Source of the DNA: Norana najaformis
Lineage: Eukaryota; Annelida; Clitellata; Crassiclitellata; Hormogastridae
Direction of reading: 5' to 3'
Assembly: GCA_964023275.1 (NCBI GenBank)
Contig: OZ029914.1
Coordinates: forward strand, 39,907,924 to 39,971,923
DNA length: 64,000 bases
Of the stretch, positions 1 through 64,000 are shown one piece after another. The notes below the pieces were generated by a model. The model was not told where the DNA came from. It worked only from the letters and a program-made list of their open reading frames with translations, and did no database searches. The translations under genes and the position numbers were made by a program. Position 1 is the first letter of the stretch; every line of letters starts with the position of its first letter.

Positions 1-213
1 TATTGTGTCAAATATTCTATCAAACATTGGTAGACCTAACTTTAAAATAGTTTGCGTGTCGGAATTATTTTTCGTTTCCAACACGGATTTACTGTATTTC
101 GGGCGGTTTTTGCCGCATGTTATCGTGAATTTCTGTGACTGGAATGTTTTACACATAGAGGGGGGACAGGATAACAGCTGGAAAGTCAAATATCAGACCT
201 ACAGATCTACTTA
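1..213 (+). repeat. Truncated copy of the gene B/C upstream flank repeat
   Basis: This stretch closely matches the region upstream of gene B (about 30,153-30,370) and more weakly that upstream of gene C (about 53,830-54,000). Shared landmarks are a 'TTTGCGTGTCGGAATTATTTTT' type stretch and 'GGTTTTTGCCGCATGTTAT'. The short open frames in the copies are not kept in a common frame, so it is treated as non-coding. The match stops at about 213, where the gene D 3' flank begins. Confidence 0.7.
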
Positions 214-541
214 CCAAGAACTCTGAATATGGTGTCAATTGTCCACTCTGAATAAGATTCCATTGTTTGGATCCTATGACTGTGTAACAGTCTGCCAATG
301 GAGACTTTTCCATCTGGTCGAACATTAGTCACTCGTAGATGACCTGATCGCACTTGACAAACTCTGCCACCATCTAGTCTGGTGGGAAACGCCTTGGAAA
401 GTTACTTATAAAGTGTTACATAAATGTCTAGTTGTATTACATAGAATTACATAACATTGCATTGCGTTACATTACAACGCTGCTCCCCAGAAAAAGTCAA
501 ACAATGGAAACTCGAATACAAATGGTAGCTATGTTATCGGT

Positions 542-697
542 TTATTTTCTTCGCACAGGAACCTTGAGCGTGTGGTCAATGCTAGCGTAGTGTGACACTT
601 GGATCGTGGAATGATGAACGACTGGTCCTGTGGCTGGCCTATCGTTGTCTGGACGGAAGTTCATCTGCACGTATTGTGTTCCATCAGCGCCAACGTA
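542..697 (-). CDS. Gene D exon 7: terminal tail exon with YVQM and SHYASI motifs
   Basis: The exon follows a TTTAG acceptor in phase 0 and encodes 51 residues ending PVRRK, then TAA at 544-542. It holds QYVQM (YxxM type) and SHYASI (ITIM type). The gene E counterpart has exactly the same length. An AATAAA hexamer overlaps the stop codon (541-546, minus strand) and recurs at the same place in gene E. Confidence 0.85.
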   Translation of the reverse strand, partial: YVGADGTQYVQMNFRPDNDRPATGPVVHHSTIQVSHYASIDHTLKVPVRRK

Positions 698-3600
698 CTA
701 AACAACATATAAGTAAGTAAGTAATGCATTTCTTAACACGCCATATGTCCATCGGCTGGGCGAGGAATCGTAGTAGTGGACAAACACATAAACAATTAAA
801 TACATAACACAGCAAACAAATAAAGATGACTAGCCACAAAGGAAGACATACAGAGTGACACACAAACATAAAGGCAGAAATATAACGCAATCATCTGGTA
901 CATCATTGAACAACGTAGAAGAAGATCTAATGCAAGTGACTACAAGGTAGAAACTGTGTCCCTTTGGACATGCACGTGATCATGTAAGTTCAGAAACCCA
1001 CATATGAGACATCAATGTTGTTAGGAACAACGTGCATATGCTTTTCAACTGCGGCTTTAAAATATACCAATGTCGTCGAGGCACCAAGATGGGTGATCAG
1101 TCGCTGGCCTACGATGCTATAGGATACTATATCAATTGTTGTAATTATATTACTCCTCCTTATACAGCAAAACAGATCAATGTGCTGTGCATGCCGTTTT
1201 CACATTATCAATAGGCTTTATGCAACGGTTTCAATAAGCTAAGACAGAAAAAATTGGTAATGCTCTTGCGAATTTTCACACCATAACTCCTCTATATATT
1301 TTTGAAGGGAAATTTCAACACTTCTTGTATTTGGTCGGAGCTCATTCACAGTTGATAATCTCAACATCTGGAACTCTCTAATTCCTCATTTTCGCGACTC
1401 TCTTATTGAGACTATATTTCGCTCTAAACTGGAACTTACCTACTCCAGTCTGTTCATGGTTCTTAATGTTTCCTGAAGCTCTGCCCTGTTCTGCGCTTTT
1501 GAACTTTGTAAAGGACAATATCATATTTAAGTTGTATTGTATAAATGTAGTTACAAGCATAGTTACAGATTCCAAAAGCTTGGTCCAAAATCTAAAATTG
1601 AAAACATGCGTGTCTACCGTCGTCAATAGTACAAGAGTCCCAAGACACCATCGAAAACTGTTGATGCCCTTTCTCTTTAAAATGAGTTTTAGATATTCTT
1701 AAAATTAAGTGCTAGATAAAACTCAAGTCTATACCTTCGTGTTCGTTTCATAATTGTGGTCTGCGTTATTTTCCGCTGCTTGCTTTGTAGTTAAATCGCT
1801 TGCTTCATTTCCTGAAAACAAATAGTAAATTTTATAGTTTAACTTAGCACAATGAGTCAAAATCCGTTTTTTATTACCGTCTCTGACGTTTTTCATTTTC
1901 CTCAGAGCATGTGCTCATGTAAGGCCTTACTTTTGGTAATATGAGTTAGTTAATATAGCATCCTTTGAGGAAAGTCATCAGCAGCTTTCGTTTCTGCTAC
2001 AAATTAGAATATTTGGAGTGCGAATGAGTAGGCCTAATTTACTGCAAGGGAAACTGCTCTAATGCATTATATAGTTGAGTTGTCAGCCATTCTACACATT
2101 CAATTGTAATGCAAACCAGATAGAATTCAGAGCTGTTCTTCCCAAATGAATTCGTAGACGACAGCCACTGTAATACAATAGACTAACCGTATCGGACATT
2201 ACTGAATATTACAATTGATTCTATTTGTAAGAAAAATTAGATATTGTTAGAGGACTGACTTTTATCGGAAAAGTCGATTTTGTGCAAGTGGTTTTTCTGG
2301 GTTGGAGAATCCAGGTTAAGATATTGCCACCTATGGGCTTAAATCATTCAAACAGTGACTTCATATGAGCACTTACTTGGTTCTTCTGCTACCAACTCCA
2401 CATATACAACATGGTTATTGCTGTTCAACGATCCATCCCTTTCTGTGGAAGAAAATACATCATTAAGGAGGATGTCAATAACCATTCGCAAGTTTAAGCG
2501 GAGGCAATATGCATCTATCTTGAGATAGCACCCATCGGCATTTCACCTATCGATGCTCCCAGGGTTTCATTCTTGCAAAATTTCTTCAACAGTTTCTATC
2601 AGAACTAGGTGTTTTTATGTGTCCAACACTCGAGAAAGAACGGTATGATCACGGACAGGAAGTTGCCAGAGTTGGCGACCTGGATGGCTTGAGACCACTC
2701 TAGTGTATTTCTTGCCTTGTCTTGTCTTTAACCGTCCTCAAGCCGAGGATTCGCTGCACCACGGTCAATTTTGTGCCATCTGCTGCTGTCCCTTATCTCC
2801 AGTAATAACTAAGCTACTCTAGGTCAAAGAGTAACCTATTCCAGAAACTAAGTAAATGAGTAAGTAAGTAATGCATTTGTTAACACGCCATATGTTCATC
2901 GGATGAGTGAGGAATAGTAGGCTTGGACGTAGACACAAACAATTAAGTACATAACAAAAGAAACAAATGAAGGAAGATGCACAACCACAAAGGCATGCAT
3001 ACTGAATGTTACTCAACGACACTTTGAATTGGGCCTTAAAAAGTATCTAGTTCTTGGTATTAGTGGATAATAAATGGACCATTACTTTGCCTCACCTTCC
3101 TGTATTAATATCACCTTAGTGCTAACTTTAATGCCAATCAAACCCATAAAATTACTCAATATTTGCCTAAAAGATGGCTGTGCTACGAATCAGGGCGAAT
3201 CACAGTTCAATCAGAAGTCAATGTGACCAACGAATTACATTCAAATATGGGATTCAATCTCAACAGCATTCAAATTCCATGCAACATCCGGCTAAAACGA
3301 GGAGCAACAAATGTCAGTTGTTTGACTATCAAAGAAACGACGAAGCAGTGTATCTAACCATCTGGAATAACGTGACCGTTTGGTTCGTTACGGATTTCTC
3401 TCGATTCACGCAGAACATATGACCTTTTCTTTCGACCTGCAATTTCAACAATAAAACCTTTGAAAATAGATGCCTTCATGTTTCAGTAGACTTGTATTAA
3501 ACTATTAAACACAGTGTTAAAGCTAACTTTATAGGCTAGGAGGAATAAACAGTTCACCGAATTAACTTGTTGTATATAAAATTTTAAAATTATTTTGTCT

Positions 3601-6600
3601 ACTGCGCGCAACAATATTGGCCCAAAGTGTCTTTATTATGGACGTAATTGCATGAGTGCTGTTGGAAACACTTTACCCACTTCATCACTTTCAATATTGG
3701 GATTTGTAATAATATATAATTGGCTATTGTTGCAAATTAGATGATTATTATTACGTTGTATTTACTTGTTTAGCGATACGCAAAGTCACTGAGAAGATTA
3801 ACAGCTTATGCCCTTTTGAATCGAAATCATTCTGCAGTAAACTCCCTAAATCCCGCCATCAACCCCTCTATCGTCTGATCGCCTGATAGCCTCATTGCAC
3901 CTTTGTGAAGTTCTTAAAAGGCTCTATATAATTAGCCACCTACATGCATTTAATGGATGCATACATACATGCAAACATGCATACACACGTATAGTCATCA
4001 ATTCATGCATTCGTTCATTCATGTATACATATATACATAAATACATACATACATACGTACATGCAGTCATTCATGCATGCATATATCCATACATGCTTAC
4101 ATACATACATACTTACATACTTACACGTACAGAAGCGTGCATAGAACTTTCTTTATTCTGTTACAGAGCGTAACTGGCAAGCGCTTACACACATCACAGA
4201 CACATTCCGCGTTAGCGTCGCACTGGCTTGTGGGCTACAGTCATCTTTAACAACATCAATGGCGTGCCCATCTTTGGAACGTTGCACTTTCTACAACTCT
4301 TTCCCACCGTACCCGGTCTTGGGCCCGTCTCCCTGTTGTGTATAGCCGAACTTTTCACCAGCATCTAAAAAGTGTTCTCTTTTGTCGGAGCTGTGCTGGA
4401 AGCGTCTCTGGTTATACTACTTGAAGGGGCGCTATAAAATATTCTGAATGAATGGCTATCCTACTCCATTGTCTGGGTCCAAGTCTGCCTCAGCCATCCG
4501 ACTGGTATCTTCCAGGTTCTCGGTGGACCGGATATCATGGCCTAGAGCGCCCTAGCGTGGTTCTGCTTGCTAACGGACCATCCCAAGTGTCCAAGGGTAT
4601 AGTCACTGCATTAAACTGACTGAAGAACTTTATTTCGTTGAACGCCAACGAATAGGACTTGTTTCTTCAACATTGCTTGATTGTATAGATAAGAAATGCT
4701 GAGTCCTTAAATAGTTGCATTATTTTGCATTTTACTAAAAAGTATGATACACAGTTCTGTAAAGAAACAAATTCTGAATGGTACTAACCTTTAATACATT
4801 GTCGGACAACAAGTGCAACTGCGATGAGGAGGAAAGTACAGAGCAGCCAGATGGCTATGATCGCAATGTAGATAGGTGGAGTTCTGCCTGTAAATCAATC
4901 ACCATTTTGCAGTTGAATACAACCAGAATAGGCCAGTAATTGCACTATCGTGCTTTTTTGTAAATTGCTTGAGAAACTATTTCACTTTTTTAATTAAACG
5001 ATGAACATGTCGAGATGTTTGTATAGGCTTACACAATTGCGCTTTTATTAGCATCATTATTCTTACGCAGCAACTAGGCCTACTCATCGCTTTAGGTTTT
5101 CCGACAGACGCGTCAGCTACTGTTACATATGTCACTCACGTGATAGGAATAGACTGAACCTTCATATTAGCATCCTGTTTATTGTTCAGCCAATCGAGAT
5201 TTACTAAACCTAGATCTCAATTTGATGCAGCATGCCTGTTTAACGAAAATCCCTCTATTTACAAGCGCCGGCTTACATTAAGCCTGCATACTAAAGTACA
5301 ATGCATTACATTCTATTGTAATGTAGCATATAATTTATGTAGTGTCTTTTCAATATATCTACTCAGACGCCATGGAGAGCTCGCAACACAGCTTCGGCGA
5401 AATGAAAGATTTCAAATTATTGCAGAAAGCACTACTAGCTTCGACTGAGAATTTTCTTTTACATATGCTAAGACATGTTAGAAACATATGTCGAAAATAT
5501 TGTATTAGAAAGTGCAACCAGGTGGTATAGAAGATTGACAAACGAAGAAAGACATTATTAGATAAGCTCTTGATCTAAAGTTAGTTAACGAAATTTTAGG
5601 TTAACTCTCGAGATCTGTGTGACCTTAAATTATCATTTTAATTGTCTATGAAGTTGGCTAAGAGTGATGGAGTTATAAATAACAAATATACAAGATACTA
5701 AATCAATTGTCCAATTCCATCATTTAAATGATCCGTGATGGTTGCCCTCATCCACCTGCCCACATTAATGACTAATACGACTAATCAATGTTAATGATTA
5801 TGCTTGCATGTTCAACCAAACTAATAGAAATGAACCTGAACTTACAGAGGACTTGTCCATACGATGACTTCCATATGTAGTTGTAGTTAGGAGCGTTTTC
5901 AGCGACTGTGGAATTCATCTTCGTTGGTGGAATTTCGAAGACTGTTTCACAAATAAACTGCGATCCATGGAGAGTAAAATCGGCAACAGTAGTCAACGTT
6001 GAAATAACGTTGTTCTGCGAAATAATGGACGTCGCGTTCAGCTCTCGTCCCTTCAAGTTATTGTTGCCGTTGGCCACGCTCCATTTCATTTTTGGAACCA
6101 GTGAGCCAGTGTAGCTCAACATACAGCACAGTTCGATTATATGGTCTTCTATTTCGACAACATTGCTTCTCATCTGGCACACGGGGTCTGCATCTTTTAA
6201 AACACAGCATATTACACATAAGCCGACCTATGCAAAAATCGATTATTTAACTTATTTAACTTATTACCTGAATCGCGTATGTAAGCATGCATGGAATTAA
6301 TTGCATTCTAGGCTCCATCTGCGCACTAGTTTGACGAAATGTACGCTATGGCGCAAATCATCTCGTAATCACTCCTTATCCTATTCAGTGGCGTCTTTTT
6401 CATTTGTCCAATTTTTATCTAAACCAAACAACCATCTTATATTACTCGGCAGATAGCGTCCGTGTTCACCATCATTTGAATGCGGCCGGTCGAACCACGC
6501 ACTTGTTGTATGAGGCTATTGGCATTTTGATGCGTATATCAACCTATTCAATGCGCTGAGAACATAACCGGTGTATAAGCGTATAAGAAAATGTACCAAA

Positions 6601-9600
6601 TGACGAGTATTCATATCAATTTGGAGTTGTAAGTAATTGAAAGGCTTTTGTATCACATTCGCCCGGGTATTTCTGATAGTTAATCTATTTGAGAACAGAA
6701 GTGATGTAGTTAGGCTTCGGGTTTTAGTGGCAGCACGGGCTAGCCCTCTCTCGATGGATCGGCGACGTTTGACTTATGTAAGCTCTGTGCTTAAGAACAG
6801 TGAATTGCAATGGTCTCGTGTACAACGACCTATGATGATTGTAGAAGCGGTCTGAAACCGGCTATAGAAAGAATTTTACATACTTCTATTTAGAAGCAAA
6901 TATTCGAGTTCATAAAGGCGATGCATAGATGCTCAGTAGATAGTTTAAAATCTTCAAAGCGTCAACAGACACCATAATATTGAAGCTCGGAAAATAAACT
7001 GATGATATGTTAGTACGGCAAATTAATACAGCATCGTAGAAAGCCAGTCATTTCCATAAGATGCGTTACAGTGTCACGTGTCAGTGCAAGAGTTACTAGG
7101 AGTTACTAAAAGTTACTAAGAGTTGCTATGAATTACTAAGGGTTAGATACCAGATGGAGTTTCCATTTTTTTTTGAAAACGTGAACACTCTCGGCCTTCT
7201 GATACGAGGTTACGAAGCCAATCTTATAGGCTGTACAGGTTAAAAGCTACTAGTCATATCTGCAAGACTTCTAAGTTTAGTGACCTCATATTCGTCACTT
7301 ACCAAGGAAGACCACATGTGCTGCAGCCTTTTCAATTGATATCAAGCCATCTTCTTCCTGGACCATGCTCGTACACGTATAGAGACCCGCGTGTAGTTTC
7401 TGCGCAGATATTATCGTCAGATTCTGTCCGGGTATGCTGCCGTTCAGAGTGGAGCCGTTGAAGATGGCATTGACGATTTGATTTCCGTCGTTGATTTTCC
7501 GCTCGTCTGAACTTCCAACCGGTGTATGGTACCAGTCGATTGGATTCGAACCATTTTCCCACAGGCAGGACATCTGTATGGACTCACCAGCTCGCACAAC
7601 CAAATTCATCGGACGATGCAACATTGCAGCCGATGCTGAATCCATATAACAAAAGGCGCAGATTAAAATATTGAGCCCTCGGAGACTATTTAATTGGACC
7701 CTCTGAGGCCTGTTCCCCAGTCCATGCTGAATTAGCTGGCCCCTTCTTTTTCAGATCAGGGATCGTCTGATCTCACTTGCATTTGCGGGCCCTGAGGGCC
7801 AGTAGTTAAGCTACTGATTAGTGACATTTTATGCATGAGCTAGCAGGGCCGTCAAAAAGTGCAACTGAAATGCGTGTTTTTATAATATTAGATTTATAAC
7901 ATTGTATGGCGCTTCAAAAGCGGCTAAATAATAGAATATAGATTGTGAGAAAATATGAAATAGAAGTGAAAGAAAAACTATGACCGCTACTTACTTTGAT
8001 TTTTTTAGAATAGCCTGTTTTTCAAATTTTCATAAGTGCCAATTAGCTTAATGAATATGCAGACACTTCAATTTGACATCCGAAAACATCTTATGAAATA
8101 ATTGGCATGAAATTCTCTGCTAAGATGTACCAAAAAGGGATGAAAACTTACATCTCATTTAAACATTTCAAATGAAGGCAGCACAATATTAAAACCGGTC
8201 TTAAGTTCTTTTAATAAAATCAGTTAATTATTATTTCCAAAGTATCATAGCGGTAATAAGTAAATAAAAGCGGTTAATAATAATGGATCTTAATTTTTTT
8301 ATTAAATATAGTTAGCAGGCCTATAAACAAGGACCTACAGCAGATGTTTCGTGATAACAGTTTCATGTCATGCCTGTTCAGTGACGGGAACTAACTACCT
8401 AAACTTCAGTCCATGCTGAATTACCTGGCCCCTTCCTTTTCAGATCAGGGCCCGCCTCATCTCACCCCCAGTTGCGGGCCCCGTGAGAAAGTATTATGAT
8501 TAGTGACATTTCATATATGCTCTAGTAGGGCCTTCAGGAAGTGCAACTGAAATTGTTTTTTGTAATATTATAATTCATTTTTAACATTGTACGGCGCTTC
8601 AGGAGCGGTTAAATAATACAATATAGATTGTGAGATTATATGACATAGAAGTGAAAGAAAAACTATGACCGCTACTTACTTTGCGTTTATTTAGAATAGC
8701 CTATTTTAAAATTTTTCCCAAAGGACATAAGTGCCAATTAGCTTAATGAACATGCAGACACGTTTACTTGACATCCGAAAACATCTTATGAAATAAATGA
8801 AATGAAATTCTACACAAAGATACAAAGATCTACTAATAAGCGATGAAAACGCACACCTCATTTAAACATTTCAAATGAAGGCAGCAAACTATTAAAACCG
8901 GTCTTAAGTTCTTTTCATAAAATCAGTTGATTATATTTTAAAGTATTATAGCGGTAATAAGTAAATAAAAGCGGTTAATATTAACGGAGCTTAACTTCTT
9001 TTTACTAAATATAGTTAGCAGGCCTATAAAACAAAGATCTATAACAGATATTTCGTGATTCAGTGATGTGGACTAACTACCTTAAAAGTAGTCTTCACTA
9101 CTTTTATTAACTTTTGAAGCATTCTAAGTAGCAGTTAGCAACTAGCATTAATGATAATGAGCAACTTCTAATGCGCCGGTGTCTAATGCACAAGGCATCA
9201 ACCGACGGCGCACCAAAGCCAAGCCACAATCAGGTCATTATCCAGAAGGTAAGTCCGCACGACAGCGAGACAGCCTACGGTGAATAAGCAATTTGAAACG
9301 TGTAAGTTTTTGGTTGAGATCGAAATGACAGAAGCGATTGAGCAGAACGAGCAAACACAGGGAGAGAGTTCCAGAATTTAAGTCCAGCAACCGAAAAAGC
9401 ACATTTACCAAGAACAGTTCTAGCCCAAGGTATGACCAGAGAAAGACATTCAGATGACTTTGCAGAATAATGGTAAGTCTGGGGAATAAGGACTGATTTT
9501 AAATATAGTGGTCGGCCAGAGTTAATATTTTAAAAACTGTAAGTCCCAGTTTGAAACAAATCTTTTGTTCAATAGGAAGCCCATGTAAAGATTTACATAA

Positions 9601-11086
9601 GTGCAGGGGTTATATGCTCATATTTAGAAGTATTTGTTATGGCTCTAGTCAAAGAGTTCTGAACTCGTTGGAGTTTCTGCATACTTGACTTTGTGATACC
9701 AACAAGAATTGAGTTACAATAGTCATTGCGACTGGAGACCAATGCATTAGCTAAGGATATTCTAGAAGACAGGGGACATAACGTCTAATTCTGCGCATGT
9801 CACGAATATTCATGTATGATGCCTTACACATACCATTAATATAGGGTGTGAGAGTCATGATAGAATCAAAAACAACGCCCAAATCGCAATCAGCATCAGT
9901 CAACTCAATGATTGAGTCCCCCACCTTTAAGGATTTAAGCCATTCAAACTTCTTAAGTTGCTTTGGAGTGCCAAGTAGTAGAAATTCAGTCTTTGACGGG
10001 TTAAGAAGGAGTTTATTAGCCGCCATCCAATACTACATCTCCTCAGAAGCATCAGACAACAGCAGCACAGACGAGTGACAAGAATGAAATGTAGACTTGG
10101 GTATCATCCGCATAGGAAAGATATCCCAGTGAATGACTGTCTAGCAGTGTACCCTAAAGGTGTGTTATATAATGTAAACAAAAGAGGACTAAGTACAGAA
10201 CCCTGCAGAACACCACAAGTCAGCGAGGCACTAGCTGAATAATGTCCATCTAATTATAGGGAATGAGTGCGAGAGCTGATATAAGTACCAAAGTACAAAG
10301 ACAAACCAACGTAGGGCGAGACCAGAAACCCCAAGCCTGTGCTAGAGACGATGCAAAAGGAGAGAATGGTCGATAATATCAAAGGCAGCAGACAAATCAA
10401 GGAGAACAATTGCTGTCACTTTACCCTTATCCATGGAGCTCTCGATGTCGTTATGAACAGCAAACAGGGCAGATTCAGTTGAAAGAAACTTGCGGTATGC
10501 AGATTGAAATGGAGACATTAGTGGGTTGGAAGACAGGTGAGCTTGCAAACGATTCAAAACTGTCCGTTCAAGAATTTTAGACATAAAATTTAAAGTTGAG
10601 ACGGATCTGTAATTGGACAAGTCACCTGAATCGAGAGAAGGTTTCTTTAACAGAGGATGAACTATGGCATGAGCAAAATCAGATGGGGAGGATCCCTCAA
10701 GCATTAGAATAAGCATTTAGTTACTTCTATAACTACTTCTGTAAATAACTCTGCTGTAAGATTTTTCATCTGCATTTTTACTTTTTAGCTGCATTTTTGT
10801 AGCAATGATAAAATATTGAACTAGATTGTAATTGTAATAAATATTGTGACCTCATTAATTTATAAGTAAGAACGTTATGCAGAAGAAGCTTAGAGGGACA
10901 TCTATGTCTCTGACAAACACACGCTTTCAGATGCTATGTGGAGAACAGCCAGATCATGTCTTATGTCATGACAAGCATTGAAGGTAAAACACAAGAAAAT
11001 TTCCTAACAGGACGTTAACCTTTTTGGTATTTACATAACTTACCCTTGTCCCTGAAGAATACCCATAGCAAAATGAACATCAACAT
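542..11086 (-). CDS. Gene D: two-Ig-domain transmembrane receptor with ITIM-type tail
   Basis: Predicted single-pass type I receptor. Exons join as 11086-11044, 7635-7303, 6187-5846, 4887-4789, 2442-2377, 1811-1735 and 697-542, all GT-AG, giving 1,116 nt and 371 residues. Layout: signal peptide (1-14), V-type Ig (15-125), second Ig (126-239), TM exon (240-272), cytoplasmic tail (273-371). The tail has five tyrosines: Y286 in VVYVEL, Y315, Y321, Y329 in QYVQM, and Y357 in SHYASI. The first and last fit the ITIM consensus (S/I/V/L)xYxx(I/V/L), and YVQM fits the YxxM PI3K-binding consensus. Gene E is the closest relative in the window but has an extra Ig exon. Splice phases agree throughout. The first exon is the least certain because it lies 3.4 kb upstream across an intron full of repeats. 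Ligand and function are unknown; an inhibitory receptor is inferred from the motifs. Confidence 0.8.
715..800 (-). repeat. CR1-like LINE 3' tail with (TTAC)n end
   Basis: On the minus strand this reads as a LINE 3' end containing 'CCGATGGACATATGGCGTG' followed by TTAC repeats. Related tails lie at 2,858-2,935, 43,480-43,560, 48,898-49,000 and, in the other orientation, 26,095-26,145. The 48.9-kb copy still joins reverse-transcriptase C-terminal coding sequence, which identifies the family. Confidence 0.75.
1735..1811 (-). CDS. Gene D exon 6: cytoplasmic tail exon
   Basis: Acceptor TTTTCAG and donor GTATAG bound 77 nt, entering in phase 1 and leaving in phase 0. It encodes 25 complete codons, including NYETN. 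The gene E counterpart (41,922-41,983) is 15 nt shorter in frame and shares TTxQAAENNA. Confidence 0.8.
2377..2442 (-). CDS. Gene D exon 5: tail exon with VVYVEL ITIM
   Basis: The exon is 66 nt between CCACAG and GTAAGT, phase 1-1. It encodes RDGSLNSNNHVVYVELVAEE plus one more proline. VVYVEL fits the ITIM consensus with V at -2 and L at +3. Gene E has EYVNL at this position, a YxxL that also matches the YxN GRB2-binding pattern but lacks the canonical -2 residue. Confidence 0.85.
2858..2935 (-). repeat. CR1-like LINE 3' tail with (TTAC)n end
   Basis: Second copy in the gene D locus of the tail described at 715-800. It also occurs in the E locus (43,480-43,560), so it was inserted before the D/E segmental duplication. 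Confidence 0.75.
3955..4135. repeat. (CATA)n-rich microsatellite
   Basis: Interrupted CATA/TGCA repeats. The corresponding place in the duplicated E locus (about 44,625-44,800) has a similar array, so it predates the duplication. The open frames across it are repeat translations. Confidence 0.9.
4190..4610. repeat. Decayed LINE-like remnant shared by both duplication copies
   Basis: The sequence 'GACACATTCCGCGTTAGCGTCG...' and what follows recur at about 44,865-45,190. The minus-strand translation in the second copy (RSRQTWTQPEEADLDPL) vaguely resembles the C-terminal end of RTE-type LINE proteins. Assignment is weak; no intact frame remains. Confidence 0.4.
4789..4887 (-). CDS. Gene D exon 4: transmembrane exon
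   Basis: The exon is 99 nt between TTTACAG and GTTAGT, phase 1-1. The hydrophobic run IYIAIIAIWLLCTFLLIAVA continues into LVV and is followed by RQCIK, a basic stop-transfer. No charged residue lies inside the membrane segment. Gene E has the same exon length and about 70% matching residues. Confidence 0.88.
5846..6187 (-). CDS. Gene D exon 3: second Ig domain
   Basis: The exon is 342 nt, phase 1-1, between GATGCAG and GTAAGT. It encodes a 113-codon Ig-type domain. The YTGSLVPKMKW stretch matches the Y-x-G-x-x-x-P-x-x-x-W pattern also found in the second domain of genes A, B, C and E, with the second core cysteine in FICETVF. Several N-x-S/T sites are present. Confidence 0.85.
6680..6855 (-). 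repeat. LINE C-terminal fragment in gene D intron
   Basis: The sequence resembles 15,985-16,115, the C-terminal part of a CR1-like reverse transcriptase read on the minus strand (ACAGTGAATTGCAATGGTCT against ACAGTGAATTGCAATAGTCT). The plus-strand open frame here is a shadow. Apart from this piece, 6,190-7,290 shows nothing recognisable. Confidence 0.5.
7303..7635 (-). CDS. Gene D exon 2: V-type Ig domain
   Basis: The exon is 333 nt, phase 1-1, between GATTCAG and GTAAGTG. It shows GESIQMSC, then IDWYH for the core tryptophan, then HAGLYTC for the F-strand cysteine. It ends VVFLG, comparable with IVFG or IVLG at the end of the first Ig exon in the other genes. Confidence 0.87.
7718..9084. repeat. 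Tandem duplication of a ~0.69-kb unit in gene D intron 1
   Basis: Copy 1 runs about 7,718-8,401 and copy 2 about 8,407-9,084. Both start 'CAGTCCATGCTGAATTA' and contain 'GAAAGAAAAACTATGACCGC', 'AACATCTTATGAAATAA' and 'TAGTTAGCAGGCCTATAAA'. The period is about 689 bp, with scattered substitutions and small indels. No coding potential was seen and the family is not recognised. Confidence 0.85.
9130..10720 (-). mobile_element. CR1-like non-LTR retrotransposon, 5'-truncated and decayed
   Basis: Minus-strand frames show reverse-transcriptase features in order: PLLKKPSLDSGDLSNYRSVS, FQSAYRKF, LLDLSAAFDIIDH (RT motif A), then NKLLLNPSKTEFLLLGTP and LGVVFDS, then the C-terminal AFSVAGLKFWNSLPVFARS-type block near 9,300-9,420. 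The frame is interrupted by stops and the catalytic (Y/F)xDD segment is not intact. Fragments of its 3' region recur near 35,060, 37,230-37,410, 58,830 and 61,010-61,205. It lies inside gene D intron 1. Confidence 0.85.
11044..11086 (-). CDS. Gene D exon 1: putative signal-peptide exon
   Basis: ATG at 11,086 opens a 43-nt exon encoding MLMFILLWVFFRDK plus one base, ending at a GTAAGTT donor in phase 1. That is exactly the length and phase of the signal exons in genes A and B (43 nt; 46 nt in C) and joins in frame to the Ig exon at 7,635. It is 3.4 kb away, so transcript support is missing. Confidence 0.6.
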
Positions 11087-11099
11087 CGCCGAAAATACG

Positions 11100-12440
11100 G
11101 TTTTATTCGTAATTTGAATAATTAAAACTCATATAACGATGACTGATGTTACGGCTATGACATATTTTCTCCTTCTTTAATTAGCTTCCCTGTTTCGTAT
11201 ATGAAACCAAACATTATAATTAAAGCCTGGCTTGTTTTAACAGGCCTATACTTGGACCAATAGGCCAGCATTTAACCGGCTGTTAGCCTTTTGTAAACAG
11301 GAAAACCTAGTTCATTCGCACTCTATCAGTTAATCCGAATTTGACAGCCTTTTACACCGAATAATAACTTGACAATACCATCTTCCAGAAAAAATTAATT
11401 AAAAAATGTTATAATAAAATAATATGCAGCTAACAAGAAATGCTGGCCAATGACTGGCTACTCTATTTGTGAAAAGATTAGAAGGTGATCGGACTGAGTG
11501 AAACTCGAATATCATATATGTAGAACTCCATAAGCAAATTGGATAAACAGTGAGTTTATGAAATGAATTTTTCCACAAACTGAGGAAAAGCAGATGATAA
11601 AGAGGCCAGCGTATAGCGACGGCTTTTTACTGTTTAGGTTCATAGTCGTGATCAAACAAGGAAACACCACAGAAACTAAGGAAAGTGATTGGAAAACGAC
11701 AAACTGGCTCAGCCCTTATATGGCGTGATTACTCCTACGCCGTAAATGAACACAGCATAGATCTGTTCAACACTTCATCTGACTTTAAATGGTAAACATC
11801 GCAGGAACAATGCCTACGCACATAAATTGATTGCACACGAGTTGTCAGGCTTCCCTGATTGCATCGGAAATTCAGATATCAGCACCGCAAAACAAACATG
11901 ATTTTTAAAAGATACACTACACAGTGCTGGTTTTCACCGCGTTAACCACTGTTGCAGCATAGGACGTTTGCAGAATCTGAAAGAGGAAGTGACTGGAGGG
12001 AGAAAAAGCTAGGAAGAACGACGAAGTCTGACTGGTTGGACGGTGGGTAAATGGCGTTATGTGAGAAGCCTGAGAAGAAAAGCATTGCATTTAGAGATAG
12101 GCCCCGTCATTTTCCCATGAATGTGCTAAGCGACATTCAGACAATGCAGGTTTTTTAGGACATAGTGTTGCAAAAGTGTTTTGAGATTTAATGACTAACA
12201 GAGCAAAGAGTAAGCAAGCGACAGACCAGCATAGAATTCGACTCCCACAGTTCGCATTGTCATCCTCTTAGATTCCAATGCGTCCAACACACAACTCCTA
12301 TAAAAACGGCTTGCGAGTTTCACAGTCGTGCGATTTGACTATCATTCACAGATTTAAGTCCATATAATGGCGCAAGCACATAGAAGTCTACACTGGGACG
12401 TAAATGTCATTGTATGTGTCGTTGTTTAAATGCTGTTGCT
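11100..12440. other. No recognisable gene; AT-rich intergenic DNA
   Basis: I see no domain-bearing frame, tandem array or known repeat head here. The 5' regulatory DNA of gene D should lie in the first part of this stretch, since its proposed start codon is at 11,086, but no convincing core promoter motif is visible. Confidence 0.5.
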
Positions 12441-12539
12441 AATTGTTTCCAGTATCAGTTGCACTGTATATTCCTGTTTATCTCTTTCTATATAGTCTAT
12501 CTAAATGTTCCACATATACTTCACATGGCCTAAACCATG

Positions 12540-12740
12540 AAATACTGTATAATGTTCCACTAAGACTTGCAGTCTTCGAGCATAATAAATTAATAAACCC
12601 CGCTGAACGAGGAAAATCCAACGCTTTCACTCTTACCAATCTGAGCTACGGCGTACCACAAGGCCATGTATTCGGCCTCTCCTGTTCGCTCTTTATACCA
12701 CTCCTCTTGGTACAATCCTCGCTCGCTATATTGTATACAT
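12540..12740 (+). mobile_element. Reverse-transcriptase fragment
   Basis: The plus-strand frame contains LSYGVPQGHVFGLSCSLFI, matching the GVPQGSVLGP motif just after RT motif A/B in LINE reverse transcriptases. Nothing else of the element is intact. Confidence 0.65.
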
Positions 12741-13199
12741 AACTTATTAATTAACGGCTGCACGTCTGTCTACTCCTTCACCCAGGGTTGGATTAGATAC
12801 CGGTTGGGGTATCGACACCAAGAGAGCAAAAATCAACTTCCAGCTTTGATAAAGAAATTGGGGGCGGGTGATTTTTATCCCTCTCCCGGCAACCGCAGTC
12901 TCATTAATTATGATCACTGCTAGGGGTAATTTTGCTTATCATTAATAATTATTTATCTTTATGTCATTAATTATCTTTATCTCGATACTCCAGTGTAAAT
13001 ATTACTTAGCTATAAGGCCATGTTTGAGCAACTTAAGAGTCAGTACGAGAACAGTCTCTCAAATTCTTTGGTTGCGATCAGTTTGACGTTGGACCGAATG
13101 TTTTGGTCAGATGTCAAATCCGGTTCATTAGACCGGATACTTCAGTCATGTAGTCAGACTCTCAATTGCCTTGTGTAAAAACAGCATGGACGAAGGTGC

Positions 13200-13206
13200 A
13201 GATGGT

Positions 13207-13237
<31 letters not shown>

Positions 13238-13385
13238 ATAGATAGATAGATAGATAGACAGATAGACATACATACATGCATGCATACATGCACATATACA
13301 TACATACATACATACACACACATACATACATACATACATACATACATACATACATACATACATACATACATACATACATACATAC
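13200..13385. repeat. Compound GGAT / GATA / CATA microsatellite
   Basis: Successive arrays of GGAT, GATA and CATA units. Several long open frames on both strands here are only repeat translations (MYVC... and IYIHT...). A (CTGC)n/(TCTG)n stretch follows at about 13,605-13,660. Confidence 0.95.
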
Positions 13386-13389
13386 GACA

Positions 13390-14766
13390 GAGAGAAAGCG
13401 AGGGAGAGAATTTTGTCGGCAGGGTTTGAGTAACAGGCGTCTTCGACATATTCAACCCTGTCGTCAAAATTCCCAACTCTCCAGTCATAATCACGGCCAC
13501 TGGTTTCGCTTTCTCATTCGCGGGGATTCCCCATATTATGTTAAGTTATGCGCGTAGTACCCTTTAAAATTTAATCTCAATAAATATTTGCAAAAGATAC
13601 GCTCTGCGCTCTCTGTCTGCCTGCCTGCCTGCCTGCCTGCTTTCTGTCTGTCTGTCTCCCTCTCCCTCTGAAGATTTATCTGGTCTATCAACAGTGACTT
13701 GCTGAAAATAACTTTTCATTTGCACTAAAAGCTTCGCAGTATAGACGATTAGGCTATAAAATCAAAACAACCCTATTTCTGAGTGCGCGTGTATCTGAAC
13801 ATTTATATAGCACCTTTCAGGGACCACTCAAGGGCGCCTTTAAGATGTTCTAAAGGCGCTATATAAACTGTACTATCTACAAATGTGATATTGATAAAAT
13901 GAAGATAATTCCAGAGTCAATTGTGGCGGAAGAATTCGAATTTTCAGTGTAAGATTCTTTCAGTGCAGAAGAAATCACGGTGTGTCCGAGTCGTGACTCT
14001 AAAGAGAAATGTGGCACCAGGAATCCGGTTTGATATACCCATTCAGGTAAACAGGCAGTTCGTGGGAAGAAAAATGAAGAAATTCAGGTTATTTATGCTC
14101 TCATGGAGGCTACGAGGCTAGATGAACTAGAAAGCAAGGTCCATCGAATATCTACCAGTCAACAAGATGGTCTGGCCTTGATATTGAATGTCTCTGTCAT
14201 AACATTTCAAACATCTTTGGTCTGAGAAAAATCATGAACCTAGCTTATCCTATACCAAGCTTTGAATTGCCACTCCTAGTGTCTACGGTGGTATGCCCTT
14301 AAGCACAGTGCAAGGTTGGTGCAGTATCATGATAAATGTAGGCCTACAAGGTTTCATATAGCGACCGTATGGCCTCGACCCTGTTCATTCTTCAATGAAT
14401 TTGTCGGGTCAGATCCTTCTCCACCGCTGCCCGTTTCATTGTTTGTCACGCATTTAAGGTTTCCATGTACGAACCGTGTTAGCCCGAGATTCCAATCTTT
14501 GAAATACATCCGCTATCGGTATCCGAACCGGCATCGTCAAGATGCATTCTGGGCTTGAACCCACTACTGAGGCGTGCCCTACGAGAAGGATCTTGAAAGC
14601 AATAATGTCATCCGCTTACCAAGTAAAGTATTCCATATCCAACAAGTGAGACGTAGGTGGCGCGCTCATCTGCTTTTCTTGGTCCTTGAACCGGCAATGG
14701 ACGAATGCCAAGATTCTGGACACCGGGCCAGTGCATCGCAGGACTTGACGTTTACTTCTCAGCTTA
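13390..14766. other. Intergenic stretch, no gene seen
   Basis: Apart from the pyrimidine-rich microsatellite at 13,605-13,660 and a short retroposon-like piece at about 13,800-13,870 ('GGCGCTATATAAACTGT'), nothing is recognised. Short open frames have no domain signature. Confidence 0.5.
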
Positions 14767-15179
14767 TGCCGGTGATCCACAACAGAGTCTCCCCCTCTAA
14801 AATTCTCCCCCGGCGGATCTATTTCGGAAAAGATTTCCCCCCCCGGCGAATCTGTTCTAAAATAAATTCTCCCCCGGAGATTATATTCTAAAACAAAGTC
14901 TCCGGGAGGGAGAAAATATTTCATCCCCCTTCGAAATAAACTCTCCTCTGTGGAGACTTTATTCCTCGACTATATTCAGTCACATTTCTGTTTCTAGTTT
15001 TTAAGCTTAAAAATAAAATGCAGTAAAACAAAATATATCAAAGTCAATTGATAAGATTTGCAGATTTTAGTTCCTGATCTAGAATGTTCAGTCATCTCCT
15101 TTTGGCGCCCTCATTTTCGAAACGGTACAGTTGGAAACTCCGCTACTTCCTCTTTCTCAAGGCAACGAGCTAGGTGTGT

Positions 15180-16570
15180 ACTCTTTGCTGTGACTTCGTA
15201 TTAAGCAACCAAGCTTTCCGAACTAAGAGCCCATTGGAAAGAAAATGCTGCAGCATACACTCCACAATCAGACATATCTGGTTGACGCTGACAGAGGATA
15301 ATTTTGTCTTTTAGATTGCCACTGCTAGTAAGATGCGAGGAGTACAACTGGCGCATCTGACGTTTCACGTTATTAGAAATTCCGCCAGTCAGGGAGTCAG
15401 CATACAACACGTCATCGTAATCGTAATCGTAATCCCAAGATTTCTACAGCGCCCAACGAAAGCCGCGCCGCGGGGACCAGCTTATTCACAGACGTTCAGT
15501 CAAAACAAAATCGATAAGCAAAAGGGTTCGTTTCCGGGTCAAGATCCAAGAGTCAGGCAGAGAGACAGCGCGGCAGCTATTTTGGGGCTGGAGAGCAGAG
15601 GCAGATAAGAGGAAGAAGGGGTATCAGGATAAGATCTGTGGAAGAGGAATGTTTTCAGTTTTGAGTGAAAGGCCGAAGCAGAAATTGCAAGCGGTGGAGC
15701 ATCGGTGAGTTTGTATGATGGGTCCGAAAACTGTCGCAGTTCTGGGGGGAGTTTATTTCAGAGTGGTGGGGCAGCTATGGCTATGGAGCGATTACCAAAT
15801 TTTAAGGATGAGGTGACTGGAGGCCGGAGAAATGTTAGGGCAGAAGAAGAGCGGGTTGAGCGAAACGGTTATATTGTAAATAACTGACGAAGATAGGAGG
15901 ATTGGGAAGATTGAAGTGTCTTGCATGTAAGTGATAGGACTTTGTACTCGATTCTTTCAGGTATTTTAAGCCAGTGTAGTGATTTAAGAACAGGAGTGAT
16001 GTGATGGTGTTTGGGGTTTTTGGTAACATCACGAGCAAGAGCATTCTGTATGGCTTGAAGGCGGCTTATTTGGGTGGAGCCTATGTTCAGGAACAGTGAA
16101 TTGCAATAGTCTAATTCAGCATGGACTATGGATGTGGCGATGGTTGGTGCAGTTTTAAAGTCAAGCATAGGGCAGATTCTGCGAAGGTCGCGGATATGGC
16201 AATGCATGCTGCTAACACCTGATGATCTATGTCATGAATGATTTGGATTCCTTCCTCAATGACTGGTCGAAATCCACTCTCAACTTGGGACAGCAACACA
16301 GTATGGCTTTCCATTTCGTCACCCAAATGTTGACTGATCAGTTGGTAGATAGCATCCCTCAGCTTGTCGTTTAACCTGGTTCCTCGCCAGGAAGTAGATT
16401 GTATCGGTCAAGCTTGTGCAAATTCAACTTCTTAGCCCACCATGCTGTTGTAGCAGCTGGCGAGTCATCGAACAGAACGAGTTTCTTATCAATTTCAAAG
16501 CTTGCGGTCAATTTTATTTTCTTTAAATGCAGTTTTTTCTCTCCTGGTGATGACGTGCCATTTAACAAAG
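15180..16570 (-). pseudogene. Broken Ulp1/C48-type cysteine protease gene
   Basis: Read from 16,570 downwards, the first frame holds WWAKKLNLHKLDRYNLLPGE. A one-base frameshift near 16,377 then leads to RLNDKLRDAIYQLISQHL and FRPVIEEGIQIIHDIDHQ, resembling the 'WLND..I.aaQ.LL' and His regions of Ulp1-like proteins. The coding sequence is then interrupted by a LINE (16,207-15,414). It resumes with LYADSLTGGISNNVKRQMRQ and QRQPDMSDCGVYAAAF, where DCG is the catalytic-Cys motif, followed after a stop by a CLEKEEVAEFP-like tail. It cannot encode a working enzyme. Confidence 0.65.
15414..16207 (-). mobile_element. CR1/L2-like LINE, 5'-truncated, inserted in the protease remnant
   Basis: Minus-strand coding shows the C-terminal reverse-transcriptase block: CHIRDLRRICPML, HAELDYCNSLFLNI, LQAIQNALARDVTK, HHITPVLKSLHWLKIPERIE. 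The 3' end is GGGCGCTGTAGAAATC followed by a (GATTAC)n-type tail at 15,414-15,440. Related 3' tails occur near 39,035-39,090, 39,810-39,940, 40,235-40,335, 55,515-55,690 and 61,720-61,800. Confidence 0.85.
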
Positions 16571-17262
16571 CGGAAGGTGATCTCTCATCTATTTTATCTG
16601 AATTGCGAGACTTAAACGGTGTGCTTTCTTCAAATCATCTTTCAAAATTAACAGCATTGGCTGCTTGTTTTATCATCTTCTGTCCTGGTTTAAAGAATCA
16701 CAGCGAAGCCAGAACTAACTGGTATCAGGAAGCCAGTACCAATGAATCGGAAAGGGGTTTATCTATAAAAGATTTATTCCGAAGTCAGGGCTATCTGGAT
16801 TCACGTTATGTAATTAATATGCATTGGCTCTCAAAGAAGATTAATTAGTTACAGTCATTTCCTTTACGGTCTAATTCCTTATAGTAAACAAAGGCCTTTT
16901 TCTTTAATATGCGAAGACGTACTTAACCTCTCCGCCGCGTTCCAAAACTGCCAACGCTTACTATCTTAGTGGTGTTATTACATGCTTACTGGGCAATTGC
17001 TATAAAGCATTTTTCATATCCAGATGAATGACACAACATTACAGAAGCCATTTATTTCAATATTGCATGTATCAAATCTGATTTAAAATGAACCGAAAAT
17101 TGGGGGCGGCGGTTTTAAATGGGGGCGAGTTTGTATTGTAGATGGGGAGATTCCATTTCAATGGGGAGACTTTGTTCCGAAACAGAGTCTCAGAGGGAGA
17201 CATTATTCCAGCCTGGGGAGACTCTGTTTGGGGGAGACTTTATTTCATGACACCGGCACCAA

Positions 17263-17400
17263 ATTATACTGCTTGGTGACAGAGGCACAGTGTGCACAAA
17301 CAACTTGCCCAAGGTCGTTACACGGAGTCGAACCCGCAACCGCATGATCTTTGACCAAACGTGTTACCGATAGGCAAGAGGAGGCTTTCCCAAAGAAAAC
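17263..17400 (-). repeat. tRNA-like SINE fragment
   Basis: On the minus strand there is a GGTTCGACTCC-like B box and an A-box-like segment. The stretch 'AAATTATACTGCTTGGTGACAGAGGCAC...GGTCGTTACACGGAG' recurs diverged at about 51,530-51,605, so it is a dispersed family rather than a functional tRNA gene. Confidence 0.55.
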
Positions 17401-17883
17401 ATTAAACAAAATTATTGCATCGTTGATTCATCCTTGGTTATAAGTGGTTATCGTTAATTAGAATAACACGTTTCCTTTCGGAAAAACAAAACAGTTTTAA
17501 CTAACCCAAATATCTGGCACGCTTAGGATTCGACTAAATCTAATCAGCCCAGAGGTATTTTTATTCGTATATTCTGGGAAATCCCGGTACAAAAGCCGCA
17601 CTGCTATCGGTGCTTGTGAGGGCAGCAATCTATAACCATGGTATTCCCTGGCATAATCGGGTCGCGAAAATTCCATGTGGTAAAATATTCCCCCTGGAGC
17701 GGTATATAACTTCCATCAAGCGGTAAAATACACTCACGTTGCCATACCCCACGGCGATGTTCTGTCTCCGACACTTGAAACTTTGTGTATAATATCTTGC
17801 GGATGAGTTTGTTTTGAGATATACATCTATAACGCTGCATTGTTTAGATGAGTTAAAAGCATCGATCTATAGCAACCTACATC

Positions 17884-17926
17884 ATGTTTGTGAAAACGAT
17901 CTGTTTGTTTGCGATGCTATACATAG
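17884..17926 (+). CDS. Gene A exon 1: signal peptide
   Basis: ATG followed by 14 codons (MFVKTICLFAMLYI) and one base, ending at donor GTAAAC. The size and phase match the first exons of B and C. The short hydrophobic core is typical of a signal-peptide exon whose cleavage site falls near the next exon. Confidence 0.85.
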
Positions 17927-20900
17927 GTAAACGAAATTGGACATTTAAGTTTAACGCCTATAGCGATTTTCGTCTGAGTTGTTACGAGCAAAAGTATGAG
18001 CCTTAGGCTAAACGTGTTTACTCTAAAGGCTTAAGGTTTAAACTCGTGTCAGACACTTTGTGCTTGTATTTTAAGTAAACTAGGCCTTGTACGCATATGA
18101 TAAAAATCGAATTGCTGTAGGCTTACATTGCGCATCGTAATGTCTTTTTTCAGTTTTAATGACTATCAGTGACGCCATAAGCTTCAATTTCTTGATTTTC
18201 TTATAAAATCGGAATTGCTTTTATCTTTTAAGAGTATTTTTGCACAGAAATGTTTGGTGGTATCTGAACAATTATTTAGCACAATCTCAGGACAAAAAGA
18301 GGTATAACCTCCCCAAAGCGATTATTAGATGATTTTTTAGACTTTCTCTACTATTACACGGGTGTTGTTTTGTTATTAATGTATAATGAAAGCTTAAAAT
18401 TTGTTTAAAATTCATTTTCAGCTCAAGGCAAATTACTACAGGTGCCAGAAGACACAGAAGTTGTGGTTGGACAGAGTCAGGTCATCCTGAAGTGTCGGAC
18501 AGACAGTAACAACACTGCTAAATCTGTCGAATGGCGTCACAGAAAAGTCCACACAGGTGCCTCATTCGAGATCCTGTATAAATGGGGATTCATCATGAGA
18601 CCATATAATGGCCGATATCGCGTTCAAAATAATACAGCTGGGCACTACAACCTAATCATAGAAAGTGTAAAACTTGATGATGCTGGTACCTACACTTGCG
18701 ACGATAGAGGGACACAACATCAAGCAGAGTTAATTGTCTTTGGTGAGTAGTCTTGAAACATTGTTTCTTTTTATCCGATTTTATAGTTTTACTGTGTATA
18801 GTCAGTGTAAGTAAACCCTATAAATTTGCTTACAGGATAATATTTCTTCTGTGCACTGTGGCAGTTATATTCACAGCACCTGATGGTTTAAATAATTACT
18901 TTTCATGCTGCACTAATTGTATTATTTCTTGCCCAAGAGCAACATTGTTTCTCAGTAAATTTTCTTGGATTTCTTTTTTTTTTGTATACAACAAGAGACC
19001 AGCATTTGCAGCTTTTCTTATTCGACCTAATTCAGGCAAATGGCTACTTTGTCAAAGTGATTTACTGTCCATCATAAAAGTTAATCAGATCATTGTCAAT
19101 TGTCATTGTAAGATGAATTAAAGCTAATGTGAAATATAGCTTATTTTTCGTTTGTCTTGGTTGATTTGTCTTGATTAACTTTGCTCTAAGGGTTAAACCT
19201 ATTGATATTTACTCAGGCACACACATATGATGGCAACACGTAGCTGTAATTTTTATTTATAGTATAACAAGCCAAATGAAATTGATATTGTTCATTTTAT
19301 TTTTATTATAATATTAAGTGGTATGACAATGCAATGCATATTTGTTTTGTAGAAAAACATCCCTCAAATGAGTTTTGCACAACGACTTCGTTATCAGATG
19401 GCAATCACAATAACTGTGGTCTAGGATCAGTGTTAATGTCTTGTGATATGAGATACCAAGGAAATCTGGTTCCTGTCCTAGAGTGGCGGAATGGAGAAAA
19501 CACGATACCTTCAACAATTACAAATGATATGCATGATGTCATCAAATCGTCCGTTCAACTGAGCAGAACCCAGATTGAAAATTCACAGTACACCTGTCGC
19601 GTCAGATATCTCACCTCGATGATAACTTCTCATTTCACATGGTCACCAACTGTGAATACAACGAGTGAGTAACTAAATGGCCTGGTCCATAATGTCTCCT
19701 GATTTATGTTGATCCTCTTTTCATATTTAATTTATATATCTGTGTGCAACATAAATAAATTTTCTTTAGCGTCCCTGCACAGTTTGCACTTAAAGCAGAG
19801 CTATATAAAATGACAAACACAAAGCAATGTAATATAAGCCTAATATAGCATACTATCTACGTTTTACCTGCTCATGTTATTTTATATAATTTTTATCTGT
19901 TTGTGTTATTTTAAATTATGTCCAACAAGTCCATTCTGCATATTCAGTAACTCTTTGAATATCCAAAAAATTCACATAGAATATTTATGTGCCGTATCTT
20001 TTTATTACAATCAAGATGCGTAGTTTTTTTGGGGCTAAGGTCTTAAAAGTTTCTTGATAGCTTTCTCTGTAATTTATAAATATTTGAACTGACTTATTAA
20101 ATCCAGAATAAGTCATACAAGAACTAGGGTTTTATATCAAACAGAACATATCGGAAGTGATGTGGGTCCAATAATTAGTTCGCTTCAGAGAGTTCACTTT
20201 TAAAAGGGAGTTCACATCCACCATAGCACCATCTGTCTAAATTGTATTGAACTCCATTTTAAAAGTGAACTACACCTGCATAGCTACATGCAGTTACCCA
20301 TAATTTGAATAATAAACTGGCAATAAAACCTGTTTTTAATTTTGATTAATTGTGACATTTTGTTTCTATCATTACCAAGTATTCTGTGTTTAATTGTGAA
20401 AATTTATACTAGGAATGAAGCTCGTTGGCCTATATTAAAAGCCCCCTTATTGTCAAATACAATATTAAACATATTTGATTTCCAAAGTCTAAACATGCTT
20501 GTAATATAATTTATTTACAAATAAATTTGCAAGCGGCCTTTATATAATCAGTAAATTGTTCTTTTTTCTCTCTTGCACTTTTTAGTTACTGCAACTACAA
20601 CAAGCCTGTCAAATGGCGGATGTGACCTTCAAACTGTAGACTGCTCCGATGGAAATAGCCCTCAATGCAAGTACAAATGGTTGGCTGAAAATGACACTGA
20701 ACTTACAAACAGTTTCTCCATGGACTTGACTGGCAAACCGAATGGAAACTACACCTGCATAGCTACATGCAGTGTCCATGAAACTTCATGTACCCATATT
20801 CCTAAGATACTCAACTACAAATGTCACGACTATAGCAGTAAGTGTGTTGATGAATGCTAATTATATTTTCCATGTCAGGGGTTTTAAATTTTGATATTAT

Positions 20901-23718
20901 AGTAGTAAAATTAAAAGAAATTTCATGCATGGTTTGTGGACATTACGACAAAATGTTGATCTAGAGCAACTACATGTAGATACTTTATGTGTTATTAAAG
21001 ATGCTGGCATTCTTACAATATGGAGATTCTTTGCTAATTGCGCTCAGTTCGATTATATTATGAACTGTTCCCAGCCGGCTTTGCATCAGAATTATGTGAT
21101 TTGTGAAATGAGTTTCACTGATATAGATATGTTAGATATGAGATAGATATGTTTGTATTGTGCTTTTGGTCACTTTTTCCGATGCACAACCATACACGTA
21201 CCACTTGAAACATCGGATAGTGTGTGAACATATCGCGCTTTCGTGCACTTTTACAAGAGTTCTAGATAATGGGATTTAATCGAAAGTGAGCCATAGATTG
21301 TTTTAGCATGAAGAATGTTTTAGGCATTTTAGGTATCGTAACATAAAACTGCAATATTTTGAGTTTTTTCTTTAGCACAAGTGATTTCAGTGGCATCTAC
21401 TGCAGAAGCAATGATAATGCCGTCACAATCATCGAAATTAGTATCAGAAATAATTTCTCCAGGGATCTACATTCCCGTTTCCATCCTTGTTATTGTGATT
21501 CTGATTGTGATCATTATTCTGTTGCTATTTCGAAGGTACTTAATTTTAACTCATTTGCTTTTTTATTAAATGAAACATAAAACTGTTACAGCAATAGAAT
21601 AAGAATATTCTTTTTGAACCGCAAATTGAATTTCAAGAAGAATAAGCTAAAGACAAACTAATAAGAAGACGGATTAGCCGCGCATTATTTTTAATATATA
21701 TATTTATGTAATATATATATATAAGATCTATATTATATATAATATATATATATATGTACCCACAAAGGTTAAGGCACTCGTCAGTTTTTCACATTTACCA
21801 TTAGGTTGCATTAAATAAGTATGCAATTCTTGGTAAGGTAAGGTAAACGTCAGCGATCATAGCTAGTCTTTGTGTGTTAGCTTATTCTGCAGTGACTTTT
21901 GAGCAAAATCTAAAGAGTTAACCCAGCACGCAATCAAAATCCTCTGAAGGCTGACTCATGTTTTAAGCGAGAGTGAAAATGATGGCCAGTAATTGAACAA
22001 GATGAAGAATTTTGATGTTAATCCATAAAAAACTGTTGAAAGACTTTATGGTACAGTTTCAATCTAGTTCCAAGTCATCAGAGCAGCATAACATTAAGAA
22101 CGACTGGATAAAACTATGACGAGAGTAAGGGAATGCAATAAAATAGGCAGCAGTAACAGGTGATACAGCTCCGCCGGTGAGCATCAGTGGATTGGGAGGA
22201 GACGATTCACTCAGCCGTTTAGGGTTTGGGGTCTCAAAATTAGCATAAAATTAACATATTAATCATTGGGCATAGTCAGACTGCTATTCATAGGTGTGTT
22301 CACAACAAAATGCAACATTATACATGTAATTAAACTAAGCTAAATATTTCTACTCCTATGTCATCTATATTTCAACTGAGATAAACTTATCTAGAGTCCT
22401 TTTTCAAGCATCAATACATTAATGCCTACAAAACTGAAAGCAGCTGGTTGTTCTATTCAAACTAATCTATAAGGAATCAAGTGCTCAAATGTTTTGTATT
22501 TATAACTAGACTATGGGAGTTCAAACATCCTAGAAACGCATAATACATTTCTATAACTGGGATGGCTCATACGTAAACACACATACTCACACAAGTTCAG
22601 TGTCAGAATTGAACTCTATAACACTGCAATAATATTGAAACAGAATGCTTTGGTTTTCTAAATAACTTGATCTAAGTATTTATGTTTGTGATTCATTTCC
22701 CAGGTCGTTGTGTGTCTGCCGTGAGAGGACATTCGCCAGCGAAGGTGAGAGAAATTTCAGTTCCCACTGTAGCTGATTGGTTAGGTCGCTCCGCCTGAAA
22801 CGCGGAGAGCATGGGTTCGAGTCACCCCTAGTAGTAAATTGTATAGGGATTTTCAACAAGTCCTTTATGTACACTTGCTCAGCGACATCGATGCTCTGTC
22901 GTATGGCAGTGTATGCACTTCTGAACTTTTGAAGAAGGGCAATAGCAAATACAATTATACATGTGTATTTGGATGATTCATTTAAGTATTGATTTATAGA
23001 GTTAAGTTGTTTCATCCTTATTAGTATTGTCAGCATCTTTTCTAATCTGTTTCCATAATTCAAGAAACCTTCTATGCATTAACTCATATTTTTATAAGGA
23101 CTATTAAGGAAATCATATTAGAGCAATGCGTTCACTTAGAAATTAATGTTGCATTTCGTAGATGCTGTAGTCGAGAATGGCCAGACGAACAACATCACTG
23201 AAATGATACATCTAAATGGAACTACGCCTCAAGGTATATCAAGATGTGCTTATGAAATAGACCTACTTAATTATTCTTAACTATATAAAATAGTCGATTA
23301 CAGAGTGTTGGGTTTAGTCATGGCCCTGTGGGTGATATCTCGCCAGCGCCGTTAAGTTCCTGAAACATCAAAGTTCAATTTATGAAACTTTATTTACTTT
23401 GGGGTCGCAAATCTAGATCATCAATAGAGACAACTTATGAATGAGATTTTTTGTAACAACATTCGTATCATTTGTATTTAACCTGGTCTTATTTTCTGAT
23501 AACAACGAGAAAATATTATTATGAGTAGTAACCAACAGCAAACTAAGAGCGATAGCCATGAACATTTTATAATGTCTTCCGTCAATTTGTGTGTTTGTGT
23601 AGGAACAACCAGTACACTCAAAAGGAACAATGAAATGAAACAAGTCAACATCTTACAAAACGGTGCTTCAAACATCCACGAAATGCTAGAGAGAAATACT
23701 CCGCTCTTACAGAGCTGA
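17884..23718 (+). CDS. Gene A: three-Ig-domain transmembrane receptor, tyrosine-free tail
   Basis: Predicted type I membrane protein of 438 residues. Exons are 17884-17926, 18422-18742, 19353-19664, 20586-20837, 21376-21535, 22704-22744, 23162-23233 and 23603-23718. All are GT-AG and sum to 1,317 nt in frame. Layout: signal peptide MFVKTICLFAMLYI, V-type Ig (15-121), second Ig (122-225), Cys-rich Ig-like domain (226-309), a stalk plus TM segment (TM about 340-361), and a 76-residue tail with no tyrosine. The tail begins with a Cys/Arg juxtamembrane stretch (SLCVCRERTF) and ends TPLLQS. Genes B and C have the same exon plan, but A is clearly more diverged. Function is unknown. The tail carries no ITIM or ITAM, so any signalling would need a partner or another route. 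A TATAAT-like stretch lies at 17,788, but no strong promoter is seen. Confidence 0.88.
18422..18742 (+). CDS. Gene A exon 2: V-type Ig domain
   Basis: 321 nt, phase 1-1. Core residues are VILKC, VEWRH, and DDAGTYTC, with the domain ending ELIVFG. The exon length is identical in A, B, C and E. Confidence 0.92.
19353..19664 (+). CDS. Gene A exon 3: second Ig domain
   Basis: 312 nt, phase 1-1. It contains LMSCDMRYQGNLVPVLEW and YTCRVRY. It has an extra pair of upstream cysteines (FCTTT and NNCGL), as in B and C. It is 12 nt shorter than in B and C. Confidence 0.9.
20586..20837 (+). CDS. Gene A exon 4: Cys-rich Ig-like domain
   Basis: 252 nt, phase 1-1. Seven cysteines are present, with CKYKW, GNYTCIATC and LNYKC as landmarks. 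The pattern C...W...GNYTC suggests a divergent Ig fold with additional disulfides. Very similar exons occur in B and C, none in D or E. Confidence 0.85.
21376..21535 (+). CDS. Gene A exon 5: stalk and transmembrane segment
   Basis: 160 nt, entering in phase 1 and leaving in phase 2. A Ser/Ile-rich stalk of about 28 residues precedes a hydrophobic run (YIPVSILVIVILIVIIILLL) ending FRR. In B and C the stalk part is almost absent (97 and 100 nt exons), so A carries a longer spacer. Confidence 0.85.
21690..21760. repeat. AT palindrome in gene A intron
   Basis: A run of TATA repeats reads as an imperfect inverted repeat around AGATCT (about 21,725). It could form a hairpin in single-stranded DNA or RNA. 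Confidence 0.7.
22704..22744 (+). CDS. Gene A exon 6: juxtamembrane microexon
   Basis: 41 nt between TTCCCAG and GTGAGA, entering in phase 2 and leaving in phase 1. It encodes SLCVCRERTFASE. It aligns with LLCTCKKRRCNSN in B and LLCTCKERRCLCISD in C, which confirms that it is real although very short. The clustered Cys next to the membrane could be palmitoylated (inference). Confidence 0.8.
22757..22950 (+). repeat. tRNA-derived SINE
   Basis: The head has A-box-like CTGATTGGTTAGGTCGC, an anticodon-arm-like CTCCGCCTGAAACGCGGAG hairpin, and B-box GGGTTCGAGTC. The body, 'CATCGATGCTCTGTCGTATGG...GAAGAAGGGCAAT', recurs at 51,250-51,425 on the minus strand, with a related copy at 26,740-26,912. 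It lies only 12 nt beyond gene A exon 6. Confidence 0.8.
23162..23233 (+). CDS. Gene A exon 7: tail exon
   Basis: 72 nt, phase 1-1, between TTCGTAG and GTATAT. It encodes AVVENGQTNNITEMIHLNG then TTPQ. It takes the place of the SEAECFATMPS exon in B and the LEALSSYHANV exon in C, with little sequence conservation. Confidence 0.75.
23603..23718 (+). CDS. Gene A exon 8: last tail exon
   Basis: 116 nt, entered in phase 1 and ending in TGA. It encodes a 37-residue end containing KQVNILQNGASNI and NTPLLQS. Gene C has KQINISGNDATSI at the same place and all three end in LLxxS. Confidence 0.82.
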
Positions 23719-23964
23719 ATTCTCCCTTCATTTTGTCTTGTCATTTAATTGAAGCACGTGTTCTTTAACTGGAATGCAAGAAAAGAAAGTGTGCACTGTA
23801 ATTCTGATAAAACAAGTTGGGTTACTTGTACAATATGTGTACAGAAGCGATTCATGACACAATCCTACACTAGCAGCCTGTGTAGAGCCGTGGGCAGAAG
23901 GCAAATTTGGAGAGACACATGGTGAGAGAGATGCATGATTAGAGAGATCCAAGAGTGTGTTAAT

Positions 23965-24370
23965 GGTTAAGAACTAAAAGGCATCTGCCTAATGATTAAA
24001 GCATTAAACGACAAAGCCTGTTTACAAAGAACTGACGGCTTTCTGTTATCAGCTAAGGATCAAACGCTTATGATCATCGCATCCTTTGAGAGAGTAACCT
24101 ATTATTCGCTTTAAAAGTAACTTATGTACTAAAGTATTTATCTGGATATCTGTAAAGCGGTAAAGCGGTTAACGGTTAAGAACTAAAAGGCATCTGCCTA
24201 ATGATTAAAGCATTAAACGACAAAGCCTGTTTACAAAGAACTGACGGCTTTCTGTTATCAGCTAAGGATCAAACGCTTATGATCATCGCACCCTTTGAGA
24301 GAGTAACCTATTATTCGCTTTAAAAGTAACTTATGTACTAAAGTATTTATCTGGATATCTGTAAAGCGCT
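23965..24370. repeat. Recent tandem duplication, ~209-bp unit
   Basis: The unit starting 'GGTTAAGAACTAAAAGGCATCTG' at 23,965 repeats at 24,174, ending about 24,367. I noticed one clear base difference (GCATCC against GCACCC). The near identity indicates a recent event just downstream of gene A. Confidence 0.92.
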
Positions 24371-24379
24371 CGCTTCGAG

Positions 24380-25095
24380 CGTGCATAGACAAATGAACAG
24401 TTAAGTGCCTTGCCCCGACGACTATGTCTTGTTTATAATGACACTGCTGCAGGAATATTGTCTGCATATGTGGCCTTAGAAACTGCTTTTATTTTATTCT
24501 TTGTATTGCCATAAAACAGAAATCTGCTGATGCTGGTCGTCGAGGTTTCTGCTACTACTAGCCGGCAATTTTATATACATCCTTAATGTCTCAGACGACA
24601 TTATAACCAGTTCATTTAAAAGGCGTCCTATTAAATTTATAACAATCCCAGTTCATTCGGCGATTTACATGATAATAGAATATACTGCAAATTTATAAAA
24701 CAGATTGCCTTCACATGTGTCATAACATTGTGATTCTTACTCGTAAGATTTGTATTTGGAATGAAACTTGAACCTACTTTTATAAACTGTGGTTGCATGT
24801 GTTATATTGGCATTATGTTGATCCTTATTTAATGGCATTACTGTTTGCTGTATATAGTTTACATTATACTCCAGTTTGTTTTTGTTTTTATTATTGCATG
24901 AATGATACTTGGGCGTTCACTGTGTTTTAGTTGGCTAAATGAAACTCTTCTCACCATTAACAGGGACAACTTATGAAATGTTTAGCATATTTATTAAAGC
25001 AAAAAATGCACATTTATTGTATTTACTACAGTATTCGAGAAACGTACAAAGAAGCGTCTGAGAAATATACGAATAGCTTTGTTTTCTTATTGTGT
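24380..25095. other. Intergenic DNA, nothing recognised
   Basis: AT-rich, with no domain-bearing frame or repeat signature seen. Confidence 0.5.
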
Positions 25096-25099
25096 TACT

Positions 25100-26095
25100 T
25101 TAAATTTTAAATCTGAAGGTGCGTTTTTTGCTTTTATGAAAGACCCGCGCAGAGATTGCAAGGCGTGAAGTGTTGTTGAGTGCGTATGATGGGTCGAATA
25201 TTATGTGTTGATACATTGAAGTTTTGGTGATAGTTCTGACCAAGATGTTTGGATCATTTTGAAGCTTAGCCGAGTTATCTTTTGAAATTCCAATAAAAAG
25301 CAAGTTACAGGAATCAAGAGGGGTGGAGACCAGTAAATCTACAACCCAAACCAAGGCAGAAAAAGGAATGATAAGTCTAGTCTTTCGGATATCACAAATG
25401 CGATAGTGACCTGCCCTACACTTTGAGCTAATATGTTCACTGAAGGATGAGTCAGAATTAAATACAACACCAAAATTACTAGCCGAACATTTGCGAAGTA
25501 TGACAGAATTGCCTAGGTGAACTGAATCCAAGGATTCAAATTTGTACCTAAAAGTGAGAACTCAGCTTTGGATGTATTTAGCAGAAGTCTATTATCTTTC
25601 ATCCAATATTACACTCGGTTAAAACCTCAGAAAATAGAGGAAGAGAGCTGGAAGATGAATAATTATCAAAAAAAAATATAGAGCTGAATATCGTCAGCAT
25701 AAAGATGATGTTTGAGGTCACTTTGATTCAATAAAGTACTTATTGAGTTTTATAGAAGAGAAAAGCAAGAACCGAGAAGAGAGCCCTAAGGGACGCCCGG
25801 GTGAGTGGTGTCTGGACCGAAATTGATCCTCCAATAGACTGCAGGAAGTAAGATATGGCTAGAACCGATTGAGGGAAAGACCTGATACTCCAAACCAGTT
25901 CTCAAGGCGACGGAGAAAGATAGCGTTTTATACAGTGTCGACTGCAGCAGATAGGTCAAGAAGAGCAAGTGTCCATAGAGCAGATAACATCAATGTCGAC
26001 AGAGAGACGAGCCGTTGCAGTGGGATGAAATTTTCGATATTCTGACTGGAATGGGAGAATTAAAGAGTTTGAAGGCAGATGTACCTACGATTCAT
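25100..26095 (-). mobile_element. CR1-like LINE fragment, decayed
   Basis: Minus-strand frames, broken by stops, read in order FQSEYRKFHPTATARLSV (RT region, near 26,040), a segment like 'NRLLLNTSKAEFSLL' (near 25,570), NFGVVFNSDSSFSEHI, DSCNLLFIGISKDNSAKLQN, and ISARVFHKSKKRTFRF. This is the usual order of CR1-like reverse transcriptases. Confidence 0.78.
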
Positions 26096-26150
26096 CGTTC
26101 AGCCGATGGACATATGGTGTATTAACAAAAGCACTGCTTACTTACTTAAT
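26095..26150 (+). repeat. CR1-like LINE 3' tail, plus orientation
   Basis: 'GCCGATGGACATATGGTGTATTAACAAAAGCACTGCTTACTTACTTA' is the same tail family as at 715-800, in the opposite orientation to the neighbouring LINE body. Confidence 0.7.
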
Positions 26151-26739
26151 TGCTTTTTGACGATACGCTCAAAACGTTTAGAAGTAAGACTCAAGAATTG
26201 TCCGAAATTTAAAACAACACTTTCCGTCGACTGCTTTTGATCAATCTCTGACTTATTCAATCACTCACTAAGTAACTCACTTACTAACTCACTCACGCAT
26301 TCACCGACTTCAAAAAGCCGGTTTAAAAATCTGTTTTTCTGGCTAATGTATTCTTTCTAAGAATTCATCTTACTCGGAAACACAACGACCATGAAATTCA
26401 GCGCAGCAGAAGGACATAATAACTGGAAAGTGGCTATGAATAGGACTATTTGTACAGAATCTAATACAGACATACAAAAGATAACCGATTTTTTGCTTTT
26501 CTAATCTATAATTAAGCGCCTTCTCTCACGATGACTTCAGATTACTTGGCTGCCTTCCCGGCCTAAATTTGGACATTCCTAATAACCTTTTGGACTATTC
26601 ATTTCCAAAGAAACTAATTAACTCGTGGAGAGTCGAAAGGGTTTATACAAATAAGCAATTCAAACAATAACCCGAATCGTTCAACGTCTTTATAACCCTT
26701 GATGGCAATACCTAATAGCATTCTATAAAGGGTATTATT

Positions 26740-26912
26740 TCTGCATGTTTTAAGCGCTACTTTCTAACGACTAAGTATCAGTCGATGACGCTGAACAATG
26801 GCTTGTTCAAGGTCCCTTTTCATTAACCGCGTCAGGTAGGCTCGAACCCATGCATACTCTTCGTGTTACATGCCCAGCGCGCGCTCTAACCAATCGGCTA
26901 CAGTGGGGTAGA
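26740..26912 (-). repeat. tRNA-derived SINE copy
   Basis: On the minus strand it begins CCACTGTAGCCGATTGGTTAGAGC (A box) and continues to GGGTTCGAGCC (B box). The body contains a diverged form of the CGTCATCGA segment seen in the other copies (22,757 and 51,250). Confidence 0.75.
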
Positions 26913-26944
26913 ATAGTAATAGGTGTCATAAGAGGTGGTAGAGC

Positions 26945-28302
26945 TGGGCCGGAAAGCTAACCCATATCAATGTCACGAGAATGAGTTAGATTGATAGAAA
27001 TTAGTGGAAAACAGAGCCGATATTTTGTGATGACCCTTATAGCGTCATGATTCACATTCCTGTCTACAGTGTTTTGAATGTGTCCATAAAACGTCTGCAG
27101 ACATGAAAATGCCACAGAAAACGCAAGGGAGTAAAGAACAGCTGAAAGCCAGAGCTGTGTAAGCCTTTGGCCTAATTACTTCATGGGACTGGATAGTTCG
27201 AGTTTTGTTAATTGCACTGAACGTCAATCACTTGAAGTTATCTGTAAACATTAAATAAAGATCTCCGGAAAAGCGCTGGGTTTTTACTGTTAGTTTACAC
27301 TGCTGATAAGGTCCAGTATTCGTGAACTTAGATTAGAAGTATTAATTTGTATGCAAGTAACTAAGTATGTAACTAAATATGTATGCGTATGTATGTATGT
27401 GTGAATGCATGCATGTGTGTATGTATGTGTGTATGTTTGTATGCATGTAACTCACTTACTAATTCACTCATAAAGCCATAATATTTATTCATTATCTAAT
27501 TCTGAGAATGAGCTGAATTGATCTTACCTAGAGAGAAGATCAGCATTGTTACAAGTTTGGCATAGTGGAAAGATACAACGAGAATCTGTGCCATAATGAG
27601 GGTTAAGGTAATTTACATCATAACGTGAATGAATTGAGGGTGTGAGACAGAGGCCTACAAGGCCGGAAAACTAACCCCTATCAATGGCTCGAGAATGAAC
27701 TAGAACGATGGAAACAGTTTATCCACAAGCGGTAAACGTCGAGCTTATATATTTCGTGATGACCTTTATATTGCCATGATTCGTATTCCTGTTTAAAGCC
27801 GTTTTAACATAGCTATAAAACGTATGTACCACAAAACAGCTAACAGCCGGAGCTTTAAAAGCTTTGTGGCCTAATTACGTGACAAGACTGAATGGTTCGG
27901 GCTTTTTAATTGCACTCAACATCAGTCATTATAAGTGATCTACATATAGATATGAAATTGAGAATTCTGGAAAACGCTGGGTCTTTACTAGTGGTTTACG
28001 CGGCAGATTTCGTCCAATTTTCATGAACTACCGTTTGAAGTAATAACTCTTATGTATGTAAGCATGTGTGTGTGTATGTATGTATGTATGTGTGTGTGCA
28101 CAGCCATAATATTTATTCATTTTCCATTTCTGAAAACGAGCTGAATTGATCAAATGATCTTATATAGACAGAGATCAGCACTGTTGCAAGTTTGGTATAG
28201 TGGGAAGATGCAACGGTTGTTTGTGTCTTAGTGAGGTTTAAGGGAATTTACATTATAACCTGACCGAATAGAGGGTGCGAGACAGAGGCATACAAACAGA
28301 GT
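26945..28302. repeat. Diverged tandem duplication, ~0.65-0.7-kb unit
   Basis: Copy 1 runs about 26,945-27,660 and copy 2 about 27,662-28,302. Shared blocks in order: 'GGCCGGAAA.CTAACCC', 'TTTTGTGATGACC', 'TAATTGCACT.AAC.TCA', a TATG microsatellite, 'CATAATATTTATTCATT' and 'GAGACAGAGGC.TACAA'. Non-coding. Confidence 0.8.
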
Positions 28303-28574
28303 TCGAGGCATACGGCCGTTTTTCTCTTTGACCCCGATTCAGAAGAACTGTCTAGGCGTTCAAGGAACGCATTTGTACAGATACATTAAAAAGGGCTTCA
28401 TATAAATGCTCTGGATGAATGGCGGTCCTTTCATTGCATGTGATGACAATGGTATGGGTTGCAAAGAGTTGGCCAACGAAAGGAGAACCTCACTTGCCAA
28501 GTTATCGAATTGTAATATTTGCTCGGTCGGTGTTATTAAAATGTTTTAGCCGGAAATGAATTGTTTAGCCAGCG

Positions 28575-28905
28575 AAATAGAGTTATATGTATGTATGTAT
28601 CACTAAACTTGTAAAGCGCCTTTTAGTAACTCACAAAGGCGCTGCAGCAAACTACCTAACGGTCTCTAAATAGTAACGTCTTGAGACTGGCAGAAAATGT
28701 TTCTTGAAACGTTGAACAGACAAGGGATCTGATGTCTGGTGGAAGTGTTCCAGAGAGACGGCCCACAGTAGAGAGGGCGCGGCCCGCCCGAGCAGATGTA
28801 CGAGAACGGGGTACAATGAGTTGACCATGTGTCACCGATCGTAGTCTCTGTCGACCAGGTTGATCAGCAACTGGCTTGATTAGCTCTTTGATATAATCCG
28901 TAGTA
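28575..28905 (-). mobile_element. CR1-like LINE C-terminal/3' fragment
   Basis: The minus-strand translation contains LRSVTHGQLIVPRSRTSARA and STVGRLSGTLPPDIRSL, like the '.VPR.R....RAFSVAGPRLWNSLP..IR' block of CR1 proteins. A GGCGCTTTA-type 3' end and a TACA microsatellite follow. Confidence 0.7.
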
Positions 28906-28921
28906 TTGTGTAACAGATATA

Positions 28922-30225
<1,304 letters not shown>

Positions 30226-31850
30226 TTGCGTTTCCCACACGTATTTACTGCATTTCGGGCGGTTTTTGCCGCATGTTATGGTGACATTCTCGGACTGGAA
30301 TGTTTTACCTATAGAGGGAGGACAGGATGCCACGTGGACAGTCAAGTCTCAGACCTACAGACCTACGTACGCCGCCTGCGCCGCCTGGGAAATCTTGGAT
30401 TCGAAGGAGGAAGGACGAAGAAAGTCTTCGGAGTGTCACCGACCTTCAACAATGGAGTGGCTTAACTACCTACCGGCCGATGACAGACTAATGCCTGTCC
30501 TGCGCATATCCGTCGATTCGAGGAAAATGCTGACGCCGCGTCGTCATCCATCTACGAGGGACTTTTGGACGGTGAGACAACCATAAGCCGTCGGCGGTGA
30601 ATCACAACGCCCATCATCGTTCTTCGTCCTCGATGCTACGTCATTCACGAACTCTGAACATTCTGTCATGTTTGAACTAGAACTTTGGAATCTGTTGATC
30701 GGGCTTCGCGCGTGCGTGAGAGCTTGCCACTGGTTTCTCTTCTAGTCATCTGAACACAGATGAACACAGATGAACACAGATGAACACAGATGAACACAGA
30801 TGAATGTTTTTTCCTTAATGGCGTTTAACTTCGTTAAGGCGAGAGCAGAGAGCAACTCTGATTATTTTTTCTTCCAGAGGCGCTATCCAGATTTCTCATT
30901 ACAGTTAAAGTTACACTTACGCTTATACTACATAAATTGCATTACCAGTTACATTTTGTGACAGCGTGGTAGGCCACCATGCAGACATGCAGGTTCCTTT
31001 TTGCCATAAAATTAGAACTACAAATAATGCAGTTATGCCATCTTTAACAAAGAAAGGTCAAGATCAACATTTCTCATTTAAAGTGAATATTTTACCGCCA
31101 CCCCTCGTGGATGTCGAATGGTTACGGCTAAGGTTTTTATTTGGGAATACAGTTTATTTAGAAGCTGCCTTGCGCATTACAATGCCGGCGCTATAGAATT
31201 TACATAATAGCGTAGAACAGATGCACCTCTGCTTTGTTTGACACGTGAAGCACTTTCGCATTGAAAATAATAGGCTTGTTTTCGCTAAAGTTACTGGACC
31301 TTTCTTTTTTCATGTGCACTGATAGTGATCTAAACTTTAATTGAATGGCCACGAATGCCCTAGTAATTTAGGCTTGGTCGCTGCTGATTACTTTATTTTA
31401 GATTGTTTGTGGACCGATTCTTTCGTGACCGTCGTGACAGTCGTGATCGTCATGACCGTTATGACCGTATGACGGCGACAAATCAACTTTCCGTCTTTCT
31501 CATTGGCGTAAAATGATTTTAGTTAACAAAAGGCAGCAAATCAGTAGAAAACCCGATAGCCACGTTAATTGAACCCTAATTGATGAGCTCATGTTTCTAA
31601 CATTGCACAACATATCTGCAAAATCCCTCTGAATTGACGAAACGTTCTTGAATTGAGCCAGATACCACTGATCGATTTGCTATTTATAGCTTTTTTGATT
31701 TTCCATGAACTTTCCTAATCACTTTCGTTATCACCAGTTGGTCAAAATTACCGTTGTACGTTTAACCATCCTTTATTTAGTCAACGATGAACAATCTTTT
31801 GGAAAAACTAGACCGGGAAGTTTCCTTAATATCTTATTACAAACGAACTT
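30226..31850. other. Gene B 5' flank, duplicated at gene C
   Basis: Collinear similarity to about 53,850-56,160 upstream of gene C. Examples: 'GGTTTTTGCCGCATGTTAT', 'GTAAAATG.TTTAGTTAACAAAA'-type segments and the TATA region. It includes a small tandem array of a TGAACACAGA unit. No gene was seen. Confidence 0.7.
30748..30803. repeat. Minisatellite, about five TGAACACAGA units
   Basis: Direct perfect repeats of 'GATGAACACA' (10-bp period). They are absent from the corresponding gene C flank. Confidence 0.9.
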
Positions 31851-31851
31851 T

Positions 31852-31857
31852 TATAAA
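31852..31857 (+). promoter_or_regulatory. Putative TATA box of gene B
   Basis: TATAAA lies 118 nt before the gene B ATG. Gene C has TATAAA 117 nt before its ATG within similar sequence ('GTCAAa.TGGTCgAAATAAGC' lies between box and ATG in both), so the spacing is conserved. Confidence 0.55.
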
Positions 31858-31969
31858 GGCCTTTGAGCGCTGACGGTTGGCTTCAGAGTGGCGGTGGCTA
31901 AATTAAGATATTGCTTGTGTCAAACTGGTCGAAATAAGCCGTTTAATGCATAATTCTAAAGTATCTAAA

Positions 31970-34900
31970 ATGTTTCAGATAATCATCAATTTCTTGTTAT
32001 TGCCAATCATAGGTAATCAACATTTTGAAATTTTAAATGTCTTGGTGCTACTCGCATTGATGCTATTCAAGGCGACTCTGTGCGTGAGGATGCCGGTTCG
32101 CTTCCCGATCGTGGCTAAATTTCAAGATTTAAATCTCGGGCTAGCACGGTCCGTACACAGTGACCTTAAATGGCGTGGAACTCATTCAAGGGGACAGTGG
32201 TGTGAAGGATCTCGCCTGATAAATTGACTGAAAAATGAGCAGGGCCGAGGTCATACGTTCGTTATAGAAAAACACGTACATTTACATTTACTCTTATTCC
32301 TTGAAAATATTGCCCTATTTTCTGAAATAAGGTCAGATCCTAAAACAACTAAACTTAGTTCTGGTTGTTTTGAAATTTCTCACTACGCTACTGAAGTTTC
32401 TTTTTTGCTACTAGTTTCAATTTGAACATTTTATTTGCATGCATAGCGTTAATTTCGATTTGGATAAAATTTCTTTTCAGCTAACAGCAAACTACTGCAG
32501 CTACCAGAAGACACAGAAGCTGTGATTGGACAGGATGAAGTCGTCTTGAAATGTCGAACAGAAGTCACCAACTCTCCTAATCCAGTCGAGTGGCATCACA
32601 AATTGAATAAAGATGCTGATTTCGAAATCGTGTATAAGCGACGCATGATATTGAATGGATATCGAGGCAGGTTTAGGGTGCTACCAAATGCAACATCAGG
32701 GCAGTTTGACCTAATTATAACAGGAGTGAAACTTGAAGACGCTGGTGCATACACGTGCATGGACAAAGATACGCAACACAAAGCAGAGTTAATTGTCTTT
32801 GGTTAGTATAATCACCGGTAGTACTTCATTTTTCTCATTTCATAGTTTGATTTGTTATAGCATGCATTTAAGGTGACAATACCTTTGCGATATAATGAGT
32901 TTAACATTTTCTTTGTGTTTTGTTCAATCTCTTATATAGCATTTTCTTTTTGGAAAATATCTATACGGGCCCAGTCCATACGGTGCTACTGTCAATTGCA
33001 AAATGTATTTTCTTACTGGATTTACGAATTGAAAAACAATATAACATTTTAATGTTGATAACGTTGCTTTTGTAGAAAAGTATCCATCGAGTGTTTCTTG
33101 CATGGCAAACTTGCCGCCGGATGGCTTTCTGGGAAGCAATAATTGTGGCCTGGAACCAGATACAGTTAGGATGTCGTGCGATCTCAGTTATCGAGGAAAT
33201 CTGGTTCCTGTCCTGGAGTGGATGTATGGGGAAAATGTGATACCTTCAAACATCACCAAAGATGCATTTGGAGTCGCCAGATCATCCACCGAGCGGAAAG
33301 CAGATCAAAATCAGACATCTACGTACACATGTCGCATTAAATATCTTGACTCTGTGATTACATCAAGGTTTACATGGTCTTCAACCGTGAACATAACATG
33401 TGAGTTATATAAACAGTAATTAAATCATTTTGAGTGACGCAGACAGTTTACTAATGTGTATCTCTAACTCTTTGTATCTCGTCATCCCTCTCCAGTAAGG
33501 TGATTTGTTTATTGTTTAACTATCAACTTCGCTTGTTAAAACAAATTTTCAGCCCTTTGTTTACTTTAAAAAATCTAGCTTATTCTGTCCTGTTATTCAT
33601 CATTTTTTATACAACGTATTATTGGACCGAATTGGTGATTTGCAATGGCTAAATTGTTTTTTTATTTCGGCTGTTAGCTATTACAAATACGACGAACCTG
33701 TCGTATGTCGGATGTGAATTGGAAAGCTTAGACTGCTCTGATATAATCAGTGGTGAATGCAGTTACACCTGGTTTTCCGAAAATGGCATTGAATTGACAC
33801 GCAAATCGGATGGAAACTACACCTGCTTAGCTACATGTAATGTTCGTCAGACGCCATGTTCTTATGTAGTCAAGAACGTCAACTATCAATGTAACCACTA
33901 CAGCAGTAAGTGTGCTAATGAATGCTAGCTATACTAATATTGATAATAACAGCAGCTTTCAATCACAGTTATGTGAACCATCGGAGGCCTTTTGAACAAG
34001 TGTTAAGCTTTGTCTATTTATTGAATGATTACATAACCTTGCCTCTCAATTATAAATCTACAAAAGTTTATTTTTAAACTTCTTTTTCTTCTTCTTCTTC
34101 CTTCTGGCTGGAATTAATCCCACCTAGGGGAGGGGTCAGCCACACGAATCCTTCTTTTCCATTTGTTTCTATCTCCAGTATCTTCTTTCTTCAGTCTGAG
34201 AAGCTTTAGGTCTTGTTGATTCATGTCTCTCCATCTCTTCTTTTGTCTTCCCCGACTGCGGCGTCCGTAAACCTCTGCTGTCATAATTCTTTCAGTGCAG
34301 TTTTCCTCTTCTCTCCTCATAACATGACCATACCATCTCAACCTGGCTTCTTGTACCTAGTCAGATATGCATGTCACTCCCAATTTCTGTCTGATATACT
34401 CATTCCTTTTCTTGTCTTTCAGTGAGATTCCAAGCATCCACCGCAGCATTCTCATTTCCGTTCTCTCCAGCATCTTCTCCTCCTCTTTCGTCAAAGTCCA
34501 GGCTTCTGTTCCATATATCATCATTGGTCTTACCATTGTTTTGTACACCTTTCCTTTAAAAAGTTTCTTTTTAAACCCTTTCTGTTAAAGATTGTTATGG
34601 AGATTAGAGTTGAATCTAATCGAGTTTTCATGGTTTTAATGTTTCATATAAATTAAATTGAAGATAGTTTAACACGAATCGTAATAGTTTGAGTCAGTTT
34701 GAGTTATTTTTGTTTATTTCTGTCAACAGCATCACCTCGGAGATTGGTTCTCGTGATTTGTATTTCTGTTGGCATTCCTATTGTGATTGCAGTCACAATG
34801 ACGATTCTTGCAGTTGCATATAGAGGGTATCTACTATTTGACTTGCTTTATTTACTTATCATTACAAGTGATATAAAAACTGTACAACAGCACTTTTACT

Positions 34901-36337
34901 TCCTGGCAGTTAGAGCATTCGGTAAAAAATGAATTATATATTTTAACATACAAAGATAAGCTTGCAGTTCATCAGTCGAGCGTTCTACCAGGCTGTTAAA
35001 TTAAGAGAAAAACAGTACAATCATTTCTTATGCACGTTGATAACAATAATCCCTCATGAGTTGCGGCTGTATATAATGCACAAGGTATTAACCGATGGCA
35101 CATTAAAATCAAGCCATAATCAGATCGATGCCCCCAAAGTAATTTATCAAGTGCAGAAATTTCAACCAATCAAGATACATTTCTAACAAAATCCTAAGCA
35201 CCAGCCAGCAATCAGTGAAACTGATCGACAGCCTCTAGGAGAAGTGAACAATCTTTAATTAGATTCAATTGATGGTGAACAAAGGATGAAGAATTTTTAA
35301 GATCAGCTGGGGATCACTATAAGAAACATGTAGTTTCAAATTATGGCAGCTGCATGACAGAATGTATAGACGTAATTGGAAAGGATAGACCTAAACATTT
35401 TTGTGGATGTGGTTGTGAATTATACAATTAAAAGTTGATATATTCCTTGTAGATTGTTATGTACCTGCAAAAAGAGAAGATGTAATAGTAATGGTAAGAT
35501 ATTTTGACTAATTAGTAAAAACACTGATTTTATTACTTGTGCTACATGTTACTCATATGTATTCATACATGCATCAGTATATTTATGTATAACCACTTGA
35601 AAACCTCTTACATGCGCTTATTCATTGTTAATTGATTAATTCATGTGTAGTGGCTTTCATAGATTGTCACATCACTGCGTCAGGCATATTTGAAGAAATA
35701 TGCATTTCATTTACTGAGGATTGTTATGTTCTCTAGATTCCGAAGCTGAATGCTTTGCAACAATGCCATCTACAGATGAAACGAGCCCGAAAGGTAAATG
35801 TGTTTTGCTGCATGTGAGAAGTATTATAAACAAATAAGACTAAATACTTATTAAGTACTGTATGCTGACAATTTTATATTGCAGTACGTAATCATGTAGG
35901 CTCAGAACCGTGAAATGCATGCTCAAACAATCAGTCTTTCATAATTGCATCGTACATAGCATCTTTTGGAATTTATTACTAATATTGTTACGTTCTAGAC
36001 TTTCCTTTAGCAATTACCGTTCATGCCACCTGAGTTATTGAGGTTTAAATTCTCCGAAGAAAACCATAATCTAAATGAATTTTAATGATCTTATAAGACG
36101 CCTAAACTTACTGGAGAGAGAAGACAAAACAATTACAATGGATATTTTCTGTTACACTGAGACCTATATTTCAACTTGGCCTCGATTTTGTAACCGACAA
36201 CAAGCTAAGTGAAATAGGGTAGCTAAATGCCTTCAACTTGTTTTGTAGACCACTTGTTGAAGATATGTGAGTTAAACAACGGTGCTACCAGCATCAAACA
36301 GACGCCAAAGAAAAATAACCTGCTTGCGCATAGTTGA
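31970..36337 (+). CDS. Gene B: three-Ig-domain transmembrane receptor, tyrosine-free tail
   Basis: Predicted type I membrane protein of 399 residues. Exons are 31970-32012, 32481-32801, 33076-33399, 33678-33905, 34730-34826, 35453-35493, 35737-35793 and 36249-36337 (1,200 nt, all GT-AG, frame kept). Layout: signal peptide MFQIIINFLLLPII, V-type Ig (15-121), second Ig (122-229), shortened Cys-rich Ig-like domain (230-305), TM exon (306-337), and a 62-residue tail starting LLCTCKKRRC and ending NNLLAHS, without tyrosine. Closest relative is gene C (about 15 differences in the 107-residue first Ig exon). The whole locus lies between inverted arms and hosts an antisense RTE-like LINE in the intron before the TM exon. 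ATG at 31,970 is preferred over 31,946 because the 14-codon signal exon then matches gene A. Function is inferred only from architecture. Confidence 0.9.
32481..32801 (+). CDS. Gene B exon 2: V-type Ig domain
   Basis: 321 nt, phase 1-1. Landmarks are VVLKC, VEWHH, KLEDAGAYTC and ELIVFG. It differs from gene C mainly at scattered positions, including adjacent changes RRM against RGW in a predicted loop. Confidence 0.93.
33076..33399 (+). CDS. Gene B exon 3: second Ig domain
   Basis: 324 nt, phase 1-1. Contains SYRGNLVPVLEW and STYTCRIKY, and the additional cysteines SCMAN and NNCGL. Confidence 0.93.
33678..33905 (+). CDS. Gene B exon 4: Cys-rich Ig-like domain with 8-codon deletion
   Basis: 228 nt, phase 1-1, exactly 24 nt shorter than in A and C. 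The missing residues lie between NGIEL and KSDGNYTC (IHNAAVKLTG-like segment in C). All seven cysteines and the frame are kept. Confidence 0.9.
34085..34600 (-). mobile_element. RTE-like LINE C-terminal fragment in gene B intron
   Basis: Minus-strand frames read MYKTMVRPMMIYGTEAWTLT, ERTEMRMLRWMLGISLKDK, then RWYGHVMRREEENCTERIM and GRQKKRWRD. This is the characteristic C-terminal block of RTE-like reverse transcriptases. A frameshift separates the two parts. It is antisense to gene B; the gene C intron lacks it (325 bp against 824 bp). Confidence 0.85.
34730..34826 (+). CDS. Gene B exon 5: transmembrane exon
   Basis: 97 nt, entering in phase 1 and leaving in phase 2. SPRRLVLVICISVGIPIVIA continues as VTMTILAVAYRG. 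Basic residues lie on both sides of the hydrophobic core and no charge is inside it. Confidence 0.88.
35453..35493 (+). CDS. Gene B exon 6: Cys-rich juxtamembrane microexon
   Basis: 41 nt, entering in phase 2 and leaving in phase 1. Encodes LLCTCKKRRCNSN. Matched by exons in A and C at the same place. Confidence 0.82.
35737..35793 (+). CDS. Gene B exon 7: tail exon
   Basis: 57 nt, phase 1-1, between TCTCTAG and GTAAAT. Encodes SEAECFATMPSTDETSPK; Ser/Thr-rich and without a tyrosine motif. Confidence 0.78.
36249..36337 (+). CDS. Gene B exon 8: last tail exon
   Basis: 89 nt, entered in phase 1, ending TGA. Encodes HLLKICELNNGATSI and KKNNLLAHS. The NGATSI part aligns with NDATSI in C and NGASNI in A. 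Confidence 0.82.
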
Positions 36338-37412
36338 GATATCCCATCAGTTCAACACCGGACGTTAGGTCATTTCGTACACGTCGGTGGCGGGCAGGGC
36401 CACGCAAAGGAGCTCCGAGCCGTGTTATTCAACCGAGCAAGGAGCTTGTCCAGACCGATCGGATAGCTCAGCTACACAAAGCTCAGAAGGTGAAGGCAGG
36501 CCTACACCCAGAGAACTTTGGGTATACCTAGAGCAGGGAGATAGGCCCAGGATCGGGATCGCTCGCAAAACGCCCTTTGAACAGCAGTGCTTCGGACAGT
36601 GGCACGTCGTTGATGTGTATATGTGTATACGCATGTACACACATGTATAATTGCATAGACACATGCACACATACATATATTACATAAGACAATATCTCAA
36701 GATACTTGATGTAGCACCTTAAGTAACTGTCAGAAGCACTAAAAACGTTCACCCTGTTGATTCTAAACTTCCCAGAGAGTTTAAACGACTGTACTGTATT
36801 CTCATAACCCAGTGTGCCTTAAACGATCAGAGCTCAATTGCTGGCGACCACAGCTCTGTCGTTTAGTAACCTTAGCAACATACATTCGCCTGACAGCTTG
36901 ATAGCCACACTGCTTGTTGTATCAGGCTACATTTAGTTTCATCTAACACAGCACTTATAAGCCATAGACGTGAATATTACAAAATGGACCACTGATGTAG
37001 TAACGAGGTTCACGACTCCTGTCGTCTTTTTGATACATCGTGACACTACTTCGGCCAACCGTTAATTAGCAATTCATATAGTACTACGTCAAAAATCATT
37101 TCTAAGACGAGATTCTTTGTACTAAGGCAGCAGTTTTCACATATCAAGGTGGTACGAATTTTTATGCAACATCTGTTGGGCATTATTTATTGCTAATATT
37201 TGTTGTATATGTTAGCTTTATTGTAACTGTAATTAGAAGGCGTCTGTTGCACAAAGCATCAACCTATGGCGCAAAAAAATCAAGCCGCAGTCAGGTAAAT
37301 ATCCAGAAGGTCAGTTCAATGAATCCGAGAGGCAGCCTAGGGTAGTTTTAACTGAAAAACTGAGCTTCACTTGAGACCGAAATGACACGAGAGACTGAGC
37401 AGAAAAGAACAG
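36338..37412. other. Gene B 3' flank, duplicated at gene C
   Basis: Collinear with about 60,179-61,215 downstream of gene C, including 'CGTGGCGGGCAG.GCC', a CACA/TACA microsatellite and a LINE 3' fragment at 37,230-37,410 (minus). The match resumes after the inverted insertion at about 38,563-39,110 (61,210-61,780). No gene was seen. Confidence 0.75.
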
Positions 37413-38074
37413 AAATAATTCCGACACGCAAACTATTTTACAGTTAGGCCTAGCAATATTTTTGATACCACTATTTGACACAATATTTTTATATTATGAT
37501 ATATTAAAATCGCTTCATTTGCCATTTGTCACGCTATGTTACTTTATCTTATACTTTACTACAGTATATACTACACTATACCATAAATACTATATTGCAT
37601 TATACAGTAGACTGGTATAAAACGCTTGTAGACTCCACTTATCACACGCTCGAATCGAACCCATGTCGCATTTGTGGAAAGCTGCATATTCAGTCACTGA
37701 CTAACCGACGATTTAATTTGTTACACTATATACAAAAAAAAACTAAACAGTCACTCAAAAGACGGAAAAAGAAAATAGTGTTAGTCAGAGGCACTCACAT
37801 CCAACCAGCAAAACCGAAAAATCGAATACGAAAGAGCCAGAATGGAAAAATACACTTAGCCAGCGACAGTTATATCCGATATGCCTTTTGGAATGCGGTT
37901 CTATACAGAGAGTCGACAATTTGCACAGAATCGGGAAACGGTTAGCAGAAATCGCAGGTTATATATGTATTCGGTGATTTCCAAGCCTGTTGTATAAACT
38001 TGCGCTATCTATCTAGCTAGCTAGCTAGATAGATAGCTAGATAGATAGCTAGCTAGATAGATAGATAGATAGAC

Positions 38075-38159
<85 letters not shown>

Positions 38160-38160
38160 T

Positions 38161-38234
<74 letters not shown>

Positions 38235-38235
38235 T

Positions 38236-38303
<68 letters not shown>

Positions 38304-38562
38304 ATGGATAAAAATATAAATAAACAGAGAGATAGGTGAATGAATAAATAGCGCCGATGTTATCTCCAGAGGAGTTCAAGGCGTGAGTTGTGCTATCGAT
38401 ATACGTATAATAATTAGTAGAGCATTATGATACCTATCGACTCCTGCATCGATAGGTATCGTCTTCTCATATCTCGTGCACAGTCCTTTCCCGAAGTCTT
38501 GGGGTAAAGAAGTAGGCCCTACTGTTACAAGTCTTACCTAGGTCTGTCTGCCTATTATTCTG
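37413..38562 (-). repeat. Right arm of the inverted repeat flanking gene B
   Basis: Reverse complement of 28,922-30,225. Comparison with the uninterrupted gene C flank (join near 61,210) shows this arm as an insertion into the B 3' flank. It carries a (GATA)n array at about 38,008-38,310 with CTAGCTAGCTAG palindromes at its start. Confidence 0.85.
38008..38310. repeat. (GATA)n microsatellite with CTAG palindromes
   Basis: Complement of the 29,150-29,540 array. Long minus-strand YLSI frames are repeat translations. Confidence 0.97.
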
Positions 38563-39685
38563 GAGGAAGAGAATTAAAAAATTTAGGTCCTGTAACTAGC
38601 AAACTTCTCGAAGTTTCTTATGAACCCGTTGTTTTGTTCCACTGTTCATATGCCGCCTTAGTAAAATATGATTCATCATAACTATTATGGTAAATACATT
38701 GAGGATTTAAAGTTATGTCAGCCTTAATCTTTTCTGTCAACCTTAATCATAAGTCGTAATCTAATCCTTAGTGTTCTTAGTGTTGTTGTTCATTACACAT
38801 ACGTTCGTACAGTCCAGTATTAATCACCAGTGCACGCTTAACAACACCGCGATAATTTAAGCGAGTGACGAATCTATGTATATAAGTCATTACTTGTCAG
38901 ACAATCGCGCGATGAAATCAGGTGGTTTTAGGGTAAACACCTGTTGAAAAATTACGCTTACTAAAAACCAGCAGCGACGTCGCAATCATTTGGTAGCAGT
39001 TGTTCACTTCTGACTGAGCGCTGTGAATCAGCTGCTTCCCCGCGACTAAGCTTTCGTTGGGTGCTGTATAAATCTCGAGTTTACGATTTCGTTATCAAGC
39101 AGTAGGCCTGTGTCTGACATCAGCTTTACTTACTCAATATAAGCAAACGTAGTGCTAAATTTAGCCGTACTTGCATGAACATTACTCTTTGAACCTAACT
39201 TTGACCTAGACGATCATTGTGTTGCAACAAGATCAAGCAGTGTAATTTATCAGCGTTTGTTTTTGGCTTAGTTCTTCTATTGGCAACGTCACAAAACCAT
39301 GATTAAAACCAAACAGTGATGGCATGGGAGTGTTTTGCTGACAAACAATCACACATAGTACAGCATGAACTTGCATAAAATCATTTACGATATTAAAAGA
39401 CCAAAAGCAGGAAACGGTAGAATCGAGTTTAAAAATAAAGGAAACATAAAGAGATACGAAACGTTTAGCAACAATATTCTTAAATTCTTTTAAAGCCATC
39501 ATTTCTCAATTTTCGTAGAAATTAACATATAACAGTACACAAAAGGTGTAATGGTTCTCTGTAATTCACATGTCTTACCATCATCTCTACACATTTGACA
39601 AATCCAGTATCAGTACTATATAGATCTCGCACTTAGCTCACTATGCATGTATATCGCTATATCAGTACGATATAGATCACCCACC

Positions 39686-39800
39686 GATTTATTTGCTTCG
39701 TATAGGAACCTTGAGCGTGTGGTCAATGCTAGCGTAGTGTGTCACTTGGATCTTGGAATGATGAACGACGGGTCTTGTGGCTGGCGCCTCATTGTCTGAC
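39686..39800 (-). pseudogene. Detached partial copy of the D/E last exon (ITIM-coding)
   Basis: On the minus strand the translation reads SDNEAPATRPVVHHSKIQVT then HYASIDHTLKVPIRSK and a stop, nearly identical to the end of gene E. The 5' part of the exon (with YVQM) and its splice acceptor are missing; a LINE 3' tail (39,810-39,940) takes their place. It lies about 1.1 kb beyond the gene E stop codon. It is most likely a truncated duplicate, though the open frame and the ITIM-like THYASI are intact. Confidence 0.75.
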
Positions 39801-39809
39801 TGCCTGCCT

Positions 39810-39940
39810 GAATCTTGACCTGGAACCGAACCCTTTTGCCTATCGAGTTTGTTTTGACTGAGCGCCTGTGAATAAGCTGGTTTCCACGACTTAGATTTCG
39901 CTGGGCGCTGTAGAAATCGTGAGATCGTGATTACGATTTT
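39810..39940 (-). repeat. LINE 3' tail fragment
   Basis: 'TTCGCTGGGCGCTGTAGAAATCG...ATTACGAT' matches, on the same strand, the 3' end of the LINE at 15,414-15,610. Confidence 0.75.
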
Positions 39941-40846
39941 CCTCAAATACAGAGTGCTTCTATGAGTGTCATTGATAATTACATATAATATTTTGCAGAT
40001 ACCTATTAAAATTAAACGATACATTGGAATCATAAAATGCTCATAAAATTATTAATGAGGTGTTTAAATTTTTTGAAGTAGGTTGCTATTCAGGTAGGTC
40101 TAACGCGCTAAATAGTTGAACAGTGTCTAGCTAGCTAGCAGTTATTTGTTGTCAACGAGGGTTCATGGTCTGGAGAGTGGTATAAAATGTCTACTAAGTG
40201 GTAACTTCTGGTCTTCATTCGGTATCTCTCGACAACCCCTATAATTTACGCAGCGCTCGAGAATAAGCTGGTATCCTGAGATTGGCTTCTGAGCAGCGGT
40301 GCAGAAATTTTTGAATTACGATTACGATTACTTCGTCTGTCGGTGAACAAACGGCCGGCTGCTGATAAATGACTGCGCATGTCTATTAGCGTACGAAATA
40401 ACCGGACGCGGCGCGTTCAACCACTGGTGAGTGCCAGACGGTGAGAGTAGCCGTGTGCTGCGAGCGCTTCATGCGACTGCTGTCATTTCTGATCCTCAAT
40501 GCAACTCAGACCAAGAATTCTGAATATGGTGTCAGTTGTCAATTCTGGATAAGATTCCATTGTTTGGATTCCATTTCTATGCAATAGTCTGCCACCTGAG
40601 ACTTTTCCTACTGTTCGAACATTAGTCACCCGTAGATGAACTGATCGTACTTGACAAACTCTGTCACCACTTAAGCAAGTTAGAAGCGCCTTGGGAAGTT
40701 ACTTAGTAGGTGCGGTATAAAGGTGCTATATAAATGTCTAGTTATATTACATTACATTAAATTGCATTGCAATACGTTATTTTGTTACTCCTCAGAAAAA
40801 TTCAAACAACGTACACTCGCATAACAGTGGTAGGTATGTTATCGCT

Positions 40847-41002
40847 TTATTTGCTTCGTATAGGAACCTTGAGCGTGTGGTCAATGCTAGCGTAGTGTGA
40901 CATTTGGATCTTGGAATGGTGAACGACGGGTCTTGTGGCTGGCGCATCATTGTCTGGACGGATGTTCATCTGCACGTATTGTGTTCCATCAGCACCCACG
41001 CA
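40847..41002 (-). CDS. Gene E terminal tail exon with YVQM and SHYASI
   Basis: 156 nt, acceptor TTTAG, phase 0, the same length as in gene D. It starts CVGADGTQYVQMN (Y to C change at the first residue compared with D) and ends VPIRSK, TAA. AATAAA overlaps the stop codon. Confidence 0.87.
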   Translation of the reverse strand, partial: CVGADGTQYVQMNIRPDNDAPATRPVVHHSKIQMSHYASIDHTLKVPIRSK

Positions 41003-44000
41003 CTAAACAGCATATAACAATATTGGTCTTATAACATATAACAATAATGTGCTTATGCTTTCGATTGTGGCTGCGATCTGCAAAGTTTGTCGATGTCTTC
41101 GAGGCACCAGATAACGGGTAATCAGGCCTTTCAGTCGCCGGCATAGAATGCTACCTACTATGCTATATAAATTGTTCTAATAAAATTACATTACCTTGTT
41201 ACCCCGCCACTGCCTTTAGTGGGGTAGTGCCAGTCCCAAGCCTGGATGAAGGAGGAGGGCGACGTCAACGGCCTTTGATGACATAAGATGTCGTTAAACT
41301 GTGGAACTACTACTACATTAACTTGTACAGCAAAGAGGATCATTGTGCTGTGCATGCCGTATTCACTTGATCAGTGCGAAGTACTAAATCAGGTTAAGTC
41401 AAAGGGCATTAGGCCTATGCATATGTCTGAACAAGCAAGGACAGAGGAAAATGAGCAATGCGCTTGTTCGGTTTCACAACATCAGCCTTCTACAGTCTTG
41501 TAGGGAAATTTCAAAACGTCTGGAACTTTCTACTTCCTCAAGTTCGCGACACTCTAACTGAGGCTATATTTTACTGTAAACTGAAAGCTTACCTCCTTCA
41601 GTCTGCTTATAATTTTTACTCATACTGGGCTTCGATGTACACTTCAGAACTTAATAAGGTGCAATTGCTTATTTCATTTATATGGTTAGCAATTATAGTT
41701 ATAAATAAAATTAGGCCCAATAATTATTGTTCTAAATATATTTATAGATCCCGTAACCATCGCGTTCGAAACTTACGGGAAACATAAGGATCTTCGTGAT
41801 ATACAATTGTCTCAATCTACCATCCAAAACTATGGACATCCTTTCTTTTCAAATTGAGTTGTGGGTGTTCTTAAGCTTATGGACCGGATGCAACTCAAGC
41901 CTATATCTTTGAGTTCTTTACCTCATTGTAGCTTGCGTTGTTTTCCGCTGCTTGCGTTGTAGTTATATCCCTCGCCTCATTTCCTGAAATTAAATCGTAA
42001 ATTTTATAGTCTATCCTAGCTTAGTGAATCAAAATCTATATCTTATTACAGTACATACTGGCGTTTTTTGCATTCCTCAGTGCATTTGCTCATACAAAAG
42101 CTTTACTTTTCGTAATATAAGTTAGTGTATAATATCCTTTAAGGAAAACCATCAGCAGCTTTATTTTTGCGAGAAATTAGAATGTTTGAAGTGCGAATGA
42201 GTATTTGACTGTTACGGAAACTGCGCTAATGCAGTGTGTAGACACGATGTCACTTAACCATTCTACACAATCACTGCAAAGCAAACTAGATTAGATTTAG
42301 AGCTTTCTTGCCAAATCCATACCTAGACTGCAATACAACCTGCTTACACTGACATTACGGAATAATAAAGTCGATTTTATTTGTAAGAAAAATTCTATTT
42401 AGTTAATCTATCGTTGAACATATGCAGGCTTACTCAAAGTCAACACCCAGCTGAATGCCTTTAATTGGTAAAATCGATTTTATACAAGTGTTTTTTCTTG
42501 CTAGAGTAGCCTGGTTAAGACACTGCCACATATGGGCTTATATCTTTCGAAAAATGAATTTTTATGAGCTCTTACTTAGCCCAATTGCGAATAAATTCAC
42601 ATATTCGTCAGGGTCATTGTTGTTCTGAGTTCCAATCCTTTCTACAGAAGAAAAGTACATCACTAAGAACGACATCAATCGCCATTCGCTCTATATAGGT
42701 CAGACAGGGATGGGCAGTAACTTAATTGATGTAATTGAAATTACGTAATTTCAATTAAAATTGTAATTGGTGATTTGTATTTTGTTACTCTGCATCAATG
42801 TAATTTGTAATTTTTAATTTGTAATTGAATTACATTTTTTCATGTTATTTGTAATTTCAAAATACATACAGTACTGTAAAATCGAATTACTTTCATTATT
42901 TTAGTCATGTTCAATTCAAATTCCTTGTGTGTTGAAAATACCTCTTACTTATTTTATAAATAAAATAGCAGGGAACCAGCGTGGCAGTTAAAGTTAAAGC
43001 AAGCGTCTAAACGGTCGATCCGGCCTTGTATGGTGCTCTTGTGGCAAGTTCGTTCATTTTGTTGCATCTGAAAACCAATAATGGCGGAGCATGAAGCCAC
43101 GTGTACTAGTTTTGTTGAGATTATTCAAATGTCAGCAGTGTTGGATGGCGTGCTTTTTGAAATAATAGAGTGTGAGAATGGTGAAAGTAGTGAAAAGGTT
43201 ATAAAGTGAAGACAGTATGCTAAAACTGGTGTAAAGAAAGCATGTGTTTCCTGTTTCAAATTCATGACCCCAATGTTCAAAGTAATTTGTAATTTTAGAA
43301 ATTTGAAATTACGTAATTTGTAATTTGTATTTTCAATTGAAATTCTAAAGTAATTTTGTAATTGGTAATAGAATTACATTTTTAAAAGTAATTTGTAATT
43401 TTTAATTCAGTTACATTTTACTGTCTAATTTGCCCATCCCTGAGGTCAGAGTAATCTATTCCAAAAAGTTAGTAAATAAGTAAGTAAGTAATTCATTTGT
43501 TAACACGCCATATGTTCATCGTTTGAGTGGGGAATCGTAGTCTTGTACATACCCACAAACAATTAATTGCATGACACAACAAACAAATAAAGGAAGATGT
43601 ACAGTCGTAAAGACACATTCAAAATGACACTCAAAAACAAAGACAGACATACAGAATAACACTCAACCACAGAGACAGACATACAGAATGGCACTCAACG
43701 ACACCTTGGATTTGGCCTTAAAGGTATCTAGTTCTTGGTAACGGTAGGTAATAAGTGGACCATTACTTTGTTTCGTCTTTCTATATTAATATCACATTAG
43801 TGCTAACTTTAATTCCCACCAAACCCATATAAAATTATACATATTTGCCTAAAAGATGGCTGTACTAAGAAACAGGGCGAATCACAGTACAATCAAATAG
43901 TCAATCAAAAAGCCAACGCATTATATTCGAATATGGGATTTAATCTAAACAGCATTAAAATTCCATGCAGCATTCGACTAAAACGAGGAATGACAAACGT

Positions 44001-47000
44001 AAGTTGTTTGACTATCAGAGAAACGATGGAGCAGTGTATCTAACCATCTGGAATAATGTGGCCGTTTGGTTCGTTACGTATTTCTCTAGAGTTGGGCACA
44101 ACATATGACCTCTCCCTTCGAGCTGCAATTTCAACATTAAAACCTTTGAAATAGATGCTTACGTGTTCAGTAGACATATTAAAAACAGCTTTATTAGCAG
44201 TATTAACAGCTTACTGAATTAACCTTTTGTATATACAATTATTTGATCTGTTTAAAATTACTTTCTCTGCTGCGAGGCAACAATATTGGCTACACTGGTC
44301 TTATTTATGGGTTTAATTGAATAATTGCTTTTGGAAGCACTTTACCCCACTTCGCCATTTGCAATATTCAGAGTTGTATCAGTATTTAATTGGCTATTGT
44401 TGCAAATTAGATGATTGTAATGACTTTCTATTTAATCGTTTGGCGATACGTAATGTCATTGAGAAAACTTACAGTTAATGCCCTTTTAATTCAAAGTCAT
44501 TCTGCAATAAACTTCCTGAATCCCGTCATCAACCCCCTCCATCGCCTCGTAGCCTCATTGCACCTTTGTGAAGTTCCTAAAAGGCTCTAAATAAATAGCC
44601 ACTACATGCATTACGGAGGCACATATACATGTATGCATACATACATATATGTATGCATGCATACGTACATACACATACATACATACATACACACATACAT
44701 ACATACATAAATACATGAATGCATGCATTCATACATATATACATGCACCCACAAACACATATATACATATATACAAACATACATACATATGCACATATGC
44801 ATGCATAGTGCTTTTTTGATTATTCTGTTCCCAAGTACGTAGCTGGCAAGGTCTTTGCATATACCTTAGACACATTCCGCCTTAGCGTCGTACTGGCTCA
44901 TTTGGCCGTGGACTACACTCATCATTATCAACATCAATGGCATGCCCTCTCTGGAACGTAGCCTTTTCCACAATTCTTCGCCATGGTCCCGCTGGGCTGT
45001 CTGTTGTCTGTGTGCATCCCAACGCTCAGTGGGTCAAGATCTGCCTCCTCCGGCTGGGTCCATGTCTGCCTTGACCGTATGATTAGTCTCTTCGAGCTTC
45101 TCAGTGTATTGGATATCATGGATCGTAGCTCTCTAGTGTGGTCCTGTCTGCTAAAGAACCGTGCGAAGTGCCCAAGGCTATAATCGTTGCATCAAAACTA
45201 ACTGTGGAACTTGATTTCGTTCAAAGCCAACGAATAGGCTTGTTTCTTCAACATCGCGTGATAGCACTGTAAAGGAATTGCGATTCTTTAAATACAGTTT
45301 CGTTGTTTTGCATTTCAGTAAGAAGTTTGACACACGCAAAGTAGGGTAAAGAAACCATTTCTGATCGGGGCTAACCTTTAACACGTTTTCGTACTGCAAG
45401 CACAATTGCTATAAGAAGGAATGTACAAAACAACGAGACGGCTATGCTCGCGATGTAGATAGTCGGAATTCTGCCTGTCAAAATCACCATGTAGCAATTA
45501 AAATCAATCAGAATAAAAAAAGCGAGTAAATCCACTAGCCGTGTTGGTTTGAAAATTGACGTGAGAAGCTATTTCATTTTTTTCGACGACAAACATCTCG
45601 ACATGTCGAGATGTTTGGATTAGGCTTACATCATTGAGCTTATTATATTCGTATGATTGTTCTTTCACCTCAACTACTCATTCCTTTAGGGTTTCCAAAC
45701 AAACACCTCAGCTACTGTTACATGAAATTATGTCACTCATATCATGGGAATAGACTGAACTTTTATATTAACAGCCTGTTTATTATTTATCCAATTGGGA
45801 CTTACTAAAGCTAAATATCAATGTTGTTGTAGCAGGTCAGTTAAACATAAGCCCCTCCATTTATAAGCGTTGGGTTACAATAAGCCTCCACTTTAAACTA
45901 CATTGCATTACATTCTAGTGTAGTGTATTACATAACTTATGTGCGTCCCTTCAAAATAGTTTCTCAGGCGTCCGTGCTTACAACACAGCTTCGGCTAAAT
46001 AGAAGAGTTGAAAATATTGCAATTAGGCACTGCTAAAGCAGCCTCGACTTGAGACATGAAGTCGATATAAAACCGTAAACCATTCCCCAGAGTTAAGATG
46101 CGAGACAGAGAAGGCAAGATGCAGCCTGGTACCTGTGCGAGCAAAAGGCACATTTCAACATTGAAAGTATGTATCTACGGTGTACCATACCAGAGATACA
46201 TCATGGAAGTTTTATATTCGATGCACAGTGGATTGTAAGTCAATAAAGAACATCACGCATGGATGGATTCAGAGTCATCAGCAAATTTGAATACTTCGCC
46301 AACCACCTAGTTGCCCTCGTAACACGAACTGCTACCGCCAAGCCTGCACCATGGAAGGTCAGCATAGATAGCCCTGCATAAATCAATCCTAGCAGTCGAA
46401 AATGCAGTGGCAAAAGTATCTCTGACACTAAATTTATTGAACAAAAATAACATGTTACGTCATATTTTATCAAAACATTATAAAATCCTGAAAATGAACT
46501 AAAATAACACGTACCGTCATATTTTATCAAAACATTATAAAATCCTGAAAATCTTTGTAGCAAGTACGAGTATTAAAAATTCCTTTAACTGTCATACTTT
46601 TGACTTTTTTGCAGTTGCCATGCGACAAAAATCTAAAGCTCTTTACAATGCAATGTCCAGTTTTAGTACATTATTTGCAAGATCGAATGGTGGAGAAAAG
46701 ATGGAAGCATGCCTGTTAAGATTTTGCCACCTCAGTGCGACGAATGAAATACTTCATTCCTTCTACTGTTAGTACCTACTGTTAAGACATCTGTGGCTTC
46801 AGCGTTGGTTGACTTACTTTGTACTTTGAATGTGATGTCGGCATAAGATTCAGACATAGAATTTTGGGCTGTACATCTGAAAACATAGGGTTCTACGCGC
46901 ATCATCGAGTGGACGATTTCAATTTGCGATCCCATTCGAATGTAACCTGTGTCTTTACTAGTCCACTTGTATTCAGGTTGTGGGTTTCCCATTGCAGAAC

Positions 47001-48648
47001 ACATCAACTGATCGCCGGAATAGAGAATGTCTCTTTCTGGATGCACTGATACATCTCTCGGACCATCTTAAAGACATTAAATATATTCGATTTTATACTA
47101 ATTCATGTCAATAAAAGTAAATAGTAAAGCGCTAATATTAAATCTTATAATCATGCATTTGGGACATTTAGAATAAGTCTGATCGAAATTTTAATAGTCA
47201 ATCCCAATGCTTATACCTAAGTCTAAAACATCGTGTTTTGCTGATTATTTAATTCATACAAATATCCTCTATATTGTATTCTTCACCATTTTTTGTTTTA
47301 ACTAAATTAATGTTTCAGCTGTACTATAAAAATTATGAAAATTAAACTCACACAGTACGTTAATTTCGGGCGATTTCCATGTGTGATTGTAATCCGGAGT
47401 ATTGTTGTTGACTTTTGTCTTCACTAAAACTTCGCTGGAGTTAAAATAAGTAAGACACTCAAAGCTGATATGGTTGTGGTATGGTTTGGCTAAAATTCGA
47501 AGAGAAACAGTCAGGTTTGCGTAATAATGTGACTCGCTAACATTAACCAAAATGTCATCGTTATTGATTTTCTCTTGTCCAGTAAGTCCAAGTTGTGTCC
47601 ATTCCATGACTGGTCTCCAAAATCCGCCATACGTAACACTACACTGTAGCTGTATATATTCGTTTTCCATCACCGTGACATTTTCCACATTGCAAGTTGG
47701 ATCAGAAGCTGCGGTAAATATGAAAATCAAATTTCATAATTATGTGCTAGCTCCATAGACACTGTATGTTAGCGTACAGCTTATCAGGTTAGTCTTGTCA
47801 GTCGCAACAAAAACGCATTTTAGAATAGCATTATATGAAACAAGTAATCACGATTTTAATCCATCTCTCAGGTAGCGCCGTGTTAGGTAGATACTTTAGT
47901 ATAACGACTTATACAACGAGGAAATAAACAAATTGATCCAAAAAAGTTTGCAAGCCTCAAGAAAACTTCTCAGAAGTGTGGTCTTGTGCTCGAAGATTCA
48001 TTAGGCTATAAGGACTGAACACGACCACGGCAATGCATCGATAGTACATCTTTCAACCTCCTAAACTAATCATTTACTCAGACCGCGAGAATTAAGAAGG
48101 GAGAATTAAGGGCTGACTGGACGCCAGTTGGCCAGGAACGGTCACTTATTATCAAAGCGCTCACCGAGCTAGACCCCATATATATTTCACTCTACATACG
48201 TACTTCGTTGCACCTACCAGCGGTATATTAACAAAACCAAGCGGCCATTGAGTAAAAAAAGTGCCGAGCATTGCTAGCCTGATGGATTGCCTTTTTTAAT
48301 CATAAGAAATGTGAAATTAGCACTTACCGAGTACTATCAAATGACCCCCGATCTCCTCTGTTGTTAGTGCAGTCGAATTAATTGTTGTGCAGTAGTAAAT
48401 TCCTGCATCCCGTAGCTGAACAGAGTTTATAATGAGAGCTTCTCTATTCTGTATCCTTATCATCAAATAATTTGTTGACATATTGCTTCCTGAGGTCTTG
48501 GTTAGAATTTGAGGCGAAGAAGTATTCGGATTTTGGTGATACCAGTCAATATTAAAAGAATCATTTTCAGGAGGTACACATGTTATGAGTACTTTTGTGC
48601 CAGATAGAATTGCGACGTTACCAGGTCCACGTGATTCGCTGGCACCAG
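40847..48648 (-). CDS. Gene E: three-Ig-domain transmembrane receptor with ITIM-type tail (first exon not found)
   Basis: Predicted type I receptor. Exons found are 48648-48328, 47708-47352, 47066-46818, 45474-45376, 42641-42576, 41983-41922 and 41002-40847 (1,310 nt, GT-AG, phases consistent). A signal-peptide exon upstream of 48,648 is required by phase but I could not identify it. Layout: V-type Ig, second Ig with the YGGFWRPVMEW pattern, an I-set-like third Ig, a TM exon, then the tail. Tail tyrosines lie in DEYVNL (YxxL, also YxN), ASYNE, QYVQM (YxxM) and SHYASI (ITIM consensus). Gene D is its close relative but lacks the third Ig exon. The set of motifs suggests SH2-domain recruitment, so an inhibitory or dual-signalling receptor is inferred; no ligand is known. 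Confidence 0.82.
41922..41983 (-). CDS. Gene E tail exon
   Basis: 62 nt between TTTCAG and GTAAAG, entering in phase 1 and leaving in phase 0. NEARDITTTQAAENNASYNE aligns with the 25-codon exon of D, five codons shorter at its end. Confidence 0.82.
42576..42641 (-). CDS. Gene E tail exon with EYVNL
   Basis: 66 nt, phase 1-1, the same size as the VVYVEL exon of D. RIGTQNNNDPDEYVNLFAIG: the tyrosine has L at +3 and N at +2, but D at -2, so it is a weaker ITIM match and a possible GRB2-type site. Confidence 0.83.
42705..43442. mobile_element. hAT-type nonautonomous element (MITE)
   Basis: Inverted termini CAGGGATGGGCA and TGCCCATCCCTG are flanked by a perfect 8-bp target duplication AGGTCAGA (42,697-42,704 and 43,443-43,450). 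The inside has many inverted AATTTGTAATT-type subterminal repeats and no intact frame. The gene D copy of this locus (about 2,815-2,830) is the empty site. Eight-base duplications and these termini are typical of hAT elements. Confidence 0.92.
43480..43560 (-). repeat. CR1-like LINE 3' tail with (TTAC)n end
   Basis: Counterpart of 2,858-2,935 in the duplicated block. Confidence 0.75.
44620..44805. repeat. (CATA)n-rich microsatellite
   Basis: Counterpart of 3,955-4,135 in the duplicated block. The YVCM-type open frames are not genes. Confidence 0.92.
45376..45474 (-). CDS. Gene E transmembrane exon
   Basis: 99 nt between TGACAG and GTTAGC, phase 1-1. IYIASIAVSLFCTFLLIAIV then LAVRKRVK, a basic stop-transfer. 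The same length as in D. Confidence 0.88.
46818..47066 (-). CDS. Gene E third Ig domain exon (I-set-like)
   Basis: 249 nt, phase 1-1, between TTTAAG and GTAAGT. Landmarks: SGDQLMCSAMGNPQPEYKW and PYVFRCTAQNS. It is missing from gene D and unlike the Cys-rich third exon of A-C. Because it is phase-symmetric it can be gained or lost without breaking the frame. Confidence 0.87.
47352..47708 (-). CDS. Gene E second Ig domain exon
   Basis: 357 nt, phase 1-1, between CCGCAG and GTGAGT. IQLQCSVTYGGFWRPVMEW and ISFECLTYF carry the core Cys-Trp-Cys. The C-terminal NHTWKSPEINVL resembles NYIWKSSYGQVL of D. Confidence 0.88.
48328..48648 (-). CDS. Gene E V-type Ig domain exon
   Basis: 321 nt, phase 1-1, between TTTCAG and GTAAGTG. 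Landmarks: VLITC, FNIDWYHQN, LRDAGIYYC, LIVLG. The canonical DxGxYxC signature is intact. No long ATG-initiated frame covers the exon, so it is easy to overlook. Confidence 0.9.
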
Positions 48649-48896
48649 CTGAAATAGATTTAGAACAATCAACTTAATATTGGTTGGCTAACAAAGGCTG
48701 TTCGATTTATAAAGGGTTTCTTTAATTCCTAAGTCTCATGTTCTCTCAGTAGCTTTCATGTTTTATTTAGTATTAGTATAGCATTTATTTCTACCATATG
48801 TATCTGTACATAAGTATTTTTATATAACACAACAAGTTATGCAATGCAATTTGTCAGTACATTCTTATAAATTAACCAAAACGCAATTAGACATTG

Positions 48897-48897
<1 letters not shown>

Positions 48898-48930
<33 letters not shown>

Positions 48931-49480
48931 TGCATTTGTTAACACGCCATATGTCCATCGGCTGAACGAGGAATCGTAGGCGTGGGTGGGTCACAGCGGT
49001 CAGACAACAAAAGCAAGACGATACAAATAGGTCTTCAGTCGCTTTACGAATAGGTCTAGCGAGATATTGTTGTGAGTTATGCAAACAGGAAGACTATTCC
49101 ATATGGCTGGTGCAGAATTACTGAATCCTCGTCGTGAGAAATCAGACCGATAGTCTCTGATGTCAGGGAAGGGTAGAAGGTTTTGTGTTGCTGATCGCAG
49201 AGATTTGGATGGTTGGAAGCGCTGTAAGGAGGATGACAGGTAAGCTGGTTGATTGGTAGAGAGAGTCTTGCGTGTGAGGAGTGCTGTCTTGTAAGTGATT
49301 CTGGAGCTGACAGGCAACCAATGTAGATCTGACAGTATAGGAGTGATGTGGTCAAACCTTCGGGTTCCAGTCACCAGACGGGCTAACGAGTTTTGGACGC
49401 GTTGTAGCTTGGCGATGTTAGATTTTGTAGTGCCGTACAGCAACGAATTACAGTAGTCGAGTTTTGCTCTGACTACGCTA
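48898..49480 (-). mobile_element. CR1-like LINE, 5'-truncated, with 3' (TTAC)n tail
   Basis: The minus-strand frame contains LQRVQNSLARLVTGTRRFDH then ITPILSDLHWLPVSSRI and FSNSAPAIWNSLPV, ending RLKTYLYRLAF. The 3' UTR holds CCGATGGACATATGGCGTG and the TTAC tail at 48,898-48,930. The best-preserved member of this family in the window, just upstream of the gene E Ig exons. Confidence 0.92.
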
Positions 49481-49539
49481 CAAGCGACTGTCTTAATAAG
49501 TTCCGGTGGTAAGCACGATCGAACGTATAAATTTAAAAG

Positions 49540-50565
49540 CTGGTACTGACGCTGTGTTCTTTAAGTGTGTCACATATTCTGACTTTGCTCATATTTAAGT
49601 CAGACCCGAAGATAAATGCACGGCTTTTGTGTGGTAATACGATGCCAGTTTGCCTGAAGTCCAGTTTACCAACCTGAGAGAAATTTTGCTATAATGCAGA
49701 ATGCGAAGACAATGAAATTCATATCCGCCAAATTTGATGTAAGTTGAGAGTGAAATTAAAACCAAATTTATGATGAAAGATTGCGCCTTTGTACGTCAAA
49801 AGTATCAGCTCGGATGGGTATGTTAGGTCCTATTATCTTCTTTGATTTATATCCAATCCTAAAACAACGTCAGCCAAAGACTTAAATCAGTTAGTGTTTT
49901 ATAACGAAATATTAACAAACATCATGATGAAAACATAAATAACCTAATTAAGTATAGCCTAATTTTGTGTTGATCAATTTTGTATTGACCTTACTATAAA
50001 ATCTTGGTTGCTAATTAGATAAACGTATAACACTTCACATAGGTATCAAAGTAGCCACAAAACGACGACATATCATTGTTTAACTTAGTCAGTATTATAT
50101 TAATGAATTGAAAATTTTCATTTAAAATATTGGTGGGGTGTATATTTGATTAGTAAAACTGGAGGGCGTTTGAGTTTATTTAAAAGGCATACCCACCTAA
50201 TAGTTCATCTGCATTTAGAGGATCAAACTATCAGTTATCAGGTGTTTATTTAAAGAAACCTAGTGTACGAGTTTTGCCAAGCCTTTAAAGGTATATTTCT
50301 CAGTTAAAAATTTCCTTAACAGAAGCGGAACATCTTAGGAGAACTCTGTGAAGCTCCCTAAAGTAAATATGGATCGAATTAATCAATCTTTTAAAAACTC
50401 ATGAAAACTCATTTCACTAAAGATTGGACATTCAAATGAACAAGCATAAATCGGGTAATTCAATAATTATAAATTTAAAAGCTAGTACTGCCGTTGTATT
50501 CTTTAAGTGTGTCACATATTCTGACTTTGCTCATATTTAAGTCAGACCCGAAGATAAATGTTTGT
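49540..50565. repeat. Direct repeat pair, ~90 bp each
   Basis: 49,535-49,615 and 50,468-50,562 share 'TATAAATTTAAAAGCT.GTACTG.CG' and 'TTCTTTAAGTGTGTCACATATTCTGACTTTGCTC' onwards to 'CCGAAGATAAATG'. The intervening 0.85 kb shows nothing recognisable. Confidence 0.8.
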
Positions 50566-50569
50566 AACG

Positions 50570-53290
50570 CACTTGAATTTATGGAGACACAAAGTCAACC
50601 TCGATTATTCTTAATACATGACACTAAGACTCAACTGACAGAACTTGCCTTTCTGATGCCTAACATCTTTAAACCTCTTAGTTAAACACACCGAAAATTT
50701 AATATGTCTGAAAAGTTGAAGAACATCCATTTTTTGCTAAATAGTTAATGTGTTTTCCGGAAATTCAGAATACAGATAACAGTGCAGCATCAGACCTTTA
50801 GATCTGTTCCATACATTGCCGTATCTCTATACTTCTATACAGTGCAGTTGTCGCATTTATTCTAATGGTTATAAAACATCATGCACGATTGCATGGTATA
50901 TACGCCTGCTATATTAAGTAATTCTCTGACCACCAGGAAAATAGATCAACGAAGACAGTGTATAAGGTTGGTACTTTAATTAACGTTGGATTTATGAAGT
51001 CTACTACAACATGCAGGGAACCTACATATGTCGATGCGGGAAATCTAATTGTCATATAGCTAGTTATTATAGCCAAACTGTAGTCACGTTATCATCGTTT
51101 GTGTCCCTGTTATTAAACATGCACTGTGGGTAGTCTTAGCTCCTAAAATAATTAAATGTCACTTAAGGCAACTGAAAATACCGTTAGCTAATGGAGCAAA
51201 ATATAAATGCTGCATGTAATACAATACAACACAACAGTAGTTTTAGAGATTGCCCTTCTTCGAAAGTTTAAAAGTGCATAAACGACCATACGACAGAACA
51301 TCGATGACGCTGAGCAACTATGCGCAAATTAAGAACTTATTAAAGGTCTCTACGCAGAATTGGCCACGAGGAGGCTCGAACCCATACTCTCCCCGTTACA
51401 AAACCGAGCTCTCTGGCCATTTTTATGCGATGTTATATGTTCTAGGAAGTTTGATGGAATATCAAACAAACATGGAGTAGGCTTCTGTTGAAAAATCGCA
51501 AGACTACTTGACAGCTAACAAGGAAACCAAACTATACTGCTTAGTGATAGAGACTCTTGTGCATAAACAACTCGCCAGGGTCGTTGCACGGAGCCCGCTG
51601 AACAAGCTTGAACCCGAGCACAAGCTAGAAGATTAGACACTGAGCTTCCTATTACACAGACCACCTGATATAATTATATATCGGCCCACATTCGTTTATG
51701 CATTATAACAAGCATTTTCATTTATTGCTAAACACTGTGCATAAAGTAAATTTTGCATAACCTTTTCACATCGAAGCATATGTTAAATATATTTCCGAAA
51801 AAGCTGACTTAATAACAGCTGTACTAAAAATGAAAATAAAAAATAAAGAGAATGACGGTTACGAAATCTTAGATTGTGTGATAAGTGATGTCTGAAGACG
51901 CACTATCCGAGCAATTTTCGTGCACAGATTTGGTTTGTGCTTCTTTTGCCGGGTTGACGACCTTCGTGATTTATAAAAATTCCATATGCTTGAACTACTA
52001 CTGTATAATAGATTGAGAAAATGGGTGAAGGTGACGTGGTAACGTGGAATTAGGTTGTCCTCATCTGTGAGATCATCCCATTGACGGCGACCTTCTTCAG
52101 ATGCAGTTTCGTGAGCAGAATTCGACTATAGATATATGTCATTTATCTCCGAACTACTGAAGAGCGCTTTCGGAAGGCTGTAGAAAGAATACTTTGTATA
52201 ATAATGCACACATCATACACGCATGTGTATTTTAGTACAAGAGGCGAGGTGGAAAGAGTGTGTCATGGATGGATTGATAGATGGCTGGCTTGCTAGATGG
52301 ACAGATAGACGGATAGAAAGACAGACAAATACATGTAGATAGAATGATATAGAAATGAAAAATAAAGAAAGAACGACTAAATGGAAGATAAATAGACAGA
52401 CCGACAGATATGTCAAAATACAACATAATAAAGAGGCAGAGGCATATAGAGAAAGAAAGCTTCGCCCACATAATTTTTAGAGACGTTGTTCTTTGGTAAA
52501 GGATATCACGGCTGAAGGGAAAACACGACAACCGCAAATTCAACAACTAGAGGAAGCCAGACGGAGACACTGATCGACAGCGGCGAATGTAAAATCGACA
52601 GAAAGACACAGAGATAAAACTACACAGCTACAGTAGAATAGAAAAAGAAAAGAGAAAGCCCGATAGAACCCCTAACAAGTTAATAAAGCCAGTACAAACA
52701 GGAAGCAAATCTGGCAAACAGGCGTGAGCAGGATTTAACTGTACATTAAAGCCAAATGTGATCAAACGCCAAAAAGTGTACATACGCTGCCCAATTTATG
52801 ACACATGATTATATTACGCCTGGCTACCGAGTTTCTGTTTAAGTCTGAGACTTCGGTTAAATACACCATACTTCTCGAATAGTCCACTGTATCTTCACCC
52901 TTATTTTACCCGTTTACATTTTTTACACGTTTATACGCACATAAAATTCTCAATTGAAATCTGAACTGTACCGGGAGAGATAGCTGAATGAACATTTCAG
53001 CTTATCTTAATTGCAGCTCTAGAACTATTAGCTAGCAGAGCTTCCACGTCTTTAAAATGCTATGTCAACTGTGACCCGTTGGGAGAAAGGTACCACAACT
53101 GAGGTGTATATTTACAGAAAAATTCAAGTTTTAATGTTTCTGGGATCATTTTTGCCATCTGAGTTTTTAAATTTTTGACTTATTCTGTAACTAAATAATG
53201 GGGGGCATCAAAGTTTTATTATTGTTGAGAGCTGTCGTTTGTTAAATATCTGCAATTTTCAAAATCGACTCTCTTAAAAGCGCAGGTTTA
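50570..53290. other. Intergenic DNA with SINE copies
   Basis: Contains a minus-strand tRNA-derived SINE (51,250-51,425), a second SINE-family piece (about 51,530-51,605) and otherwise no recognised gene. The missing signal exon of gene E may lie here or between 48,650 and 50,570, but no candidate fitted the expected size, phase and hydrophobicity. Confidence 0.5.
51250..51425 (-). repeat. tRNA-derived SINE copy
   Basis: The minus strand matches the SINE at 22,757-22,950, including GGGTTCGAGCC and 'CATCGATGTTCTGTCGTATGG...GAAGAAGGGCAAT'. Confidence 0.8.
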
Positions 53291-53299
53291 ATTAATCAT

Positions 53300-56160
53300 C
53301 TTTGGACTTTGTATAGAACGGCATTCCAAAAGGCTTGTCGGATAAAACCGTTGCTGGCTAGGTTGATTTTTCCATTCTATCTATTTCGTTTTCTATTTTG
53401 TTCGGTATTTGTTTGATGGTTGTACCTTCATCTGACTAACTCTAGTTTCTTATTCCGTCGTTAGAGCTTACTGTTTGTTTGGTTCGCTGGACACAATGGT
53501 TTCACTTTTAAATACAGAGCATTAAAATAAACCGTTGGTTAGTCAATGTTCAGCTTTCCACAAATGCGACATGGGTTCGATTCCTGAGTGTGATATGTGG
53601 AGTCGACAAGTATTTATAGTAGCCTATAGTGCAATATAGTATCTATAATATAGTGTTTTATGTAGGATAGTGTAAGACATTGTAACATAGCATAACAAAT
53701 AGTAAGTATGGTGCTTTTAGTAAATCATAATACAACAAATATTATATCAATAATTAGTGGAAACTGTAAAATAGTGTACAATAATTAAACACATGGGTGA
53801 ATTCGCAATTCTGGCAGTTTTGACTTTTGGTGCTAAAGAGTTTGCGTGTCTGAATTATTTTTCGCATCCAACACGTATTTACTGCAATTCAAACGGTTTT
53901 TGCCGCATGTTATCGTGACCTTCTGTGACTGGAATGTTCCATCAACAGAGGGAGAATAGGACTCCAGCTGGGCAGTCAAGCCTCACACCGACAGACCTAT
54001 GTACGAAGGACGAAGGGCGAAGAGAGCGGAGCGACACCGCACGTCAACAACGTAATGGCTCAACTAACTACCGACCACCGGGCGACGAATCCCTATCCTG
54101 TGCATATCCGTCAGTTCGAGGAATATCCGGACGCCGCGTCGTGTTCCATCTACGGAGGACTTCTGGACGGTGATACAATGGTGAGCCATTTAGGCCTACT
54201 ATTGGATGAATGTTCTGTTCTTAATGACATTTTACATCGTTAAGTCTAGCGCAGAGAGCTGTTCTGATTAGTTTTTCTTGAAGAAGCGCTATACAAATTT
54301 TTGATTACAGTTACGGTTACATTTAAGCTAAAACTAATCGAATTTATGACAAAATGGACATTTCGTTACAGTGGCCACCATCTTGCAGACATATAGCAAC
54401 TTTTTTTCATGAAATTAAGCCTGCAAATGATGCAGTCATGCAATGTTCAATTAGCTTAAAAATAAAAGGTGTTCAAAATCATTACCCATTTTATTCGTAA
54501 TAGTAATCGTTTAGGCGAGTCTTTTACCTCCTGTATTATAGAAGTTTCCATGTTAGCTTAGATCAGATGCTCCCTTCTCTGTTTAATGCGTGACTACATT
54601 GAAATTACTAGGCTTATTTCCGGAAAAGCTATGGGACTTTTCTTTTTATTTATGAAGAGCTACGAAATGCCCTATTGACTTTTGCTCTATTGTTTGGTCG
54701 TCGCTAATTAGGCCTACTTCAGAGATCTTTTTAAGACCGATCCAGACCGTCATGAAGATGAAAATAAAATTTCCGGTTTAGTCATTGGCGTAAAATGGGT
54801 ATAATTAACAAAAACATTTAAATCTTTAGAGACCCTGATAGCCACGTTTATTGGGACTCATTGGACCCATAGCTATCCATCAGTTTTTAACAACAGGCCA
54901 ATTCGTGCCAGTTATGGAAAGAATGCACATGACTGTACTCTGGGAATTATTGATGCTACGTGTCTTCGGGATTTACATGTACAGTTTTCATAAGGAGGGT
55001 CCTTCTAAAACGACAACCTTCTGACCGTTTTATGGTCTATCTCTTTCAGAAGAAGAAGAGAAAACTCTTCTGAAATCAAGTCAGAAGAAAACTTCATAAG
55101 GGGGCGTGGCTTCAGTTTGTTTACATTTCATATAAACAACATTTTGAATACCGTAATAACTCTCTGCAATACCCCCAAAAAATTCATCTTTGTAAAGTCT
55201 TCATTATTCAACCTACGCGATCATCCTATTACTGCACTCTAGCCCGTCCCCAATCACTACTCACCTGATATTCTCTACCCTATTCATATCCCACATTCCA
55301 CCTGTCTTCTGAAATGACCTTGCATTGACAGCGATCTTCACCGCCCTCCACCCCTTCTGTCGTTCACCCAACATCATTTGTCTGAAGCCCATCCATCTAT
55401 CACTAATCAAGTTTTCAATTAAGGAATGAAATCCCACCTACTCAAGAAATCTTACCCTGATAGTTTTAATCCACCGACTTTCAAACATAAGTACCTTTAC
55501 TGTTTCTCAGTTCTTTCCTCTCAGGGTCTAGTAATCGTAATTGTAAGATTTATACAGCTCCCAACGAACGTTAGGTTGCAGGAACCATCTTATTCACTGC
55601 AGGCACTCAGTCAGAATAAAAACGTGAGGCAAGAAGGGTTCGGTTTCAGGTCAAGACCAAAGAGTCAGGCAGGCAGATACGGTGGATGGCGTTTGGAGTG
55701 GAACCGGAAAGTGAGATAAAGAGAAAAGGAAGAATTGGGATAGGATCCGTAGAAGATGAGTGATTTCAGTTTTGAGTGAAAGATTTGCGCAGAGATTTTA
55801 AGGGGCGAAGTGTCGGTGAGTTCATAGGATGGTTTACATAATTGGTCTCCAGGTAACCAGGTAGTCGGTCTACAGATAACCAAATGTTTTTTCACACATA
55901 TAAACCATCTGATTTTGGGGAAGTGCCCGTGAATGAACTCATGTCCTACTTTTAGGTTATGGATTTTTTGAGCGCTTTTGCTTAGTGGCTATATATAGTT
56001 TTGACTCAAAACTTTTGAGGGGATTTTACTGAAAGCGTCCGTTACAAACTTCCTGTTATTGGACAAACCGTTCATTTTCCATTCTTGATCATGGAATTTT
56101 CTCAAAAATTTAACACAACATTTTTCTCATGTGTCTAACTGAAACTTACTAGAAGAAACG
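53300..56160. other. Gene C 5' flank (duplicate of gene B flank)
   Basis: Similarity to about 29,720-31,850, including the inner half of the inverted-arm sequence (53,300-53,850) and the following 'TTTGCGTGTCTGAATTATTTTTCGC' block. A LINE 3' tail with (TAATCG)n-type start lies at about 55,515-55,690 (related to 15,414-15,610). No gene was seen. Confidence 0.7.
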
Positions 56161-56162
56161 TC

Positions 56163-56168
56163 TATAAA
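56163..56168 (+). promoter_or_regulatory. Putative TATA box of gene C
   Basis: TATAAA 117 nt before the gene C ATG, in register with the box 118 nt before gene B. Confidence 0.55.
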
Positions 56169-56279
56169 ACGTCTAAAAACGCCTTTGGCTTTGAGTTGCC
56201 GTGGCTGAGCAGAGGAGATATCCATTGTGTCAATTTGGTCAAATAAGCAACTTAAAGCAGCATTCTACGTTAATCTACA

Positions 56280-59200
56280 ATGTTTCTGCGAATAGCAACC
56301 TGTTTCCTATTAATGCTATTAATAGGTAATCGAAATTTGACATGGTGTTATTTGGTGGTCCGACATGTGTTCCATGGACACGTGTAGTTCACAGATGGTT
56401 ACCAAAACAGTTGTGGCGTAGCCCTATGTTTGTGATTTACGTGCATGTTCAAATGGAAATCCGGGAAAACACAATGTATTAATCTTATAAATTATAATAC
56501 TCTATTGACTTATAAATTCGTAAGCATGCACAGTGATAACTTCGGTGTTTAACATTTCTTTTCAGTTGACAGCAAATTATTACAATTACCAGAAGACACA
56601 GAAGCTCTGATAGGACAGGATGAGGTCATCTTGAAATGTCGAACAGACGTCACAGACTCTGCTAATCCAGTCGAATGGCATCACAAATTGAATAAAGATG
56701 CTGATTTCTATATTGTATATAAGCGGGGATGGATTCTGAACGGATATCGTGGCAGGTTTAAGGTGCTACCAAATGCAACATCAGGGCAGTACGACCTAAC
56801 TATAACAGGCGTGAAACTGGAAGACGCTGGTGCATACACGTGCATGGACAGAGACTCCCAACATAAAGCAGAGTTAATTGTCTTTGGTTAGTATAATTAC
56901 CAGTAGTACTTCATTTTCATAATTTCACAGTTTAATTTGTTCATATCATGCAGTTTAAAGTGACAAAAACTTTTCGACATGATAAGTTTTTCTTTTTCTT
57001 TGTGTTGTATCAACGACCTCTATAACGCCGTTATTATAATGGCCGTGAAATCAACCAATGATCGCTTCAAGTGAAAATATATCTATAGTCTGTACAGTAA
57101 CATTGGGACTGTGAACACCAAAATGTATTTTCTTGTTGGATGTACGAATTGGCAAATAATATAACATTTTAATGTTGATTACGTTTATTTTTGTAGAAAA
57201 ATATCCATCGAATGTATCTTGCACGGCAAATTCGCCACCAGATGGCTTTCTGGGAAGCAATAATTGTGGCCTGGAACCAGATACAGTTATGATGTCGTGC
57301 GATCTCAGTTATCGAGGAAATCTGGTTCCTGTCCTTGAATGGATGGATGGGGAAAATGTGATACCTTCGCACATCAACAAAGATGCATTTGGAGTCACCA
57401 AATCATCCATCGAACGAAAGGCAGATCAGCACCAGACATCTACGTACACATGTCGCATCAAATATCCTGACTCTACGATTACGTCACGTTTTGCATTTTC
57501 TTCAACTGTGAACAGAAGATGTGAGTTCTATACACAGTACTCACAGCGTTTTGTGTGCTTAGACAGTTTATAATTGTGTATCCCTAAATCTTTTCTATCT
57601 TCATGTCTATCGAGTTAATTTATTTGTCTTTTATTGTTTAATGATCCTCTTCGCTTCTATTACACATTAGCCTTTTGTTTACTTTGAAAAATCTAGCTCA
57701 TTCTGTGCTGTTATTCACAATATTGTTTTCAATGCACAGGAAGATAGACCATGTTGGTGATTTATAAATGGCTATATTGTTTTTTCTTTGCAACTGTTAG
57801 CTATTACAAATATTGTTTTTTTTGCGACTGTTAGCTCTTACAAATACAACGAACCTGTCATTTGGCGGATGTGATTTGGAAAGCTTAGATTGCTCTGATG
57901 TAATCAGTGGTGAATGCAGTTACACCTGGTTTTCCGAAAATGGCATTGAACTGATCCACAATGCAGCTGTGAAGTTGACAGGCAAATCGGATGGAAACTA
58001 CACCTGCTTAGCTACATGCAATGTTCGTCAGACACCGTGTTCTTATGTAGTCAAGTACCTCAACTACCAATGTAACCACTACAGCAGTAAGTACGTTAGT
58101 GAGTGCTAACTATATTGTTGCTAATATTGCTTTCTATTACAGTTGTGTGAACGATCGCAGGCTTTTAGAACAAGTTTCAAGCTTTGTCTATTTATTGAAT
58201 GATTATATAACCTTACCTTTCTAATATAAATATACAAACGTTTCTTTTAAAACCCTTTCCATTAAAGATTGTTATGGAAACAAGAGTTAAATCTAATCAA
58301 GTGCATGGTTTTATTGTTTCATATAAATTAAATTGAAGATAGTTTAACATGAATTTGTATTAATTTTAGTGAGTCTGAGTTACTTCCTTTTGGATCTGTC
58401 GAAAACAACAGCATCACCTAGAAAATGGCCCCTCGAGATTTGTATTCCTGTTGCCATCCTTCTTGTTGGGGTTTCAGTCATGATGATGATTCTTGCATTT
58501 TTATTCAGAAGGTAACAACCATTCGACTTATTATATTTGCTTATTGTTACGAGTGATATAAAAAATAAAAACAAAAGAATTTTTACTTCCTGGCTATTAG
58601 AACATTCGGTAAAATGTATTAGATAATTTATGTACAAAGATAAGCTTTCAGTTCATCAGCTAAGTGTTCTACCAGGCTGTTAAAGTAGGAGGAAGTATTG
58701 CAACCGTTCGCTATTATGCAGGTTGATAATAGTCTTTCATGGCTATGGGCTAAGGCTTACTAAGTAATGAAGTGATCAAACACAGAATTTTTTTGCGGAA
58801 GAAATAAAAATAAGCAACTTGTATAGAGCCGGTGTATAATGCACAAAGTTTCAAACGATGGCACACCAAAATGAAGCCATAATCAGGTCGATGCACAGAA
58901 AGTAATTCTGTCAACAGCATACTACTAGGGCGAGAAATTTCAACAACTCAAAATACATTTCTACCATAATCTCAGCTAAATAATATATATTAGAACATGT
59001 TTATTAAATCTCCAGCTTAGGAAACAATGAAGCTCACAGACAGTCTCAAACGGAATAGAACAATTTTTGAATTAGAGTTAAATTGATGGTAAGCAAAACA
59101 CGAAGAATGTTTTTAAGATCAACAAGAGAACACTATGGAAACCTGTGGTTTCAAATTATGGCCGCACATGACAGAATGTAAAGACGCAATTGGAAGGATA

Positions 59201-60178
59201 GATCTAAACATTTTTGTGGAAGTGGTTGGTTATTATACAATTAAAAGTTGATGTTTTCTTGTAGATTGTTATGTACCTGCAAAGAGAGAAGATGTCTCTG
59301 TATTAGTGATGGTAAGACATTTTCACTAAGTAATGAAAACATTGATTTCAATATACATTCATGCTAGATTTTACTCATACGTATTTATACATGCATCAGG
59401 ATATTTATGCATAACCTTTAGAAAATCTTGTTAATTTATTAATTAACGGCTTGATAGTTTGTCACGTTACTGTGCCAGGCGCATTTGAAGAAATGTACAT
59501 TTTATTTACTAAGGAGTGTTGTGTTTTCTAGATCTTGAAGCTCTGAGTAGCTACCATGCAAATGTGTCACTTACAGAAGAATTGATCACACAAGGTAAAT
59601 ATGTTTTGTTGCATGTGAGAAATATTATAAACAAGTGAGATTAAATACTTATTGAGTACTGGCCGATAACAAGTTTATATTGCAGCATGTAACCATGTAT
59701 GCTCAAAACTGTAATATGCTTGCTCAAACGATATCAGACTCTCTTAATTGCATCTTTCAAAGCTTCTGTTGCATTTTATTACTAATAGCATGACGTTCTG
59801 GAAAGTCAGTTCAATGAATCTGAGAGGCAGTCTGAGCTATTGAGGTAAATTCTTGGAAGCAAAGCATAAAAACTAAATGAATTTTACTTATCTTGTAAGA
59901 CCCCTAATCTTACTGAAGAAAGAAGACAAAAAATAAGAATAGCAATTTTCTGTGACACTTAGGCTCTTATAATTCAGTCTGGCCTCGATTTTGGAGTGTT
60001 TTGTAACCTACAGCAAGTTAAATGAAATAGTTTGGCTAAAATGCCTTTAATATGTTTTATAGAGCCTTTTGTTTCACTCACAGATACCTCAGAAACGAAG
60101 CAAATCAACATCTCCGGCAACGATGCTACCAGCATCGAAGAGATCCCAGAGATAACTAATCTGCTTCGGCAGAGTTGA
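56280..60178 (+). CDS. Gene C: three-Ig-domain transmembrane receptor
   Basis: Predicted type I membrane protein of 415 residues. Exons are 56280-56325, 56566-56886, 57197-57520, 57835-58086, 58412-58511, 59265-59311, 59532-59594 and 60084-60178 (1,248 nt, GT-AG, frame kept). Layout: signal peptide MFLRIATCFLLMLLI, V-type Ig (16-122), second Ig (123-230), Cys-rich Ig-like (231-314), TM exon (315-347), and a 68-residue tail starting LLCTCKERRCLC. The tail has a single tyrosine (SSYHANV, not an ITIM) and ends EITNLLRQS, where EITNLL fits the acidic dileucine sorting consensus [DE]xxxL[LI]. Gene B is its duplicate. The acceptor of exon 4 is tandemly duplicated in the intron and only the downstream one keeps the frame. 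Function is unknown. Confidence 0.9.
56566..56886 (+). CDS. Gene C exon 2: V-type Ig domain
   Basis: 321 nt, phase 1-1. Landmarks are VILKC, VEWHH, KLEDAGAYTC, ELIVFG. Confidence 0.93.
57197..57520 (+). CDS. Gene C exon 3: second Ig domain
   Basis: 324 nt, phase 1-1. Contains SYRGNLVPVLEW and STYTCRIKY; nearly the same as gene B. Confidence 0.93.
57835..58086 (+). CDS. Gene C exon 4: Cys-rich Ig-like domain
   Basis: 252 nt, phase 1-1. SGECSYTWFSENGIEL, then DGNYTCLATC and LNYQC. It retains the eight residues lost in B. It starts at the second of two CTGTTAG acceptors 34 bp apart. Confidence 0.88.
58412..58511 (+). CDS. Gene C exon 5: transmembrane exon
   Basis: 100 nt, entering in phase 1 and leaving in phase 2. 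SPRKWPLEICIPVAILLVGV then SVMMMILAFLFR. One glutamate sits at the outer edge of the membrane segment. Confidence 0.87.
59265..59311 (+). CDS. Gene C exon 6: Cys-rich juxtamembrane microexon
   Basis: 47 nt, entering in phase 2 and leaving in phase 1. LLCTCKERRCLCISD has four cysteines and is six nt longer than in A and B. Confidence 0.82.
59532..59594 (+). CDS. Gene C exon 7: tail exon
   Basis: 63 nt, phase 1-1, between TTTCTAG and GTAAAT. LEALSSYHANVSLTEELITQ. It contains the only cytoplasmic tyrosine among genes A-C. Confidence 0.8.
60084..60178 (+). CDS. Gene C exon 8: last tail exon
   Basis: 95 nt, entered in phase 1, ending TGA. TSETKQINISGNDATSIEEI then PEITNLLRQS. Confidence 0.83.
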
Positions 60179-61800
60179 TTTATCCATATAGATCAACACC
60201 GGATTTCGGACATTTCGCACACGTCCGTGGCGGGCAGAGCCTTGTAAAGGAGTTCCGAGCCATGATATTCAACCAAACGAAGAGTGAATCAGACCGGTCG
60301 TATGGCCCAGACACACATAGTCAGAGGCAGACCTTTTTGGCTACATAGAGCTTGGAGACAGGGCCAGGATTGGGATGGCTAGTGAAGCGTCCTTCGAACA
60401 GCAGTGCTCCGGACAGTGGCACACACATACATACACACATATACGTACATATATCGCATAACTCAGAATGTGTCAGGACACTTGATTTAGCACTTTTTAA
60501 GTAATTATCAGAAGCACTAAAAACTTTCACCCTGTTGATTCTAAACGTCCCAGAGAGTTTAAACGGCTGTATACTCATAACTCAGTGTGCCCTAAACGAT
60601 CAGAGCTATATTGCTGGCGATCATAGCTTTGTTGTTTAGTGATCGTAACAAGTAAGAACTCGTATGAATCAGCCACACTACTGGTTATTTTAGGTTGCAT
60701 TTACTTTCATCTTTCACCGCACGTTTATGACATGGGCGTCAATATTACAAAAATGGACCACAATTACTGTCTGTCTCCTACGGATTGGTAACGAGGTTCA
60801 CGACTCTGACGCCTATCGGAGTACTACATCGGTCAATCAACATTAATTCGCAGTTCACATAGGACTACGTCAGACATTGTTTCTAAGCTGAGATTTTTTG
60901 TATTAAGGCAGCAGTTTTCACATATCGAGGTGGCACAAATTTTTATGCAACATCTTTTGGGCATTATTTATTGTTAATATATGTTGCAAATGTTGACTTT
61001 ATTGTAACTGTAATTAGAAGCTTCTATAGCGCCCGTGTCTAAGGCACTAAGCATCAACCGATGACGCACAAAATCAAGCCGACGTCAGGTCAATATGCAA
61101 AAAGTCAGTTCAATGAATCCGAGAGGCTGTCTAGCGTGGTTAGGCCAACTGAAAAGTGAGCTTCAGTTGAGGCCGAAGTGACACAAGAGACTGAGCAGAA
61201 AAGAACAGATGAAGGAAGAGAATTTCAAAATTTAGGTCCTGCAACACGCAAACTTCTTGAACTTCTCATGAACTTGTTAGTTTGTTCCATTTTTCATATG
61301 CCGCCTAAGTAAAAGAAGATTCATTGTGACTATTATTGTAAATACATTGAGAATTTTAAGTTAGCTCAGCTTTAGTGTTTTCTGTCAACCTTAATAATAA
61401 GCCGTAATTTAATCTTTAGTGCTCTTAGTGTTGTTGTTCATTACAATTACGCGCTTGTAGTCCAGTATTAACCTCCAGTGCACTCTTATCAACACGGTCA
61501 TAAATTAAGCGAGTGACCGATCTATGTGTATAGGTCAACACTTGTCAGACAATCGTGCGATAACATCAAGTGGTTTCAGGCTAAAGACCTGTTGTAAAGT
61601 TACCTTTATTAATACCCAGCAGCAACCTCGCAGTCATTGTGTAGAACACCTGTTGGAAAATTACGTTCACAAATAACCAGCAACACGTCGCAGTCATTGT
61701 ATGACAGCTGTTCTGATTTGACTGTGCGCCTGGGAATAAGCTGGTTCTCCCGACTTAGCTTTCGCTTTAGAAATCTCGAGTTCACGATTACCGTTACGAC
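60179..61800. other. Gene C 3' flank (duplicate of gene B flank)
   Basis: Matches 36,338-37,412 and then 38,563-39,110 without the inverted insertion. Contains a CR1-type LINE 3' fragment at 61,010-61,205 (minus) and a LINE 3' tail near 61,720-61,800. No gene was seen. Confidence 0.75.
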
Positions 61801-64000
61801 ATCTAGCAGTATGTGTATGTATGCATGTACTGCATCGAGACACTTGATATAGCGCGTTTTATGTACCTCACAAAGTGCTGCACACTTGATCATCTAGCTA
61901 ATCAAAAAAGTGAGTTTTCAGATAGTTTGAATATGTTCGCTGAACAGAGTCCATTACAACAGTACGTATGTGCAGTGAACAAGATTGCATAAGTTTTAGC
62001 GAATTAATTTTTTGAATGATAACCATAAATTCAAAGCAGCCACTGCTGAAATGATAGCATATATAAGAACCTATTTAGAGAAGAACCACTGGCAATTCGC
62101 AAAATAATTTATTGCAAAAGGCAACATGCAGGCAAATTGGAGATCGTTCTAGTGGGCCTTTCTCGCAATGTCCATAAAGATACTGGGTTTCAAAGAATGA
62201 CTACTTTTATAATGCGGCTAATCCAATCCACTGTGATGCTTAGCATCCAATGATCTTTTGATCTATACTATGGACCCCATAGTCTGCCATGTTTAGACTA
62301 GTTGGCAATATTACTTAGGAATAATTATAGTTCATGTTATACAATCGTTCAATAACTCAACTAAACTGGCTTAAACTTAGCCCAGTCATAGAAATGCAGA
62401 GGCCATCTTCTACCAAAAAGAGACTAGTCTTTATTTAAAAATTTCACTCATATAGAAATCCGTGTGTCTTGCAGTGAAAATGTGTCAAAGTTTTCGGTGC
62501 TAGATTTAGATAAAAGGCTTGCAAGTATAACTTACATCCAGTAAAATTTTTCCAAAGGTTTTACTTGAATCTCTACATTCTTCGAATCCTACTGAAGCCT
62601 CGACGACCCTGATACATCAATTCATATGCAACAGGGTTGGCTATATGGCGATGCCCTTTATGCAGACCTAACTCATTCCCACATCAATCACCTATAATCT
62701 GTTTAAATGTTGGGACTCGGCTGATCGGCGGTATACCCAGGTTTAGGAATATATCCAGTTTCATATAGAAGGAACTGGACTGGTTATCTAAGCAAAAATT
62801 TTGAGTTTAAGATTTTAATATTTATGCATTACTGTATTGCAATCTGTGCTACATTTTACCCCAAGGAGCTATGCAATATCCGTCTCTTCCATCTGTGATC
62901 CCAGATCTCTACTCTGATGGGTTCATCGTTCTGGAGTATGTTGCTTGGTAACCCACTACATGAACTCCTTGGTCTTTCCTGGTCTCTATCGTAAGATCTT
63001 GAAATTCACTCTATTTGATCCTGGTTTTGTGTTCTTAGGTGGGAAGCGTCTCAAAGAAGTTTCTATTGAAGAGGCGCTATCTAAATTCCCGATTAAGATC
63101 ACCATTGCTCCTCATTACGACTCTAAATTCCATCAAACGCATATCGCTCATGTTAGTCTTATAGTCAATGGTACTAGACCAGTTGCTGAACTTAACCAAC
63201 TCTCCTGAGTTATTCCGACTTTATTGAGAGATAGCCAGTCAACTACAACTTCATTGCGACCTTAATGGCGCTGAAAATGCGGTTTTAGTCAGAATATCAA
63301 CCATATTAACCAGGTATTATTGATGATATCCATCCAATTTATGCAAGGGTAAACAGCCACCTGTGATATTAGCGAGATCAAGACTCACGAGGTTGAAAAC
63401 AAGACCTGCGATGCAGGGCCGAAGCCAAGGCGCACAAGGTCGCGAGCAAGGTCATCGATGTCCCGTCGAGATCAAGGTCAAGACCTACAGTGTCGGGGTA
63501 AGGCCTGCGATGCAAAGGCTAAAGCCAAGACCCAAGATATGGAAACCGAAGTTACAACGCCAAGAATAAGACCAAGGCCCACTAAGCCAAGATCCGTTGA
63601 AACACACTGGATATTAACGGATATAATCTATCTGCCTATTTATATAGCGCTTTTCACGCACCTCACAAAAGTATTAAAACACAATTACCTGATAGAAATA
63701 AAAAGAGACGATTTAACATAGGTTGAAAATGTTTTTGGAATTGTCTGTAACGGAACAGTACGACTAGACGAGACTCGGTTGAATTGGATTAGAGTACAGT
63801 AGACAGATATTATGTAGCGTGAAAGTGTAACCCAGCAACACCAAAGGCGCTCAACGACCAGGGTGCTAAGGCGTCTAAGACGCGACATAGACAACCGCCG
63901 GCATACCCAGGAAGAGCAGCCGCCATTACCGAGGCTGATATTCTCAAGTCGGCGAAAGTCTCTACTTAGGTACATTTTGCAACCCTAAATTAAAACAAGC
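61801..64000. other. Intergenic DNA; one unexplained open frame and a CAAGACC-rich array
   Basis: An open frame at 62,945-63,208 (plus; 87 codons including KITIAPHYDSKFHQTHIAHV) has no recognised domain. 63,365-63,600 is rich in degenerate CAAGACC/GCCAAG repeats. 63,685-63,975 has a minus-strand frame without any signature. None is called a gene. Confidence 0.45.

Follow-up and report, generated by a model that had tools for sequence, protein, structure and literature searches.

Clustered Ig receptors whose tails are of ITIM type are on record in vertebrates, in a tunicate and in a hydrozoan. In the excerpted account of the Botryllus schlosseri fuhc locus, a fester family (FF) without signalling motifs is placed beside fester co-receptors (FcoR) with ITIM/hemITAM tails, in large multigene families, and fester and uncle fester are described as having their 3′ half in common but not their 5′ half (PMC12065747). 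The allorecognition complex of Hydractinia symbiolongicarpus is put at 41 Alr genes in the available extracts (PMC11999971), and a separate excerpt describes candidate genes with ITAM/ITIM motifs. No description of such a receptor family in annelids was recognised in the open-access literature that we searched, and annelid allograft rejection has been on record since 1969, according to an excerpted source (PMC2248247). We propose a reading of one annelid locus that we consider reasonably probable, in which the window, that is the whole 64,000-nucleotide stretch of DNA analysed, would be one section of a very large paired Ig receptor family located mostly on a single chromosome, with a tyrosine-signalling, probably inhibitory type and a non-signalling relative arranged in divergent pairs. 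The likeliest job of such a family would be innate immune or self/non-self recognition.

Gene models in the window

Five Ig receptor genes lie in the window, A, B and C on the + strand and D and E on the − strand, in a cluster bounded by the final base of the D stop codon (542) and the final base of the C stop codon (60178). All 25 introns of the five models (25/25) are GT-AG, and the proposed signal-peptide exons of A, B, C and E join on through GT-AG junctions too; each of the five models has a single transmembrane segment. On the + strand, A begins with a predicted signal-peptide exon (17884..17926), a similar exon being present in the paralogue L047, followed by Ig1 (18422..18742), Ig2 (19353..19664), a Cys-rich Ig3 (20586..20837), a stalk plus transmembrane exon (21376..21535), a Cys-rich juxtamembrane exon (22704..22744) and a last exon without Tyr (23603..23718). 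The same strand carries B, with a predicted signal-peptide exon (31970..32012), Ig1 (32481..32801), Ig2 (33076..33399), a Cys-rich Ig3 that is 8 residues shorter than that of C (33678..33905), a transmembrane exon (34730..34826), a Cys-rich juxtamembrane exon (35453..35493) and a last exon, again without Tyr (36249..36337). Gene C runs from a predicted signal-peptide exon (56280..56325), which recurs with unchanged spacing in the paralogues L037, L038 and L040, through Ig1 (56566..56886), Ig2 (57197..57520), a Cys-rich Ig3 (57835..58086), a transmembrane exon (58412..58511), a Cys-rich juxtamembrane exon (59265..59311) and a tail exon with a lone Tyr, SSYHAN (59532..59594), to a last exon that ends in LLRQS and a stop (60084..60178). 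Another candidate tail exon for C, at 59789, was dropped as, judged by eye, its frame closes immediately.

On the − strand, E reads from a signal-peptide exon predicted on the basis of a single sequence (49674..49722) through Ig1, with a V-set match over the cut-off (48328..48648), Ig2 (47352..47708), an I-set-like Ig3 (46818..47066), a transmembrane exon (45376..45474) and a tail exon (41922..41983) to a last exon with the YVQM and SHYASI motifs and a stop (40847..41002). D, also on the − strand, is left without an accepted signal-peptide exon, the best candidate, 3.4 kb upstream, having been rejected, and comprises Ig1 (7303..7635), Ig2 (5846..6193), a transmembrane exon (4789..4887), a tail exon (1735..1811; NEASDLTTKQAAENNADHNYETNTK) and a last exon with the same two motifs and a stop (542..697). 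A partial tail exon is also present in the window at 39685-39798. A strict version of the signal-exon scan returned 0 exons and a looser version returned those of A, B, C and E, together with weaker candidates on the control strands, so that only the A, B and C exons, which recur in paralogues (4/6 of those tested), are well backed.

Ectodomains and cytoplasmic tails

The earlier note had seen related Ig ectodomains on both strands, and tblastn bears this out for Ig1 (A1-E1, 33% identity, E=7e-6; B1-D1, E=3e-5) and Ig2 (B2-D2, E=8e-4), D having only these two domains and E three. By sequence, Ig1 and Ig2 of the + and − strand genes share ancestry; a partner for E Ig3 was sought within the window and none was found. 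Among the four proteins scanned (A, C, D and E), Pfam Ig_3 exceeded its curated cut-off in all four and V-set in A, C and E, with D below it. A protein search with E gave 2401 candidates and 0 at E<=0.001, leaving E without a named relative at that threshold, and when E was searched against PDB sequences the matches were to antibodies and adhesion Ig proteins, which says no more than 'Ig'. Across their 3′ halves, counting introns, D and E share 68-82% DNA identity, whereas their Ig1 and Ig2 show no DNA match and ~30% protein identity (D2-E2 Ig2, 30%, E=8e-12 by tblastn); on sequence comparison, the two genes are not simple copies of each other. Exons are also mosaic among copies, as in E vs L025, where Ig1/Ig2/Ig3 are 94/96/70% identical. 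In L032 the Ig2 exon lacks its middle.

The tails divide the genes as the earlier note had described, with 4 Tyr in D and 3 in E, both carrying YVQM (YxxM) and SHYASI (ITIM/ITSM-like), and 0 in A, 0 in B and 1 in C. The ITIM consensus is [S/I/V/L]xYxx[I/V/L]; a strict ITIM occurs as SHYASI in D and E and is present in 3/4 of the remote D/E-type genes read, the tail of L063 having the Y-x-x-I/V/L core only, and the single Tyr of C, SSYHAN, lies outside any ITIM. The Cys-rich juxtamembrane exon claimed for A, B and C is likewise there, with 2, 3 and 4 Cys within the first 20 tail residues, compared with 1 in D and 0 in E, and the LLxxS ends hold for B (LLAHS) and C (LLRQS), A (LLQS) being a loose fit. 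Related ectodomains with an ITIM in one type and none in the other are a property of the five window genes, the absence of ITIM being established for A, B and C and remote A/B/C-type tails standing outside that count. A count of Y motifs per open frame was rejected as a test of tail type, as >=3 (at least three) also occur on control strands.

Eight remote genes were read, which amount to four pairs, and a phase-matched tyrosine-motif tail exon was found in 4/4 of the D/E-type members. Among 10 aligned tails GADGTxY is invariant and YASIDH is kept in 9/10, the four remote tails being 46-56% identical to that of D. Tail exons in unrelated genes, which the earlier note had named as evidence against joined receptors, were not seen; 11/11 matches to the D tail exon are on chromosome C2 and 7/11 are in the 39.9-40.1 Mb Ig cluster. 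Judged by these motifs, D and E are probably inhibitory, with the YxxM also able, potentially, to recruit PI3K.

Activating members of vertebrate paired receptors carry a basic transmembrane residue for ITAM adaptors, and KIR, LILR and SIRP likewise set an inhibitory type beside tail-poor relatives. SHYASI also fits S/T-x-Y-A-x-I, as in the PD-1 ITSM, and YxxM recalls CD28/ICOS. The lineage here is independent, however, and A, B and C have neither K/R inside the transmembrane segment nor an ITAM. Of the innate immune or allorecognition complex, with inhibitory and non-inhibitory members, that had been suggested for this cluster, the clustered, opposed layout stands and recurs along the chromosome, the inhibitory side is read from motifs, no mark of an activator is carried by the + strand members, and the immune or allorecognition role is a putative one.

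The likeness to Botryllus, drawn from published descriptions and spanning two phyla, lies in adjoining motif-less and ITIM-tailed members and in shared 3′ and distinct 5′ halves, as in D and E. In the excerpts, however, FF combines Ig, Sushi and three transmembrane segments and FcoR carries Sushi, whereas A, C, D and E gave no Sushi match at E<=1 in the Pfam scan and have one transmembrane segment per model. Hydractinia Alr, set beside the locus by description alone, shares clustered type I Ig receptors with V-set plus I-set domains but belongs to another host, and no report of two-type divergent pairing was found in the extracts. Our best reading is that the family would work like Botryllus FF/FcoR or the vertebrate paired receptors, and membership of either is not claimed.

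The family along chromosome C2

Matches to the Ig2-type exon fall on chromosome C2 in 210 of the 230 examined. Where each match is typed (D/E or A/B/C) by the query that found it, like neighbours are tandem in 86/89 cases, and unlike neighbours are on opposite strands in 39/46 within <=40 kb and divergent in 15/20 within <=12 kb, 5/20 breaking the rule; the neighbour pairs, coming from duplicated units, are not independent. The strand rule in other clusters, taken with tail motifs kept at 46-56% identity, points to a pattern beyond chance.

In E-type copies the distal Ig1 changes rapidly, and in B/C-type copies it is under purifying selection, with dN/dS of 0.87 (0.57-1.48) in 7 of the former, which is not >1, and 0.18 (0.09-0.32) in 5 of the latter. 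E-type Ig2 (0.28) is also under purifying selection. Two D-type copies show the reverse trend, with wide intervals (Ig1 0.28, Ig2 0.73), and the last tail exon, at 0.77 in five near-identical copies, shows no constraint on its own. The fast change of E-type Ig1 fits ligand recognition.

A working model and its alternatives

We propose the following model for the paired receptors. E-type Ig1 would bind variable ligands, and upon engagement a Src-type kinase would phosphorylate SHYASI and YVQM, allowing the motifs to recruit SH2 proteins such as a SHP-type phosphatase and PI3K. This recruitment would set the threshold of the effector cell, inhibition being the likeliest sign, and the untailed relative, itself non-signalling and perhaps palmitoylated at its Cys cluster, may act as a co-receptor, ligand or decoy. 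If true, an annelid family with repeated back-to-back tailed/untailed pairs would mean a design that recurs in, or dates back to, protostomes, and would single out specific genes as candidates in the rejection of allografts by annelids. A bolder version, which we regard as doubtful on present sequence evidence, would see in the family the missing receptor system through which annelids reject grafts and their coelomocytes kill, a protostome complex resembling that of NK receptors and built, mostly on one chromosome, from back-to-back pairs in which the untailed member is conserved and the inhibitory one evolves fast.

A strict allorecognition complex, in which the tailed receptors would recognise polymorphic markers of self, their untailed partners perhaps among them, and determine whether tissue from another individual is accepted or rejected, is a tentative possibility. 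It is consistent with the Botryllus-like layout and with the unrelated-looking 5′ half of D beside a 3′ half like that of E, which parallels fester and uncle fester in the excerpted account, and annelids reject allografts with short-term memory, as stated in the available text (PMC2248247). The conservation of B/C-type Ig1 among paralogues is, however, a poor fit to a polymorphic self marker, the data come from a single assembly, and the host is not known as colonial. Pathogen sensing, in which the fast Ig1 of tailed copies would track microbial or parasite ligands with untailed members as decoys or capture receptors, is possible to a comparably limited degree: high copy number, mosaic exons and a fast Ig1 are usual in pathogen-driven families, but the kept divergent pairing and the slow B/C-type Ig1 are left unexplained.

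An adhesion or neuronal recognition family with signalling and non-signalling members and no immune role, for which insect Dpr/DIP and Beat/Side are the comparison families, appears unlikely. In the PDB, the nearest match to an Ig2 profile is DCC (E=6e-8), with CD80 next, and nervous systems also show expansion of Ig families, yet very large clusters, mosaic exons and a fast Ig1 are atypical of neuronal recognition genes. A mostly decaying array of duplicates and pseudogenes with little function would suit the duplicated units, the shortened L032 exon and the partial tail exon, but is very improbable given five open window genes with canonical splice sites, purifying selection on B/C-type Ig1 and E-type Ig2 and the tail motifs retained by remote copies.

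As a separate observation on the host DNA, the COX1 matches are nuclear inserts, and the mitochondrial gene order within them is annelid-like.

Gene models and the two receptor types

In the window we modelled three plus-strand Ig receptor genes, A (17884-23718), B (31970-36337) and C (56280-60178), and two on the minus strand, D (7635-542) and E (49722-40847), with GT-AG at all 25 introns between modelled exons and phase 1 as the junction phase of the Ig exons. The predicted signal exon of A, B and C has a counterpart in four of six paralogues tested, with the spacing of C in L037, L038 and L040 and in similar form in L047, and was not found in the other two, L052 and L054; the predicted signal exon included in E is based on one sequence, and no candidate was accepted for D.

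The ectodomains of the two strands had been proposed to be related, and this held, as tblastn connects the strands at both Ig1 (A-E, 33% identity, E=7e-6; B-D, E=3e-5) and Ig2 (B-D, E=8e-4), with D and E joined at Ig2 (30% identity, E=8e-12). Ig3 is Cys-rich in A, B and C, I-set-like in E and absent from D. The tails, of 53, 44, 69, 83 and 78 residues in A to E, likewise agree with the earlier note, which had ascribed ITIM-type and YxxM motifs to the minus-strand genes and nearly Tyr-free tails with a Cys-rich juxtamembrane part to the others: D (four Tyr) and E (three) both carry SHYASI and YVQM, while A and B have no Tyr and C one, with two, three and four Cys, respectively, among their first 20 tail residues. 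Separately, E's last tail exon recurs in partial form at 39685-39798 (-), with the ITSM-like THYASI, and adjoins a repeat also present near 15433-15608 and 55423-55719; open frames at 9751-10716, 15869-16231 and 49000-49560 (all -) resemble, by eye, pieces of non-LTR reverse transcriptase.

Family size and pairing across the assembly

The assembly searched comprises 608 Mb in 17 contigs, in which the Ig2+Ig3 exons of E and C found at least 157 and at least 151 matches, both lower bounds because 150 candidates were scored for each. The matches listed gave 230 Ig2-type rows, 91 D/E-type (D included) and 139 A/B/C-type, each typed by the query that found it, which is weak evidence where scores are low; 210 lie on C2, the contig holding the window (at 39907924-39971923), and 12, 5, 2 and 1 on C4, C8, C1 and C3. 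All 11 matches to the last tail exon of D (E<=0.01) are on C2, seven at 39.9-40.1 Mb and one each at 42.40, 48.55, 48.92 and 49.91 Mb. An alignment of ten, without the partial copy L019, shows GADGT and the Tyr that follows it in every copy and YASIDH in nine (L018 lacks YAS); the four remote exons are 46-56% identical to D's.

Neighbours of unlike type up to 12 kb apart are mostly divergent (15 of 20, with 2 convergent and 3 tandem), and up to 40 kb apart they occupy opposite strands in 39 of 46 cases (21 divergent, 18 convergent); like-type neighbours up to 40 kb apart are tandem in 86 of 89, these rows not being independent because units were duplicated. At C2 0.22-4.37 Mb the A/B/C type lies on the minus strand (46/56) and the D/E type on the plus (21/23); at C4 28.61-29.0 Mb the A/B/C type is on the plus (4/4) and the D/E type on the minus (6/8); at C2 39.19-41.36 Mb both senses occur, but close unlike pairs are divergent in nine of ten.

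Four remote pairs were read (A/B/C-type first: L056/L057, L058/L059, L062/L063 and L061/L060). In all four D/E-type members the TM exon ends in phase 1 and is followed downstream by a multi-Tyr exon with a phase-matched AG acceptor, these exons being picked by eye. The tyrosine motifs are SSYTQL in L057, STYEEV, VTYLEI and SFYLKI in L059, DSYASI and VDYVNV in L060, and VYDDI, GYDDI and EYEEV in L063; the first three of these genes have a strict ITIM, and L063 has none. The A/B/C-type members, followed to the TM stage, have a TM segment in 4/4; in L058 an end without Tyr is possible, yet a possible donor stands before the stop. Gene-strand open frames with at least five Y-x-x-I/L/V/M occur at three of four D/E-type and none of four A/B/C-type loci, although a control strand too has one such frame, of 37 residues, and three-motif frames are common on every strand.

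Among the matches listed, 43 A/B/C-like Ig2 rows and no D/E-type row fall at C2 10.34-12.90 Mb; of the 43, 38 are on the plus strand, and this group is perhaps a third subfamily. Other dense groups of exon matches to the Pfam ig family lie at C3 5.39-5.58, C13 15.23-15.29, C7 27.2, C8 33.1 and C1 63.6 Mb.

Selection and exon mosaicism

Mean pairwise dN/dS, with intervals by codon bootstrap, is 0.87 (0.57-1.48), 0.28 (0.18-0.44) and 0.61 (0.36-1.00) for Ig1, Ig2 and Ig3 of seven E-type copies (Ig2 0.30 with nine, Ig3 0.58 with ten), and 0.18 (0.09-0.32, five copies), 0.39 (0.24-0.62, five) and 0.36 (0.18-0.64, four) for the B/C type. Two results run contrary to this trend: in a pair of D-type copies the ratio is 0.28 for Ig1 and 0.73 for Ig2, both with wide intervals, and for the last tail exon it is 0.77 (five close copies).

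D and E share 68-82% DNA identity in four blocks, introns included (213-5424 against 40510-46021), and none was found upstream of these; Ig1 and Ig2 of D have one close twin, at C2 39.885-39.887 Mb (95% and 79%). D therefore looks like a composite of a divergent 5' half and the 3' half of the cluster. Identity also varies by exon between E and L025 (Ig1 94%, Ig2 96%, Ig3 70%) and between L029 and L030 (Ig1 76%, Ig3 95%). In another copy, L032 (C2 40044532-40048140), the Ig2 exon lacks its middle and Ig3 is 96% identical to E's.

Possible signalling and known systems

Beyond the architecture, motifs, pairing and selection contrast, which are directly observed, known pathways suggest that SHYASI and YVQM would be phosphorylated and then recruit SH2 proteins. 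No basic residue lies inside the TM of A, B or C, so coupling to ITAM adaptors is not supported; the Cys cluster of their tails suggests palmitoylation. The closest known systems are Botryllus FF/FcoR by layout (PMC12065747) and Hydractinia Alr by domain plan (PMC11999971, PMC13119343), membership in neither being claimed, and allograft rejection is reported in earthworms and leeches (PMC2248247). No annelid family of such paired Ig receptors was found in the open-access literature searched.

Two nuclear copies of mitochondrial DNA, L034 and L035, lie on C15 at 0.41 and 0.57 Mb, both with the gene order that serves here to place the host. The order, as read in L035, is nad3 - trnS(TCT) - nad2 - cox1 - trnN(GTT) - cox2 (tRNAs by ARAGORN, protein genes by eye), which is that of annelids such as Lumbricus and makes an annelid the probable source of the assembly. 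In addition, an AGA codon within COX2 falls at what is presumably a Ser position, as under the invertebrate code.
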